Of a stretch of DNA of 64,000 bases, positions 1 through 64,000 are shown piece by piece. The translations under genes were made by a program, and so were the position numbers. Position 1 is the stretch's first letter, and the number at the start of each line of letters is the position of its first letter. The stretch spans positions 127,786,621 through 127,850,620 of the forward strand of contig NC_091125.1 in the NCBI RefSeq assembly GCF_040183065.1. The letters run 5' to 3'. The DNA is from Periplaneta americana (taxonomy: Eukaryota; Arthropoda; Insecta; Blattodea; Blattidae). The notes below the pieces were generated by a model. That model saw only the letters and a list, made by a program, of their open reading frames with translations, was not told the origin of the DNA and made no database searches.

Positions 1-440
1 TAGGATATACTCTGAAAAAGGAAAGAAGCTCAGTTAAAATTTGAATTTTTAGAATGTCTTCTGTAGTTTTCCACAACTTTGTAAAAGTGAAGCTACCTCG
101 TTTTTGCAGGGAGCCCTTCAATTGTTTTCAGTTTTTGAAATGTCTTGGTCGAAGCTAGTTCCTACATAATGACCCAATATTCAAAGCTTATTCAGCACTT
201 AAATTTGCCACCAGCATTTTCAAGTAACAGTATTAAGAACAATTTGGGTATATGTGAATGGTAAAAACTGCCGCTAAGAATATTTAAAGCATATGGTTAC
301 CAGAAATATATAAAAACTCACTAATATTATTAAATACACTGTGGGCTACGAAAAAGTAGCCAAGCGTTCGTTGTTGGATTTCATTTTAGTTTGGTATGTC
401 AGATGCTATGTGCCCAAAAGTGTATAGAAATAATAATAAC

Positions 441-493
<53 letters not shown>

Positions 494-590
494 AGTAGTT
501 ATATGTTATACATTATCCACTCGCTCGTTCTTTCTGTCTGGAATTACTTTTTTGTGACTCTCTCTGTGGTACAACGTTAAAAAGTACTGT
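1..590. other. AT-rich intergenic DNA with one TAA microsatellite
   Basis: No open frame resembling a protein is seen. The only structure is a (TAA/AAT)n run at about 430-492. If the gene ending near 2274 has a second exon, it would lie in this direction, but none could be identified. Confidence 0.6.
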
Positions 591-2076
591 AATAGTAATA
601 TGCGTTACAAGAGCGGTATGTTGAAGTTTTCATGTTCGAGGAAAAGTTTGAAAAAGCGAAACGTAGTTGAGCTTTTTTAATTTCCGAGAATTGAAAGAAA
701 ACATACCGCTCGTGTATCGTACATTATTTTGTGCGAAGATCGTTTATTACATACCTGAAAGAGGAATTTCTAATTAGTTGCAATGAAATCTCCATCTTGG
801 TTTCTGTTCAATGACGGAAAATTTGCAAAACAAAAATATCTATCTTCAACATTGTTGCTTTAAAATGTTTTCTGTGTTTACTATACTCCAGCAGGCCGTG
901 ATATACGTCTGTCTTTTTTCCCCCCAGTCTATGATGAGTCTTGATTTTTTCACGGCTTCCTTAATGTTACTTGCATCATGAATGCAGTAACTTTAGTGGA
1001 GAGCTTACTTAATTTTTGCAAATATTTAAAAACAATAATTAACAGTGCAATTTAGGTAAAATTGCAGTGGTAAGTTTCCAATTTATAATTATTACTATAT
1101 TAAACGTCTCTAAAAATAATATGTTAAAAGCTTGAAGCAGTAAAATCAATATGTCACTTAAGCGGTAAGAAGAGGGAAATTGTTATGTGTGTTAGGTTGG
1201 GAATACTGAATGTGGAATTTTAGACTTTCCGCGGATTGGTTTTGTGCGGAAACCAAGCAAATACGCACGATCTCGCACAATAGTAATATGCGTTACAAGA
1301 GCGGTATGTTGACGTTTTCATGTTCGAGGAAAAGATTGAAAAAGCGAAACGTAGTTGAGCTTCTTTAATTTCCGAGAACATGAAAACAAACATACCGCTC
1401 GTGTATCGTACATTATTTTGTGCGAAGATCGTTTATTACATACCTGAAAGACGAATTTCTAATTAGTTGCAATGAAATCTCCATGTTGGTTTCTGTTTAA
1501 TGACGGCAACTTCGGAAAACCAAAATATCTTTCTTCAGCATTGTTGCTATAAAATGTTTTCTGTGTTTACTATACTCCAGCAGGCCGTGATATACGTCTG
1601 TCTTTTTTTCACCCCAGTCTATAAATGCGAACTTAAAACAAACGGTAAGGTTATGTAACGATTTATTTTTCATTTTAATATTTTAACAATATTATTTATA
1701 TAACATATTGCAGTAATAACATCGGCATCTGGAATCTTGTTGATTTTTTCACGGCTTCCTTAATGTTACTTGTATCAGGAATGCAATAAGTTTCGTGGAG
1801 TAGTAGACTTTACTTAATTTTTGCAAATATTTAAAAACAATAATTAACATTGCAATTTAGGTGAAATTGCAGTGGTAAGTTTCCAATTTTAATTATTACT
1901 ATGTTAAACGTCTCTAAAAATAATATGTTAAAAGCCTAAAGCAGTAAAATGAATATGGCGCTTAAGCGGTAAGAAGAGGGAAATTGTTATGTGTGTTACG
2001 TTGGGAATACTGAATGTGGTATTTCACACTTACCGCGTATTGGTTCTGTGCGGAAAAATACGCACGATCTCGCACA
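591..2076. repeat. ~690-bp direct tandem duplication
   Basis: Copy 1 (591-1280) and copy 2 (1281-2076) follow each other directly. Both begin aatagtaatatgcgttac and end atacgcacgatctcgcacaa. Copy 2 is about 106 bp longer, mainly because of a segment at roughly 1623-1737 that copy 1 lacks. Each copy opens with a short inverted repeat in which gcggtatgtt is mirrored by aacataccgc about 100 bp later, which suggests a small foldback element at the head of the unit. No coding frame is seen. Confidence 0.85.
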
Positions 2077-2273
2077 AAAACAAATATCAATTGCTAGTAG
2101 CTATATACTGTAAATAGGTAAAATTGCTCGTTTGGTTAAAAATACAATTAACTCCTATCTCTATGATATAATCATGATTCTTAAAGGACTACAGTAGAAC
2201 ATGAACAATTTGGTAAATGACTGATACAGAAGGGAATTCAATATTTTACTCACTCTATGGCAAATCGTATAAC

Positions 2274-3041
2274 TCAGATATAAACTTTGAACTCACCCAT
2301 ATCGTAAAATATATAACCACCTTCCACCACATTGTGAGGCTCGGAAGGTTCATCCATCCACTCCTGATCTTCTGACGCGCTGTCATCACTGTTCAGCAGC
2401 TCAGTCAAAGCCTCCACTGCTTTGTTAACGTTCAACGCAAGTTCAGCACTGGTTATTTCGATAGAGTTATCCTCTCTACTGTTTCCAGCAATGCCTTCAT
2501 CGTTTACAAAGCCAATAATCAAAATACCTGGCATATCCGCGTAAGTTATATCGTCGACAATCACCGCTTCGATGTCACCCTCTGGATCAACAAACTCGTG
2601 TCCATCATCAAAAATATTCAGGTCGAGAATATCGGACTCTGAAACTGAATTATCATCAACATTGACATCTGTAAATTCCTCGACATCTGCACTGTTTCTG
2701 TTTACATTTGCATCTCTAGAAGACGTTGTCAAAGTAGTAACATCATTTGGCATTACATTTTGGTCACCGTCCAAATCGGATGTACAATTTTTATTGATTC
2801 CGAAATCGACAATAATTCCGTCAACTTTCATATCGCTTGAGTCGAAATTTAAACAATCATTTCCATCACAATTTGTAAATTCTAATCCATCTTCTTCAGT
2901 ACTATCCAAGTCGTCTAACAAATAATCATCGACAATCGGGTTGTTAAATCCGCCATAAATGATATACGCAAGGCAACCATTGTTCAATGTTGAGAATACC
3001 AACCCAACAGAAAGAAATAACAAACTTCTTAGCAATTTCAT
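2274..3041 (-). CDS. Acidic secreted protein, unknown function, likely continues in another exon
   Basis: The best start is the ATG at 3041 (MKLLRSLLFLSVGLVFSTL), which begins a typical signal peptide of about 25 residues ending near CLA; the open frame runs further upstream but adds no signal-like sequence. The mature chain is strongly acidic (many D, E, N, S) with few cysteines and a potential N-glycosylation site (NCT). No known domain is recognised. A near-perfect splice donor, ATGG|GTGAGT, lies at 2297/2296, 21 bases before the in-frame stop at 2274. The true C-terminus is therefore probably encoded in a downstream exon and the last six residues shown here may be intronic. It is the lowest-coordinate member of the same-strand secreted-protein series. 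Secretion is well supported; function is unknown. Confidence 0.7.
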   Translation of the reverse strand: MKLLRSLLFLSVGLVFSTLNNGCLAYIIYGGFNNPIVDDYLLDDLDSTEEDGLEFTNCDGNDCLNFDSSDMKVDGIIVDFGINKNCTSDLDGDQNVMPNDVTTLTTSSRDANVNRNSADVEEFTDVNVDDNSVSESDILDLNIFDDGHEFVDPEGDIEAVIVDDITYADMPGILIIGFVNDEGIAGNSREDNSIEITSAELALNVNKAVEALTELLNSDDSASEDQEWMDEPSEPHNVVEGGYIFYDMGEFKVYI

Positions 3042-3113
3042 TATTTGTAAGTTGGCAATATTCAGTACTATAATCAAATATCCACCACTAATTTCAAAAT
3101 AATAAACGATCAC

Positions 3114-4870
3114 TCAACACAGATAACGATACGATTGCACTTGTTAATAACAACAAATCATTTTTACACAAGAATGATAAGAAACTATTATCCTTCAGAT
3201 AAGTAAATTGTTCAAAATAGAAGTAATTAATATCACTATTAATATGTTAATGAAAACAATGAAAAAGCTTCACACAGACAATAACACGTCTCGGACTGTC
3301 AATGTAACGGATTTTCTCACATCTGTAGCATTCAGCTGGGTATGTTTCTTCATTTGTTTGAACTTTGACGTCGACATCTTTGGATGCCATGTTGAACTAC
3401 GGCGATAACGGATCTGTTGACAAGACATTTATATTTGTAGCTTGTCAACTATCACATGATTGAGCATTCTGAATAATTTACACAAGGGGTTGCTAATTAC
3501 CTACCTAATGCCATAATTATCAACTTCGCTTCCATCATAAATGTGTAATCAAAGTTACTGCTGAGATAATGACATGCTTTGTCACATGTTGGCAACTAAT
3601 TTATTTATATTCAATTACATAAGCCTACTGTTAAAAATTTAACAAATTAAACAACGAGTTATCTTAGGACTTCTTATAAAATGTAGAAGCTATTCAATCA
3701 TTTCGGTAACAACGGAGTAATAATGGAATAAAATTAGCAAGAGAAACAACGTGCAGAATAAAACAGGCTTCATTTCCTTTTCAAAGTATCTGTCTGGAAT
3801 TGAATCTTCGTTTCCCTTGTTAAAAATATGAAAGATACACTGATAAGTAGCGTCGATTGAAGTGTCAATGGATTTTTCTGGGAGTAAAATTTGTACTACC
3901 TGCTCACATCTCCACCAGTAAGTAGGAAATAAATACACTTTCTAGTAGTTACTTTGGCCCAAATAATCGTAATTACAAACAAGATTTTTCAAGATAAATC
4001 TTTTATTTATTCCGATTTCGGATTATTTTCTCATACAGGACCAAGTATGAAATCTTTTAATAATAAAGTGAACATGTCTGAAATTCCACACAAGTACAAT
4101 ATGAGACGTAATAAATCTTATGTGTATTTTTGCCTGAGTTACGCATAGTGAGAGAGACAATAGTTCAGACGGCGAAAATATTTCAAAATCTGTAGCGCGG
4201 TTCATAAGAAGCTATAATTTTAATTCCTTCTCGGCATAGATATGTAATATTTAAACAGAAAAGCAAAACGAATATCTTGTCAACATATAAACGAAAATTT
4301 CGGCTCGGAGCATGCGCAGTGTGGCATTCTTTGACTTCGAAAAAGCTCGAGTCGCTCAACTATTAGGCTATATCCCTTATTGTACATTTGCGTAACACAA
4401 CATTCACCGTCTCCATCCGTCAGTATAAGAATACTCGTGCTTAGACAGTAGACTAGGAATTTGAATAAATAGTTCATTAGAACACATAGTAATATAAATG
4501 TATTTATTAGATCACACAATACCATAATTACAAAACCAAAACTCTGAAAAACACCTCAATTCACATAAATTAATATATTAAGTTTTAACACCAAAAATAT
4601 GGAAACTCCAAATCGATTATTCTTAGATCGAAACAAGTGAATGGGCATAAGACTTGTAGATCAAAGTAATGATGACATTTTATTGGCTCATCAAATCTTG
4701 CATGCTTTCAATCATTTTCATTACGCGTGGTCTATTTTAATGGCCTCAGATAAATATTAATCTGAAGAAAGACCTCCGAAACAGTACTGGCTTGGCACCT
4801 AAAGAAATATAAAAACTATTAGTGAATTTGAAGGTTATAGTAACATAAATATTTAATAATATATTCTAAT
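3114..4870. other. Intergenic and 5' flank, no gene seen
   Basis: Only short frames occur. The minus-strand frame at 3690-3938 contains a hydrophobic stretch after an internal Met, but ends almost at once with no mature domain or splice donor. No convincing TATA box was found at a fitting distance from the start at 3041. Confidence 0.5.
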
Positions 4871-4879
4871 TTACTTGTT

Positions 4880-6690
4880 TCCAATCAATGTATTTTAAAT
4901 ATCCATAGAACACATTATAACCCCGCAATTTAATTTCGTTTGTCAAATTAATGTAGTTTGAATATTTCAGAATAAATTCTGTAATCCTGCACTTCGAATT
5001 TCTGTGTATAATTAAATTCATGTTGATTGTCTATAGAACAACACCTTGCAGTCCTGCACATTGTATATAAATAAATTCATTTTGAATACTTAGGCCTATA
5101 GAACGTCTTGCAGTCCTACACTTTGATATGCTGAATATAAATTGATTAATTTCGAATTTCTATAGAAAAACCTCTTGCAGTCTTACACTTTGATGTTCTA
5201 CATATAAATTAATTAATTTAGAATGTCTATAGAACAACGTCTTGCAGTTTTACACTTTATATGCTGAATATAAATTTATTAATTTCGAATTTCTACAGAA
5301 CAACCTCTTGCAGTCTTACACTTTGATGTTCCACATATAAATTAATTAATTAATTTTGAATTTCTATAGAACAACGTCTTACAGTTTTACACTTTGATAT
5401 ACTGAATATAAATTAATTAATTTTGAATTTCTATAGAACAACGTCTTACAGTTTTACACTTTGATATGCTGAATATAAATTGATTAATTTTGAATTTCTA
5501 CAGAACAACCTCTTGCAGTCTTACACTTTGATGCTCTACAAATAAATTAATTAATAATTTTGAATTTCTATAGAACAACGTCTTGCATTTTTACACTTTG
5601 ATATGCTGAATATAAAGTTATTAATTTTGAATTTCTACAGAACAACCTCTTGCAGTCTTACACTTTGATGTTCTACATATAAATTAATTAATAATTTTGA
5701 ATTTCTATAGAACAACGTCTTGCAGTTTTACACTTTGATATGCCGAATATAAATTAATTAATTTCGAATTTCTACAGAACAACCTCTTGCAGTCTTACAC
5801 TTTGATGTTCTACATATAAATTAATTAATAATTTTTAATTTCTATAGAACAACATCTTACAGTTCTACACTTTAATATGCTGAATATAAATTAATTAATT
5901 TTGAATTTCTACAGAACGTCTTACAGTCCTACACTTTGATATGCTGCATATGAATTAATTAATCTTTGAATTTCTATAGAACAACGTCTTCTAATACTAT
6001 AGTTTGATATACTGCATATAAATTAATTAATTTTTAATTTCTATAGAACAACGTGTTGCAGTCCTACACCTTGATGTTCTATGTATAAATCAATTAACTA
6101 ATTTTGAATTTCTATAGAACGTCTTGCAGTCTTGATATTCTATATACAGTATTAATTAATTAATTAATTTTGTATTTCTTTAGAACGTTTTGAACTCCTA
6201 CACCTTGATGTACTCCACACAAAAATTAATTAATTTTTAATTTCTGTAGACGAACGTCTTGCAGTCCTACACTGATATGCTGCATATAAATTAATTAATT
6301 TTGAATTTCTATAGAGCAATGTCATGTAGTCCTACATTTTGATGATGTTCTCTATATAAAAACATTAATTTTATTAAGAAATTCTTGCAGTCCCACACCT
6401 TGATGTTCTGCTTATTAATAAATTAATTTTGTACACTTACAGAACATCTTGCAGTCCTACACTTTGTTGTGCTTCATATAAATCAATTAATTTTAAATAT
6501 CTATTGAAGAACGTCTTGCAGACCTCCACTTGATTTTTTCTACATAAAGAAATTCAGCTTTCAATATCAATGGACTAATATGTTGCAGTTCTGTACATTG
6601 ACTTTTTCATGTGGAATCAAATTATTTTTGAATGTTTGTAGAATAACGTCTTGTAATCCTGCAGTTTAATATTTAATATCTAATGCTGCA
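4880..6690. repeat. Minisatellite of ~65-bp units with alternating dimer structure
   Basis: About 26 diverged units of 60-67 bp share a core of the form ctatagaacaacgtcttgca ... tacactttgata ... taaattaattaatttt. From about 5130 to 5900 two unit types alternate: one with cctcttgcagtcttacac and gatgttctacatat, the other with cgtcttgcagttttacac and gatatgctgaatat. This gives a higher-order period near 130 bp. Units toward both ends (4880-5100 and 6350-6690) are more degenerate, as expected for an array that turns over in its centre. It lies just 3' of the gene at 6958-7362 and may sit inside that gene's 3' intron. Confidence 0.9.
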
Positions 6691-6957
6691 CTTTATTTTC
6701 TGTTACGAATTAAATTCTTTTCAATTATCTTTGAAATAATGCCTTACATTTCCAGATGAAATTCTTCGCACCTCAGATCAAGAATCATTTCTTTAAGTTA
6801 ATAATACATTAATGAATCTGTTCATATTATAAGAATGTGATTGGATAATTTATTTATGAACTATTAAAATTTTGGTATTCTTACCTCTCAGAAGTTTTCC
6901 ACACGTAATGCGTCTAATGTATAGTTTTTAACCAGCATTTTAAATTTCCGCACAGTA

Positions 6958-7362
6958 TTATGAGTAGTCGTCCTCATCTTCATCATCGTAACTCCCATTA
7001 CCTTCGTCACCATTCTCACTCCCGTTGGGTTCTACCTCAATATCTGGAGTCGGAATGGCTTCTGTGGTGACACTTGGCATAGTTGGCATTATAGGATAAA
7101 CTGGTACTTGAGGATCACATGGTATGCAACCCCCAACATCGTAATCACACCCTTCAATGCACCCTGTATCATAATAATAGTCTTGGGGGGGATAGTTGCA
7201 ATAATTGAACCCCCAGCCACACAGAATATTGTATCCACTCCAATATCCGTAAGGGTCATAATAACCGTACCCAGGTATTACAAAACCATTAGAAGTCCAT
7301 GCACATTGACTTATTAAAGTGAATAAAGAAATAAAAATAACTGAATTTAAATTTGAACTCAT
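6958..7362 (-). CDS. Small Tyr/Cys-rich secreted protein with acidic tail
   Basis: The 134-residue frame starts at the ATG at 7362 with a signal peptide (MSSNLNSVIFISLFTLISQC, cleavage near residues 20-26). The mature part has a Gly/Tyr-rich stretch (about 27-65), six cysteines at 48, 55, 68, 72, 79 and 82, a Pro/Thr linker (about 84-106) and an acidic tail of Asp/Glu with two NGS glycosylation sites. No catalytic motif is seen. The Tyr/Pro opening and a PxYPI motif resemble the N-terminal part of the 12820-14142 product, so the two may be distant paralogues. Downstream, TGAGAG|GTAAGAAT at 6885/6884 is a good splice donor in the 3' untranslated region. Cuticle, egg-case or gland-secretion roles are possible guesses only. 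Confidence 0.75.
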   Translation of the reverse strand: MSSNLNSVIFISLFTLISQCAWTSNGFVIPGYGYYDPYGYWSGYNILCGWGFNYCNYPPQDYYYDTGCIEGCDYDVGGCIPCDPQVPVYPIMPTMPSVTTEAIPTPDIEVEPNGSENGDEGNGSYDDEDEDDYS

Positions 7363-7480
7363 TTCTATGGCCTTGAAATTAGTTTTATTTTAGTTAATCA
7401 ATAATGATTCTACCTTCCAGTGTCACTTAAAATATGTCTGTCAGTTTCTTTGAAATTAAAATGTTCTCAAACGAGTCTAG

Positions 7481-7490
7481 TTTATAAACC
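7481..7490 (-). promoter_or_regulatory. Possible TATA box for the 6958-7362 gene
   Basis: GTTTATAAAC lies about 120 bases upstream of the ATG at 7362. A second A/T candidate (CTATATATTC) is at about 7494-7503. Placement fits a short 5' untranslated leader, but no strong initiator was found. Confidence 0.4.
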
Positions 7491-7845
7491 TTGAATATAT
7501 AGGTCGCAGAGATTATGTAAAATTTAATTCACTGAATTAACCAATCGCTGTTAAATAAAAAATAATAAAATTATTGTGACCCTTCTCTTAAGTTCTCTTA
7601 TTTTATGTTTATTTTCGAAAAGACCTTGTAACTCAGTGAGTGATATTAAATACGCAAATATGATAGTCAAAATGTAGAGAGGTCATTTCAAGATGACTGT
7701 TAATATTATAGTAGTTCGATGTTCATGTCTGACCCCTCTTAGTTATTTGTTTAAACTTGGAAGTTCCGCGACATCATGATAATGACATGAACTGTATGGG
7801 TCACTTCTCATCTGATATTTCAGGCTCCTTAAACGAGAAATGTTT

Positions 7846-8760
7846 GTATTATACAAAATGGAATATAGAGGAAGATCTCGAAAGTCATGTCACAACTTAC
7901 TACAAAAACGAATAATTAAAATTTGTTTGAAGAAACGTTTCGATTATCCAAATAAATTAATTTATTCTGAATTTAATGTATTTAATATTGAACAAATTTA
8001 TAAGTATACGCTGTTAAAATTGTATCATAAAAATCGTAATAAGTTTATATTACAGACACATAATTATGACACAAGACGAAATATTAATTCAACATTAGTA
8101 GAACCTAAATGTCTCACATCTGCTGGTCTAAAGCATAGCATTAATTTTGGCCCTCGGTTGTACAATGCTTTAACTAAATTACACCCAGAACTTCTAACAT
8201 GTAACCCACTAACATATAACAAGAAAATGAGAAACGTGTTATATCTTCAATTTGATTAAATAAATTTATAGCTTATGTGTATGAATTAATCAACCTATAT
8301 TATATTTGTATTCTATAATTTTGAAAAAAAAAAATATATATATATTGTCCTACTTTTCACGTGCGATATTATTCTTCTCTAGTGTTAATATTATATTATA
8401 TAATTCCATTGCCGCTGTAATTTAAATTTTAGTTCCTATTTTATTTTATTTATTTATTTTTATTATTTTTTTATTTTCTATATTTCTCTTATATTAATAT
8501 TGTATTATATGATTTCTCTAACTGTAATTTTAATTTCATTTCCTATTTTATTTTATATTCTCTTATAAGTCTATTAATATTATATCTGAACTGCGACCGA
8601 ACACGAGCGCTGCTCATTCGGTCTCAAATTTTGTTAATACTACTGTATCTTATTTTTTATATTGATTGTATTATTTTATTTCTATTTTTCTTGTTTGTAT
8701 GTAATTATATTCTTTATTCTGTATATTTAAACTTCATGAATACGTCATCCACATTGGTCT
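7846..8760 (+). mobile_element. LINE 3' fragment: reverse transcriptase C-terminus plus 3' UTR
   Basis: The frame ending at 8259 reads as the C-terminal tail of a jockey/CR1-type non-LTR retrotransposon ORF2: KRIIKICLKKR, then HNYDTRRN, then a region matching the conserved end of such proteins (FGPRLYNAL). The catalytic RT domain is absent, so this is a 5'-truncated copy. The AT-rich sequence that follows, with a GC-richer patch near 8590-8630 (gaccgaacacgagcgctgct), is taken as its 3' untranslated region. The 3' boundary is approximate. Confidence 0.65.
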
Positions 8761-9027
8761 ATTGGATCAGAATTTTGAAAATTCAAACCATGTTTTGAGT
8801 TAAGACCTGTGTGTTGTACGTAAGAAAGTAAACCTAAGAGGACCAAGTCATAGAACTACTCCATGTAAAATAACTCTGTAGTACCTGATGAAAGGGCTGC
8901 AGGCAAAATATAGCGGCCATTTCTCGCCCATGCTTGAATTTAATTTTCTGATTATTAGCATAACATCAAAGAAAATTAATTTCGCATTAGAGCCTACATG
9001 TAACTCCAGTTCATAAATAGAATTCTA

Positions 9028-9617
9028 CTGGGTGTTCATTTCAAAGTGTGTCATGACGTCACTGTTGTTGGGTCACCGATTTGAAGCGAGTTTCAGCTTA
9101 TATGTTAGAGAAGTTACCTATTATTTAAGGCGTTCTTCAATTTGAACTTGAGAACGTGTACGGTATAACTTGAACGTCGTAGCAACAGATGGCGGTCTGT
9201 ACGGTCTGTGTGCTACCATAACCTCTTTCGAACTGTGTCTTGCGCCGGCAAGTCGTACGCAGGGTATTTGTTATCATCGGTTGTGTACGGTAACATTCCA
9301 CAACACAAATCAAATGCTCCGTGTCCATGTTGACCGTCGAAGTTAATGTCAACAAATACGTAAGTAATCGTCTTAACCCTCTCCCCATATCCCGACAGTA
9401 CGTATTTCCAAACAGTTCACATTCCTGCCACTACCGGCGTTACCGTACGTATCGGTACGTACTCTTCAGAATGAAAGCCGTACTTGCTAGGCAACTTCTC
9501 TGCCTCATAGGTTATACACTTCTGCGGAAGTGTAGGAAGATTGAATTCTCTAGGCTCATCGGCTAGCCACATGACGGCATACAGCGAGCCGTGACACACT
9601 TTGAACTGAACATCCAG
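9028..9617. mobile_element. Non-autonomous TIR DNA transposon (590 bp, TA target site)
   Basis: The left end ctgggtgttcatttcaaag is mirrored by the right end ctttgaactgaacatccag, followed in both cases by a tgtgtcA-type continuation (TIR about 27 bp). Both ends are flanked by TA (9026-9027 and 9618-9619). The interior is GC-richer than its surroundings and contains no transposase frame. TA duplication points to a Tc1/mariner-like or related mobiliser. Confidence 0.75.
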
Positions 9618-9981
9618 TATACATCTCCAGACAGAGTCCAGCAAAGTCTGTAAGTGTTAGCAACCAAGCAAACAACAACTTGAGAATTATCTAAGGCTAC
9701 ATTACTTTAGGGAATTATAATGACAAGAAGATTAAATTGTGTAAAGTTGTGGTAATATCTAGTAGTTATTTACGATACTAATGTGACGTTTCATATTACA
9801 ATAGCAGATTGGAAAATTGTCAAACGAGAACGCAGATCGAGTCTGATAACCAGTCGAGTATTGTAATATAAAGTTACGACATGCGTATAGTAAAAAGTTT
9901 ATCCGCTTTGATAAAAAAAAATTTAATGTAAAATTGAATATTGTCCAAATGTAAAATTTTTATGGTCGGCTATATACATTT

Positions 9982-10237
9982 GAAGGGTACACGGGAAAAA
10001 CGATCAATGTCACAATTCCTTTAAGAGTGATGTCGTTATCTAATTCACTGTATTACTACAAACTTTAGTGTTATTTTTACCGAAAGTGATAAAGGAGAAT
10101 TAAAACCACCGATACACTCATCATTTCCTTCATTTCAAGTAAAAGAACAAATAAATTTTCCAGTAATATACTGAAATAGATCATTATCTCACCCTTAATG
10201 GAAATGTGACATTGTTCGTTTTTGCCGTGTACCCTTC
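9982..10237. mobile_element. MITE with GAAGGGTACACGG termini and ATTT duplication
   Basis: A 256-bp element with inverted ends (GAAGGGTACACGG / CCGTGTACCCTTC, match continuing over about 35 bp with mismatches), flanked on both sides by ATTT (9978-9981 and 10238-10241). The terminal GAAGGGT is shared with the 235-bp elements at 20038, 48576 and 59990, so the same transposase may mobilise both families. Confidence 0.8.
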
Positions 10238-10871
10238 ATTTGCTTTTGTAGCTGATAGAATCGTGTAGAGGACCTTGCACGAGAAGCATTTGAAGAATGT
10301 TATTATTGTCGATATTGTTACCGTGACTAGTCAATATAAATAGTCTATTGCAAAAATGATACTGTATTGAATTAGCAGCAAATTCTGATATTGATGTATT
10401 AAGTCCAACAAAATCGTGACAGAGATATGAAGAGAAATATGAGAAGTTTGAACATTGGTGTAAGAAAAAAAAGGTAGAGATTGTTTCTGAAAAGTTTATG
10501 ATGGCATATTTTTCAATTAAAAGTGAAAAGGAGAAATCAAGTTGTCTATGAACTCATTATTCTATGCTGCGATGTACGATCTCATTGAAGAAAAACGTGG
10601 ACATCAGTAAGTACATACAATTGTTTGGCAAACTGTTGCTTTTCAGTAAGACGTTGGCCTGTCAAAGACTAGAGAAAGAAAACCTTGAACAAAAATAACC
10701 TGGTTCTCCAGCACCCCGTCTTATTAAAAAAAATACAATGCTAAAAATTCCAAAAGTAAAAATTGCTAATGTTTTTTAAGAAAACTCCTAAATAAAATGC
10801 TGTTAATAATATTTTTAAATGAAATAATGCCAATTTTTCAAGGTGAAACTGAAAATAGAGCGAGATCCAAT

Positions 10872-11054
10872 ATTATAGGCATCCAACAAGGTAAACTCAG
10901 TGCGCAGAAACCACCGGTAGTGACTATCTCGCGCAGATGACGTGTGCTCCCGTTACCACCATGCTCTCAGGTCTACTGCAGGAGGGTAAGAGGGGTGTAG
11001 CATGCGCGCCGCGAGGAGTTTGAGCTGAGTTTTGCTTGTAGAATACCTATAGTA
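10872..11054. mobile_element. Possible small MITE with imperfect inverted ends
   Basis: attataggcatccaacaagg at the left is imperfectly mirrored by the right end ctacctatagtaac-like sequence (11040-11054), and aactcag on the left pairs with ctgagtt on the right. The interior is GC-rich relative to the flanks. No coding capacity. Confidence 0.45.
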
Positions 11055-11441
11055 ACTCGTGTTAATTTTCTTATAGTTCTATATGTATATAAAACAATAT
11101 TTTTCTTCATGAATACTATAACATCACAATACAAGATTAACAAATAACAAATCTTTGTTATACTGCCAAGTGCGGTCGTAAAAACAAGCTCTATTACAAT
11201 CACGATACAAGAAAGAAATACTTGCGGAATCAAAAGCGAAATACGAGCTCTTGTACTTTTTGCATTGATGTTCCCGTATAGAAAAATTACAACGTAGCAG
11301 TCCATATTCAAGTTGTGTCCTTCCTATGATTTAAATATAGTTCACTATTATTGTTTTCTGTTCCTTATTTTACAGTATTTACACAATTCTGTCATAATTA
11401 TAAACAAATAATAATTTAATAAAAATCCAATAAAACACTTA

Positions 11442-11489
<48 letters not shown>

Positions 11490-12819
11490 TTACAAATCAA
11501 CAAAATATTTTTAAGCTGACATTTTGTTTCACATTTAAATTGAATTTGATATAAATGTAAAAATAGCGTTCTTATTATTCTAAACAAGTAAGCAAATATA
11601 TTTAATAATTAACCCTTCTAATATTTGTTATTAGGGAAATTAAATATAAATAAACCACATATTAAAATCGAAATTATATTCATGTTGTAACTTGACACAT
11701 CTCAAATACCTCTGCAAGTTTGTGGCTCACAAAATTATTGTGACTAATCTTGTTAAACCATAATTATATTTTTATTTTATTTAACAAAAAGTCTGCATAG
11801 TCCATTTTAGTTATTACTATAGATGGTAGATTTCAGCAATTAAAATTTGAAATTTAGCACTTTAGATATCACATTTAGAATTTTATACGATTTTTCATGT
11901 ATAATAAAATTTTGCATTTTCTAGAGTTGGTTGTAGAGATTTGTCATCAATGTGTTAACAGGTGCATTTTCTAGAATTTCCAGTTAAAATTCTTGAAAAT
12001 AAAAAATAAGTTGAGAAATGTGTAAAAATACAGTGACGTTGTGAACATTAACAAAATTGCCTAAAGATATGGTGTGATTTCATCCCGACTCGTCTCATTA
12101 TCCAGTCACTATTGCCCGCTGCCACATGCAACTCGTTTCTGAGTGGACACTGAACCTAAAGAGATCGCATAGGCAGCCAATATTCTACTACCTACTTCAG
12201 TCAGATTAGCTGAAAACTCGACATGACATCAAAGAAAAAAATGTAAGAACCTGTATATGACGGGCTCCTTACATAGATTCTGATTTGTTTTTACAGCAAC
12301 ACAACAAGGTCTCATAAAACATAATTTCGCTCTTATTTCGTAGAAACACATACATTTCGCACCTTTATTCAATTAGCATTTTATTAGGGATTAAAGAACA
12401 ACACGAATCATGCTTTAAAAGAATATAAAATTACTATATTGACAGCTTTTGGTGCATTTCGCATTTATCGTGATTGCGGAAATATACCATTTCCAGTTTA
12501 AACCCCGGATTTTTATGCTCGTTTAGCGTAGGTTGAAACATAGTTATTTAATGCACATTGTTTTAGATAATATCATTGCTCGAGAGTTTCCCAAGTTGCA
12601 TACATTTAGGGATTTTTATATAAAATTGTTGCAAACTATCCTATTCGAGCCTAAAAATCCGAGCTCTAGTTATTACTTAGTTCAAGGAATACTATACTGT
12701 TATTTAAGGATCCGTAGGAAGTCCTTTGCATGCCCATTTAATTGATGACGCATCTTCAGGAACATTGTCTTAAGTAGCCCACACAGAATATTAAACTGAT
12801 AACAAACATCTAATAACAA
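11054..12819. other. AT-rich intergenic DNA with TAA array at 11441-11485
   Basis: No gene or recognisable transposon protein is seen. The short frames in this stretch are microsatellite or chance products. The end nearest 12820 is presumably the 3' untranslated region of the mucin-like gene. Confidence 0.5.
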
Positions 12820-14142
12820 CTATGCAGGCTCTATATAGTCATTATAATCAAGATAATGAAATGTTGTTTCTTGTGATTCTGTAGTAACAACTGTTGTAGG
12901 TAATTCCGAAATAGCACTTTCACTAGACACTGCTAAGATTTCAGTATTCTTATTTTCATTTAGTTCGGTAGTTAATGTTGTAGGCATTTCTGTAGATGAG
13001 TATGACTCTTCAATAAGTGATTCTGTTACTGTCGTTATCGATGAGGGAGTTAACTCTGCAGTTAAAGTTGGTTCTGTCGCCGATGATAACATATCTGTAG
13101 TTGTTAATGGTTTTTCCGTTGTTTCAATTGTTGTTGGAATAGTTGTTACTGGAAATGATAGAATAGTTTCCTTTGGTGTCGATGAAGTAATTTCTTCTGT
13201 TGTCAGTGGAATATTACTTTCTGTTATTGCTGGAAAAGTTTCTACCAACAACCTTGCTGAAGTAGATTCATCTATTGTTGGTGGAGTAGTTTCTTCTGTT
13301 ATAGGACCATCAGTTTCTTCTACAGCATCTACAGCAATTTCTTCTGCTGTTGTTAGAGTACTTTCTTCTGTTGTTGGTAGAGTAGTTTCTTCTGTTGTCG
13401 GTAGCTCAGTTTCTCCTATTGTACTTGGAGTAATTTCTTCTGTTGTTGGTAGAGTAGTTGCTTCTGTTGTTGGTAGAGTAGTTACTTCTGTTGTTGGTTG
13501 AGTAGTTCCCTCTGTCCTTGATGGAGTAGTTTCTTTTTTTGTCGGTAAAGTAGCTTCTTCTGTTGTCGATATAGTAGTTTCATCTGTTGTTGATAGAGCA
13601 GTTTCATCTGTTGTTGGTACAGTAATTTCCTCTGTTGTCCATGAGATAGTTTCTTCTGGTGGAATTACTTTTTCTGATGTCGTTAAAATGGCTTCTTCTC
13701 TCGTCGACGTAATAGTTTCTTCTGTTGTCGGTGTAATTTCTTCCGTTACCAGTGTATTAATTTCTTTTAATGTTGACAGAGTAGTTTCTTCTGTTGTTAA
13801 TCGATGAGTTGTCTGTGAAGTAACTTTCTCTTTTGATGATTCTGTTATTCTTGATGTCGTTGATTTTGATATTTCTGTGATTGCATTCGGAATATTCACC
13901 TCGTCCACAATAGGATAAATAGGAAAATCAACATAATCGTAACAATAACAAATATCAGGATCAGGATAAGTTTGTGGAGGTGATTGATATGGGGGAGGTG
14001 GTGGCACGTATGGGTCAGGGTATTGTAGATATCCTCCCCACTGATAGTGATAACCCTGCGGTATAATACTTAAACCATAAACAAAATCAAAAGTTAAATA
14101 GATGACTAAACTGCACACAACTTTTAAGTAGCTAGATAGCAT
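12820..14142 (-). CDS. Mucin-like Thr/Glu-rich secreted protein
   Basis: The chosen start is the ATG at 14142, giving 440 residues; the frame is open further upstream but begins there without an ATG. Residues 1-23 (MLSSYLKVVCSLVIYLTFDF) form a signal peptide. A Tyr/Pro-rich N-terminal domain (about 24-82, including a run of Pro and the CYCYDY motif) is followed by a long Thr/Ser/Glu/Pro tract (about 90-425) built from degenerate 9-11 residue units of the type TTEETTLPTT, expected to be densely O-glycosylated. The C-terminus is short and acidic. No chitin-binding Cys domain is seen, unlike peritrophic mucins. It lies in the same-strand secreted cluster. Likely an extracellular or luminal mucin; tissue and role are unknown. 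Confidence 0.8.
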   Translation of the reverse strand: MLSSYLKVVCSLVIYLTFDFVYGLSIIPQGYHYQWGGYLQYPDPYVPPPPPYQSPPQTYPDPDICYCYDYVDFPIYPIVDEVNIPNAITEISKSTTSRITESSKEKVTSQTTHRLTTEETTLSTLKEINTLVTEEITPTTEETITSTREEAILTTSEKVIPPEETISWTTEEITVPTTDETALSTTDETTISTTEEATLPTKKETTPSRTEGTTQPTTEVTTLPTTEATTLPTTEEITPSTIGETELPTTEETTLPTTEESTLTTAEEIAVDAVEETDGPITEETTPPTIDESTSARLLVETFPAITESNIPLTTEEITSSTPKETILSFPVTTIPTTIETTEKPLTTTDMLSSATEPTLTAELTPSSITTVTESLIEESYSSTEMPTTLTTELNENKNTEILAVSSESAISELPTTVVTTESQETTFHYLDYNDYIEPA

Positions 14143-14340
14143 TTTCGATTTCAATTCTGCTTTAACGGTTTCATTTAATAACACATTACACTTTGACTTA
14201 AAAATAATGTCCACATTCACTAAGTTTGTTGCACTGATAGAAACATGAGAGTGTTATTCTCACACGAGAAACTCTGATATTCAAAATTAAGTATTCACCA
14301 CTAATGATATGAAAGTTCTCTTCAGCTTTCTGACATGTTG

Positions 14341-14348
14341 TTTATAAG
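14341..14348 (-). promoter_or_regulatory. Weak TATA-box candidate for the mucin-like gene
   Basis: CTTATAAA lies about 200 bases upstream of the ATG at 14142. An initiator-like TATCAGTGC nearer the start (about 14232-14240) has no TATA 30 bases upstream, so promoter assignment is uncertain. Confidence 0.3.
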
Positions 14349-14349
14349 A

Positions 14350-15880
14350 AAGAATTATCTACAATGATACGTGTCAAAATACTCCACAGAAATAAAATAA
14401 AATATATACACAAAGAGAGCTCTTTTCTATACAAAATGTGTTTCAAATGTCAAGGTCACCACGAATCATATCCTGTATAACAGATCCTGAACTCCGTTAT
14501 CTTCTAAGAATAAATACTTCCTTCAAGCAATTCCACGCGCTTGCAAATCTTAATACAATGTCGTTCTCGAATTAGGGCTCGCTTTTTTTTCCGGTACCTT
14601 CCGTATTTCACTTAGTTTTGTTACTCCTTTTCATTTACCGTACTTTTTTGGGTTCTCCCTAATTTCTGCACCACATAAAATAATTATTAATGTACGTTAA
14701 TATTACACATTTTTCTATAAATATCTCATACTATATCTACAGCATATCTACAGTATGATTGTAATAAATATGATTAATCAATGTGTCATACTATTTATTC
14801 AATTCATAAAAAATTTGATTTTTTCTTGATGCTGGAGAATATCCTGTTGTAGCTTTTCGTAATCTAAGCAGGGCTTTCGACTATGATCACTTAATCATAC
14901 TTTGTTTCTCTCAAAGTTTGAAAGTTATGTTATCCTTGTAATAACTTTGAACTAATTTTTATCATATTTAGCTAATATAGTGCAGTGTATTGAGAGTATA
15001 ATTATTTTAATGAATATAAATGCAAATTAAAATCTAAATAAACCTGTATTGATGTTTGTATTCCTCATGGCTCCATTTTTGTCCTGGTTCTATATATTAT
15101 TTTTGTTAATCGTCTACCAATATATTATTTAAATTATTATTTTCAGTAATACATGCTGATGACACTACGATTATTTTCCGTGATGAAAATTCTCATATTT
15201 TAGAGAACAGATTTAATTAATTACTTAAAATATTAATGTCTTGGTTTTATCAACAGTAATCTCACTAGAGGTTTTGATTTATTTAGAGAAAATCAAAACT
15301 CGAGTGGGATTTAATTGACTATTACACGATTAGAAGAAAGTATATAAAGATTAGAAGTAACGAAGTACTCCAATACAATAAAATATTAATTGACTTATGA
15401 AAATACAACTGTCTTCAAATGTATTATTGTACCATCTTAACATTACAAATATTAAGCTAGATGGCAGTAGTGTGTTATGACTAGCTGTTTTCTTGTTATC
15501 AGTTGCGCCAACTGTGGAATCTTCTTTGAACTCTGTGTACGGTTACTAGTCAAGAAGGCTTTGTTGATTCAGTTTCATTTTTATTAAAACAGTTGCATTC
15601 CACTTCAATTATCCGGATCCCAGTAATCAACGTCACTTGAGAGATGATTTTCAATAAATCTTAGTATATTAAACAATCTCTGGTACGTGACTATCCATAA
15701 TATCATAACCTAAATAATATAAGTAAGTGTTAGAAAAGTTTTAATTAGGGATGATTAAATAAACAAGAAAAGTTTTAATTAACGATGATGAAATAAAAAA
15801 TAAACATGAATAATTTTAAAAGGAACAATTATTGAATGTACAATTTTCAAATTCGAATGCTTTAGTGATTGGTTGTTCAG
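14350..15880. other. Intergenic DNA, nothing recognised
   Basis: AT-rich with no credible frame, tRNA-like head or terminal inverted repeat that I could identify. Confidence 0.45.
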
Positions 15881-15889
15881 TTTATGTTA

Positions 15890-16120
15890 TATTGGACGTG
15901 TGCGTAAAAGAAGTGCAACTCGTTGATGTACATGGTGTATTCAACTTATTCAGGATTTCCGAATGGTGCTCTTCATTTATTTGTAAATAGGGTTTCAGGG
16001 AAGATGCATAGCTATGACCAGTGATCTTTATTAATTCTTGCTCTTGAATGCAAATGCGAGTCATATTTGAAACTGCTGTGTATCGACTGGAGTGGTTTGT
16101 AATTTTCTTTTTTTTCACGT
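15890..16120 (-). pseudogene. Possible tyrosine-recombinase (Crypton-like) C-terminal fragment
   Basis: In the minus-strand frame at 15882-16190, the stretch ELIKITGHSYASSLKPYL followed by EEHHSEILNKL resembles the C-terminal box of tyrosine recombinases, in which a GH(S/K) motif precedes the Tyr nucleophile by about 9-10 residues. Such boxes occur in Crypton and DIRS-like elements. The first ~20 residues of the open frame look like a signal peptide but come from a small tandem repeat (aatgctagggA-type units at about 16180-16235), so I do not treat this as a secreted protein. The upstream catalytic Arg box is not visible. Confidence 0.45.
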
Positions 16121-16239
16121 CCAGAACAGTGCAGTTTGAAATGTTGGCAAACAAAGAAACAAATACTAGGGTAGTGACAAAAATGAACAAATGCTAGGGA
16201 AGCGATAAAATTAAATGCTAGGGACGCGATAAAATTGTG

Positions 16240-17180
16240 CGATAAGCAGCCATGATTGGTTGAAAGACGTCCTTTCGTACCGTTTTATTGGTCAAAAATA
16301 GTATGACGTAGTAAAAGTATAATAGTCATAATAATATGTATTTAAATATTAATAAAACTGGTTATACTTACTTCACGGTCTCCAAAATAGAAATAAATAT
16401 TCAGTACTTAAATATGAGCATCAATAATCATATAGTTAACAGGTGGTAGTGCACAAAATGTTTAGGTGTAAATTTTTATGAATGTTTAACTTGTCGTATA
16501 CATTGTACTGATTTTATTAAAAAATTAACACTGTTACCAAGTTCTTGGGTTAAGACGATGTTAAAGTTAATGTTCTTCTATCCATCTACTACGCCCAAGT
16601 TGAGTCTAGATTATCTATGGTATTTTTTTTTAGGGTTCTAGTTCCACGCCGAAGAATGTTTCGTTTCACAAAAATGCGTTGTTCCTTGTATGGTTGGAAT
16701 AGACTGTCATATTTTATGTAAAGAATATTTTGTTCGTTTCAATGTATTAACTGTGTATGGATTGTACTATTAGTATATTCTTAAACTTTTGGAGCTAATT
16801 TATATAAACGTAAATGACTATTTTCGCAACTCAGTTGGCACAGCAGTGGCTCGCGACGACTACGTTGCAGAGGTAAGTTCCACGGTGGTATAGGCCTACC
16901 CAAAAACCAACTTCCGAATAACATTCCGTCTGCAATTTAGTTTCTTCAACTGTCATTTACAAGACATGCGTAAATGAAATCATTTACTGTGCACTCAGAA
17001 AAGGAGACTGAACTTTCGTTTCCTGCGCCCTACAAATATGACACTTTTACGAGTACGTCCGTAAAAATCACATAATAGATTCATTTCCAGCATCACGATA
17101 CTACCCTTTTGTATCTCGCTTAACAAGGAAGTAAATAATCAAACACAATATACTGTAGCTACAAAGAATGCAACTTTTAC
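16240..17180. other. Intergenic DNA, nothing recognised
   Basis: No coding frame or repeat structure that I can support, apart from a TAGGCCTA octamer at 16891. Confidence 0.4.
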
Positions 17181-17185
17181 TAGAT

Positions 17186-17187
<2 letters not shown>

Positions 17188-17250
<63 letters not shown>

Positions 17251-17312
17251 TTATTTTAGCTGGCAGAGTTAAGGCCGTAAGGCCTTCTCTTCCACTCAGT
17301 ATTAATGGTTTA
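17188..17312 (-). repeat. LINE 3' end with (TAA)n tail array
   Basis: A (TAA)n array at 17188-17251 abuts ttattttagctggcagagtt and the palindromic aaggccgtaaggcctt. The same motif in the opposite orientation precedes a (TTA)n array at 26085-26196. I interpret both as 3' termini of one LINE family whose tail seeded the microsatellite. Confidence 0.6.
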
Positions 17313-17317
17313 TATCA

Positions 17318-17568
17318 GAAGTTTTTAACCCATGGGTCGCGACCTAAACATAAGTAGCCGTGATTTTCGCGATGAGTCACCGTAAGCTCCCTGAAAAATT
17401 TAAAAGTGACAGGGGATTTGAGGAAACCCCTATAATTGCGTGTAACGTCTATTCAGGAATTAGGGTAATGAAATTGGATAGACAAATACAATTTACTGTA
17501 AGATTTAAGTGTGTCTAATAAATGGAATGAAGTAAGCTATGAAGAACAGTCCATCCTCCAATAATAAC

Positions 17569-17629
<61 letters not shown>

Positions 17630-17700
17630 TATTAAAACAGATTATGCTGTTAAGAAGAGAAGTAAAGAAATTGTTTCTGAGCCACACACGATTTTAAAGA
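17318..17700. repeat. Dispersed repeat with internal TAA array (copy 1)
   Basis: The segments gggatttgaggaaa ... attgcgtgta, aatgaagtaag and agagaagtaaagaa recur in the same order at 41445-42440, where the copy is interrupted by a SINE and a MITE. A (TAA)n array at 17560-17628 lies at the corresponding place in both copies. The family is not identified. Confidence 0.6.
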
Positions 17701-17789
17701 AATTGAACTGGTATACTGTATACCAGACGCTCAAAACGATAAGCCGGGGAGATTCAAAGAAATCTGGACTTTAGCAACATCTTCAGGTG

Positions 17790-18075
17790 GTGCAGGGCCG
17801 TCGACGAAGCATGTTCCGGCCGACCAGTGACCGCTGAAACACCACCCAATATCAGAGGCATTGAGACGGCATCATCCACCTACAGTCCAGACTTTGAACC
17901 GTCTTTCACCTCTTCGAATCAATGAAGAAATTCCTAGGAAACCAACGCTTCCGATGAAGGAGTGAAATCAGTCGTGCGCAGGTGGCTATAGGAGATTTAT
18001 GAACGAGATGTACTGAATCTATTGTGACGATGGGAGAAATGTGTGGAGAGACTTGGTTCCCATGACGAAAAATAG
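17790..18075 (+). pseudogene. Internally deleted mariner-family transposase remnant
   Basis: The left part encodes AVDEACSGRPVTAETPPNI, matching the linker after the N-terminal helix-turn-helix of mariner/SETMAR-type transposases (SGRP motif). The right part, in two frames, encodes FHLFESMKKFLGNQRFR and then the RW-KC-containing tail (GVKSVVRRWL, RWEKCVERLG) typical of the transposase C-terminus. The central DDE/DDD catalytic core is missing and there is at least one frameshift and several stops. The frame ends with TAG at 18073-18075. Confidence 0.65.
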
Positions 18076-18224
18076 GTAAAACCTGCAGCTTTCTTGTGCA
18101 TTATTTCGTTTTGCTTACCTATTAAATACGTTGTCACAAAAAACTCGTGTGTTACTTTTCGATCCGACTATGTATTTAAAGTATCGAGGGCCGAGCGCTT
18201 TCGGATTTAATTTTCAATCTAAAT

Positions 18225-18763
18225 CAACAGCCTGTTATTTTTACATAATGATAATAGTGATTGTCAATATACTCACTGTTACCAGGGTGAAATACTTTCT
18301 TGCACTCTCCAGGTCTGTAGAGACGTTCCCCTGGTGGACACGTTCGAAGTGGAGCATCTATCATTCCAGATGCTAGCCTATTTACTGTCTCTCCCGGAGG
18401 TCCTGGCGGAGGCATTGGTGGTCTCCCATAATAATCGCTGGGCCCACGAGGTGGCTGAAGACCTGGTCCGATGGGGGGGATCTGTGGATATTGACCCGGA
18501 GCCGGAGGACTCAGTCGTGCTCGTCGTATGTAATAATCTTCACTAATAGGTCCTGGCGGAGGTCGAAGCTCAGGTCCACTAGGAGGTATCTGCGGGTATG
18601 GTCTGGGGTCCGGACGTGTAAGTCTTGGCCGGGTGAGAAACATGTCCGAAGAGAGAAATTCTGCGTCATTTAAATTATTTGAAACGTGCGTTTTGGAATT
18701 ACGAAAGTTGTCTTCCGATGAGCATGTTACAAGAAGAGTCAATAAAATGGCCAAGTAATTCAT
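18225..18763 (-). CDS. Pro-rich secreted protein with CxxGx6GxC module, spliced C-terminus likely
   Basis: Start ATG at 18763; residues 1-14 or so (MNYLAILLTLLVTC) form a short signal peptide. Residues about 44-113 hold two tandem ~33-residue repeats sharing YPQIPPxGPxLxPPxGP and DYY, plus a partial third Pro-rich unit (114-123). Residues 142-154 form a C-x2-G-x6-G-x-C module (CPPGERLYRPGEC), identical in spacing to both modules in the genes at 43819 and 49663. A consensus donor, AACA|GTGAGTAT at 18277/18276, follows residue 162, so the last ~17 residues before the in-frame stop are probably intronic and an unseen exon may supply the end, perhaps a second module. No enzymatic motif. Function unknown; secretion is well supported. 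Confidence 0.75.
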
Positions 18764-18915
18764 GTTTAAATAATTTATTGTATTAATAATGATTACTTCT
18801 CAGTTATGGTAATAACTATTTTTAATATAATTTAATAAATCAAAACATTTCAGCTTAGTCCACCGTGAATGCAACCTGAAACAAAACATAAAATTCATCA
18901 GTTCTAAAACCAAAT

Positions 18916-19134
18916 ATAGGGGAGAGTTGGGTAGTATCAGGCATCGGGTAATATCGGACAGTGAGTTTCTTTCATCTACCACCAAATGGTAGTACCTGAA
19001 TGACATGGTTACGTTTCTGTGATGTCGCATACAGAAACGTAACCATGTTACTCAGGTACTATCATCTGTGGTAGATGAAAGAAACGCACTGTCCGATATT
19101 ACCCGATGTCCGATACTACCCAACGCTCCCCTAC
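18916..19134. mobile_element. Near-perfect palindromic foldback/MITE
   Basis: Left arm: ggggagagttgggtagtatc and onward through cggacagtg and tctttcatctacca. The right arm is its reverse complement, ending ggtagatgaaagaaacgcac ... ctacccaacgctcccc. Only a short loop near 19025 separates the arms. The arms are ~105 bp with few mismatches, suggesting a recent insertion or gene-conversion homogenised arms. Confidence 0.8.
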
Positions 19135-19452
19135 GCCTATTTTTATAATTATGCACCTGCGTGTAAAATAAAGTGCACTTTCAGTGGGATTACAATTTTT
19201 TAGCCTGTCAAAAAGGGCCGGGAATAGTTTAGTCATAAATCAATGGGATCGAGGAATGGAGAGCGATGCTGGATTCCTCCGTGATCCTCGTCGAAAATAG
19301 TAGTATTAAAATCGGAATCCCGAAAAAAAGGGTTGATTTTAGAAAGAAAAAAAAGCCCAAAGTCAACTTCCTCCCGGGGATTCGAGTTGCTCACTATTTC
19401 ATCCAACTTTCCTTCCAGAAGAACATGGCGTTTCGGAACACGTTTCTTGTCA

Positions 19453-20394
19453 TTAAGGGGACATTATATTGAAATATTAACTTAAATAGTAACTTCCATG
19501 TTTTTAAAGATAAATTTACAAAACTTCTATTACTGTTGTATCTGGTTAATAATAACATATGTACAAAATTTCATTTCTCTATGATAAGTGGTTTGCTTTT
19601 TATTAATTCTGAATAAAATATTGTAGCCTATCGATCGCTTTATGTAAGAAGTTCCCTGCGCCACAGTTAACGTTATTTTTAACTGATATTCACTTATATG
19701 ATTCTTTATATACGTACTACATTGAGACAAACATTGCTATTGGGTTTTTCTGTATAGTATATCGGTAAATTACTAGGATTTTTTTATTATTATTATTTTT
19801 ACTTTTTATTCTTTTATAATAAAAAATTCTAGTAGTTCACTGATTAATTTTTATAGAAAACCCTATAGTAAGATTTGATTCCAAATATATAAGGATCCAT
19901 ATAAGTGAATATCAGTTAAGAATAATGTAAATTGTGGAGCAAGGGATTTTTTACATAAAGCGATACAATATTTCAATAATATATTATATTATAAGATGCA
20001 AACCACTTATCATAGGCGGATGAAATTTTGTACATTTGAAGGGTTCAGAGTCATAGTGGGCCAAGCGCCATTATTAAAAACGGAGAAAGCAAGGGTTAAA
20101 GTTAAGTGGATACCAGAGTTCAATGAAGATTGCATATCATTTAGTTTGAATGTGTATACTTTATATTACTTGCTAAATATTTCCATTGAATTACGGTAAT
20201 AACTCCATTTTAACCATTGTTTTCTACTGTTTTAGTAAATGGCGTTTGGCCCACTAGGGTTTTGAACCCTTCATTTGTCATTATTAACAAGATATATCAG
20301 TAATGATCTTCATAAGTATAGTAGTTATTGATTTCACTGTTGTGAACTCCTAAAAAATATGGAACTTGGAAATTTCAGTATATAGTCCCCTTAA
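19453..20394. mobile_element. Foldback transposon with TTAA duplication and nested MITE
   Basis: Ends TTAA|GGGGACATTATATT and TATATAGTCCCC|TTAA are inverted, and arms of ~250 bp pair along most of their length (for example ttatgtaagaag / ttacataaag and gatattcacttatatg / catataagtgaatatc). The right arm is interrupted by the ATTT-flanked MITE at 20038-20272; removing it restores the pairing. TTAA target duplication fits a piggyBac- or Kolobok-type mobiliser. Confidence 0.75.
20038..20272. mobile_element. MITE (GAAGGGTTCAGAG family), ATTT duplication
   Basis: 235 bp; ends GAAGGGTTCAGAGTCATAG and inverted counterpart ...TTTTGAACCCTTC, flanked by ATTT (20034-20037, 20273-20276). Sister copies are at 48576 and 59990. 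No coding capacity. Confidence 0.85.
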
Positions 20395-20908
20395 GAGATC
20401 CTATCTCTCTTAATTTTTTAAGAAGATGACGAACAGTTTCTCTATCTGAACAGGATTTCCAGGATACTTTCTTGAGAATCGCCTTACACTTCTCAAAGAA
20501 TTCATTTTCACTTATGTATCGTACATAAAAACCCGTTCTTCAAGACTAGTCCTATATTTATGTAGTGACAATTAACAAAGAACAACAATTAACATATAAT
20601 TTACATATAATGAAAGCACCTCACGAACACTTAACTCGCTAACAAAGCGTCCCTCTAACTAAAAGCGGCTACCTGCATGTGCATTATACGGTCTTGGCGC
20701 CTGGACTCTCCCAGTAAGCAACCCCGCTCAGACGGCCCGTAACACAATTAACCTCGCAATAATTATTTATTATAATTATTTTTCTCCTTATATATGATAT
20801 TAGTTAGCCATAATGAAATTGTTTAGAGCCTTAGCATGATGTGAAAATTCCTCTGTTGCTAAGTTACCGATTATATTATAAACTGAATTTATGCATGACT
20901 GGTATCTT

Positions 20909-21163
20909 TTTTTTTTTGTAGGTTATTTTACGACGCTGTATCAACATCTCAGGTTGTTTAGCGTCTGAATGAAATGAAGGTGATAATGCAGGTGAAATGA
21001 GTCCGGGGTCCAGCACCGATAGTTACCCAGCACTTGCTCATATTGGGTTGAGGGAAAACCCCGGAAAAAACCTCAACCAGGTAACTTGCCCCGACCGGGA
21101 ATCGAATCCGGGCCACCTGGTTTCGCGGCCAGACGCGCTAGTCGTTACTCCACAGGTGTGGAC
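20909..21163 (-). mobile_element. tRNA-derived SINE, family A (copy 1)
   Basis: Read on the minus strand it starts gtccacacctgtggagtaac, has an A-box-like taacgactagcgcg and a B-box-like gattcgattcccgg, and ends in an A-run. It is flanked by a perfect 10-bp duplication CTGGTATCTT (20899-20908 and 21164-21173), which fixes both boundaries. Other copies are at 41500 and 49223. Confidence 0.9.
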
Positions 21164-21237
21164 CTGGTATCTTAACCTATCTTTATTTCACCGTTCTTAG
21201 CAACTTAAGTAATGACTTTATAAACAGCAGTGAATTA

Positions 21238-21910
21238 ATAGTACATTATGCAACGAGCCTATAATGATAATAATTAAGAAGCGAGTATGGATGTTTATGA
21301 AACGAGAGCAAGCGAGTTTCATAATTTTCATACGAGATTCTTAATTACCATTATAGGCGAGTTTCATACGACTTTTTATGCTCGACCATATTTCTAACTT
21401 GAAATTATTCAGATGTATACATTTTATTTGTATCTGACAAGATCGGAAGTGACCTTGTTCTAGGTCGTGAATTGTGAGATGTGCGCAGACGCGAAAGTAT
21501 TGATTTTTTCCGAGGAACAATAATGTCATTGACCTTGATGTAATCCCGCTAAACTTGATATAACCTTGATTATTGAATTCGACATTGAAAAACCAGATGA
21601 CAAATTGAATTTATTTGAATATTATTTACAATTAACGCTAATTATTATAGTAACCTTCAGCGACAGTATTGGATTTCCAGCCTCCGTGACTTTTCGCTAA
21701 TTCTCTTTCGATTGCATATCCGAGAATAATCGATACTTGCGGTTTTATAACGGTACAAAGCTGACTTGTCATTGGCTGAACACCTGTAAGCTGAGTTGTC
21801 ATTGGCTGAACACCTGTACTTTAATGAGTAGATGTACTTTAATGACATGCATTAAAGGACTGCTACCAGGTGTATAATTACTACATTTCGGCATGGTCGA
21901 GCATAAAAGT
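21238..21910 (-). mobile_element. Transposon remnant with terminal hairpin (copy 1)
   Basis: Begins with an inverted-repeat end (cctataatgataat ... aattaccattatagg, with cgagtttcata pairs) and ends near ggcatggtcgagcataaaag. A second copy in the opposite orientation is at 56606-57260. The two share the frame ending in a SHGGWKSNTVAEGY-type motif, here degraded on the minus strand near 21660-21730. See the copy at 56606 for interpretation. Confidence 0.7.
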
Positions 21911-22690
21911 TTTTAACTCATAGCAATGAATTAAATTTTTTAAATCGCTCTATCCATGACACTAACACATTAGCAACAATAACATCCATACGTTCATTCG
22001 TTTACAACTTCTTCACAAACAACACATTACAAAGAAAAAGGGTACAATTTAAAATTAAATTTAGGTACCAATAATGGATAAAGTATTGTATAGTGCACGA
22101 CAGTAAACAAATTTTATACCCTCGTGGAAATTATCACTCTCGAACGTTAAACTTTCAACTCGCGGTTAAATCTAATTTTACTCTTTTATACAATAAATTA
22201 CTAGTTTGTTTCTAACCAACAAAATTATTTCACATGTGAAGTAATGAGCCATTTCTGACAGTGCTAACAGTTTGATAAACAGGACACTATGTCACTAGGA
22301 TAAGATAAAATTTTATTTAGCTGTTCCTAATTATCCAAATAAAAACTGTATAGCATCAATCCTATTTATTTTAATAATTGTTTAATCTTCATTTCACTCA
22401 AGATAAATTCCTACAAGATGAACATGTTAGTGAATCCATGTATGTAATTTCCAGAATTATCAAAATCTCTACTTACGGAGTTCAGTTCCTAGAATAGCGA
22501 CTTTCTCAGTTCTGATTATCAGATGCGATCTAATTCCCACGACATTCCGATCTATTCTCCTTAGTGGTACTGAAAGTAACAGGAATCATTATGTTGCAAC
22601 TCACTCTACCACATCCTACACGACAGACATCCGCATCCTATTCGTAAAAATGGCTGCACTAAACAAAGAGATACATAAAACTGAAGTCCG
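21911..22690. other. Intergenic DNA, nothing recognised
   Basis: No supportable gene, repeat or element end seen in this stretch before the TTA array at 22697-22762. Confidence 0.4.
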
Positions 22691-22707
22691 GCAAAGTTTA
22701 TTATTAC

Positions 22708-22764
<57 letters not shown>

Positions 22765-22791
22765 AGTTATTTATAATCTCTAAACATTTTC

Positions 22792-23519
22792 TTAAAGGGT
22801 TAGGTACAGCTTACAGCAGTAAAATTTTTGGAAATATTCAACATTTTTTTCCTCCATTACTGGATCTTGTACATACAATAATGAAAATTGGTATGTGTAA
22901 AACACTGTCCTTCTGCTATATTAAAAAAATGTTTTTACGATTTAAAAAAATTATTTATATATATTTTTTCAAAATTCAAATTGTTGGCAGTTCACTGTGC
23001 AGTGATGAAGCGTTTCCCTCATAACTCATATACTTGTTAACTTTTTCATATTGTCTCTCTTTTATTTTATTGCTGAAACTCATGTTTACAATATCGTGCT
23101 TTTCAACTACATTCCTTAATAAACATATTTTTTTTTATTTTGCATTAGAAGAAAATACTAATATTTGACCTTTTTTAAAATGAATTTATTTTTTTATCGG
23201 ACAATCTATCGTAGATAGAGAAGTGATCTTGCATCATATTGTAGATATGACCTGCATAAATATGTACAAAAATGTCATCACAGAATTTTGGATAGTTTTT
23301 TAGTTATGTGGGAAACGCTTCATCACTGCACAGTGAACTGAAATTTTGAAAAAAAAAATGTAAATAATTTGTTCTAACTCGTAAAAATACTTTTTTCATA
23401 TAGCAGGACAGTGTTTTACACATACTAATTTTCATTATTGTACAAGATACAGTAATGGGGAAAAAACATGTTGAATATTTCAAAAATTTTACTGCTGTAA
23501 GCTCTATCTGACCCCTTAA
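22792..23519. mobile_element. Foldback element with TTAA ends (left arm copy)
   Basis: Ends TTAAAGGGTTAGGTACAGC and GCTCTATCTGACCCCTTAA are inverted, with arms of ~230 bp that include acagcagtaaaatttttg and gcagttcactgtgcagtgat. Its partner occupies the other arm of the long inverted repeat at 25001-25786. Confidence 0.7.
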
Positions 23520-23788
23520 GGAAATCCTTAGAATAAAATGTTACTCAAAAATGTAGTATCATTAAAACACACTTATAAAACAAACAACAATACAGAGAAT
23601 TAACTGCAGGCTGCAAGAAGGAAGAATGTTTATAGTTAGACAGACATTAAACACGCAAAAATGAAGTTTCGAAGATCTGGAGATATTGTACTCGTAAATA
23701 AAAATAGGCTACAGCGCCTGAGAATTCAGATGAATGAAGGACTGACATTTGCAAATAGAATTCTTTCAGCAACAACAGCAACAACAAC

Positions 23789-23830
<42 letters not shown>

Positions 23831-23949
23831 GATTACAGGAAGAAGTTTCAGTGATCATAAGTATCTCATATGCTGTAGGGATAATACTAATTCTCATAAA
23901 ACACGTGTCAAAATTACCCTTATAGAACATGTTATGAAAATATTCCATA

Positions 23950-24045
<96 letters not shown>

Positions 24046-24147
24046 ATACTACTACTATTATTTTTCTTCTATGTTCTCCTTCATTTACCGCTTTCTCTAG
24101 CGGGTCGTCTATGCCAAACTACTTAGGCCTATATTTTTAACAAGACT

Positions 24148-24268
24148 ATGGAATATTTTCGTAACATGTTCTATAAGGGTAATTTTGACACGTGTTTTTA
24201 TGAGAATTAGTATTATCCCTATAGCATTTCAGATAGTTATGAGCACTGAAACTTCTTTCTGTACTCTT

Positions 24269-24338
<70 letters not shown>

Positions 24339-24458
24339 TGGAATATTTTCGTAACATGTTCTATAAGGGTAATTTTGACACGTGTTTTTATGAGAATTAG
24401 TATTATCCCTATAGCATTTCAGATAGTTATGAGCACTGAAACTTCTTTCTGTACTCTT

Positions 24459-24519
<61 letters not shown>

Positions 24520-24525
24520 TGGAAT
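24148..24525. repeat. Tandem ~185-bp units each ending in a TAA array
   Basis: Units beginning tatggaatattttcgtaaca and ending tttctgtactctttataa plus (TAA)n start near 24148 and 24336, with a third partial, more diverged start near 24519. The first two are almost identical outside the (TAA)n tail, which implies recent unequal exchange or slippage. Confidence 0.85.
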
Positions 24526-24636
24526 ATTTTCGTAACATGTTCTATAAGGGTAATTTTGACACGTGTTTTATGAGAATTAGTATTATCCTTACAGCATTTG
24601 AGATACTTATGATCACCGAAACTTCTTCCTGTAATC

Positions 24637-24672
<36 letters not shown>

Positions 24673-24683
24673 TTATTATTATT

Positions 24684-24731
<48 letters not shown>

Positions 24732-25000
24732 GTTGTTGTTGTTGTTGCTGCTGAAAGAATTCTATTTGCAAATGTCAGTCCTTCATTCATCTGAATTCTC
24801 AGGCGCTGTAGCCTATTTTTATTTACTAGTACAATATCTCCAGATCTTCGAAACTTCAATTTTGCGTGTTTAATGTCTGTCTAACTATAAACATTCTTCC
24901 TTCTTGCAGCCTGCAGTTAATTCTCTGTATTGTTGTTTGTTTTATAAATGTGTTTTAATAATAGTACATATTTGAGTAACATTTTGTTCTAAGGATTTCC

Positions 25001-25576
25001 TTAAGGAAAATATTCATATATTATATTCATATGTATACCGCTCACAACAGTTAAATTTTGGAAATATTCAACATGTTTTTTCCTCCATTACTATATCTTG
25101 CACAATAATGAAAATTAGTATGTGTAAAACACTGTTCTTCTGCTATACGAAAAAAAATATTTTTACGATTTAGAAAAAATTATTTACATTTTTTTGTTTC
25201 AAAATTCAATTCACTGTGCAGTGATGAAGCGTTTAGGACATAACTCAAAAACTATCCAACATTCTATGATGATATTTTTTTTAATGTATTTATGCATGTT
25301 ATATCTACAATATGATTGAAGATCACTTCTCTACCTTTGATAGATTGTCTGATAAAAAATAAATTCATTTTAAAAAATGATCAAATATCAGTATTTTCTT
25401 CTAACACAAAATAAAAAAAAAATATTTATTAAGGAATGTAGTTGAAAAAGCATGATATTGTAAACATGAGTTTCAGCAATACAGTAAAATAGAGACAACA
25501 TGAAAAAGTTAACAAGTTTATGAGTTATGAGGGAAACGCTTTCTCACTGCACAGTGAACTGCCAAAATTTTGAATT

Positions 25577-25626
<50 letters not shown>

Positions 25627-25786
25627 CATAATTTTTTTTAAATCGTAAAAACATTTTTTAATATAGTAAAAGGACAGTGTTTTACACGTACCAATTTTCA
25701 TTATTGTACAAGATACAGTAATGGAGGGAAAAAATGTTGAATATTTCCAAAAATTTTACTGCTGTAAGCTGTACCTAACCCCTTAA
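25001..25786. mobile_element. Foldback element with TTAA ends (right arm copy)
   Basis: Same family as 22792-23519 but in the opposite arm; ends TTAAGG... and GCTGTACCTAACCCCTTAA. Contains an added (TA)n run at about 25585-25624. Confidence 0.65.
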
Positions 25787-26084
25787 GAACGTGTTTCGAG
25801 ATTATAAACAACTTTAAATACATACATTCATATATATATATAATACACATATATATTTATTTATACCGGTACATATTATAAATAATTTATAATCTTAAAA
25901 CATAATATATATGAATATAATCTCCTTTAGGTGTGAGATTATATTCATATGTATTAATTATTTTTATTATTGTTATTTTAAAGTTAATACTGATAGTGTA
26001 TATGTACTCAATCTCTGTTTTTTACTTAATTATGTTTATCATTATTTTTAAGTTAATATTTTATACAGGTCTGTATTTTTCTGT

Positions 26085-26152
26085 ATGTGATTTGATCCTG
26101 GTTGAGTGGAAAGAAGGCCTGATGGCCTTAACTCTGCCAGGGAAAATAAAAC

Positions 26153-26196
<44 letters not shown>
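26085..26196 (+). repeat. LINE 3' end with (TTA)n tail array
   Basis: tttgatcctggttgagtgga, then the near-palindromic aaggcctgatggcctt and aactctgccagggaaaataa, run straight into (ATT)n at 26151-26196. Same terminus as the minus-strand copy at 17188-17312. Only the 3' terminus is retained. Confidence 0.6.
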
Positions 26197-26198
<2 letters not shown>

Positions 26199-26504
26199 AG
26201 CTGCTTATTTTGCAATACTTCAACACGTTGAATTTAATATTACCAAATAGGATTTTCCTGGTTTATGTTTCCTTTAGATAAAAGAATATCAATACCGCAT
26301 TTCCAGTATGTAGAAAACACAATTTTATCACGGATCACCGCATCCGTGTCTCACATGTTCTTATCAAGGTTTCAAGGTAGTAGTACACTGATTAAATAAG
26401 CAAGAGTCTGGTCTAGAACGCTGTATTGATACCCCTTGGCATCGGCGCAATCTCCAGGTAGAAAGCGAGACTCATGAATACCATTAAGTTATATTTTATC
26501 CGCA

Positions 26505-26658
26505 GATTCCCTCAACTGTAAGTCTAATATCAGGTAATCCCATAACGAATCCTCAGACTCATCTCACCAAAATGTGATTTCGATTTCAACAATTCCACTC
26601 GCGATAGACAATCGATTCGTTGATACAGCTTCGTTAAGTAACAAATTAAAAAACTGAC
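26505..26658 (+). mobile_element. SINE family B, 5'-truncated tail
   Basis: ggtaatcccataacgaatcc, the ctcatctcaccaaaatgtga segment and the terminal gatacagcttcgttaagtaa match the body and tail of the full SINE at 36373-36630. The tRNA-like head is missing. Confidence 0.7.
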
Positions 26659-26669
26659 ATCTATATTCT

Positions 26670-27176
26670 ATTTTATCCTTTCTAACCTATCCTACTCTAC
26701 CCTACTATGCTCTAAACTATAGTACCATACCTCACCCTACTCTATCCTGTTCTATCCTAGCTTACCCTATTCTACCCTATCCTATCCTACTCTATCCTAT
26801 CACATCATACCCTATCCTACACTACCCTACTCTGTTCTGAACTACAGTACCATACCTCACCCTACTATTCCTACCTTATCCTAATCTAACATATCCTACC
26901 CTACCCTACCCCCCTACTCTATTCTATCCTATCTTATCCTGTACTACCTTATCCTACTCTACTCTATCATATTCTATCCTATCCTATCCTACCTTACCTT
27001 ACTCTACCCTATCCTATGCTACCTTACCCTACTCTACCCGATCCTATCCTATTCTACCTTACCCTAATCTACCCTCTCCTATCCCATCTTACCTTACCCT
27101 ACTCTACCCTCTCCTGTCCTATCCTATCCTACCTTACCCTGCTCTACCCAATCTTATCCTCTCCTATCCTACCTTT
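26670..27176. repeat. Degenerate period-5 CCTAT/CCTAC array
   Basis: About 500 bp dominated by pentamers such as cctat, cctac, cctta and tctac in phase. The insect telomere pentamer CCTAA (TTAGG) is rare in it. It gives spurious Tyr/Pro/Leu-rich frames on the plus strand. Confidence 0.8.
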
Positions 27177-27880
27177 CAGTACCTTGCTTAGAATATTGGT
27201 AAGGCAACAATAACCGTAAACATGTTTGAAATCGGAATTAGCATGCTCGAGATAATAACGGTTTAAGTGATGTGGGGTGTCGAAGTGTTTACAACAATGC
27301 TCCTATTGTAAATAGTGACAGTGACTAAACTGACATATTTGTGTAACAAATAATAACAATGGATGTTAAGTAGTACTTGTGCGACAGAAAAATCAAGAAA
27401 GTGGTCTGGAAAGGAAGATAAAAAGTAAATTATGATATAGGAGTGAATACACGTTCGAATATTACATCTGAACCAATATTGAAATATTACCATTCCTATA
27501 CATTGTTTATAACATTGTGATAGGTATTAAAGTATTCCATATAGTTGTATAAATAAAAAAGAGCGATATTTTAATTGTGCACTAAAAAAATGGCCCATAA
27601 GAACCCATTATATTTTGGGTGTCAGAAATACCCCGCGCGACTCTTAATGTTACAAAGTTAGGCGCGACTGCTTAAGGGTTAAGAACTAAGACAAAAGAGT
27701 CGGATGTGGGTTGGATCTAGGGTGAAGGAAGTGGTTTCTTTGTTGGTTATAATTTCCAGATGGCACTGTGGTTTACTTTCCAGAGCTTAGTCGCAGCTCA
27801 GTAGACTGATTAACTCACTAAAGGGAAACATAATTTGACTCCGGGTACGCTCTGTGATGTTTTTAGTGGACAAAATGGAT
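27177..27880. other. Intergenic DNA, nothing recognised
   Basis: No coding frame or element boundary seen between the pentamer array and the SINE at 27886. Confidence 0.4.
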
Positions 27881-27885
27881 GTCCC

Positions 27886-28099
27886 AATACGGCCGGCCCG
27901 GATGGCTCAAGCGGTAGGGGCACGGCATGTCCCTATCGCTTGGTCCGAAGGGTTGTGGGTTCGAGTCCCGCCTCGGGCATGGGTGTTGTGATTGTATTAG
28001 TATAAGTAAAAAACAAAGGAACCAAAGGTAAAACAAACAGAAAACAAAAATAGATAACTTTGGAAAAACGGCCTTTGGCCGGTCGAAAAAAAAAAAAAA
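27886..28099 (+). mobile_element. tRNA-derived SINE, family C, with poly-A
   Basis: A-box-like gatggctcaagcggtagg and B-box ggttcgagtcccgcc sit at tRNA spacing with extra variable-arm length, as in Leu/Ser-type tRNAs. The element ends in a 17-A run at 28085-28101. The opposite strand gives the DSNPQP peptide often mis-annotated from such heads. Confidence 0.8.
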
Positions 28100-28252
28100 A
28101 AAGCACAGGAGTTTTAAAAAAAAAAAAATACTTGGAATAATTTCTAATATTTCAAATCTGTCACCACCCATTTATTCTCGTATCATAGTTTCACCGTTTC
28201 TTGCTATGTATTTAATTGAAAATGTACATAAAATAAAAATTACTTAATATAG

Positions 28253-29136
28253 TAAGGTAGATGTTCCTGATATGGACATGCCAAGGTTTGAGAATTTTTC
28301 TAGCCGCCATTTTGAAAAAATGTAAACCACTTTTTTCTTATTCGTTCTCAGTCTAATGGACTTTCTTAAAACAATTTCCTTTACCCATAAAAATAGCTAT
28401 AATTGTCCAAAAAGTCCCAAATTCCAAAAGTCTACCTAGTGGCCATATCAGGAACATGTGCACATGATATGGCCACCCTTGTTCCATGTTCCACAAATCG
28501 TGATTTTCAGTTTGACAGCGCATTTGTGCTAAAATTAAATAATTTTGGTATAAAATGAATAAATATGACACTTAATAATGTTTCTTATAATTCAAAAGTG
28601 TAGTCAAAACAGGTTTTTCCATAAAAAAATTAAGTTGTTTTTTCTTAAAATACAAAATTTTTGCGTAATTCCAGCTATAAGGCATGTAAATTTGTCAGGT
28701 GAAAAAAATAAAAGTGAAATGAACTTGATATGGCCATGGTGCATTTGATATGGCCATATCAGAAGCAGGTAAGCTTTCACGAAAATCGTTTGATTATGAA
28801 CAACTCGTAAAAGATACGCCATCAACGACAACACCAATCAACAGTACATTAAAAACTGAATTGAGTACTATGGTTTTCATGAAACAAGTCTTTGAAAAAC
28901 ATGCATAAAACAAAAGAGACTTACCAGAGAAAAATAAGAAGAGGTCACATGAAAACCACAAAGCAGGCAACTGACGCCATATTGCTCAACCTGACTGGAT
29001 GGAAAACGGTCAAGTAACATACCAGGATGCCTTTTCACTGGATCCTGCTGCAATTTAGCGGATTTTTTGGTTAACTAACTCACAATAGGGGGGTGGCCAT
29101 ATCAGGAACATGACCATAACAGGAGCACCCACCTTA
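28253..29136. mobile_element. Non-autonomous TIR element with GATATGGCC motifs (TA target)
   Basis: Left end TA|AGGTAGATGTTCCTGATATGG and right end CCATATCAGGAACATG ... GCACCCACCT|TA are inverted and TA-flanked. The motif gatatggcca or its complement recurs inside at about 28440, 28470, 28730, 28750 and 29095. No transposase frame. Confidence 0.7.
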
Positions 29137-29299
29137 TGTCATATTTCTTTCAAGTATTTAGTAGGCATGAAAATTTGATAGGCCTATACACAACATCTAA
29201 AATAACTACGTACTTCATAGCTAACATTCATCATTTAATTCATATCGACCTCATTATAATATGTTATAAAACTGAAAGAAAGCGAGTCTTACCTTCCTG

Positions 29300-29722
29300 T
29301 CATGTTTCGTCTTTCTTCGATTTACTTCCTCCAGTCCTCTTCAGGCATTTTCTTCTGGCCGTTGGAGATTTTTTCTTTCTGCAGCACTTCTTCATTGCTT
29401 TGCACGCAGAGGAATTCTGGACCAAGTTCAAATCTGCGCATCTTTGTACGACCTGCGCAACACATTTAAATTGTTTCTTCTTGTTTTTTAAAGTATTTTC
29501 ATTCTTACCGGCTGTTTCTGGTGTAGGAGTGGTCAGGTTCGAATCGTCTGTTGTACGTTTCACCATAAAAGGTTTAATGCACTCTCGGTTCTTGTACCAT
29601 CTACCATCACAAGGAACACCACGAGTTGGCCCGTCAATAATCCATGGCAAAGTAAGGACACCAGGTAATTCAAAAACACATGTTAACATCTGAAGAATGA
29701 CTAATGTCATTACAAGTTTCAT
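29300..29722 (-). CDS. Cationic Cys-rich secreted protein
   Basis: Start ATG at 29722 (MKLVMTLVILQMLTCVFELP), the first true ATG of the frame; 140 residues. Signal peptide about 1-24. A short Cys pair (C38, C48, with GRWYKNREC) precedes a Thr/Pro linker carrying an NLT glycosylation site (62). The Lys/Arg-rich C-terminal half has cysteines at 87, 95, 107, 113, 114 and 126 and an NSS site at 103. The last ~25 residues are strongly basic. A consensus donor GAAG|GTAAGA lies at 29293/29292, seven bases past the stop, implying a 3' UTR intron as in its cluster neighbours. The basic Cys-rich end would suit an antimicrobial, growth-factor-like or matrix-binding role, but no family is recognised. Confidence 0.75.
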   Translation of the reverse strand: MKLVMTLVILQMLTCVFELPGVLTLPWIIDGPTRGVPCDGRWYKNRECIKPFMVKRTTDDSNLTTPTPETAGKNENTLKNKKKQFKCVAQVVQRCADLNLVQNSSACKAMKKCCRKKKSPTARRKCLKRTGGSKSKKDET

Positions 29723-29829
29723 TATTTTCCAGTTGTTCACAGTGAAGGTAAAACACTTCTAAGACAACACTATTTACAATGTTGGCATTTCAACACACAA
29801 GTTTGACACTCTGCTAAATATTTTTAAGT

Positions 29830-31250
29830 ATTATAAATATGGATCCATATATCATATATTTCATTAAATTTTCTCAACATTTAAATTCTTTATTTATAAA
29901 TAAAAATTGTTTAGTTTTCTTCTGCTGGTTTCCAAACATGTATAAATATTATTTAATATAAGACTCATAATTGTACAGAAAAAATATATAAGAGTGTGAT
30001 TGTCTACACAATTTCAAGAAGGTACAATTTACATTAACGTTGAAATTACACTTTTCATGAATAATTAAAAAATGTCACCACATTAACATGATGAGTAAAC
30101 GTTATTGAGGTGAACAAAAAATGTTATGTTCCTCAATGTTTCTCGAAAATCTAATACTTTCTTTGTAATATTCCATATCTAAGTACTATATAATATTTCT
30201 GATAACATTATTTCACTTATTATATCTAGATATTGAAAGTTACCGAGAATTTCACTCATCACAATACTTTTATTTTGATTTAATGCAATTTATGATTATT
30301 ACAGTTCTTCAAAGCAAAAAACACATGAAACAAAACTGATTATATTTTGTAATGCAACTCACAATTTGGCGTTATGTTTTCACAGTTCCTCTTTTCTCAA
30401 AGAATAATGCAAAAAGAAACAAAGATAATGCAACTGAACTACGCTCGAGCACGAGCTTCTGTAATGCCTAATGTAGCTGGAACCTAATGTATTAAATAAA
30501 TAAATCTGAAATTTGAATTTTAAAAAATATATATATTTCTGTGTCCCAGAGAGCAAAGAAAATACTTCGATGAAATGAAGCAAATTTATAAACTTCTGTA
30601 CCAAAGCGTTATCCTCTTAGATTTCTCTTGAACTATCACAGCATGATGTGTACAACGTTGTTCAGTAATATACTTCCACATTCACACAATTATAAACAAA
30701 ACTATAATATATGTAGCTGGTTTTATACGAAATTCCGTATTAATAATTTGAGAGCGTCACACACTTCATTTGGTAATATCGAAATTTATCCCACATAAAA
30801 ACCGTTTTAACGTCTTGCACTATCCGAATTGGTGATTCTAAAATTAGGTAGTGCAATTTTCTATGTCAATTGGCACTATATACACAGTTTCACGTTTACA
30901 TTTTTGTATAATTTAACGATATCCTTGTATACACATCCAAAAGGATAAGGATGACCTGTAACAGTGCTTTTACCAATTATGGATGAGCGTTCCTATCCTT
31001 TGTTTGACATAAACTTATTGCCGCAAACGTACTTCCTATCAAGATTACCGCAAACATCCTTCTACTTTCCTGCAATGTCCTGTAACCTACGGTTGTCCAT
31101 TTATGGGCGCTATGAGTCAAATGTGGCACATGTTATAAAATGTAAAATGTATATGGAACATGTTTGTATTTTAGTTGAGTTCATGGCATGAAATACAACA
31201 TTTTTATTAATGATTCCTAGCACAAATGGGATGTGAGATGACGAGATTTA
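29830..31250. other. Upstream/intergenic DNA, no gene seen
   Basis: AT-rich sequence with only short chance frames. A possible A/T-rich promoter element (ATTTATAATAC) is near 29835 for the gene starting at 29722, without a clear initiator. Confidence 0.4.
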
Positions 31251-31257
31251 AGCAAGT

Positions 31258-31760
31258 TTTATTATTATTATTATTATTATTTATAAATGGCTTTTAAGGA
31301 ACCCGGAGATTTATTGCCGCCATTGGTTCCTATCCTGAGCAAGATTAATCCAATCCCTACCATCATATCCCACCTCCCTCAAATTGATTTTAATATTATC
31401 CTCCCATCTACACCTTGGCCTCCCCAAACGTCTTTTTCCCTCAAGTCTTCCAACTAACACTCTATATGTACCCATACGTGTTACATGCCCTGCCCATTTC
31501 AAACGTCTTGATTTAATGTTTCTCATTATGTTAGGTGAAGAAACAATGCGTGCAGTTCTGCATTATGTGACTTTCTCCATTCTCCTGTAACTTCATCCCT
31601 CTTAGCCCCAATTATTTCCCTAAGCACCTTACTCTCCAACACCCTTAACCTCTATTCCTCTCTCAAAGTGAGAGTCCAAGCTTCACAACCATACAGAACA
31701 ACCGATAATATAACTGTTTTATAAATTCTAACGTTCAGCTTTTTTGAGAACAGACTAGAT
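31258..31760 (-). mobile_element. LINE ORF2 C-terminal fragment with (TAA)n tail
   Basis: The minus-strand frame at 31311-31526 reads RRLKWAGHVTRMG, RRLGRPRCRWEDNI and GYDGRDWINLAQDRNQW, the conserved C-terminal tail of an endonuclease/reverse-transcriptase retrotransposon. Further upstream traces (for example the ctctcaaagtgagagtccaa region) correspond to the TLR/LREE part of the copy at 57451. The 3' end (ggaacc ... aaaagcc complement) abuts a TAA array. 5'-truncated and frameshifted. Confidence 0.8.
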
Positions 31761-31762
31761 GA

Positions 31763-31826
<64 letters not shown>
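31763..31826. repeat. (ATT)n microsatellite
   Basis: About 21 uninterrupted ATT units immediately beyond the LINE fragment. Confidence 0.9.
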
Positions 31827-31827
<1 letters not shown>

Positions 31828-32474
31828 CCAAACAAAAAGTGACGAAATATTATTTGAAACCAATGAAAATCAACTGTTTTTATTGTTCTTAAACATCACA
31901 ATTACAAGCAATACGATGACATTTTATAGCAATAGTCATAGTGAAGGCTGTTCAATTTAGAATATTACTGCACATGCATTGTTACGTGACCTATTTAAAT
32001 CAATTAGCTCAACTCAATTACTGTGCAATGAAGCACATGCAACAATTGTATTCTGCTTATTTACTTAGCAATTATTATTTGTAAAAATATTGTGATTAAT
32101 TACGACTTGTTAAATGCAGATCTACTTTCTTCAATGCTTAGCAATTAGCAAAACAGATTGACTCGAGAAATCACTTGGTCTCCTATATTTATCACTATTC
32201 AAAGAAAATGTATGTTTACACACCACGTGAAATTGCGATATTATTATTACATTAACTTAATTATAACTTTCAAGTATAAACGCTAATCAAAATCACGTAC
32301 CTATTTAAATATCTGTAAAATTCAAGCAAAAGGAGATAATTAAACAAATAAAACGAACAAATTACGATAATGAAGGTAAATAAGTCAGCAAGCTGTTAAT
32401 AGATGGAAACATAATCAGAAGAAAACAAATTAGAACACAAAAAGAAAGTTAACTGTGCTTTCTAGAGAGTAGGC

Positions 32475-32740
32475 CTATACTTCGTTCCATAATGTCTGAC
32501 AGGCGACGTAAACATTGCCGACAGAGAGAGCGAGAAGAATAATTGCTATTTAATCAATGGCAGAGGTCTCATCCCACGCTTATTTTGAAGTTGGACGGTC
32601 TGCAGGGTTCTACCCCGCCCAACTTCAAAATGAGCTTGGAACGAGTCCTCTGCCATAGGTTGAATAACAATATTATAATTCTCTCCTCCTCTGCAGGCAA
32701 TGTTTACGTCGCCTGTCAGATATTATGGAAATAAGTATAG
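32475..32740. mobile_element. Foldback/MITE with CTATACTT ends
   Basis: CTATACTT..TTCCATAAT and ctgacaggcgacgtaaacat at the left are mirrored at the right (atgtttacgtcgcctgtcag, ATTATGGAA..AAGTATAG). A second inner pair, atggcagagg / cctctgccat, and gaagttgg / ccaacttc give a long cruciform. The CTATACTT terminus is shared with the element at 36656. Confidence 0.75.
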
Positions 32741-32838
32741 TTAGAAGATATTTGAGCAAGAAAGAGACTAAAGCTATAAGATATACAAATTTGCAATAAT
32801 GTTATTCAGAGTCTTTCATTTCTTAAGCGTAGAGAATA

Positions 32839-33073
32839 CAGTGCGATCGAGAAGTCTCTCCGCAGTGCTTTTGTAGCCGAGAAACCACTAGGCAGAGAAT
32901 TCAAGTGTATTTGGTAGAGAATTCAAGTGGCAGCACTGGCCGCTAAGCATGTGATGGACTGGGGGTGTGAGGTTGCCAAACCGGAATGAATGGGGTAGTT
33001 GAACTTTCTACAGGGTTGTATTCTAGGGTTACTAGAACTAATAGAGCTGCGGAGGGACTTTTCGATCGCACTG
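32839..33073. mobile_element. Tc1/mariner-type MITE (CAGTGCGATCGA ends, TA target)
   Basis: Left CAGTGCGATCGAGAAGTCTC and its continuation CTCCGCAG are inverted at the right as CTGCGGAGGGACTTTTCGATCGCACTG. TA flanks both ends (32837-32838, 33074-33075). 235 bp without coding capacity; family assignment follows from TA duplication and CAGT start. Confidence 0.8.
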
Positions 33074-33079
33074 TATTAA

Positions 33080-34760
33080 CTTACAGTCTGTGAATAAAAC
33101 TCTTTTATTATTCTATTTGCTTCACTATCGTATATTAGAAACAAAAAAGTAAAATGACAGAAATTATTAATTCATAGTCGTTAAATATAAAGTTTCATAT
33201 CGAGGGAAACATACCAGAAGGGTGTATCAACAAATGCAGCGTTATTGAAATATTTTAATTGAATCTATTTATGTTTGAAAACTATCGTTTGAGAATTACA
33301 ATGAGCATGAGAAAGAATCAAAGAAAGTACCTTGTTATGTAGACAAGGATAGCAGAAATTATTCTATATTTAAATGGATCTAATGTAAAGTTTCAGTTTT
33401 GTTGTCCACCCTTCTGGCATGATGTCCTCGATATCGTTCAAAATGTCTCATATCTTCATTAAATTATTCGAAGAAGGAAAAAATATAGATAACATTTCAC
33501 AGAACTCTGTCAAATTTATTCACGTCAAATTTTAAGGAAATTATAAACCGCATAGGTTCTCAAACTCGTGTGTTATTCTTACGAAAATCTGACTCGCATG
33601 AAGAACTTTCCATCACGACAATTTGTACAATCCTGTTATACAATGTACAAGAAAATAGTGTGCTGCGTTCATGGCACCAAACACGTAATTTTCAATCGAA
33701 CGATGACGTAAACTGTTAGTCGTTAGTGACATTCGAACTGTGTATGACGAAAATTTCAACGACAAAGTTTATAGAAAGAAAGGAAATGTAAGCCAACACG
33801 ATGTAAGCATACCGATTTGTTCTCTTTGTCTTTATATCCGGTATCGCGAGGGCATATGTGGGTGCGGGAACGTCCAGAATATGCAGCAATTGTGTAATTA
33901 GGCTATGTTTCCTCTGCCTGAGAAACGACCATTTTTCCTCTATTACTATATATGCAATGGCCATCCTACCCCATTATCTCCTGATCTAGTTTAATCACGA
34001 GTGACGCCTTGTTGGTGTCACTTATGGGGTCCAGATCTGTCTTCGGACAGTAGACTAAATAACAACTATATATGCTAGTGGATCATAGTGATTTTATAGA
34101 TGTCAGGTTGAATTTTCTTTTACCAATTTCGTTTCGAATTTCGAGTATTGACTATAAAGAAATTGTAGCAATTTCTTTTGTCCCATAAAATTCACAATTC
34201 TGAAGTAATATCCTACAAGGCAAATAGTCAAAGGCTTACTGAGGGAGTCCGCGCGGCACTGCTAATTTTATACGCAAACGGCGCCCTCATGCCCATAGCG
34301 AGGGGAGGTGGCGTCTTTGGGAGTGGCCAAACAAGTTATATTGGTCCATGGCCTAATTCCTAATAAAATTGGCATTCAGCTGTGGCTCACATCGTCGTTA
34401 AGTAAACGTTTCTAATTCTGTCGTGTTTATTTCACCATGGATCCTGGAACGGATGCCTATTCTCGATGCGGTGAAAGACTTATTCTGCATCAGAAAGAAG
34501 GAAAAAGGCTGAAATCATTCAAAATTAAGTTTTTGAGAGCAGTTAAGGGATGAGTCAGAAGTGAAGATGTAGGCCTATACGAAGAATTACAAGTTATATC
34601 CCTCCTTCATCAAATTAAACACATAAAAGAAAGTGGATACAATAATCTGAAGAGGGTGAGAGAAAACCTTGTCCCTAAATGAGCTCTGAGTTACATTCCT
34701 ATCGGAAAAAGAACTCGAGTAGACTAAAAAGGAGGTGGAATGCAGAACCGGAACAGGCCT
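33080..34760. other. Intergenic DNA, no gene recognised
   Basis: A slightly GC-richer patch at about 34220-34350 gives a short frame but no recognisable product. A (GAT)7 run sits at about 34770-34793 just beyond. Confidence 0.4.
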
Positions 34761-35212
34761 ATATGGATTATGATGATGATGATGATGATGATTAAAACCA
34801 TCTAACACAACCTTTACTGATGAAGTCATGGAAACTCTTGACGCGTCTGTGATTAAGCAGATAGTGCTGGTCATCCATCTAGGCAGGGATGCAGAACTGT
34901 GCTACAATTGTGGCAGACGTCACAAGCCGGAACACGTAACTCATCCCTTCCTTTCAACCCTCGCGTCACTGGACACGGTAGGGGGAGAAGAAATAATGTA
35001 TTCAGTATGCTTACGAAACGTCACAGATACGTCATTGAAGGCCGAGGAACAAACTATTTCACCATGCTTCCACCTCTCTCCTCCCCAGTCCTGCACCCCT
35101 GGGCTATTAATCCCCATCCTGGTTGTAATGAAATTTGTGGTGGATAAAGCAAACGTTACAGAAGATAAATAATAAATAAATTATGGTTTATTTAAATACG
35201 CTCACAACTGCA

Positions 35213-35385
35213 GAGGTTATATCAGCGTCGCCGGTGTGCCGGAATTTTGTCCCGCAGGAGTTCTTTTACATGCCAGTAAATCTACAGACATGAGCCTGTC
35301 GCATTTAAACATATTTAAATGTCATCGAAGGCCAGCGCTATACCAACTACGGTACCGAAGGCGACCGACATTGCAGAAGATGTAA
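35213..35385 (-). mobile_element. tRNA-derived SINE, family F, decayed
   Basis: On the minus strand the head reads tagttggtatagcgctggcc (A-box-like), and the body carries cgacaggctcatgtctgtag and ctgcgggacaaaattccggc. The B-box portion of the head appears deleted. Confidence 0.55.
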
Positions 35386-35779
35386 GATGTTTTCTCGAGG
35401 TACTCCTGTTTCCCTCTTCCATTTTACTAACAAGTTCTACCTTCCCTTCATTTCGTCTACCATCTAAAATGGTTAAAAATAGGCTGGGGTTGAAGTCTTG
35501 GGTAGAACTGGTTTACAATACTGATATAGTTTCTAAGGGCTTGGGACTAGAGGCCCTAGGATTTATTAGGTCTTGTTTGGGGATGGAAATTGGCTCTGTC
35601 AGAGCTGAAGCAAGTCAGCATCGGATTCACAATTCGGACTGGAACAATATTCGCATTATGGGCTAAGTGGGGCGCACAACGGGCCATTGCACTGTGCCTA
35701 AGTAGCGGATCCGTCTCATGTCCGTGCCTGGAAAGCCAAGCTGAGCGTGAAAACATTATAGTTCGAGATGCAGAGATCT

Positions 35780-36195
35780 ACAAAAGAATCTGCACCAGCT
35801 ACACAAACCCACGAGAAATTAAGAAATATAATGCAAATCATCTCAAATCACAAAGCAGCTAGCCCAGATGCAATTTTTCCTCCACGCTCTGAAGCGACTA
35901 CCTAGGCGCACATTAATACACCTGATGAAAATTTATAATTCTTCTTTCAAACATATCCACTTCCCCAAAGTAAAGTTGATAGCTATCTACAAACCTGCAA
36001 AAGACTCCACACTTCTCTTAGCTACGAGCCTGTAAGATTAATTTCTTCCTTAGGAAATACACTCGAAAAAATTATTTTACTACCGCCTCGGCCCAATTCT
36101 AAACTCTCATAACTTAATTCAGCACGAACTATTTGAGTTCAAAACAAGATACATCACTACACAACTACTCGATACTTTTAGACTAATAATATCCA
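35780..36195 (+). pseudogene. Decayed LINE reverse transcriptase (fingers region)
   Basis: Across several frames the translation shows SPDA, HLMKIYNSSFKHIHFPKV, AIYKP, RLISSLG and LEKIIL in the order found upstream of the catalytic motifs in jockey-type RTs (SPGPDGI, WK-A-I-I-KP, YRPISLL). Many stops and frameshifts; no intact frame. It is too short and eroded to assign a clade. Confidence 0.6.
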
Positions 36196-36372
36196 AAATA
36201 GCGTTACATGCAGAGAACACACATTTGCTTTTTTGTTGGTTATATCACAGAAATTGGACACCATAGGCCTATGGCATTATTCTCTGTAAATTATATAATT
36301 TCTCTATTCCAAATGTGTATACCTTCTTTACTAAAATATTCTCAAAGAATAACAATACAATATAATCAGTTA

Positions 36373-36630
36373 GCCACCGGCGTAGCTCAGTCGGCTGAAG
36401 CGCTTGCCTGCCGATCCGGAGTTGCACTCACGTGGGAGCGATTCCCGCTTGGACTGATTACCTGGTTGAGTTTTTCATAGGTTTTCCCCAAAGGTAAGGC
36501 GAATGTCCGATAATCTATGGCGAATCCTCAACCTAATCTCACCAAATATCATTTCGTTATCACTAATCCCATCGACGCTTAATAAACGAGTAGTTGATAC
36601 AGCGTCGTTAAGTAATCAACTAAAAAGAAC
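36373..36630 (+). mobile_element. tRNA-derived SINE, family B (full-length)
   Basis: Head with A-box cgtagctcagtcggctgaag and B-box gcgattcccgc, body cctggttgagtttttcatag, tail ttgatacagcgtcgttaagt. Near-perfect 9-bp duplication AATCAGTTA (36364-36372) / AATCAATTA (36631-36639). Related copies are at 26505, 37198 and 54219. Confidence 0.85.
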
Positions 36631-36655
36631 AATCAATTAGGCCTAGTATTCAGAA

Positions 36656-37059
36656 TCTATACTTGTTTTTTTGAAAGATGGGACATGACAGTTTAGCGGC
36701 CGAACTTGGAACTACAGTGCTATGTTGCCAATATGGACTACCACGCTGCCAGCTGATGGAAGGTATCAATTGACGTTGCGATGGCTGACGTTAAAACATT
36801 CATTGACAATTGACTCAAAGGTAAGAAAACAACACAAAAATCGACAGAGAATCAAAGATGAAACGTACCAATGCTAACACTGTGTGCACAATAAATGTCG
36901 CCAAGAGAGCTATTAAGCACTCGCCATGTGGGAACTGTAACTTTGGCAACTCAACCGTTGTTACCATAGCAACAGGCCTACCACGCTATGTGACATTCAG
37001 TTGTTTTTCCGATCGCAACGCTCCTGTCATGTCCCATCTTTCAAAAAAACAAGTATAGA
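36656..37059. mobile_element. TIR element with TCTATACTTG ends
   Basis: A ~35-bp terminal inverted repeat is nearly perfect: TCTATACTTG followed by seven T then GAAAGATGGGACATGACAG, mirrored as CTGTCATGTCCCATCTTTC ... CAAGTATAGA. The ~330-bp interior is GC-richer and non-coding. Confidence 0.8.
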
Positions 37060-37197
37060 CACGAGACTGAAGCGCGCTCAATCAGATGTTGTGCACTGCC
37101 ATCTCTCTTATTAATGGTCAAACTCTTACATAATTATAATAGAGACATCTGGTGCAATTTTTTACACACTCCAGTTTCCTTATTATAACACTAGAGG

Positions 37198-37352
37198 TAG
37201 CCACCGGAGTAGTCTCGGGTAGCGAGCATGTCTCACTATCGGGTGCGGGTTCTAATCCCACATGGAGTGATTACCTGCTTGGATATTTCCAACTGTAAGG
37301 TAAATGTTAGGTAATCCCATGAAGAATCCTCAGGCCCATCTCGCCAATTTCG
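37198..37352 (+). mobile_element. SINE family B, 3'-truncated copy
   Basis: gtagccaccggagtagtctc (head), a B-box-like gggttctaatcccac and the body aggtaatcccatgaagaatc match the family at 36373; the terminal ttgatacagcgtcg is missing. Confidence 0.7.
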
Positions 37353-38004
37353 CACGACTGTTCACAAGTAGCATACATCAGAGGCTCTTGTTTATTGCAC
37401 ATTCGCAGTGTGTTGTAAGTGAAACGATAAGAGAGCTCCCAATTTTATTTCCTTATCTTTACAAAGTCAATATTGGAATCAGTCTTGATATTTGCTTTGT
37501 GAAACTGCCGAGTTAGATATTTTTACACAGGTGAGAACCAGCCTACCGCACAGTCCCCAACCTGAAGGAAAGTGGGGTGTCTTCCTACATGTATCATTTT
37601 CTCCATGGATGCCAATCATATCCACCCATTGTGAGCCGATCTTGGAAAGTTAAAGAACTTTATAGCTTTAAGACGACTTTTGAAATTTGTATTTTTGAAA
37701 CTACGGGATTTTTTTTTCTTTTGTTCAGTTGTTAACCACTAAGTAGGACTATGTCAATAAGTATATGGGCAAAGTTTCATACAGATTGGATGAAAGATGT
37801 AGCTACAGTAATTAATTTAATGTAAAAAATTGATACACCACTATTACCCATTGCATCCATTCAGTTTGTAAGATATTTTAGTGTCCTTATGGTCAAAGTG
37901 TAGCCAATAATGAGAATCATGCACTCCGGCATGTTTTTTTTTTTTTGCCTCTTTTAGATCAAGATAAAAAAAATTACTTCGGAATATGTATTACATGTCT
38001 TTCT

Positions 38005-38760
38005 CGTGTTAAATTTTACCGTACCTGGTTAACATGTTTCGGCCTGTTATTGGCCTTCTTCAGAACTGGTTGTTGCTGGTCTTGGCGCCTTTTGTTTAGT
38101 TTCCTGTGGGGGTGTGTTTGTGTAGTGTAATGTGGAGTCAAAGAGTGTGTGTGTGTTCTGAAATTGACTTGTGTGTTGAGAATTTCATTTGGATGTGTTT
38201 TTGTGTATGTATATTTCGTATTGTTCTAGTGTGTTTAGTTTCTGGCTTTTTGGTTGGATGTGTAGAATTTCCATGTCTGTGTTGATGTCTCTGTAGGTGT
38301 GGTTAGCATTTGTGATGTGTTCGGCATATGTGGAAGTGTTTTGTAATTTTGTTATGGCTGTGATGTGTTCTTTGTAACGTGTTTGAAATGATCTGCCTGT
38401 CTGTCCTATGGAGGAGTTTTTGCAGGTGTTACATTTGAGTTTGTATACGCCTGTGTGGTTGTATTTGTTTGTTCGTGTTGTTTGTGTGTTGAGATATTTT
38501 TGTAGAGTTTTATTTGTTCTGTATGCGATGTTGTAATTTAATGTCTTGAATGAGGTTACAATCTTGTGTGTGCTTTTGTTTTCGTATGTTAGTGTGATGT
38601 ATTTTTTTGTGTTCTTGTGTTTGTGTTGTATTCTTATGTTTTTTTGTTATTATGTTTTGTCATTTGTCTTTGGTATTATGTTGTCTATTATGTTGGGGTT
38701 GTATCCGTTTTCTTGTGCTAGTTATTTGATTGTGTTTAGCTCTTCTTTGTAATCATGTTG
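38005..38760 (-). mobile_element. Penelope-like element, GIY-YIG endonuclease fragment
   Basis: On the minus strand the frame from about 38451 down to the stop at 38185 reads GVYKLKCNTCKNSSIGQTGR, then SFQTRYKEH, AEHITNANH and LEQYEIYIHK. This is the GIY-YIG nuclease with the C-x2-C and His-rich insertion typical of Penelope-like elements, including the Arg after GQTG and a Glu in the last block. Upstream in frame, TYENKSTHKIVTSF and IAYRTNKTLQKYL match the RT-to-nuclease linker but are broken by several TAA stops. The 3' end carries gaaacatgttaaccaggtac, common in this group. The RT core is absent. The GT-rich plus strand makes this easy to overlook. Confidence 0.8.
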
Positions 38761-38769
38761 GTTCAACAC

Positions 38770-40470
38770 AAACAAGCTGCATTCCAAACAATGGTACACT
38801 GACTACTCAAAATACCAATGAACCAACAACATTTAATTTTTATAAATATTGGAATTAGTGAAAGAGCGTAAATTTATCGGATTCAAATATATCATACAGA
38901 GCAGCCATTTTGAACCGCTAGTGTGCCGCTAGAAACTGAGGATAGTAAAGATTGTAGCAAAAACTGAAAAAATGAAAGTGAAAAGAGTAGTAAAATAGTC
39001 AATCCACAGAGTTAACATTCAGTAAATATATTCCCTCCCAAAACCTCAAAATCGCCCCTCCCCGGTTTGAAATAATTGGTTAAGATTATGAGTGTGCCGC
39101 GAGATTTTAAATTATACCTTTAGTATGTCACAAGTTGAAAAAGGTTTAAAAATGCTGCTATAGAGTCTGATTGCAGTTTGTTTATAAATTTAATTACAGC
39201 AATTGTGTGAAAAAACTAAGCACTTAGTACAAAAATTCAGATGGTTCAAAATCACAAAATACTATGTTAATATGTGAATAAAATTCTTTATTTTCACTAA
39301 TATTACCAAAAAAACTGGTATTTTAATTCGATTTTTATGTTGTATAAAATGTTAATTTTCTGAGTCACATCAAATTTTGTACTTTTATAAATATCTTGTT
39401 GCTAGGATACACAAAAACCTTCGGATAAAGAACCATATTAACAGTCTTTTAATTTCATATTTTTTGAAGTTTCATAAAAAGATAACAATTTTAATAGAAA
39501 ATATTAACAAAATTACATAAAACTGCATTGAAATATTATAACTTAAAGTTCTAACACTTGAAATGTCCACAAAGTTCAATAAATTAATATTAATGTTGAA
39601 ACACAATTTTCAGCTGACACAATTGCTCCACTGCCAATGTTCTGAGTTCCTTGTGCAGTTCATGCATTACCGGTACCGTTCCTGTAACATACAAAAGGAG
39701 TGGAATAAGTTTCTGAAGTTACAGTGTTGGATGCAAAAGAATAGAATCCTTTACTGATTATTTATACCTATTTACAGCAACAAAAGCGTAATATTACATA
39801 ATTTATAATAAAGCGTCAGTTTTTATAAAGGAAAACTACGTTTTTTTATTCCAACTACATATTTGAAAAAGAATTGTATTATATAAAAATGTTACGAACA
39901 TTAATCATTCATTTCGGATATAACAAAAGTCAGATTTCGTGGTAACTCAATATTTGCTTCACAACAAAAAGCTTTCATATAATCTAGTTTCTAAAATAAC
40001 CTGTCACAAAATAACACATTTCAGGTCTCATTGGGGTAATTATCAACATATTTGATCGACGTAATAAAAAGCACCAAATGACATATGTTTGCATAGAAAT
40101 ATGCTAAATCAGCATTTCATGACATAAATTGGTTAAATACACGAATACCAATAACAAATGTATAAAGAAGAATTTGGGTTATTCTCAAGTTTATTTAAAA
40201 TATCTAGAACGAATAACTAACAGCAACGCCAATTGCTGATTATTTATCCTTCGATATATTGTAACTAAACCAACGTACATGGAAAATACACATACCAGTC
40301 GTGAACACAATATGTTTAAAACAATCTATATAGTATATTAAAAAGTAAAATCTCTGACGTCTTAATAGGGACGGGCCCTCTCTACGGGTGCCCGTGGCAG
40401 CTGAGGAATAGCTATAAACAAATTTAAACTGTGGAAGTCAGCCAACAAGAAGTCATACAATTCAAAGAAC
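38770..40470. other. AT-rich intergenic DNA, nothing recognised
   Basis: No frame or element end I can support in this 1.7-kb stretch. Confidence 0.45.
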
Positions 40471-40474
40471 ATTA

Positions 40475-40932
40475 ACCCTTAGTGAGGCGCTCTAAATTTT
40501 GTAATCCAAATGGTTGCGTGTCGGTCTTTTTGCCGCCTTTCACATATGTGCGAAAACATTTTTGTTACAGCTTACCCAAGCTTACATGAGTCTTGGAATT
40601 AAGCGAAACACCATTTTATATGTCCGTGTCATGGTCAGGTTCTACCAAAACATCTTCCCCCCGTTTATTACTTATTTCATATTCATCAATTAATTCATTA
40701 ACTCTTATAATGTGCTGGGGATTGGTAAGCTAAAATACCTCACCAAATCTATAAAGAAAACTTATGTTGCATTCTTCGTATTTGTAATAATAAGTTATTG
40801 AATTCCTACAAAAAAGATACGTATTTGAAGGAACAGAAACTACTGCGGGCATGAACGCTCTGGGACGCTTTGAAATGTGTTGCCATAGAGCCAAAGAAAA
40901 AAGGCGGGAAAAATGCGCGCCTCACTATGGGT
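40475..40932. mobile_element. MITE with ACCC(T/A)TAGTGAGGCGC ends (TA target)
   Basis: Left ACCCTTAGTGAGGCGC and right GCGCCTCACTATGGGT are inverted and flanked by TA (40473-40474, 40933-40934). Interior ~430 bp has no frame. Confidence 0.7.
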
Positions 40933-41499
40933 TAGAAACAAAATCCGAACACGAGTAATAGTCTTCATCGCTAAATAAATAATACAGCATGTAAACATGA
41001 TATGAGAGCTCCTGATTCAAAATGTAAAACAATGACAATGTTTCGAAAAAAATGAAACGAGTGAACAGAAAAGTAATTCAGAAAATGTGTGTTATAATAA
41101 TAATTCGAAAGCATTTTTTCAGATTATAGAAGTTATTTATGTACAAAATTAAGTATAAACATCTAAGCGAGATAATGGGAATTAAAGACAATTTGACAAA
41201 CAACACTTCAAACTACAAAATTATAATTTCACGATACAACAAAAGTAGCACTCCAAGATGACTGTAAAATTTGGACTTAAACAGAACACAATCCTTAAAA
41301 AAAAAATTGAAGCAGCACAAATATACTTTTTGGAATATTATTAATGAACTTTGCTATATCTATCCATGAGAGAAATTGCAACATTACAGATCAGTTTCAA
41401 ATTGTTTATATAGTTACAGAAAACTGAAGAATGCCAACAAAATTGAAAATGTGACGAGGGATTTGAGAAAATCTCTATGATTGCGTGTAGGCATATAAA

Positions 41500-41743
41500 T
41501 ATGTTATTTTACGATGCTTTATCAACATCTTTGGTTATTTAGCGTCTGAATGAGATGAAGGTGATAATGCCGGTGAAATGAGTCCGGGGTCCAACACCGA
41601 AAGTTACCCAGCATTTGCTCTTATTGGGTTGAGGGAAAACCCAGGAAAAAAACTTAACCTAGTTACTTTCCCCGACCGGGAATCGAACCCGGGCCACCTG
41701 GTTTCGCGCTAGACGCGCTAGCCGTTACTTCACAGGTGTGGAC
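41500..41743 (-). mobile_element. tRNA-derived SINE, family A (copy 2)
   Basis: Same head (gtccacacctgtgaagtaac on the minus strand) and B-box (ggttcgattcccgg) as 20909-21163. Likely target duplication taggcatataa / taggctatataa with one indel. Confidence 0.85.
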
Positions 41744-41846
41744 TAGGCTATATAATATACAGGTATTAAGGTAATGGAATTACGATAAATAAATAGAATT
41801 TGCTGTATGATTTAAGCGTGTGATAAACGTAATGAAGTAAGATAAT

Positions 41847-41884
<38 letters not shown>

Positions 41885-41992
41885 ATATATTAAGGAACGA
41901 TTTCTTTGGCAGTAATTACAAATTTTAATATTTTTGTGAAAAAGAAAATAATACTCTAATTTCTGTTACTTTTTGTAGAATTATTTATATAT

Positions 41993-42235
41993 GAGGGCGT
42001 CAGAAGCAAAGGGGCACAAGTGACATTTCTAAAAAGGAAAAAGAAATGAGTTAAGTGAATCCAGGGTAAGCTAAAGCATAACACTTTTTAGTGTCAATGG
42101 AATATATCTTTTAACGACATTACACATTAAAATTTAAAATTAAAATTTCACGGAATTTACGAAAACTTAAACATTTTAATCACATTTTCTCAGCCGTAAC
42201 TAAATGCACTTATACTCCTTTGGTTCTGGCCCCCT
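41993..42235. mobile_element. MITE with GAGGG(C/G)G ends
   Basis: Left GAGGGCGTCAGAAGCAAAGG and right CCTTTGGTTCTGGCCCCCTC are inverted, the match extending to AAGTG.CATT / AATG.CACTT. 243 bp, non-coding. Confidence 0.7.
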
Positions 42236-43094
42236 CGTTTAAGAGCTATTGCTGTATTTTTTATTAGACCTTTGCCATGTTATTATAAATTCTCCAGGTG
42301 TCTATATCACTTTGTCTATGTGGCAGCCCTCTTATGAGGGAAGTTTGTTAAATGAATAAGTAAAACAAAATGTACTATTAAAAAGAGAAGTAAAGAACCG
42401 TTTTCAGCCACATATAAATTAACAATTAACTGATATTCTGTATTTAAACACATGAGATTATCCCATAAACATTATCATTCTGATTTATCCATCCGTATAT
42501 GAGTAATGCCAAGCTTGTATTAACTTTCTACAGTTACGCATGCATTGCGCACGCGCCTGTTTCCGTCCATATCAAAGCACAATTGAACAACATTATTTTT
42601 AATACATTGCAACTCCCCCCATGAATTTATAATAAGCCTTTCAAGTGTAAATACAAGAACTCCCCTTGTGTACAGGAATAGACTCGTAAACATAGCATTT
42701 TAACGGATATGACGCAAACATTTCCGTGGCAACCGAAGTCTAATTTCCGTTCCATAAAATACTTTCATTTTTTCTTTTACTGTAGGTCGAATATTAACAA
42801 CAAAAAGTAAGCTAATTTACATTGCATGCAAATACACAAGTTCTCAAAATTAGCGTTTTATTATCTTCCAAGAGGACATCAAAAACAGTGGGGACCCAGA
42901 ACAGATGTAATGATCAAGGGAATGTATCTTGAGACGCACAGAGATAGACCCCGCCCAACAAAAGGTTCAGACTATTTAAGTCAACTGATAGTATCGGGCA
43001 ACATCGTACACGGCGTTACTGGATAGATGTACTTCCCAAGTAATGGGAATTGCTAGTGAATAAATATCCTTTCAACTATTTACTGTGTAATCAA

Positions 43095-43515
43095 ATTAAT
43101 ACCTGTATATCAATTTATGTAAAGAAAAGACTGTCGTTAGAAACAGAGGATAGGTTTGGATACCTATTGGACTGTGCCAAATATGGGACCAGCCACAGGA
43201 GAGATGCAATTAGTCAATTGTTTATTCGAAATCATATTGTTCCTAATGATTTTGTCCGCAACCTTGAGACAGTACTTAATTGCGAGGAAACAAAGATCAA
43301 CGGCCTGTTCCTCCTTGGACCTTCCAATTCCGGAAAGAGTTTTATAGCTCAGGACATTGCCCACCACTTTATAACAGGTTATGTGACATGTGCGAATAGC
43401 CTGTCTGAGTTCACATACGAAAATTTCTTACATAAATCTTTGATTTTGTTGGAAGAACCGTTCCTTAACAGACGGCATCTGCGATGATATGAAAAATATT
43501 TCGGCAGGCGCTCAA
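43095..43515 (+). pseudogene. Endogenous parvovirus-like (NS1-type) SF3 helicase fragment, broken
   Basis: The plus-strand frame ending at 43487 contains GLFLLGPSNSGKS (about 43294-43332), a Walker A motif of the superfamily-3 helicase type found in parvovirus NS1, followed about 40 residues later by an acidic Walker B-like LILLEEP (about 43440-43460). Spacing and context match the helicase core of densovirus-type NS1; bidnavirus or another small DNA virus Rep is possible. Near 43465-43470 the similarity passes into another frame, and by about 43517 it is cut off by a (GAT)n array. No rolling-circle HUH domain or capsid gene is visible. The open frame has no ATG at its start, so this is a degraded insertion and not a functional gene. 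Confidence 0.65.
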
Positions 43516-43516
43516 C

Positions 43517-43520
43517 GTGG

Positions 43521-43583
<63 letters not shown>

Positions 43584-43596
43584 CGACGACGACGAT
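43517..43596. repeat. (GAT)n/(GAC)n microsatellite
   Basis: About 26 GAT/GAC units immediately at the 3' break of the viral fragment. It encodes Asp in the plus-strand viral frame. Confidence 0.9.
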
Positions 43597-43818
43597 TATA
43601 TTACCAATAACGGCTAATTTGGAGAATAATATGATTTTGTTCAACATAAAACGCTTAATTCAGCTGATAAAAATACTTTCATAGTAGTTTATAATATGGA
43701 TTTTCCATTGATCTGAACACAAATAAATATAAGTATTTATCCCATTTAATGCTTAATAGAAATATAAAAATTAATAAAACTGTAATGGACTATCAAACAT
43801 CTTTCTCTCTCTCACCTG

Positions 43819-44547
43819 TCATCTCTTATACCAGTGACCAGAATCTGTAGGCACGCACTTCCCTTCTTTGTCGAGGATTAATCCAGGCAAACAGTCACTT
43901 TTTGAGGGAGCACACACACCCCTAGAGTTAAGATACCACCCAAATAAACACTGAGGCTGTCCATCTTCAGACCATGGCTTTTCTGCGGAATCCACAACAT
44001 AATCTAACACTACTTTTTGGTCATAAAAATCGTCAGACACTTCGCTGATATCGTCAAAATCATCGAAGTCTAAATTGTAACCTTCCTCCTTGTCAGTACC
44101 CCTATTCTCGAGATCACCTATACTAACACCATCAGTGTCTTGAACTTCAGCAAGATCTACCTCACGTTTGTGTATATTATCGCCATGAACTTCATAAGAA
44201 ATACTGTTACGTTTATGATCTACATTGTCTTCTCCTCTTTCATTTTGATTGTAAACAGCAGCTGTAAGAATTCTATTTAAGACACTAGAGATTCCAGTTT
44301 GTGATAATTTATCGTCTTCTTCAGATTCTTCACTCGTTACATCTGCAGTATACTCGTCAAGCTTATTATTTTCCTCTTCAAGAAGATCTGTATTGGTATT
44401 CAGAATTTTCCACAAATGCAATTTGAGAAATTTCAAAACGTCTTTCTCTTCCACATCACTGTTTCTTGCAGACAACGGAATGCCACTAACTGCCATCAGT
44501 ACGTACGTAGAGACTAAAAGAATTGTACAAGTCCTAGAGCAAACCAT
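43819..44547 (-). CDS. Acidic secreted protein with two CxxGx6GxC modules and SGHWYKR end
   Basis: Start ATG at 44547, 242 residues; the frame upstream begins at a non-ATG codon. Signal peptide about 1-22 (MVCSRTCTILLVSTYVLMAV). Residues 30-190 are acidic with possible dibasic cleavage sites (KR at 112 and 127). The tail has cysteines at 200, 212, 219 and 231, forming two modules C-x2-G-x6-G-x-C joined by six residues, and ends SGHWYKR. Cysteine spacing and tail are shared with the 49663 gene, so they are paralogues. A consensus donor CAG|GTGAG at 43816/43815 lies three bases after the stop. Upstream, a TATA box at 44654-44661 and an initiator at about 44630 are correctly spaced. Function unknown. 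Confidence 0.85.
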   Translation of the reverse strand: MVCSRTCTILLVSTYVLMAVSGIPLSARNSDVEEKDVLKFLKLHLWKILNTNTDLLEEENNKLDEYTADVTSEESEEDDKLSQTGISSVLNRILTAAVYNQNERGEDNVDHKRNSISYEVHGDNIHKREVDLAEVQDTDGVSIGDLENRGTDKEEGYNLDFDDFDDISEVSDDFYDQKVVLDYVVDSAEKPWSEDGQPQCLFGWYLNSRGVCAPSKSDCLPGLILDKEGKCVPTDSGHWYKR

Positions 44548-44627
44548 TTTAAAGTTCACACAACTTAATGGGTTCTTGCACCAGGTGTAATATCAAACAC
44601 TGAAGATACATCAAATTCTATCGAACA

Positions 44628-44661
44628 ACTGAACACACAGGTTGTCGCATATCCTTATATA
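44628..44661 (-). promoter_or_regulatory. Core promoter (TATA box plus TCAGT initiator)
   Basis: On the minus strand TATATAAG (44661-44654) is followed about 30 bases later by TTCAGTTG (initiator TCAGT at 44632-44628), the usual arthropod spacing. It predicts a start about 85 bases upstream of the ATG at 44547. Confidence 0.65.
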
Positions 44662-45148
44662 CTCTATTTGACAGGAAAAGTAAACATTAGGAAAGACCTT
44701 TTTTAATATTCAGGGATTTACAACGTTTATTTCCCGTATGTAACTATGACATAATAGTCCTACAGAATTCGTAGAACGTACGCAAAGCATCCTTGCCCAC
44801 TCCCACACTTTTTAATTGTTCAGAACGGAATTTCATCAGTTAATTTCCGGAATTTTCCTCATTTATAAGTAAGAGGATAAGTAGTTTCTTCATTATTTCC
44901 TCCAAGGAAAAAAATAACCCATTTCCGTTTCTCGATGTTATGTGTAGACATGTTTATGTCTGTGTTTATTCCTTGAAGAAAGCATTCCTTATAAAAGGGT
45001 TTGAAAATAGTAAATAATAAGAGTGATAAGTAACTTATAAAACAGGTTTACAATTGGGGACCTAACATTCTAAATATGCTAAATGCCAAAAACAACTTTC
45101 TGAGACATTATACGATGAAAGAGTAATGGAACGGAGAAAAATTCTCTC

Positions 45149-45500
45149 CGGCGCCGGGATTTGAACCCGGGTTTTCAGCTCTACGTGCTGATGCTTTATC
45201 CACTAAGCCACACCGGATACAACCCCGGCGTCGGACAGAATTGTCTCTGATTGAGTTCCAACTCTTGGGTTCCCTCTAGTGGCCGTCCTCTGCACTACGT
45301 CATAGATGTCTATGAACATAGGACCGAAGTCCACACATGTGCTGAGGTGCACTCGTTATGAGTGACTAGTTGACCGGGATCCGACGGAATAAGCGCCGTC
45401 TTAAATGTCTTTCTGAGACATTGATGAAAAACACACTGCGAAATGCATGTTGAGATACCTACAACACCGTCTTTTGGCGCACGAATGAGTCACTCACAGC
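45149..45500 (-). mobile_element. tRNA-derived SINE, family D
   Basis: On the minus strand, tccggtgtggcttagtggat ... gggttcaaatcccggcgccgga folds as a full tRNA cloverleaf (7-bp acceptor, 5-bp TCAGC/GCTGA anticodon stem). However, position 33 is C and the putative GTA anticodon lacks the intron usual in tRNA-Tyr. Being embedded in a longer non-tRNA body, it is best read as a SINE head. The distal boundary is uncertain. Confidence 0.65.
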
Positions 45501-45765
45501 TGAGCTACGACAAAAACAATTTAGTATGATATTCTCATATGGATGTTCCTCCCTTAGATTGAATGAAATGGAATTTGAGAAATTGGCACGTAGCACATTT
45601 AGAATGTTAGGTTTTCAATTGGACTCTAACCTAAGGTAGCTATCCGGGCTCGGCCTACTTTTTTTACACAAAAAAATTATTTTAACTTGAAACTTCTATG
45701 TCCGAGGTACAAAAGAGAAAAATTTCAATGTATTCACATGAAAGGCTTACTCTAACGCTCTAGTA

Positions 45766-45945
45766 TAGTGGTCGTCAACACTCGCTGAAATGGATAGAGT
45801 GCATGGGAGGTAAGGAACGCTGCTCCGTCGTGCACAAGGGATAGAGAGAAGCATACCCGCCAGTAGCTACGATTGCACGCTAGGACTGTGTCTTGTCTGC
45901 GGGTAATAGACACTAGCCCGAGCGTGCAGTGTTTTGATGACCGAT
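45766..45945. mobile_element. Short hAT-like MITE with 8-9 bp duplication
   Basis: Ends TAGTGGTCGTCAACACTCG and GCAGTGTTTTGATGACCGATG are imperfectly inverted. The flanking GCTCTAGTA is perfectly duplicated (45757-45765 and 45946-45954). An ~8-bp duplication and (C/T)AGTGGT start fit hAT. Confidence 0.65.
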
Positions 45946-46049
45946 GCTCTAGTACTACCATATAAACAGGAGCGTTAAGATGAGTTTCGTGCCTCACAAT
46001 TTTCCACGCTGTCCGTCTCTCTCCGTTCTCCATTTAATGTATCTCGAGG

Positions 46050-46930
46050 TTTTCCATAAAATAATCATGGAAATATTGGAGGGCGCAAACGAATTGAGCA
46101 CAATATAGTCAGAACAACCCTTATTTCTTATTCGAGTAGAGCACAAACAATCTGAAATCGTTCATTCCCGTTGAGCACTAACAATTCGACACATTTTCCT
46201 TCCCATTCTCTACAAACTTAGACTGACAACATTGATTGTGCTGGTATGGTTACAAATGTTGATCAAAATTATTTTGTTGGTATGGTTTAAAATGTTGTTC
46301 AAATCAAGCATATGTTTCAATAAAAAAGATTTGCAGTGATAGGCTGTTCGTTTTACATAATCTAATCGAGAAATTACTTCTGTCTTACATAATGCATCTG
46401 TAAAATTATCTCATTTTTTATGTTTCGTCGAGCGATTTTCTTTTGGCGATTGCAGCTTTTTATGTTTCAGCTCTGCACTTCACATTGAAAACATGACCTT
46501 ATTGAAATGAAGACACAATTGAATTAAACAGTGTTCTCCTTCGCTCTTTGTAACATTCGAGTGTTGCATACAGGGGTAGTACCAACTTAAGTTCAACAAA
46601 CTGCTACACAGCGTGCCAACAGTTCCGCACTCTAAGCCTGTGGAATGGGGGAATGTAGGCACTCTATACATTTGTGCTCTTCTCGTAGAATCGTTTCTAC
46701 TGTTGTTTGTGCTGGACTAGAATGACATCGATGTAAGCGTAGATAGTGATTTCTGACCATTGTGTTCAACACGTGTCTACCCATATTGGGTATATGAGTT
46801 ATTATTAGACTTCGAAGTTCAGGTCCCGGCCGGGGAGATACAGGTTAACTGATAGCGGAGTGTTGGGCGGAAGTGGGAAACAGGCTAGGGCTTGTTTACC
46901 TTTCCATCATCCATTGCGCTGTCTGTCTAG
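46050..46930. other. Intergenic DNA, nothing recognised
   Basis: No supportable gene or element seen. Confidence 0.4.
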
Positions 46931-46937
46931 ATCTGGT

Positions 46938-47335
46938 TAACCCCTGCGGTGGCTGAGTGGTCAGACCTTCAGTCTGTCACGCAGAAGGTCTGGGTTCGAG
47001 TTCCGGTCAGACCTGGGACTTATCATTAAAAAATCCATAGTGACACTTGTGGCGAACAAGGTCGCAGTTGGGGGTTTTTCTCGGGATTCTCGCGTTTCCC
47101 CATATTAGGCATCTACATTATTCCGTCAACATTTCTTCCATTCCGCCATCATTCCATAGCATTCCCCGAACGCCGGCTGGTGACACACGGAGGAGGCTGA
47201 TCTAGGGACGAGGGAGGTTGCCTGCTCGAAACCTGAGTACACAGCGAACCTGAGTTTGGGAATGCACCTAGTTTGAGGGTTAGCACAATAGGTCTTGAAA
47301 GGTCGTAGTGTCTCTCTCCCGAAATACCATTTCAT
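46938..47335 (+). mobile_element. tRNA-derived SINE, family E
   Basis: cggtggctgagtggtcagac (A-box) and gggttcgagttccggtc (B-box) form the head; the body contains gttgggggtttttctcggga and cattccccgaacgccggctg. The tail boundary is approximate. Confidence 0.7.
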
Positions 47336-47744
47336 TCCTAGGTCTGGTTGGAGGTTCCGTGCGTACTAGCACTGAAGCTGGACAGTTCGGACAACGTGAA
47401 ATCATTGCAATATCGAAAACGAAATACACTTGGAACAAATTTTTAAGTGTTATTAACTACCTTCGACGGAAAAAAATTACATGTAGAAATAAGTATATTT
47501 TATTTGAAAAGGGTAAAAGCGTCACGATCGATGCAAAAAATATTATGGACTAAACATTTATGACATGATTTTGAAGTACAGTTATCAATATTAAAAAATT
47601 TTAACATACATTTCGTATTCTCAAAACTACTGGACGTATCAAAAAATGTATTTGAGAAAACTTGTTCGCATTGATTTGATCTACTACCTCTGTGAATTAA
47701 TGTATTAAATTCTCTTCCAACCTTTATAAGACTCCCAAGAATAG

Positions 47745-48002
47745 TAGTTGCGGAAATTAGAAGCAGATGTATAGCTTGGCGTGGACATCTGATAAGAGTG
47801 GAATATGGGAATTTTTAACGGAAACCTGAGGGAAGAAGGAAAGTCAGCAAACCAAGACTTTGATGGTTGGATGATATCGAAACATCTTTACGGAATCTGG
47901 GTGTGTAAAGGTTGAGGTAGAAAAAAACTGTTAATAGAAAACAGTGGGTTGACATCACTAGAGATACAAAGGTCCTACGGACAGCAAATTCCATAGAATA
48001 GT
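47745..48002 (+). pseudogene. Decayed LINE ORF2 C-terminus
   Basis: Shifting frames give WRGHLIRVEYG, PEGRRKVSKPRL, WLDDIE and QWVDI, the (W)-GH-RM ... GRP--RW-DD-- ... QW pattern seen at retrotransposon ORF2 C-termini. Frameshifts and stops throughout; a different, older family than the copy at 57451. Confidence 0.6.
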
Positions 48003-48009
48003 AAGTAAT

Positions 48010-48570
48010 ACGATCGATATTGTTACATAACTTACAATTAAATATTTTAGAATAGAAAAAGCAATAATCTTCTTCAAATTATATTTAAATATATTAAATA
48101 AGATAATATCAATGAAACAAAATTATAAACTATTTCAATATTTCACAAGATAGTAAAACTGAAAAAGACTTTGTTTTTTTTTAATATACGTCGACTGAGC
48201 TTATAACAGATTAACTTCTAAAAATGTCTATTAAATATTATAACAAACATAATTCACTTTTTCATTATACGTTTTACGTTTTTTGCTGCAATTCAACTTT
48301 TATCATATTGCGAATTACAGTATATAACCGTTTATAGTTTATTTTTTTCGTAAGGCAAGGAAATATATTGATGTTCATTGCAGTGAATTGTCACTGTGCC
48401 TTTTTAATTTCAAATAAATGCATTAATTTGTATTATTTCATGTAAATCACTTTCGGACAAACTGACTCATAGATACTGAATATGAACAAAATCCGACCAA
48501 TAAATCCTTGAATTTAAGTAGAAATAATAAAACCTAGATAAATTTTAATCAGTTCATAGTACGGCACTAA
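48010..48570. other. AT-rich intergenic DNA, nothing recognised
   Basis: No coding or repeat structure supported. Confidence 0.4.
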
Positions 48571-48575
48571 GAATT

Positions 48576-48811
48576 GAAAGGTTCAGAGCCATAGTGGGCC
48601 AAGCGCCATTTATTAAAAACGGAGAAATCGAGAGTCAAAGTTAAGTGAATATCATAATTTAACGAAGATTAACATATCATTTAGTTTTAATATGCATACT
48701 TTATATTACTTGCTATATGTTTCATTGAATTATTGTATTCACTTAATAATAACCCTTGTTTTCTCCGTTTTTAATATATGCCGCTTGGCCCACTATGGCT
48801 CTGAACCCTTA
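48576..48811. mobile_element. MITE (GAAGGGTTCAGAG family), AATT duplication
   Basis: Ends GAAAGGTTCAGAGCCATAG and CTATGGCTCTGAACCCTTA are inverted over ~38 bp; flanked by AATT (48572-48575, 48812-48815). Same family as 20038 and 59990. Confidence 0.8.
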
Positions 48812-49222
48812 AATTAATGGATAAGAGCAAGATTGAAGCACAACTCAAATTCCATAATGATTTTAATATCGATAGCGTTTCTACATGGATGAGAGATGTT
48901 TGTAGACACAAAAAATTGGAGCGGAAAATTCAAACTGCAAAATGAGTTTAAGAGCAATAATTCAGAATACAACAACGAATAACTTAAGGCATAAAAACTT
49001 CGAAAATAATTAAATATAGCCTAATAATATTCGCTAAATTATAAAACAAATGAATATACGAAATAGAAAGCACACTTAAAGGGAACAAAAGGATAGAAGG
49101 TAGTTTGTCAAAAGAAGCCCTGATTTACTAATCAAACGAAAGAAAGTACTTTACCCGTCCAAGGAAAACATTGGCCTATCACTATAACTCTTGATAGACG
49201 ATAATGGTGATTATGATTTCAG

Positions 49223-49469
49223 TTTGGTTTATTTTATGGCGTTTTATCATTTGCTATGGTTATCTAGCTTCTGTGTGAGATGAAGGTGATAATGCTAGCG
49301 AAATGAGTCCAGGGTCCAGCGCAGAAAGTTATCAAGCATTTGCTCTTAATGGGTTGAGGGAAAACACCGAAAAAAAAACTCAACCAAGTAACTTGTGCCA
49401 ACCGACATTTGAACCCGGGTCCGCTGGTTTCACGGTCAGACGTGCTAAACGTTACTCCACAGCGGTGGA
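49223..49469 (-). mobile_element. tRNA-derived SINE, family A (copy 3)
   Basis: gtccaccgctgtggagtaac head and the cattatcaccttcatctcac tail on the minus strand match 20909-21163 with more divergence. Target duplication not clear. Confidence 0.75.
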
Positions 49470-49662
49470 CATGATAATGATGAAGGGGCTAATGGCGTTA
49501 ATGGTGGTAAAAGTCTTCAGAAATAATTTAGAATTCAGTTTTTCTTTAGCTTTTCCTTATTCAAAATATTACTTATATTTAAGTGTATATTAAGAAAATC
49601 TTCAAGCCATTTGGCTTAAATTCATATGTTAACAATACTTCAAAATGCATTCCTCTCACCTC

Positions 49663-50808
49663 TTATTTTTTGTACCAGTGTCCGCTATCCGGTCGAATAC
49701 AGTCTCCAGCATCGTTGAGAACTTCACCCTCGGCGCATTCAGTTTTCGGTGGTGCACACACTCCGTTTTCATTTAGACTCCATCCCCTCTGGCATGCGGA
49801 ATTTTCTGAATTTTTACTTGAACTGGAAACTGCATCCTGAGGAACTATGAAGTCCATCACAGCCATGCCATCTTCGCCTTTTTGCAAGTCTGACTCCAAA
49901 TAATCGTTGTCACCAACTTCAACATTATTATCAACATTTGCAACGCTGTCACTCTTCGATGTAACGGCAACAACGTTATCTTCATCATCGTCGTCGTCGT
50001 CATCATCATCATCGTCGTCGTAGTCATCGTCATCGTAGTAATAATCGTCATCGTCATCATCATCATCATCATCATCGTCGTCATCATCATCGTCATCGTC
50101 TTTATCAATATCGCTCCGAACAGTTTGGTCTATGTTGTTTTTAATTCCATTGTTGTTATTTATCGACTGTGATCCAACTTCCCCATTATCATCGACGTAA
50201 TCCAGGTCGGCGGTTTTCTCCTTGACATCAGAATCAACTTTTTGGCCGTCAGTAGGTTGATCTTTATCTATCTGGTTGTTGTCAATTTCTGTTTCCATTT
50301 TGTTTAGATCAGATAACTCCAATTCAAATTCAAATTTTCTGACTACTCGTGTTAAATTTTCTTCACCGTTCTCATCCTTAGCTGCTACTTTGGTATCAAC
50401 ATGTTCCAAATTTTTATTAGAATTAGAATATTTCTCCTCTTCTACTTTATGTAGGAAATGCTTATCGTCGTTTGTTTTTAGTTCCTTGTCTTTTCCTTCG
50501 TCGACATTTTCCTTAGTTTCTTCACTTTCGAAGTCTTCAAATGAATCGCTGATCCTGTCCTTGTCTGAACCAATACTATCATCTTTCTCTTCTACATTCA
50601 ATTTATCTATAACTTTATTTGTTTCCTGAAGAGTATTTGTTTCTTCGCTTATTTCCGTAATTTCTGGATACGTAAAATTGAACGGATTTATTCTTTTCGA
50701 CTTATAATCTGTATCCCTATCGATTATCACAAATCCGCTGCACTCGAGCGCCGTTATCATTAAAGAGATGGAAATCGCCAGTAGCGTACAGGACTGTAGG
50801 CTCACCAT
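49663..50808 (-). CDS. Asp-rich secreted protein with two CxxGx6GxC modules and SGHWYKK end
   Basis: Start ATG at 50808, 381 residues; the open frame upstream of it begins at TTG. Signal peptide about 1-24 (MVSLQSCTLLAISISLMITA). The central ~300 residues are highly acidic, with long Asp tracts broken by Tyr (encoded at about 49990-50100), and would be disordered and able to bind calcium or cations. The tail has cysteines at 339, 351, 358 and 370, the same C-x11-C-x6-C-x11-C spacing as the 43819 product, and ends SGHWYKK. The Asp tract uses mixed GAT/GAC codons and may owe its length to slippage. Donor GAG|GTGAG at 49660/49659 lies three bases after the stop. A TATA box is at 50924-50931. Function unknown; biomineral, egg-case or gland roles are only guesses. 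Confidence 0.85.
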   Translation of the reverse strand: MVSLQSCTLLAISISLMITALECSGFVIIDRDTDYKSKRINPFNFTYPEITEISEETNTLQETNKVIDKLNVEEKDDSIGSDKDRISDSFEDFESEETKENVDEGKDKELKTNDDKHFLHKVEEEKYSNSNKNLEHVDTKVAAKDENGEENLTRVVRKFEFELELSDLNKMETEIDNNQIDKDQPTDGQKVDSDVKEKTADLDYVDDNGEVGSQSINNNNGIKNNIDQTVRSDIDKDDDDDDDDDDDDDDDDDDDYYYDDDDYDDDDDDDDDDDDEDNVVAVTSKSDSVANVDNNVEVGDNDYLESDLQKGEDGMAVMDFIVPQDAVSSSSKNSENSACQRGWSLNENGVCAPPKTECAEGEVLNDAGDCIRPDSGHWYKK

Positions 50809-50923
50809 TGTTGTGACACACAAGGTCTTCTAAGAATAAACTGTTCCCGAAAATTTAATTGTATCTATGGATCCAGATGCCACTAGATTGAACTACCACA
50901 CAGCTTAATGCTTCAAACTGGGG

Positions 50924-50931
50924 TATATAAC
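50924..50931 (-). promoter_or_regulatory. TATA box of the Asp-rich protein gene
   Basis: GGTTATATACCCC on the minus strand, about 120 bases upstream of the ATG at 50808, similar in placement to the promoter of its paralogue. No clear TCAGT initiator 30 bases downstream. Confidence 0.5.
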
Positions 50932-51184
50932 CACGAGCTGAGACAGATATTCAACGTTGACAGGAAGAATCCTCATGGCGTAAGGGAAATTACGTCACAG
51001 TGGTAGGAAGCATATACGTTTCTGTCTACGTAAGAAGTGACAAATCCAGTTTTTGCGGAAACCTTCAATACCATGTGCACGGAAACGAACCGCATCCGTC
51101 TGCGTCCGCTTCCACAAGTGCGGGCAACTTCCGGAAATTGTTTTTCATTTCATGGAATTCTTAGATTTTCCTCAAAGGAGGTTT

Positions 51185-51265
51185 AAATAATTATAATCTA
51201 ATATTAAATAAAGCCTCATACTCTAATATAAACTAATTATAATCTAATATTGAATAATAATAATA

Positions 51266-51318
<53 letters not shown>

Positions 51319-52663
51319 TTTATTTATTATTAATATTTGTGTGCTGAACAACAGCCAGAGGCCAATTATAGTTCAGCACAATACACAAACAGAAGCTACA
51401 AAGGTGCAAAAACAAATAAATAATATCTTAAGTAAACAAAAACAAACATAAATAAAATAGATAACAAGAACAGTAAATACTAATAATCAAAACGAAACTG
51501 TACCTTAAAAGGATCTAAATTGTGCCCATGCAAATTGGCATATTTTATGCATCTACAGACTGGAGAAAGTGATTTAGAATTTCTGTTATAAAAAATGTTT
51601 TGAATTTATTATAGACTCACAATCAATATCACCATTAATAACTTTGCAAAGAAATTGATAATCAAGATTTTGACGTCTAGAATAAAGGCTACAACAGTTA
51701 AAATATTTACAGGTAATCTCATAGTTAAAGTCAGAGGAATTGGGTATAAATCGAAAAGCACATAAGGAAATAAATTTTCTTTGAATATTTTCCAATTTAA
51801 CCGAATCTGTTGAAGTAATGGAATTCCAGGCTACAGATGCATATTCAAGTTTAGATCGAACCAAAGTAAAGTATAGAATTAATAGTGACTCAGGAGTAGA
51901 AAAAAATAAGTTATAGACCTTATTAAACCAAGCATTCTTATTGAATGATTATAAATATATTGAACATGATCATGAAAGTATAATTTAGAATCGAGTAATA
52001 CACCAAGATCTTTAATAGAATTTTTCCTAATAACACAGACGTTGTTAAGAGAATAGTTAAATTTTATGGAAGTAGTTTTTCGTGAGTACGATATGACAAA
52101 AGTTTTTGTTTCATTAATTTTCATTCCATTATTGTCAGACCAAAGTTCAATAGAGTTAATATCATTTTGAAGAGTTTGGCAATCGGCAGGACTATTTATT
52201 GAGCGAAAGATTTTGAGATCATCAGCAAATAACAGGTAGTTTGAACTTATTCTTTTAGATATGTCATCTATAAATAATAAAAATAATAGAGGGCCCAATG
52301 TAGATCCTTGGGGAACTCCACATAAACAATTAAATGGGTCCGAGAGAGAATCACCTAGACGAACACAACATTGTCTATTAGTTAAATAGTTTTCAAACCA
52401 GCTCACGTAGTTAGAAGAGAGACCAAAGTTTTCTAATTTATTTATCAAAATATTGTGAGGTACAACATCAAACGCTTTGTTAAAGTCGATGTAGATTGAG
52501 TCAATTTGACCTTGCGTTTGAACAACCGGCATAACAAGATTAAGGTATGATACTAAGTTGGTAGTTGTTGATTTACCTTTAGTAAAACCATGTTGGGCTG
52601 AATTAATTTTATTCTTAACATAAAATGAACCATGTTTGTGGATTATTTTTTCAAAAATGTTTG

Positions 52664-52740
<77 letters not shown>

Positions 52741-52860
52741 TAATAATAATAATCTAATACTAAATACAGCCTTATAATCTAATATTAAATAAAGCCTCAT
52801 AAACTAATATTAAATAATCATAATCTAATATTAAATAAAGCCTAGAATAATTTACATCAA
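51185..52860. repeat. Small tandem repeat split by a LINE insertion
   Basis: Units of about 22-35 bp (taatctaatattaaataaag, cctcataaac) occur on both sides of the LINE fragment, at 51190-51255 and 52745-52850, so the LINE appears to have inserted into this array. Confidence 0.65.
51340..52665 (-). mobile_element. LINE reverse transcriptase fragment (jockey/CR1-like), frameshifted
   Basis: Minus strand, from about 52662: FEKIIHKHG and QHGFTKGKSTTTNL, then DFNKAFDVVPH, GVPQGSTLGPLLFLLFIDD and the catalytic YLLFADDLKI, followed by KTFVISYSR, KDLGVLLD and, in a second frame from about 51880, LEYASVAWNS and IQRKFISL. The order matches the RT palm and thumb of jockey/CR1-type non-LTR elements; the GVPQGS and F-ADD motifs are intact. 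A one-base change in a T-run near 51890-51900 shifts the frame. The endonuclease domain is missing (5' truncation). A (TAA)n array sits at the 5' side (52665-52755) and an ATT/TTTA array at the 3' side (51250-51330). Confidence 0.85.
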
Positions 52861-52877
52861 TTTTACTGTAATGTTTA

Positions 52878-53170
52878 AACTTGTATCGGACCTGCTCTGG
52901 TGACTCATTTGGCAAACCATTGACCAACGACAACCGAGGATTTGAGTTCAAATCTCGACGATGGCGACATTTTATTTGTGGTGGATAAAGCCAAGCCAGT
53001 GTGACTTTTTCCCGATGCTCTCCCATGTTTCCTTCACCATTCCTATCAAAAAATATGGTACCACTTGTATCTGTATGGCGCCGAATCAATCGTCCGTCAT
53101 AGTGGGTGTATCTCATTGTTTGTGCGAAGAATGGTAGATGGCAGTGGTGGGATCTACAGTGTGATTTATA
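52878..53170 (+). mobile_element. tRNA-derived SINE, family G, degenerate
   Basis: Head-like ggtgactcatttggcaaacc and B-box tttgagttcaaatctcgac at tRNA spacing, then the body tttgtggtggataaagccaa. A trace of the same body motif (tttgtggtggataaagc) occurs at 35137-35153. Confidence 0.55.
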
Positions 53171-53184
53171 TAGGACTAACACAT

Positions 53185-53185
53185 T

Positions 53186-53227
<42 letters not shown>

Positions 53228-53262
53228 TTTCTTCCTTCCTTCCTTCCTTCCTTCCTTCCTTC

Positions 53263-53305
<43 letters not shown>

Positions 53306-53306
53306 T
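53185..53306. repeat. (CTTT)n-(CCTT)n-(CTTT)n tetranucleotide array
   Basis: A pure-pyrimidine strand of ~120 bases: CTTT units, a central block of CCTT units, then CTTT units again. Its long Phe/Leu/Ser frames are artefacts. Confidence 0.95.
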
Positions 53307-53309
53307 CAA

Positions 53310-54215
53310 AACCAATGATGCTAGCCACAATTCGTTATACCTCAAATGTAGAGTAACTTTGGGAGATTACTAACCTCTATAGTAAATGTTGAAAATTCTT
53401 TATTTATTCGACTCGAATTTCACTTAATGGCCAGTTTTTAACGTCAAATTAAGCAGGAGTTTTGATTCCCTGTCACGAGATGCGCAAATGTTTATTCTTT
53501 ATTCCTTATTGTTGGCATCTGTTTTCGACATTCTGTTTTAGTCACTGAAAATGCACATTAAATCAACGGCTCTTCCTTGTGAAGCAATACTGGATTACGA
53601 ATTCAATTACAGCTACTCAAAGGGCATACCAGAGAGAATTTGGTGTTCGTAATCTCCCCCAAAGAAACACAATACTGGGACTGGTAAACAAATTGGAAAC
53701 AACTGGATCTCTAAAAGAATAATAATTTTCATGACAATAAATATACAGAATAAAGAAGGATAATGAAGTCGGAGTAGCCGTACAGTAGATCTACAATCGT
53801 CCCGCAACTCATTCCGGAATAGATATACAAAAACTCGGGCTGAAGCACCAGATATCCGCTTCTACCTGAACCAAAATCGTTTTAATTCGTTGACGACGAC
53901 TCAAAATTTTGTAATCAGTTCAAGAAGCAGTCGAAAATACACAAAGTAGCTCATGTTTCTGAATAACATCGCATCATTACATCACCTACCTACAAAATGT
54001 GAGTCGTTTAGCCCAGTGGTTTCCAATTATAATTGTCTAAGATATAATTATCTAAGAACTGCGGGCGAGTTCTTTAAAAAAAATTAGCCGTGGACCCCCT
54101 ACTTTCGAAAATTTTAATATTGTATGGCAATTATATTATGTGAAACAATACTAGGAGGAAATATGAATTAGAAAAAGGCAAATTTAATTTTACTAACTAC
54201 ATATCTTAACAAAAT
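53310..54215. other. Intergenic DNA, nothing recognised
   Basis: No gene or repeat supported here. Confidence 0.4.
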
Positions 54216-54218
54216 ATG

Positions 54219-54305
54219 GCCACCGGCGAAGCTCAGTCGGCTGAGGCGCTTGCCTGCAGACCCTGAATTGCGCTCGGACGTAGGTTCGATTCCCGTGTCG
54301 ATAAA
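54219..54305 (+). mobile_element. SINE family B, head only
   Basis: gccaccggcgaagctcagtc, ggctgaggcgcttgcctgca and the B-box ggttcgattcccgtg match the head of 36373-36630; the body is missing. Confidence 0.75.
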
Positions 54306-55054
54306 TAACCAAGTAAAAAAAGTATGTATGTATGCATGTACTGTATGTATGCATATATTATGTTATTTAACGATGCTTTGAACTGTAGAGGTTATTCAAT
54401 GTCGATATTAAATTGAAGAGAAAATTTCCTGAAGTCTTAAATCGATGATGTAGACTTCGTTAACTACGAGTATTTCACATCATGCGGCCATCTTGCATCA
54501 GTAACACGAGCGTGGCACTGTATTAATTTCAAATAGCGTCAAACTGGAATGTTTTAGAATAAATGCGAAATGTTAATGATAATGTAAAAACAAGACTTAA
54601 CATTTGCTTCAAAAATGAAACGATTTATGATGTTTTTACACAATTTGTTCTGGTTACAAAGGTCCCACCAGATGAACTTTGACTATTTCATGTCATGAGA
54701 GCGTGATCAGTATGAGAAACCACTTGTTCTATTATTTCACTGTTAGTCTCTCGTTAGAAGGACAAAAATTAATTATACTAACCTAATTTTGAACAGACAA
54801 AAAGTATTTACCGTACATGTTAAACATTTCACAATATTTTATACTAAAATTATTCACGCAATATCTTAAGAAAATGTATGACTGACATTTCATATCTTGG
54901 AGAAAAATATACGTACGAGAAAGTAGTAGGAAGACAAAACGCTCGCTTAATTGTACCAAATAAAGTAGTCAATGCTTCCTCAATACCAGCTCAATTACAG
55001 CTAAGTCATTCCAAGATGTCATTTCAAAGATACAGACAGTATATGAATCTTTAA

Positions 55055-55282
55055 TTGCAGAAAGGACTAAAGTCCAAAAAAAACCTGCTTTTGAGAAAAC
55101 TTAAAAAAAAAAAGTGTTCAGAATTTTCTGGGTCACATTAAAATAACTTATTTGTTATTTATTTAAAAGTATACATAGCCTATATACTCACTGAGTAAAC
55201 ATATTGAAACAAATTTCACTTGTAGTTTGTGTGTTATTAATTTTTAAAACTATTGGACCTAAGTCCTTTCTGCAATCAACAG
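55055..55282. mobile_element. Small foldback element (TTGCAGAAAGGACT ends)
   Basis: attgcagaaaggactaaagt is mirrored by acctaagtcctttctgcaat. A third related end, acttaagctctttctgcaat, occurs at about 55924-55944, so the locus may hold parts of two copies. Confidence 0.55.
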
Positions 55283-55499
55283 ACATTAACAGTATTAACA
55301 GCTTAGTTAATTAATTATGTTAGCAAAAGTACATAAAATATGCACTAAAAGAGTATTCAAGCATGTTATTTAACATTAAATCTTTTTTTTTCAAACAATT
55401 AAATCAAGACGTGCTAAATAACAAAAATATCAACAATGAAACAGAATATTAATACTTAGAAAATGAATAGTGCTTAATATTACACCGCAGCTATGCATG

Positions 55500-55732
55500 A
55501 GGTCTCTAAAGTCATAATTCACAATATCCAAAAAAATTATTTATTCTTTAATAATTCATAAACTTATATAAAACAAACGATTTTACTTAAAAACAGTCAT
55601 TAATATTTAGAATTATAATAGATGGCATATTTAAAATAATTCTGCTAAATGCTAATTAGTGGGATGTAAGTTTTTGCTTAATTGCCTAGAAACAAGTTTT
55701 TGGATATTGTGAGTTATAATTCTAAAGGACTC
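55500..55732. mobile_element. Small foldback element (CACAATATCC arms)
   Basis: gtcataattcacaatatcca is mirrored by tggatattgtgagttataat, with looser pairing outward (ggtctctaaa / tctaaaggac). Non-coding. Confidence 0.55.
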
Positions 55733-56605
55733 ACATGTTTGCCAACGTTTGATTGCAAAAAGATATTCCAGTCCTGGACTGCAGATCTTTCTGCGCTTAA
55801 TGGGAAAAAGAAAGTAGAATTTCACACACTAGAAATGCTGGACTGAATTTCCTTTCTGTGCTCAGGGATGGGTCTATCTTCAGGGGTTATGAGACTGGTC
55901 TTTACCCGTTTTCATAAAAAGTGGACTTAAGCTCTTTCTGCAATCATCGATTCATATTCAGTTTAACCAAAACAAATAGTACTAGGCTACTGCGCATGTT
56001 TGCCTAGGAATCAATTATGTATTTGTTAAAATATTTAAACATATTTTATATTCAGTGGTTGACTTAATGCTGAAATTACGGTTTCACAACAGAGGAAGAA
56101 ATCTTTATTTTTTAATATTATTTTCGTTCATACGACTTGGACTTGCAAATGGCACAAGTTTGAAACACGTTTCAGATGGCTTTCGTGAAATGTTTCACAA
56201 GCCGCCACTGAGTAACACCATTATGTTACAAGTTGTTGACACGGCAACAAAAGCACTCACTTTGCTCCAGAAACACTTTCGGTAACACATTTTCATTATT
56301 CATCGCATTCACCTGGCCATACACCACCCGATGTCTGCATTTGGAGTACGTTAAAGGAGTCCATTATTATGGAGATTTCAACGACAACAATTATTGTAGA
56401 ATTACGGGAAAACTGAGTGCCGTCTTTCATCAACTGCAGCAACTTCTATTTGCAAACATGTTTTAGGATCTACTCGAAGGTTATGAACATTATGTAGAAA
56501 ATAATGGAAAGCACTTTGAACATGTATTTCTTAAAAGAAAGGCGTCAGTGAACATTGAATTTTGTTTTGCAAAGATACTTATATTTATGTTCCGATATAT
56601 TAAAA

Positions 56606-57260
56606 TACTTTATGCTCGACCATGCCGAAATGTAGTAATTATACACCTGGTAGCAGTCCTTTAATGCATGTCATTAAAGTACACCTACTCATTAAAGGTC
56701 AGGTCTTTCAGCCAATGACGATTCAGGTTACAACTGTTCAGCCAATGACAGGTCAGCTTTCTACCGTTACAAAACCGCAAGTATCGATTATTCTCGGATA
56801 TGCAATCGAAAGAGAATTAGCGAAAAGTCACGGAGGCTGGAAATCCAATACTGTCGCAGAAGGTTATGTTCTGTTACTATAATAATTAGCGTTAATTGTA
56901 AATAATATTCAAATAAATTCAATTTGTCATCTCGTTTTTTTCAATGTCTAATTTTATTTCAATGTTATCTCTGTAGGTTCTTACGGCCTAGCAAGGTCAT
57001 TGTGGACACTGTTCCTCGGAAAAAATCAATACTTTCGCGTCTGCGCACATCTCACAGCATACTTGCTCCAGGTCAGATACAATAAAATTAATAATATCAA
57101 GTTAGAAATATGGTCGAGCATAAAAAGTCGTATGAAACTCGCCTATAATGGTAATTAAGAAGCTCGTATGAAAATTATGAAACTCGCTTGCGCTCGTTTC
57201 ATAAATATCCATACTCACTTCTTAATTGCCTTCATTATAGGCTCGTTTCATAATGTACTA
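56606..57260 (+). mobile_element. Transposon remnant with tyrosine-recombinase-like tail (copy 2)
   Basis: Inverted relative to 21238-21910. The frame ending at 56882 has ILGYAIERELAKSHGGWKS followed by NTVAEGYV. HGGWKS--VA--Y resembles the H/W box and Tyr nucleophile of tyrosine recombinases in Crypton/DIRS-like elements; the assignment is tentative because the Arg box is not visible. The far end (57110-57255) is a hairpin: gcctataatggtaattaaga and cttaattgccttcattatag with cgagtttcata pairs. About 35 kb separates the two copies. Confidence 0.6.
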
Positions 57261-57391
57261 TTACTAACTAGAGTTTTTAGATTACAAGTTACATAAAAGC
57301 GCAGCATTCCCAATTTCAGTACTGTTTATTTTGGAGCGACCTGTACTATAATAACAGCAATGAAATTTTATTTAATCAGTAATTATGCTGA

Positions 57392-57393
57392 TG

Positions 57394-57450
<57 letters not shown>
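57392..57450. repeat. (AAT)n microsatellite
   Basis: About 19 units abutting the 5' truncation point of the LINE fragment. Confidence 0.9.
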
Positions 57451-58149
57451 TGTCTCGTGATCAGAATATTGTACGAAATGGAACTATAAAAGTTGGATAT
57501 TTATCCTTCGAAGAGGTGGAGAAATTCAAATATCTTGGAGCAATAGTAACAAATATAAATGACACTCGGGAGGAAATTAAACACAGAATAAATATGGGAA
57601 ATGCGTGTTATTATTCGGTTGAGAAGCTTTTGTCATCTAGTCTGCTGTCAAAAAATCTGAAAGCTAGAATTTATAAAACAGTTATATTACCGGCTGTTCT
57701 GTATGGCTGTGAAACTTGGACTCTCACTTTGAGAGAAGAACAGATATTGAGGGTTTTTGAGAATAAGGTTCTTAGGAAAATATTTGGGGCTAAGAGGGAT
57801 GAAGTTACAGGAGAATGGAGAAAGTTACACAACGCAGAGCTGCACGCATTGTATTCTTCACCTGACACAATTAGGAACATTAAATCCAGACGTTTGAGAT
57901 GGGCAGGGCATGTAGCACGTATGGGCGAATCCAGAAATGCACATAGAGTGTTAGTTGGGAGGCCAGAGGAGAAAAGACCTTTGGGGAGGCCGAGACGTAG
58001 ATGGGAAGATAATATAAAAATGGATTTGATGGAAGTGGGATATGATGGTAGAGACTGGATTAATCTTGCTCAGGATAGGGACCAATAGCGGGCTTATGTG
58101 AGGGCGGCAAAGAACCTCCGGGTTCCTTAAAAGCCAGTAAGTAAGTAAG

Positions 58150-58226
<77 letters not shown>
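57451..58226 (+). mobile_element. LINE ORF2 C-terminal half with (TAA)n tail
   Basis: The frame from 57451 carries EVEKFKYLGAIVT, LKARIYKTVILPAVLYGCET, RVFENKVLRKIFG, RRLRWAGHVARMG, RPLGRPRRRWEDNI and GYDGRDWINLAQDRDQ, the thumb and C-terminal tail of a retrotransposon RT. The frame then meets a TAG stop (58086) where related copies have Trp, and reads on AYVRAAKNLRVP. The catalytic palm is missing. The 3' end (ttccttaaaagccagtaagt) passes through short taag repeats into (TAA)n at 58150-58226. The 31258-31760 fragment is the same family. Confidence 0.9.
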
Positions 58227-58227
<1 letters not shown>

Positions 58228-58635
58228 GAAACCACCTTATTTCTTAACAATAAGTGAAGCTACTCCATTTTGGAGATGCAAAACATGCACAGCGTACTAA
58301 TCAATTAACTGAAATTAATAATATTTTTCATTGAAGAATAAATTGAAAGTTATTTGAGAAAAGCTATCTTATTATTTCAGAATTAAATAGTACCGGTAGT
58401 GGAGTGTTTATTGCCCATATAGGCCGATATGAAAATTTATGAATTTTATGGAATCGATTAAAATGTTTTTACAAATATGTAGAAATTAACTCTTCTTCAT
58501 CTAAACCAAATGCTTTGAAAAACTGGAAAACAGTGTTAACGACAGTCCCTCTTTATCCGAAAAGAAGAAAAATAACTTCAAAATGATGAGAAAATTTAAT
58601 GCAGGAGTAATCTTCACGATTTTCATACATGTATA

Positions 58636-59093
58636 GCCTATAGAATGAACTGTAAGTAATGTCATTAATTTCAGTGGATTATTCTTTGAGATATTTCAAA
58701 CAAAAATATTAAATAGAATTTTACTCAATTTTGCTTTCTTTTCGAGATACAAATTGTTTTAAATAAAAAAAAAACATTTCATAGCGTGTTTTGGGAAAGT
58801 GTGTTACGATTAATGATTAAAAGAATTTTAGTTTTGTCCTTTAAACGTGCAGAAATTTGATCCGAACAAATGTCACTTTTCGTTCAATCATATATCATCA
58901 TGTCAATGACTGGCCATGTTGGGGATTCAATCAATGGCTTTCACAAAACACGATGTGAAATATTTCATATAAAACAGTTATCTCGAAAAGGAAGCAAAAA
59001 CGAGAAAAATTGTATTTTACTTTTTTGTTCCAAATGTCTCAAAGAATAACCCCCTCAAATTAATGGCATTTCTTACGGTTCACTCTAAATAGC
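58636..59093. mobile_element. Foldback element, ~150-bp arms
   Basis: gaatgaactgtaagtaatgt, ttattctttgagatatttca and ttgctttcttttcgagata on the left are mirrored at the right (ccttaccgtt-type end, tgtctcaaagaataa, tatctcgaaaaggaagcaa). Arms have about 80% apparent match. Non-coding. Confidence 0.65.
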
Positions 59094-59326
59094 CCGTTTT
59101 TCATTATGAACTAATTTACATTGTTACGGGCCACTATTTTCGTATCTAATGGTTGAATCTATTACATAAGTTTTGGAAGGCTACTATGTTACTCCGGGTT
59201 CCATCATTGTTCACAGCGAAACTTCTTCATAGCACTGGAAAACTTTATGCTCTAGTGGGCCTTTAAGTTAAGGTCTATGCTGTCGAGAATTGATTAATAA
59301 ACCTTTATGAGGGCAGCTGCCGAGAA

Positions 59327-59329
<3 letters not shown>

Positions 59330-59382
<53 letters not shown>
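59330..59382. repeat. (ATT)n microsatellite
   Basis: About 17 ATT units, no adjacent element end recognised. Confidence 0.9.
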
Positions 59383-59384
<2 letters not shown>

Positions 59385-59989
59385 TCCTTCCCATCTTCGT
59401 GAGCATTGTGTAAAAACACTGTACAATTGAATTTAATTAATGCAAATCTACTGCTTCAGACAACACGGAAAAAATGGAAAAAAACTGTTACAAATCTACA
59501 CTCTGTGAAAGAAAATAAACCTCCAGGCGACTTCCTGGAAATGAAGCCGGGTTTGCTGAGTTCATAATTCAAACGCTGCTAGCCACAGGAGAGACCTTGA
59601 TTGAACGTCCTATACAAAATTAATAATTACAACCTTGTAGTCACATGCTCCTCGTCAACACCAATTACCACCCTTCATATCGCAGTCCACAGATTAAATT
59701 ATCCATAAATCTCCAGATGGGATTTGTGCCTCATCTCCACTATGTGAGAGACATTAGGCTAGCTATACGATAATAATGAACCACATAATAGCCATGAACA
59801 ATATAACAATGCACTAATGTTCATCTGTTAATACGGCTATTCACGTTATTACTATCAATCAGTGGTTCCCAAACATTTTTGATCGCGGATCCCTTTCGAC
59901 TCGAAAAAAGGTTCTCGGATCCTCAAATTAAATTAATTAAATTAATCACTATATTAATATAGATATAAATTTAATATGCCTCCATATTT

Positions 59990-60226
59990 GAAGGGTTCAG
60001 AACCATAGTGGGCCAAGCGCCATTTACAAAAACCGTAAAAAACAAGAGTTAAAATGAAGTTATTACCATAATTCAATGAAAACATATAGCAAGTAATATA
60101 AAGTATACACGTTAAAACTAAACGATATGTCAATCTTCATTAAACTATGGTATTCACTTAACTTTAACCCTTGCTTTCTCCGTTTTTAATAAATGGCGCT
60201 TGGCCCACTATGGCTCTGAACCCTTC
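59990..60226. mobile_element. MITE (GAAGGGTTCAGAA family), ATTT duplication
   Basis: 237 bp; ends GAAGGGTTCAGAACCATAG and CTATGGCTCTGAACCCTTC, flanked by ATTT (59986-59989, 60227-60230). Inserted inside the hAT-like element, so younger than it. Confidence 0.85.
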
Positions 60227-61071
60227 ATTTATATTCTGTACATCGACGATATGTCTACAAGTACATTAATTACCATGCATAGCCATGAGTTCATAAACAT
60301 GCAGTAGTATTTACAAACTGCGTGTATTTTTTTTTTCAGTAATTACATGCATAATTATAAAAAATTTACCTTCTAATTGCTAATGTAAAGAATAGGTTGT
60401 TTCCGGTATGACGCCTCTATAGCATTGTCGGTTTTCGCACTTTTCACCAACGTATTCTGACACTGTTTTAACCCTTCAAGTTTACGTTGAAAAAATGTAG
60501 GCCTATGTTTTTGTTTTTACATTCTGAGTGGTTTGTTTCCAATTGTCTACGCAGTTTTGCGGACAATAAAGAACTGTTACTTAACAATTTGTTACATAGC
60601 ACACAAAGGGCGTCCGGAGCAATTTTATTGCCTCTATACTAAATTCAAGAGCCACATATGATTCATCATATTTTCGTTTTCTGGTTGATTCACCAGTTTT
60701 TAAATTAGCAGTACTGAGGTGTGATACATTACAAGATGATTGACTGGTTTCTGAATTTATAGAACTGTCATTTTTATTCTTTTATTAGCCACCGATCCAT
60801 TGAGACGACACTGTATAATATGAAAATTAAAATTATTCGTAATATTAAATTAATATTATTGCATTCGGAATCAAATACAGGCACTTATTAACACACAATT
60901 TAACACGAACACCTCATAAAAGCCTGCTCGTATTGAATGAATAAAAAGTGACTTCACAAAAATAGTGCACAACAATGGACGAAATTCGTTTATTTTTAAA
61001 AATACGTGTCAAAATTTATTGCTGATTAAATAACATTGTCAATCAAATTTACTTTACAATTAAGACTTTAA

Positions 61072-62054
61072 GGCCCGATTGTATAAACCATTTAATCTTA
61101 GATCAGAGGTTAAATTGATCCTTGTTTCAGCTTAACTTGGAATTTTGTGTTGTATAAAGTCTAATCTGAGATTAATTTGTCTCAAACTAAAGTCAACTTT
61201 GACTGAAGAAATTTCTCCGATTAAGTTAGATGATCCAAGTTCAGTTATTTCTTTTCTGTTTGAAATATACGAGTGATAGATTGTGCAAATAAAATATCCA
61301 TTATTATTAATATCAATAGATATGATAGGTACATTTATATATATTTCTTTCAATTTCTTGCCTTAACAGAAAAACAATCTTATATTTTATAAGGCTCTAT
61401 CGTGTTCAGCAGTATCAAATAACATAACCTATAATTATATTATGTTTATAACAACCATTAATTATTAATGGATATGATAGGTACATTCATAAATTTTCAA
61501 TTTACTGTATTACTAAACGAAAATTGTCGTTTTATAAAGCTTTATTATGTTTAGCAGTATCAAACATCATAACATGTTAACAACTCGGAGAACAGTCAAC
61601 CTTCTTCTTATTGTCCGCCATTATTTACATTACACAAAAAACCAGTGTCTCCAACAGAGTATACGGAAAGTCGCCAAAAAGTAGTTGTAAAGTCGCTAGA
61701 TTTCTTATTATCAACAAAGAAAGATTAAATTTTGTCACTATTGGGGTGCTAAAAAGGTCACTAAATCCCTATTTAAGCAATATAAAAGTTAAAAGAAATT
61801 GTTGTTGAAAAAGAGTTAATATCGCTAGATTGGCAACACTGAACAAACCTGTATAACATGGTCCGCGCATCACGTATTTCACCTGTTTATGCGATGTTGC
61901 CAGATCCTTTTCACTTGAACTTAAATTGCATTTGAACCAAGGTAATTTGATCGCAGAAAAGTTTTATACAATAGAAGAAGTGTTTGAACTCGGTTCACTT
62001 TTCGATCTACGATCAAAGTTGATCTTTAGTCAGGGAGTTTTATACAATTGGGCC
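61072..62054. mobile_element. PIF/Harbinger-like MITE (TAA duplication)
   Basis: Ends GGCCCGATTGTATAAA and TTTATACAATTGGGCC are inverted with one mismatch; TAA flanks both ends (61069-61071, 62055-62057). Subterminal gatcaaagttgatc-like and gatc-rich motifs occur at both ends. 983 bp without transposase; nested in the hAT-like element. Confidence 0.75.
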
Positions 62055-62720
62055 TAAGTCTCCGAGCACATTTACAAAAACTTATTCTTACACCGTTGGT
62101 CTGGAGAGAAAAAACTGCGAACATTCACACACACAAGCATATAAGAACTAACTAATAATTCGCCACCCTCGCCAAGCAGACAAAAATTTACAGTAGAATT
62201 TGGCTTCCTTAACTGAGAAAAGAAAGTCGTGTTTTTTACAACAGCTCGAAGGCCAGCTCACGCAAGGGTGAGATCTGGTCATCTACTCTTGCCGATATTC
62301 TAATTTTCACAAGTACTGTATAATCGCGTCAAGAAAAGCGGTAGTATTGCATGTTATTTATTTCAAAATATAGATTATCACCAACCGCGGATCCCCTGAT
62401 AAGTGTTGGCGCCGTGGGGCACAGTTTGGGAACCACTGGTATAAATAATATTTGATTCTACTTCTACTTAACCTGAAGTCAAAATAAGTGAAATAACTTC
62501 AGTACGACAAATCATAAATATTTACTAATATTTAATAGTAGGCCTAAAATATGAATACAGACTGACAATCTTTATGAACCATATATATGCATTACACGTT
62601 CTAGGAAAAAGTCAAGTCCACTCCTATCACCTTACTCCAAGGTTCATTTATTACTGTTTTTATGTCCGCGTGTTTAAATAAGTTCAACACAAACACAAAA
62701 TTTCAACGGATCTGATCTCA

Positions 62721-64000
62721 CTATTTCTTTTTCTGTTTTCCCCACACTGGTCTACAGAATTTACGTATTCGTCTACTACCCCTATCACATCTTCCAGCCC
62801 ATGGCGCCCTCACCAAGTGACGTCGCCATCTTGTCTGTTCTTCGCAATCGCATTTGAATTCACAACCCATATAAAAATGACGACCGATTGCATTAAATTT
62901 TTCCCATAGATCATTCTCGACACACGCAAATTCTAGATCAATACTTTCTTCCTTTGAAACTTGAACAGGATCTTCAAATGAAGTGCTAGAGACCGTGAAC
63001 CATTCTTGCTCAAATATCCTCTTGATCAAATCTTGTTCTTGTTCACCAAACCAGCCATCGGCAACATTGTGGTCATCGTAAGTTACTTCCCAGTCATCGT
63101 CACTGCTTTCTGAACTATTTTCTTCTGGTGATAGATCAACGTTTGCACCACCTAACCACTGGCGTAAGATATCTTTAGTGTTCTGGATGAATCCTCCATC
63201 AGCTAGGATTCTAGATGGTGATGCATCTTCATTCGGTGTTGCTTCACTACGAGAAACCAGGTTACGTGTCAGGGACGGCTTTGATGGTGTGAAAAACTTA
63301 TCAGCGGTGCTTCCCAAGTTTTTGTTGAAGTTACTGGATACACTTTCTTGATCATCAGTAAATACGTCTCTCAAAACATACCGATCAGTGGAATCGTAAG
63401 GATCAGAATCCGGAAACTCAGGTCGTTTCTCTGAGACATCTTTGGATATTGTTGTTCTTGTTGCTGCTGTTGTTCTTGTTGGAAGAACCATATCTCCAAA
63501 CACTTCTGTATTAAAACGCAAAGTATTCACCGAGAATGAAGTCTCATTACTTCTTCTTAAATTATATTTTGGTGTTGTAGAAGTCTTCACTTCTTCTTCC
63601 GCAAGAATCCCACCCACTAATTTGTCAATATCTAACACAAAGTTATTTACAAGTCTATTCAACGCGTTTGAATACGTTTTACTTCCTTCGGTGTGATTGT
63701 TGAAATCTGGGGAACTTTCGGAGTCCTCCTCTGAAAACATTTGGTTCACTAATTCATCAGTATCTAATCCAAATTTACTCAAGAACGTCCTACGAGATGG
63801 TTTAGAATTATCGTAATTTTGTTGTGAGTTCACACCACTAAACACGTTCACTCTATTTTCACCATGCGTAGAATGTTGAAGATTCTGGAGCTTGTTTAAG
63901 AAATTTCCATTTTCGTTATTGGCATCCCACCGAACGCCATCCGAAGAAACTCTAATATCAGAAATATGGGAACTTTGATCTTGTACACTTATCTCTTTGC
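62721..64000 (-). CDS. Partial gene: acidic protein with basic six-Cys C-terminal domain
   Basis: The frame is open from the stop at 62721 through the window edge, at least 425 residues, so the 5' end and any signal peptide lie beyond 64000. The N-terminal and central parts are Ser/Asp/Glu/Asn-rich with two related segments (RTFLSKFGLDTDELVNQMFS and RLVNNFVLDIDKLVGGILAE) that look like an internal duplication. The last 67 residues change character: six cysteines (CVEND, MGCEFKCDC, GRCDRG, KFCRPV) and many Arg, Lys and Trp (TRWRRHLVRAPWAGRC). An acidic region before a cationic Cys domain recalls precursor proteins whose acidic part masks a basic one, but no family is recognised. A GTGAGAT donor-like sequence overlaps the stop codon. 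Same strand as the other secreted genes; I place it in the cluster with moderate confidence. Confidence 0.75.
   Translation of the reverse strand, partial: KEISVQDQSSHISDIRVSSDGVRWDANNENGNFLNKLQNLQHSTHGENRVNVFSGVNSQQNYDNSKPSRRTFLSKFGLDTDELVNQMFSEEDSESSPDFNNHTEGSKTYSNALNRLVNNFVLDIDKLVGGILAEEEVKTSTTPKYNLRRSNETSFSVNTLRFNTEVFGDMVLPTRTTAATRTTISKDVSEKRPEFPDSDPYDSTDRYVLRDVFTDDQESVSSNFNKNLGSTADKFFTPSKPSLTRNLVSRSEATPNEDASPSRILADGGFIQNTKDILRQWLGGANVDLSPEENSSESSDDDWEVTYDDHNVADGWFGEQEQDLIKRIFEQEWFTVSSTSFEDPVQVSKEESIDLEFACVENDLWEKFNAIGRHFYMGCEFKCDCEEQTRWRRHLVRAPWAGRCDRGSRRIRKFCRPVWGKQKKK

What the first reader, a model, noticed from the sequence alone, without database searches (positions are those of the whole stretch)
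2274..64000. Eight same-strand genes for secreted low-complexity proteins form one cluster
Every credible host gene in the 64 kb is on the minus strand, and each of the seven with a visible N-terminus starts with a signal peptide, followed by a compositionally extreme mature chain in one large exon (acidic, Asp-tract, Thr mucin, Tyr/Cys, Pro repeat or basic Cys-rich). By chance eight of eight on one strand has probability near 1/128. Two are clear paralogues and a third shares their Cys module. This looks like a tandemly expanded, fast-diverging secreted-protein family (for example gland, salivary, seminal, egg-case or immune products), possibly undescribed.
Basis: partly seen in the sequence, partly recalled or inferred. 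Interest (0 to 1): 0.75.

Follow-up and report, generated by a model that had tools for sequence, protein, structure and literature searches.

The report
Tandem array of insect cytokine-like genes
The window lies inside a long one-strand row of secreted-protein genes in a very large insect genome (probably a cockroach), many of which end in a small cysteine loop matching the published signature of an insect stress and immune cytokine (growth-blocking peptide), which suggests an unusually large, fast-changing cytokine cluster.

Summary
Eight minus-strand ORFs (134-473 aa) begin with a signal-peptide-like segment; 30 shuffles gave none of 130 aa or more. The own genome (3.23 Gb) shows a larger cluster: in 324 kb read, 26 such genes lie on one strand over 221 kb. 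Their link is not low complexity but a basic C-terminal two-cysteine module. A profile from 10 flanking modules finds 9 held-out ones, all minus-strand, including window gene P4. The published growth-blocking-peptide (GBP) motif occurs 14 times, all minus-strand, in ORFs with a signal-like start; shuffles average 0.35. P4 has the strict motif. P6 and P7 are paralogues with two copies lacking its final K/R. P8, and marginally P5, resemble the module; P1-P3 do not. Nine of 26 genes have a strong 5' splice site within 7 nt of the stop. Best reading: a tandem array of GBP-like cytokine precursors with hypervariable spacers, plus diverged relatives. Against: Pfam GBP_PSP and Secapin matches stay below cut-off. 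Expression, processing and receptor are untested; the species is recalled.

The parts
2274..3041 (-). P1: signal peptide plus acidic chain, 255 aa; no module found
6958..7362 (-). P2: signal peptide plus Tyr/Cys chain with acidic tail, 134 aa; one relaxed motif CIEGCDYDVGGCI that shuffling can give
   Evidence: 426 of 20000 shuffles; no similarity to the modules
12820..14142 (-). P3: signal peptide, Tyr/Pro segment, 24-nt-repeat Thr/Glu mucin-like chain, 440 aa; no module found
18224..18763 (-). P4: signal peptide, Pro-rich spacer, C-terminal module
18287..18361 (-). P4 module; strict published GBP motif CPPGERLYRPGECK at 18299-18340; candidate 5' splice site 13 nt after CKKVF (score 6.8, weak)
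   Evidence: held-out profile hit E 3.1e-7; motif; splice site
29300..29722 (-). P5: signal peptide, module-like segment, basic Cys-rich tail, 140 aa
29567..29641 (-). P5 module-like segment IIDGPTRGVPCDGRWYKNRECIKPF; marginal similarity
   Evidence: 14 of 1000 shuffles reach it; profiles do not detect it
29287..29295 (-). 5' splice site 7 nt after the P5 stop (AAG|GTAAGA), by a recalled matrix
43819..44547 (-). P6: signal peptide, acidic spacer, doubled Cys module, 242 aa
43855..43950 (-). P6 two relaxed GBP motifs, final K/R absent in both
   Evidence: 0 of 20000 shuffles
43810..43818 (-). 5' splice site 3 nt after the P6 stop (CAG|GTGAGA)
44628..44661 (-). P6 TATATAA and TCAGT initiator-like match, 29 nt apart, upstream of the ATG (consensus match only, not tested against chance)
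49663..50808 (-). P7: paralogue of P6 with Asp-tract spacer, 381 aa
49699..49794 (-). P7 two relaxed GBP motifs, final K/R absent in both
   Evidence: 0 of 20000 shuffles
49654..49662 (-). 5' splice site 3 nt after the P7 stop (GAG|GTGAGA)
62721..64000 (-). P8: acidic chain with basic Cys-rich C terminus; starts at 64142, outside the window
62739..62813 (-). P8 C-terminal module-like end (RCDRGSRRIRKFCRPVWG); lacks the second Gly of the motif
   Evidence: group similarity 0 of 1000 shuffles; profile alone not significant

Best explanation
The window is the right-hand part of a tandem array of secreted peptide-precursor genes of the growth-blocking-peptide (GBP) kind. Shown here: the array genes carry a signal-peptide-like start, a spacer of very variable length and composition, and a basic C-terminal module of the general form [aliphatic]-x-[AV]-P ... 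C-x2-G-x-R ... G-x-C-[RK]-x-V-[FW], readable in one frame, in nine genes with a strong 5' splice site directly after the stop. Inferred: the precursor is secreted, a protease cuts before the module, and the released one-disulfide peptide of about 19-25 residues signals to blood cells, fat body or epithelia as GBPs do in flies and moths. P4 is an array member. P6 and P7 are derived members with a doubled motif. P8 and probably P5 are diverged relatives; P1-P3 are derived or unrelated secreted genes inside the array. The variable spacers would set solubility and which protease releases each peptide (inferred, weakest step).
For: Published GBP motif C-x(2)-G-x(4,6)-G-x(1,2)-C-[KR] (PMC6439351 section 4): 14 hits in six frames of 324 kb, 14 of 14 on minus and below a signal-like segment in the same frame; 20 shuffles mean 0.35, max 2, none with a signal segment. 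Profile from 10 flank modules finds 9 held-out modules, E 1.2e-8 to 5.3e-3, all minus, none on plus at E 1 or below. All 19 modules have net positive charge, +1 to +6. P4, P8, P6 and P7 resemble the set of modules beyond 1000 shuffles each. Strong 5' splice site within 7 nt of the stop in 9 of 26 genes, against 0.24% of 41083 stops within 10 nt. In the whole genome, array gene g-101 finds 6 places, 4 in this array including itself; of the three others there one is significant (E 3.6e-5) and two are weak (E 1.9 and 5.5).
Against: Pfam GBP_PSP matches one of 18 members scanned (the 19th, g-70, was left out), 19.1 bits against a cut-off of 25; in the genome search no match passes the cut-off, the best lies elsewhere (C11) and an array gene is second. 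Five of 19 modules miss the strict motif. Only one of the eight window genes has it. P1-P3 show nothing. Relaxed motif hits include two in frames that are not likely genes (17841, 149592). No transcript, peptide or receptor evidence. The splice matrix is recalled and its window was chosen after seeing P5-P7. The signal-peptide rule is crude.
Confidence: 0.6

Rival explanations
1. The array encodes secapin-like peptides: one-disulfide C-terminal peptides that inhibit serine proteases or kill microbes, rather than signal.
For: Pfam Secapin matches 2 of 18 members (best E 0.0046, 17.3 bits). Secapins are 25-residue one-disulfide protease-inhibitor-like peptides, one shown to be antimicrobial (PMC10059942 passage), with variable N and conserved C termini (PMC10591384 passage).
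Against: Below the Pfam cut-off of 25.9. PMC10591384 places secapin origin in stem Apocrita (passage). The GBP motif is met by 14 of 19 modules. Secapins may themselves be a GBP-like branch, so the two readings may overlap; not tested. The own-genome Secapin search did not complete.
Confidence: 0.2
2. A cluster of structural gland or egg-case secretions in which the Cys module only anchors or cross-links the low-complexity chains.
For: Extreme chains: Asp tracts, Thr/Glu repeats, Tyr/Pro. Brownie, a small novel secreted chorion gene of Blattella without known relatives, shows such orphan genes exist (PMC2792769 passages).
Against: 15 of 18 flank members are short (51-86 aa); the module, not the chain, is conserved.
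Confidence: 0.12
3. P1-P3 (and perhaps P5) are unrelated secreted genes that happen to sit in the array on the same strand.
For: No module similarity for P1, P2, P3; between genes no flanking homology beyond what look like repeats.
Against: Same strand, same layout of signal-like start and long single frame, and array genes on both sides.
Confidence: 0.45

Closest known systems
Growth-blocking peptide / paralytic peptide / plasmatocyte-spreading peptide cytokines (Pfam PF02425; Drosophila GBP1, GBP2)
   Same: Secreted precursor with one small two-cysteine peptide (its C-terminal place in known precursors is recalled); published motif met by 14 of 19 array modules
   Different: Many genes in one array, very variable and partly low-complexity spacers, doubled motif in P6/P7, Pfam score below cut-off
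Secapin (Pfam PF17521), Hymenoptera
   Same: One-disulfide peptide, variable N-terminal part and conserved C-terminal part; weak Pfam match of 2 of 18 members
   Different: Below Pfam cut-off; two genes in most hymenopteran genomes of that survey, not a long array
EGF C-terminal loop
   Same: The review notes that the GBP motif resembles part of EGF; three of 18 array members touch Pfam cEGF, best E 0.15
   Different: Two cysteines per module; no full EGF domain found

Membership tests
GBP family (array modules) | Consensus C-x(2)-G-x(4,6)-G-x(1,2)-C-[KR] | tested here: met
   14 of 19 modules; of the 5 that miss it, four miss one feature and g-88 two (sequences)
GBP family (window genes) | Same consensus | tested here: not met
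   Met by P4 only, 1 of 8; P6, P7 and P2 lack the K/R; P1, P3, P5, P8 have no relaxed motif
GBP family | Match to Pfam GBP_PSP above its gathering cut-off | tested here: not met
   Best 19.1 bits against 25, 18 of 19 members scanned; none over the cut-off in the genome
GBP family | Secreted precursor with the peptide at or near the C terminus | tested here: met
   Signal-like start upstream and stop 16-38 residues from the first motif Cys in the 14 motif ORFs; signal peptides by a simple rule only
GBP family | Proteolytic release of a 19-25 residue peptide | not testable with these tools
   Needs peptidomics
GBP family | Fat-body source; activation of Mthl10 or EGFR | not testable with these tools
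   Needs expression and receptor assays
Secapin | Match to Pfam Secapin above its gathering cut-off | tested here: not met
   17.3 bits against 25.9
P6/P7 as one paralogous pair | Significant sequence similarity and shared exon end | tested here: met
   E 4e-17; splice site +3 in both

The most novel reading that the evidence does not exclude
An insect, probably a cockroach, has turned the GBP cytokine into a long one-strand array of at least 19 module genes plus diverged relatives, in which the hypervariable spacers act as protease baits, so that different wounds, microbes or parasites release different ligands; P6 and P7 are a new two-loop ligand form.
Probability: 0.25. Interest if true: 0.8.

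Novelty: new variant of a known kind. Interest (0 to 1): 0.62.

Why it matters
GBPs link wounding, infection, feeding and growth in insects. The review seen here says it is unclear how far their signalling is conserved, and the parts read name moths, flies, beetles, locusts, aphids, an ant and a bee among holders. A large array in a cockroach-type genome would make ligand diversification directly testable, and it offers a function for a set of genes that look like orphan low-complexity secretions.

Tried and rejected
Protein database: A1 (P6+P7) and P8 gave no hit at E 1 or below among 6924 and 2434 candidates; the LINE reverse-transcriptase control gave 1068, with 3 of the 120 listed named as insects, so insects are held, but the search is weak for low-complexity chains. 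Viral and prokaryote contigs: no confirmed hit. PDB by sequence: A1 only chance-level matches (4, best E 0.39), P5 none at E 1. Folds from single sequences: P8 end pLDDT 36, useless; P5 pLDDT 61 with three helices, no PDB match at E 0.001 or below, best 4.1. Flanking homology between genes: upstream 1 of 21 pairs and downstream 2 of 28 pairs below p 0.05, about what chance gives. A conserved motif after the signal peptide, suspected by eye, was not significant in 21 pairs of the 80 residues after residue 18. Papers on Blattella choriogenesis (passages) gave no match in kind.

Rows dropped: of 26 signal-like ORFs of 75 aa or more (264 kb), 12 were not counted as genes (8 minus, 4 plus), because they lack the module and look antisense, repetitive or transposon-derived to the eye, or have no other support. 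So '26 of 26 on one strand' (a different 26: the 19 module genes plus P1-P3 and P5-P8) is a count of module genes and the window's eight, not of every ORF.

Not done: own-genome searches with P6, P5, g-27 and PF17521 did not complete; the best GBP_PSP place (C11) was not read. Slip: my notebook says 384 kb where 324 kb was read (160 + 64 + 100, of which 5 kb N).
Full report
OBSERVATION. The eight ORFs are real and all on the minus strand. A simple signal-peptide rule finds seven window ORFs of 130 aa or more with a signal-like start, all minus; 30 dinucleotide shuffles give none. The eighth, P8, starts 142 bases outside the window and has a weak signal-like start. The other long ORFs look mostly like simple-sequence or antisense frames and mobile-element or virus-like pieces. 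Of ten scanned, a reverse transcriptase at 51882-52661 and a parvovirus NS1-like piece at 43044-43484 match Pfam; eight match nothing at E 0.01. None of the eight proteins matches Pfam above a cut-off.

PARALOGY INSIDE THE WINDOW. P6 and P7 align at E 4e-17 over the C-terminal 69 residues and weakly over the rest. In the 43-residue tail 23 residues are identical (24 of 44 codons counting the stop, of which 8 are identical codons); 30 of 44 third codon positions differ against 15 and 14 at the others; dN is 0.45 and dS could not be computed, as at saturation. I read this as an old duplication under constraint. P4 shares the pattern weakly in pairs.

A SHARED EXON END. P5, P6 and P7 have a strong 5' splice site 7, 3 and 3 nt after the stop; the background for stops in the window is 0.33% at the same score within 10 nt. 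The splice matrix is recalled and the distance was set after seeing these cases.

THE NEIGHBOURHOOD. The own genome has 3.23 Gb in 91 contigs, and the window is C9:127786621-127850620. Size and contig pattern fit the American cockroach; that identification is recalled, not tested. I read 160 kb on the left and 100 kb on the right, 324 kb with the window, of which 5000 bases next to the window's left edge are N. A scan for signal-like ORFs on both strands and a tblastn with the window proteins showed further minus-strand genes with C-terminal modules like that of P4. A profile built from 10 such flank modules was run over all six frames. It found those 10 and 9 held-out ones: P4 and eight flank genes, E 1.2e-8 to 5.3e-3. 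All 19 are on the minus strand and no plus-strand frame reaches E 1. With P1-P3 and P5-P8 this makes 26 genes over 221 kb, median spacing 7.6 kb. Twelve other signal-like ORFs, 8 minus and 4 plus, were not counted (see Tried and rejected). The last module on the right is at 73.1-73.6 kb, and none follows to 164 kb; the left end was not reached.

WHAT THE MODULE IS. Aligned, the modules read roughly [aliphatic]-x-[AV]-P, then C-x2-G-x-R, then G-x-C-[RK]-x-V-[FW], at or near the C terminus; the two cysteines are invariant in the 18 aligned (g-70 was left out because it spans two pieces). All 19 modules carry net charge +1 to +6. The published consensus of the growth-blocking-peptide cytokine family is C-x(2)-G-x(4,6)-G-x(1,2)-C-[KR] (PMC6439351, section 4 read). 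It occurs 14 times in the 324 kb, 14 of 14 on minus and in ORFs with an upstream signal-like segment; 20 shuffles average 0.35 hits, at most 2, none with a signal segment. Five of the 19 modules miss the strict motif, four by one feature and g-88 by two (sequences). Pfam gives sub-threshold matches: GBP_PSP for 1 of 18 members scanned (19.1 bits, cut-off 25) and Secapin for 2 of 18 (17.3 bits, cut-off 25.9); other families also touch single members at similar or weaker E-values. In the whole genome GBP_PSP finds four places, none above cut-off; the best is on C11 and the second is array gene g-73. Protein g-101 finds six places in the whole genome, four in the array counting itself, of which only g-122 is significant besides itself; the 73-kb gene finds only itself. 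These genome searches score few candidates (8, 10 and 86).

WHICH WINDOW GENES BELONG. P4 meets the strict motif. P6 and P7 each carry two relaxed copies without the final K/R, which 20000 shuffles never give; P2 has one, which 426 of 20000 shuffles give. The relaxed motif has 22 hits in the region, all minus, two of them in frames that are not likely genes. In a summed alignment against all modules, P4, P8, P6 and P7 exceed all 1000 shuffles, P5 is reached by 14, and P1, P2 and P3 show nothing (eight tests, uncorrected). By profile alone only P4 is clear; P6 is weak and P8, P5 and P7 are not significant. The splice-site mark joins P5, P6 and P7 to six flank module genes: 9 of 26 genes against 0.24% of 41083 stops. 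In g-122, g-85, g-57 and P4 a candidate 5' splice site of lower score (6.8-9.1) lies 4-24 nt after the module inside the ORF, so their last residues may be intron.

HOW IT LIKELY WORKS. Shown: signal-like start, variable spacer, conserved basic two-cysteine C-terminal module, one strand, shared exon end in nine genes. From the papers: GBPs are 19-25 residues, made mainly in fat body, acting in immunity, growth and stress (PMC6439351 abstract and passages); in Drosophila GBP1 and GBP2 come from fat body and raise insulin-like peptide release (PMC4771208, abstract and passages); receptor work names Mthl10 and EGFR (PMC9067537, passages). Inferred: release by proteases and use as cytokines. A paper titled as showing proteolytic activation of GBPs in wound detection was seen only in a reference list (not held).

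IN PRINT. Literature searches for cockroach secreted clusters, secapin and GBP showed no title on a cockroach GBP array in the rows listed; these are capped listings, and most subscription papers are missing. The American cockroach genome paper (PMC5861062) and a Blattella fat-body paper (PMC11050582) have no occurrence of 'growth-blocking', 'GBP' or 'cytokine' in the main text searched.

VERDICT. A real, larger-than-reported tandem array, best read as GBP-like cytokine precursors with hypervariable spacers and diverged relatives. The array-level resemblance is strong; formal Pfam membership is not met; function is untested.

Noticed in passing
43044-43487 (+): Parvovirus NS1-like helicase fragment (Pfam Parvo_NS1 E 1.5e-4) just downstream of P6, probably an endogenous viral remnant; described only.
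   Followed up: no
51879-52778 (-) and 57297-58088 (+): Reverse-transcriptase LINE piece with 1068 database relatives; the second place looks like a reverse-transcriptase tail by eye but had no Pfam hit.
   Followed up: partly
5102-6531: Minisatellite of about 67 nt, 21 copies, between P1 and P2.
   Followed up: no
22761-25817: Nested inverted repeats with AAT microsatellites, possibly a degenerate foldback element.
   Followed up: no
45146-45217 (-): tRNA-Tyr call by Rfam and ARAGORN; could be a gene or a SINE head.
   Followed up: no
window coordinates -4999 to 0: Exactly 5000 N adjoin the window's left edge; a gap or withheld stretch that could hide a gene.
   Followed up: no
window coordinates 101244-101480 (+), in the right flank: Plus-strand ORF with a strong signal-like start and a Ser/His-rich chain, beyond the last module on the right.
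   Followed up: no
G000:C11:116082095-116082133 (-): Best GBP_PSP match of the whole genome (19.9 bits, below cut-off), a possible unlinked relative.
   Followed up: no
29333-29503 (-): The P5 tail is predicted as three helices with cysteines (pLDDT about 80 over most of it), no PDB match.
   Followed up: partly
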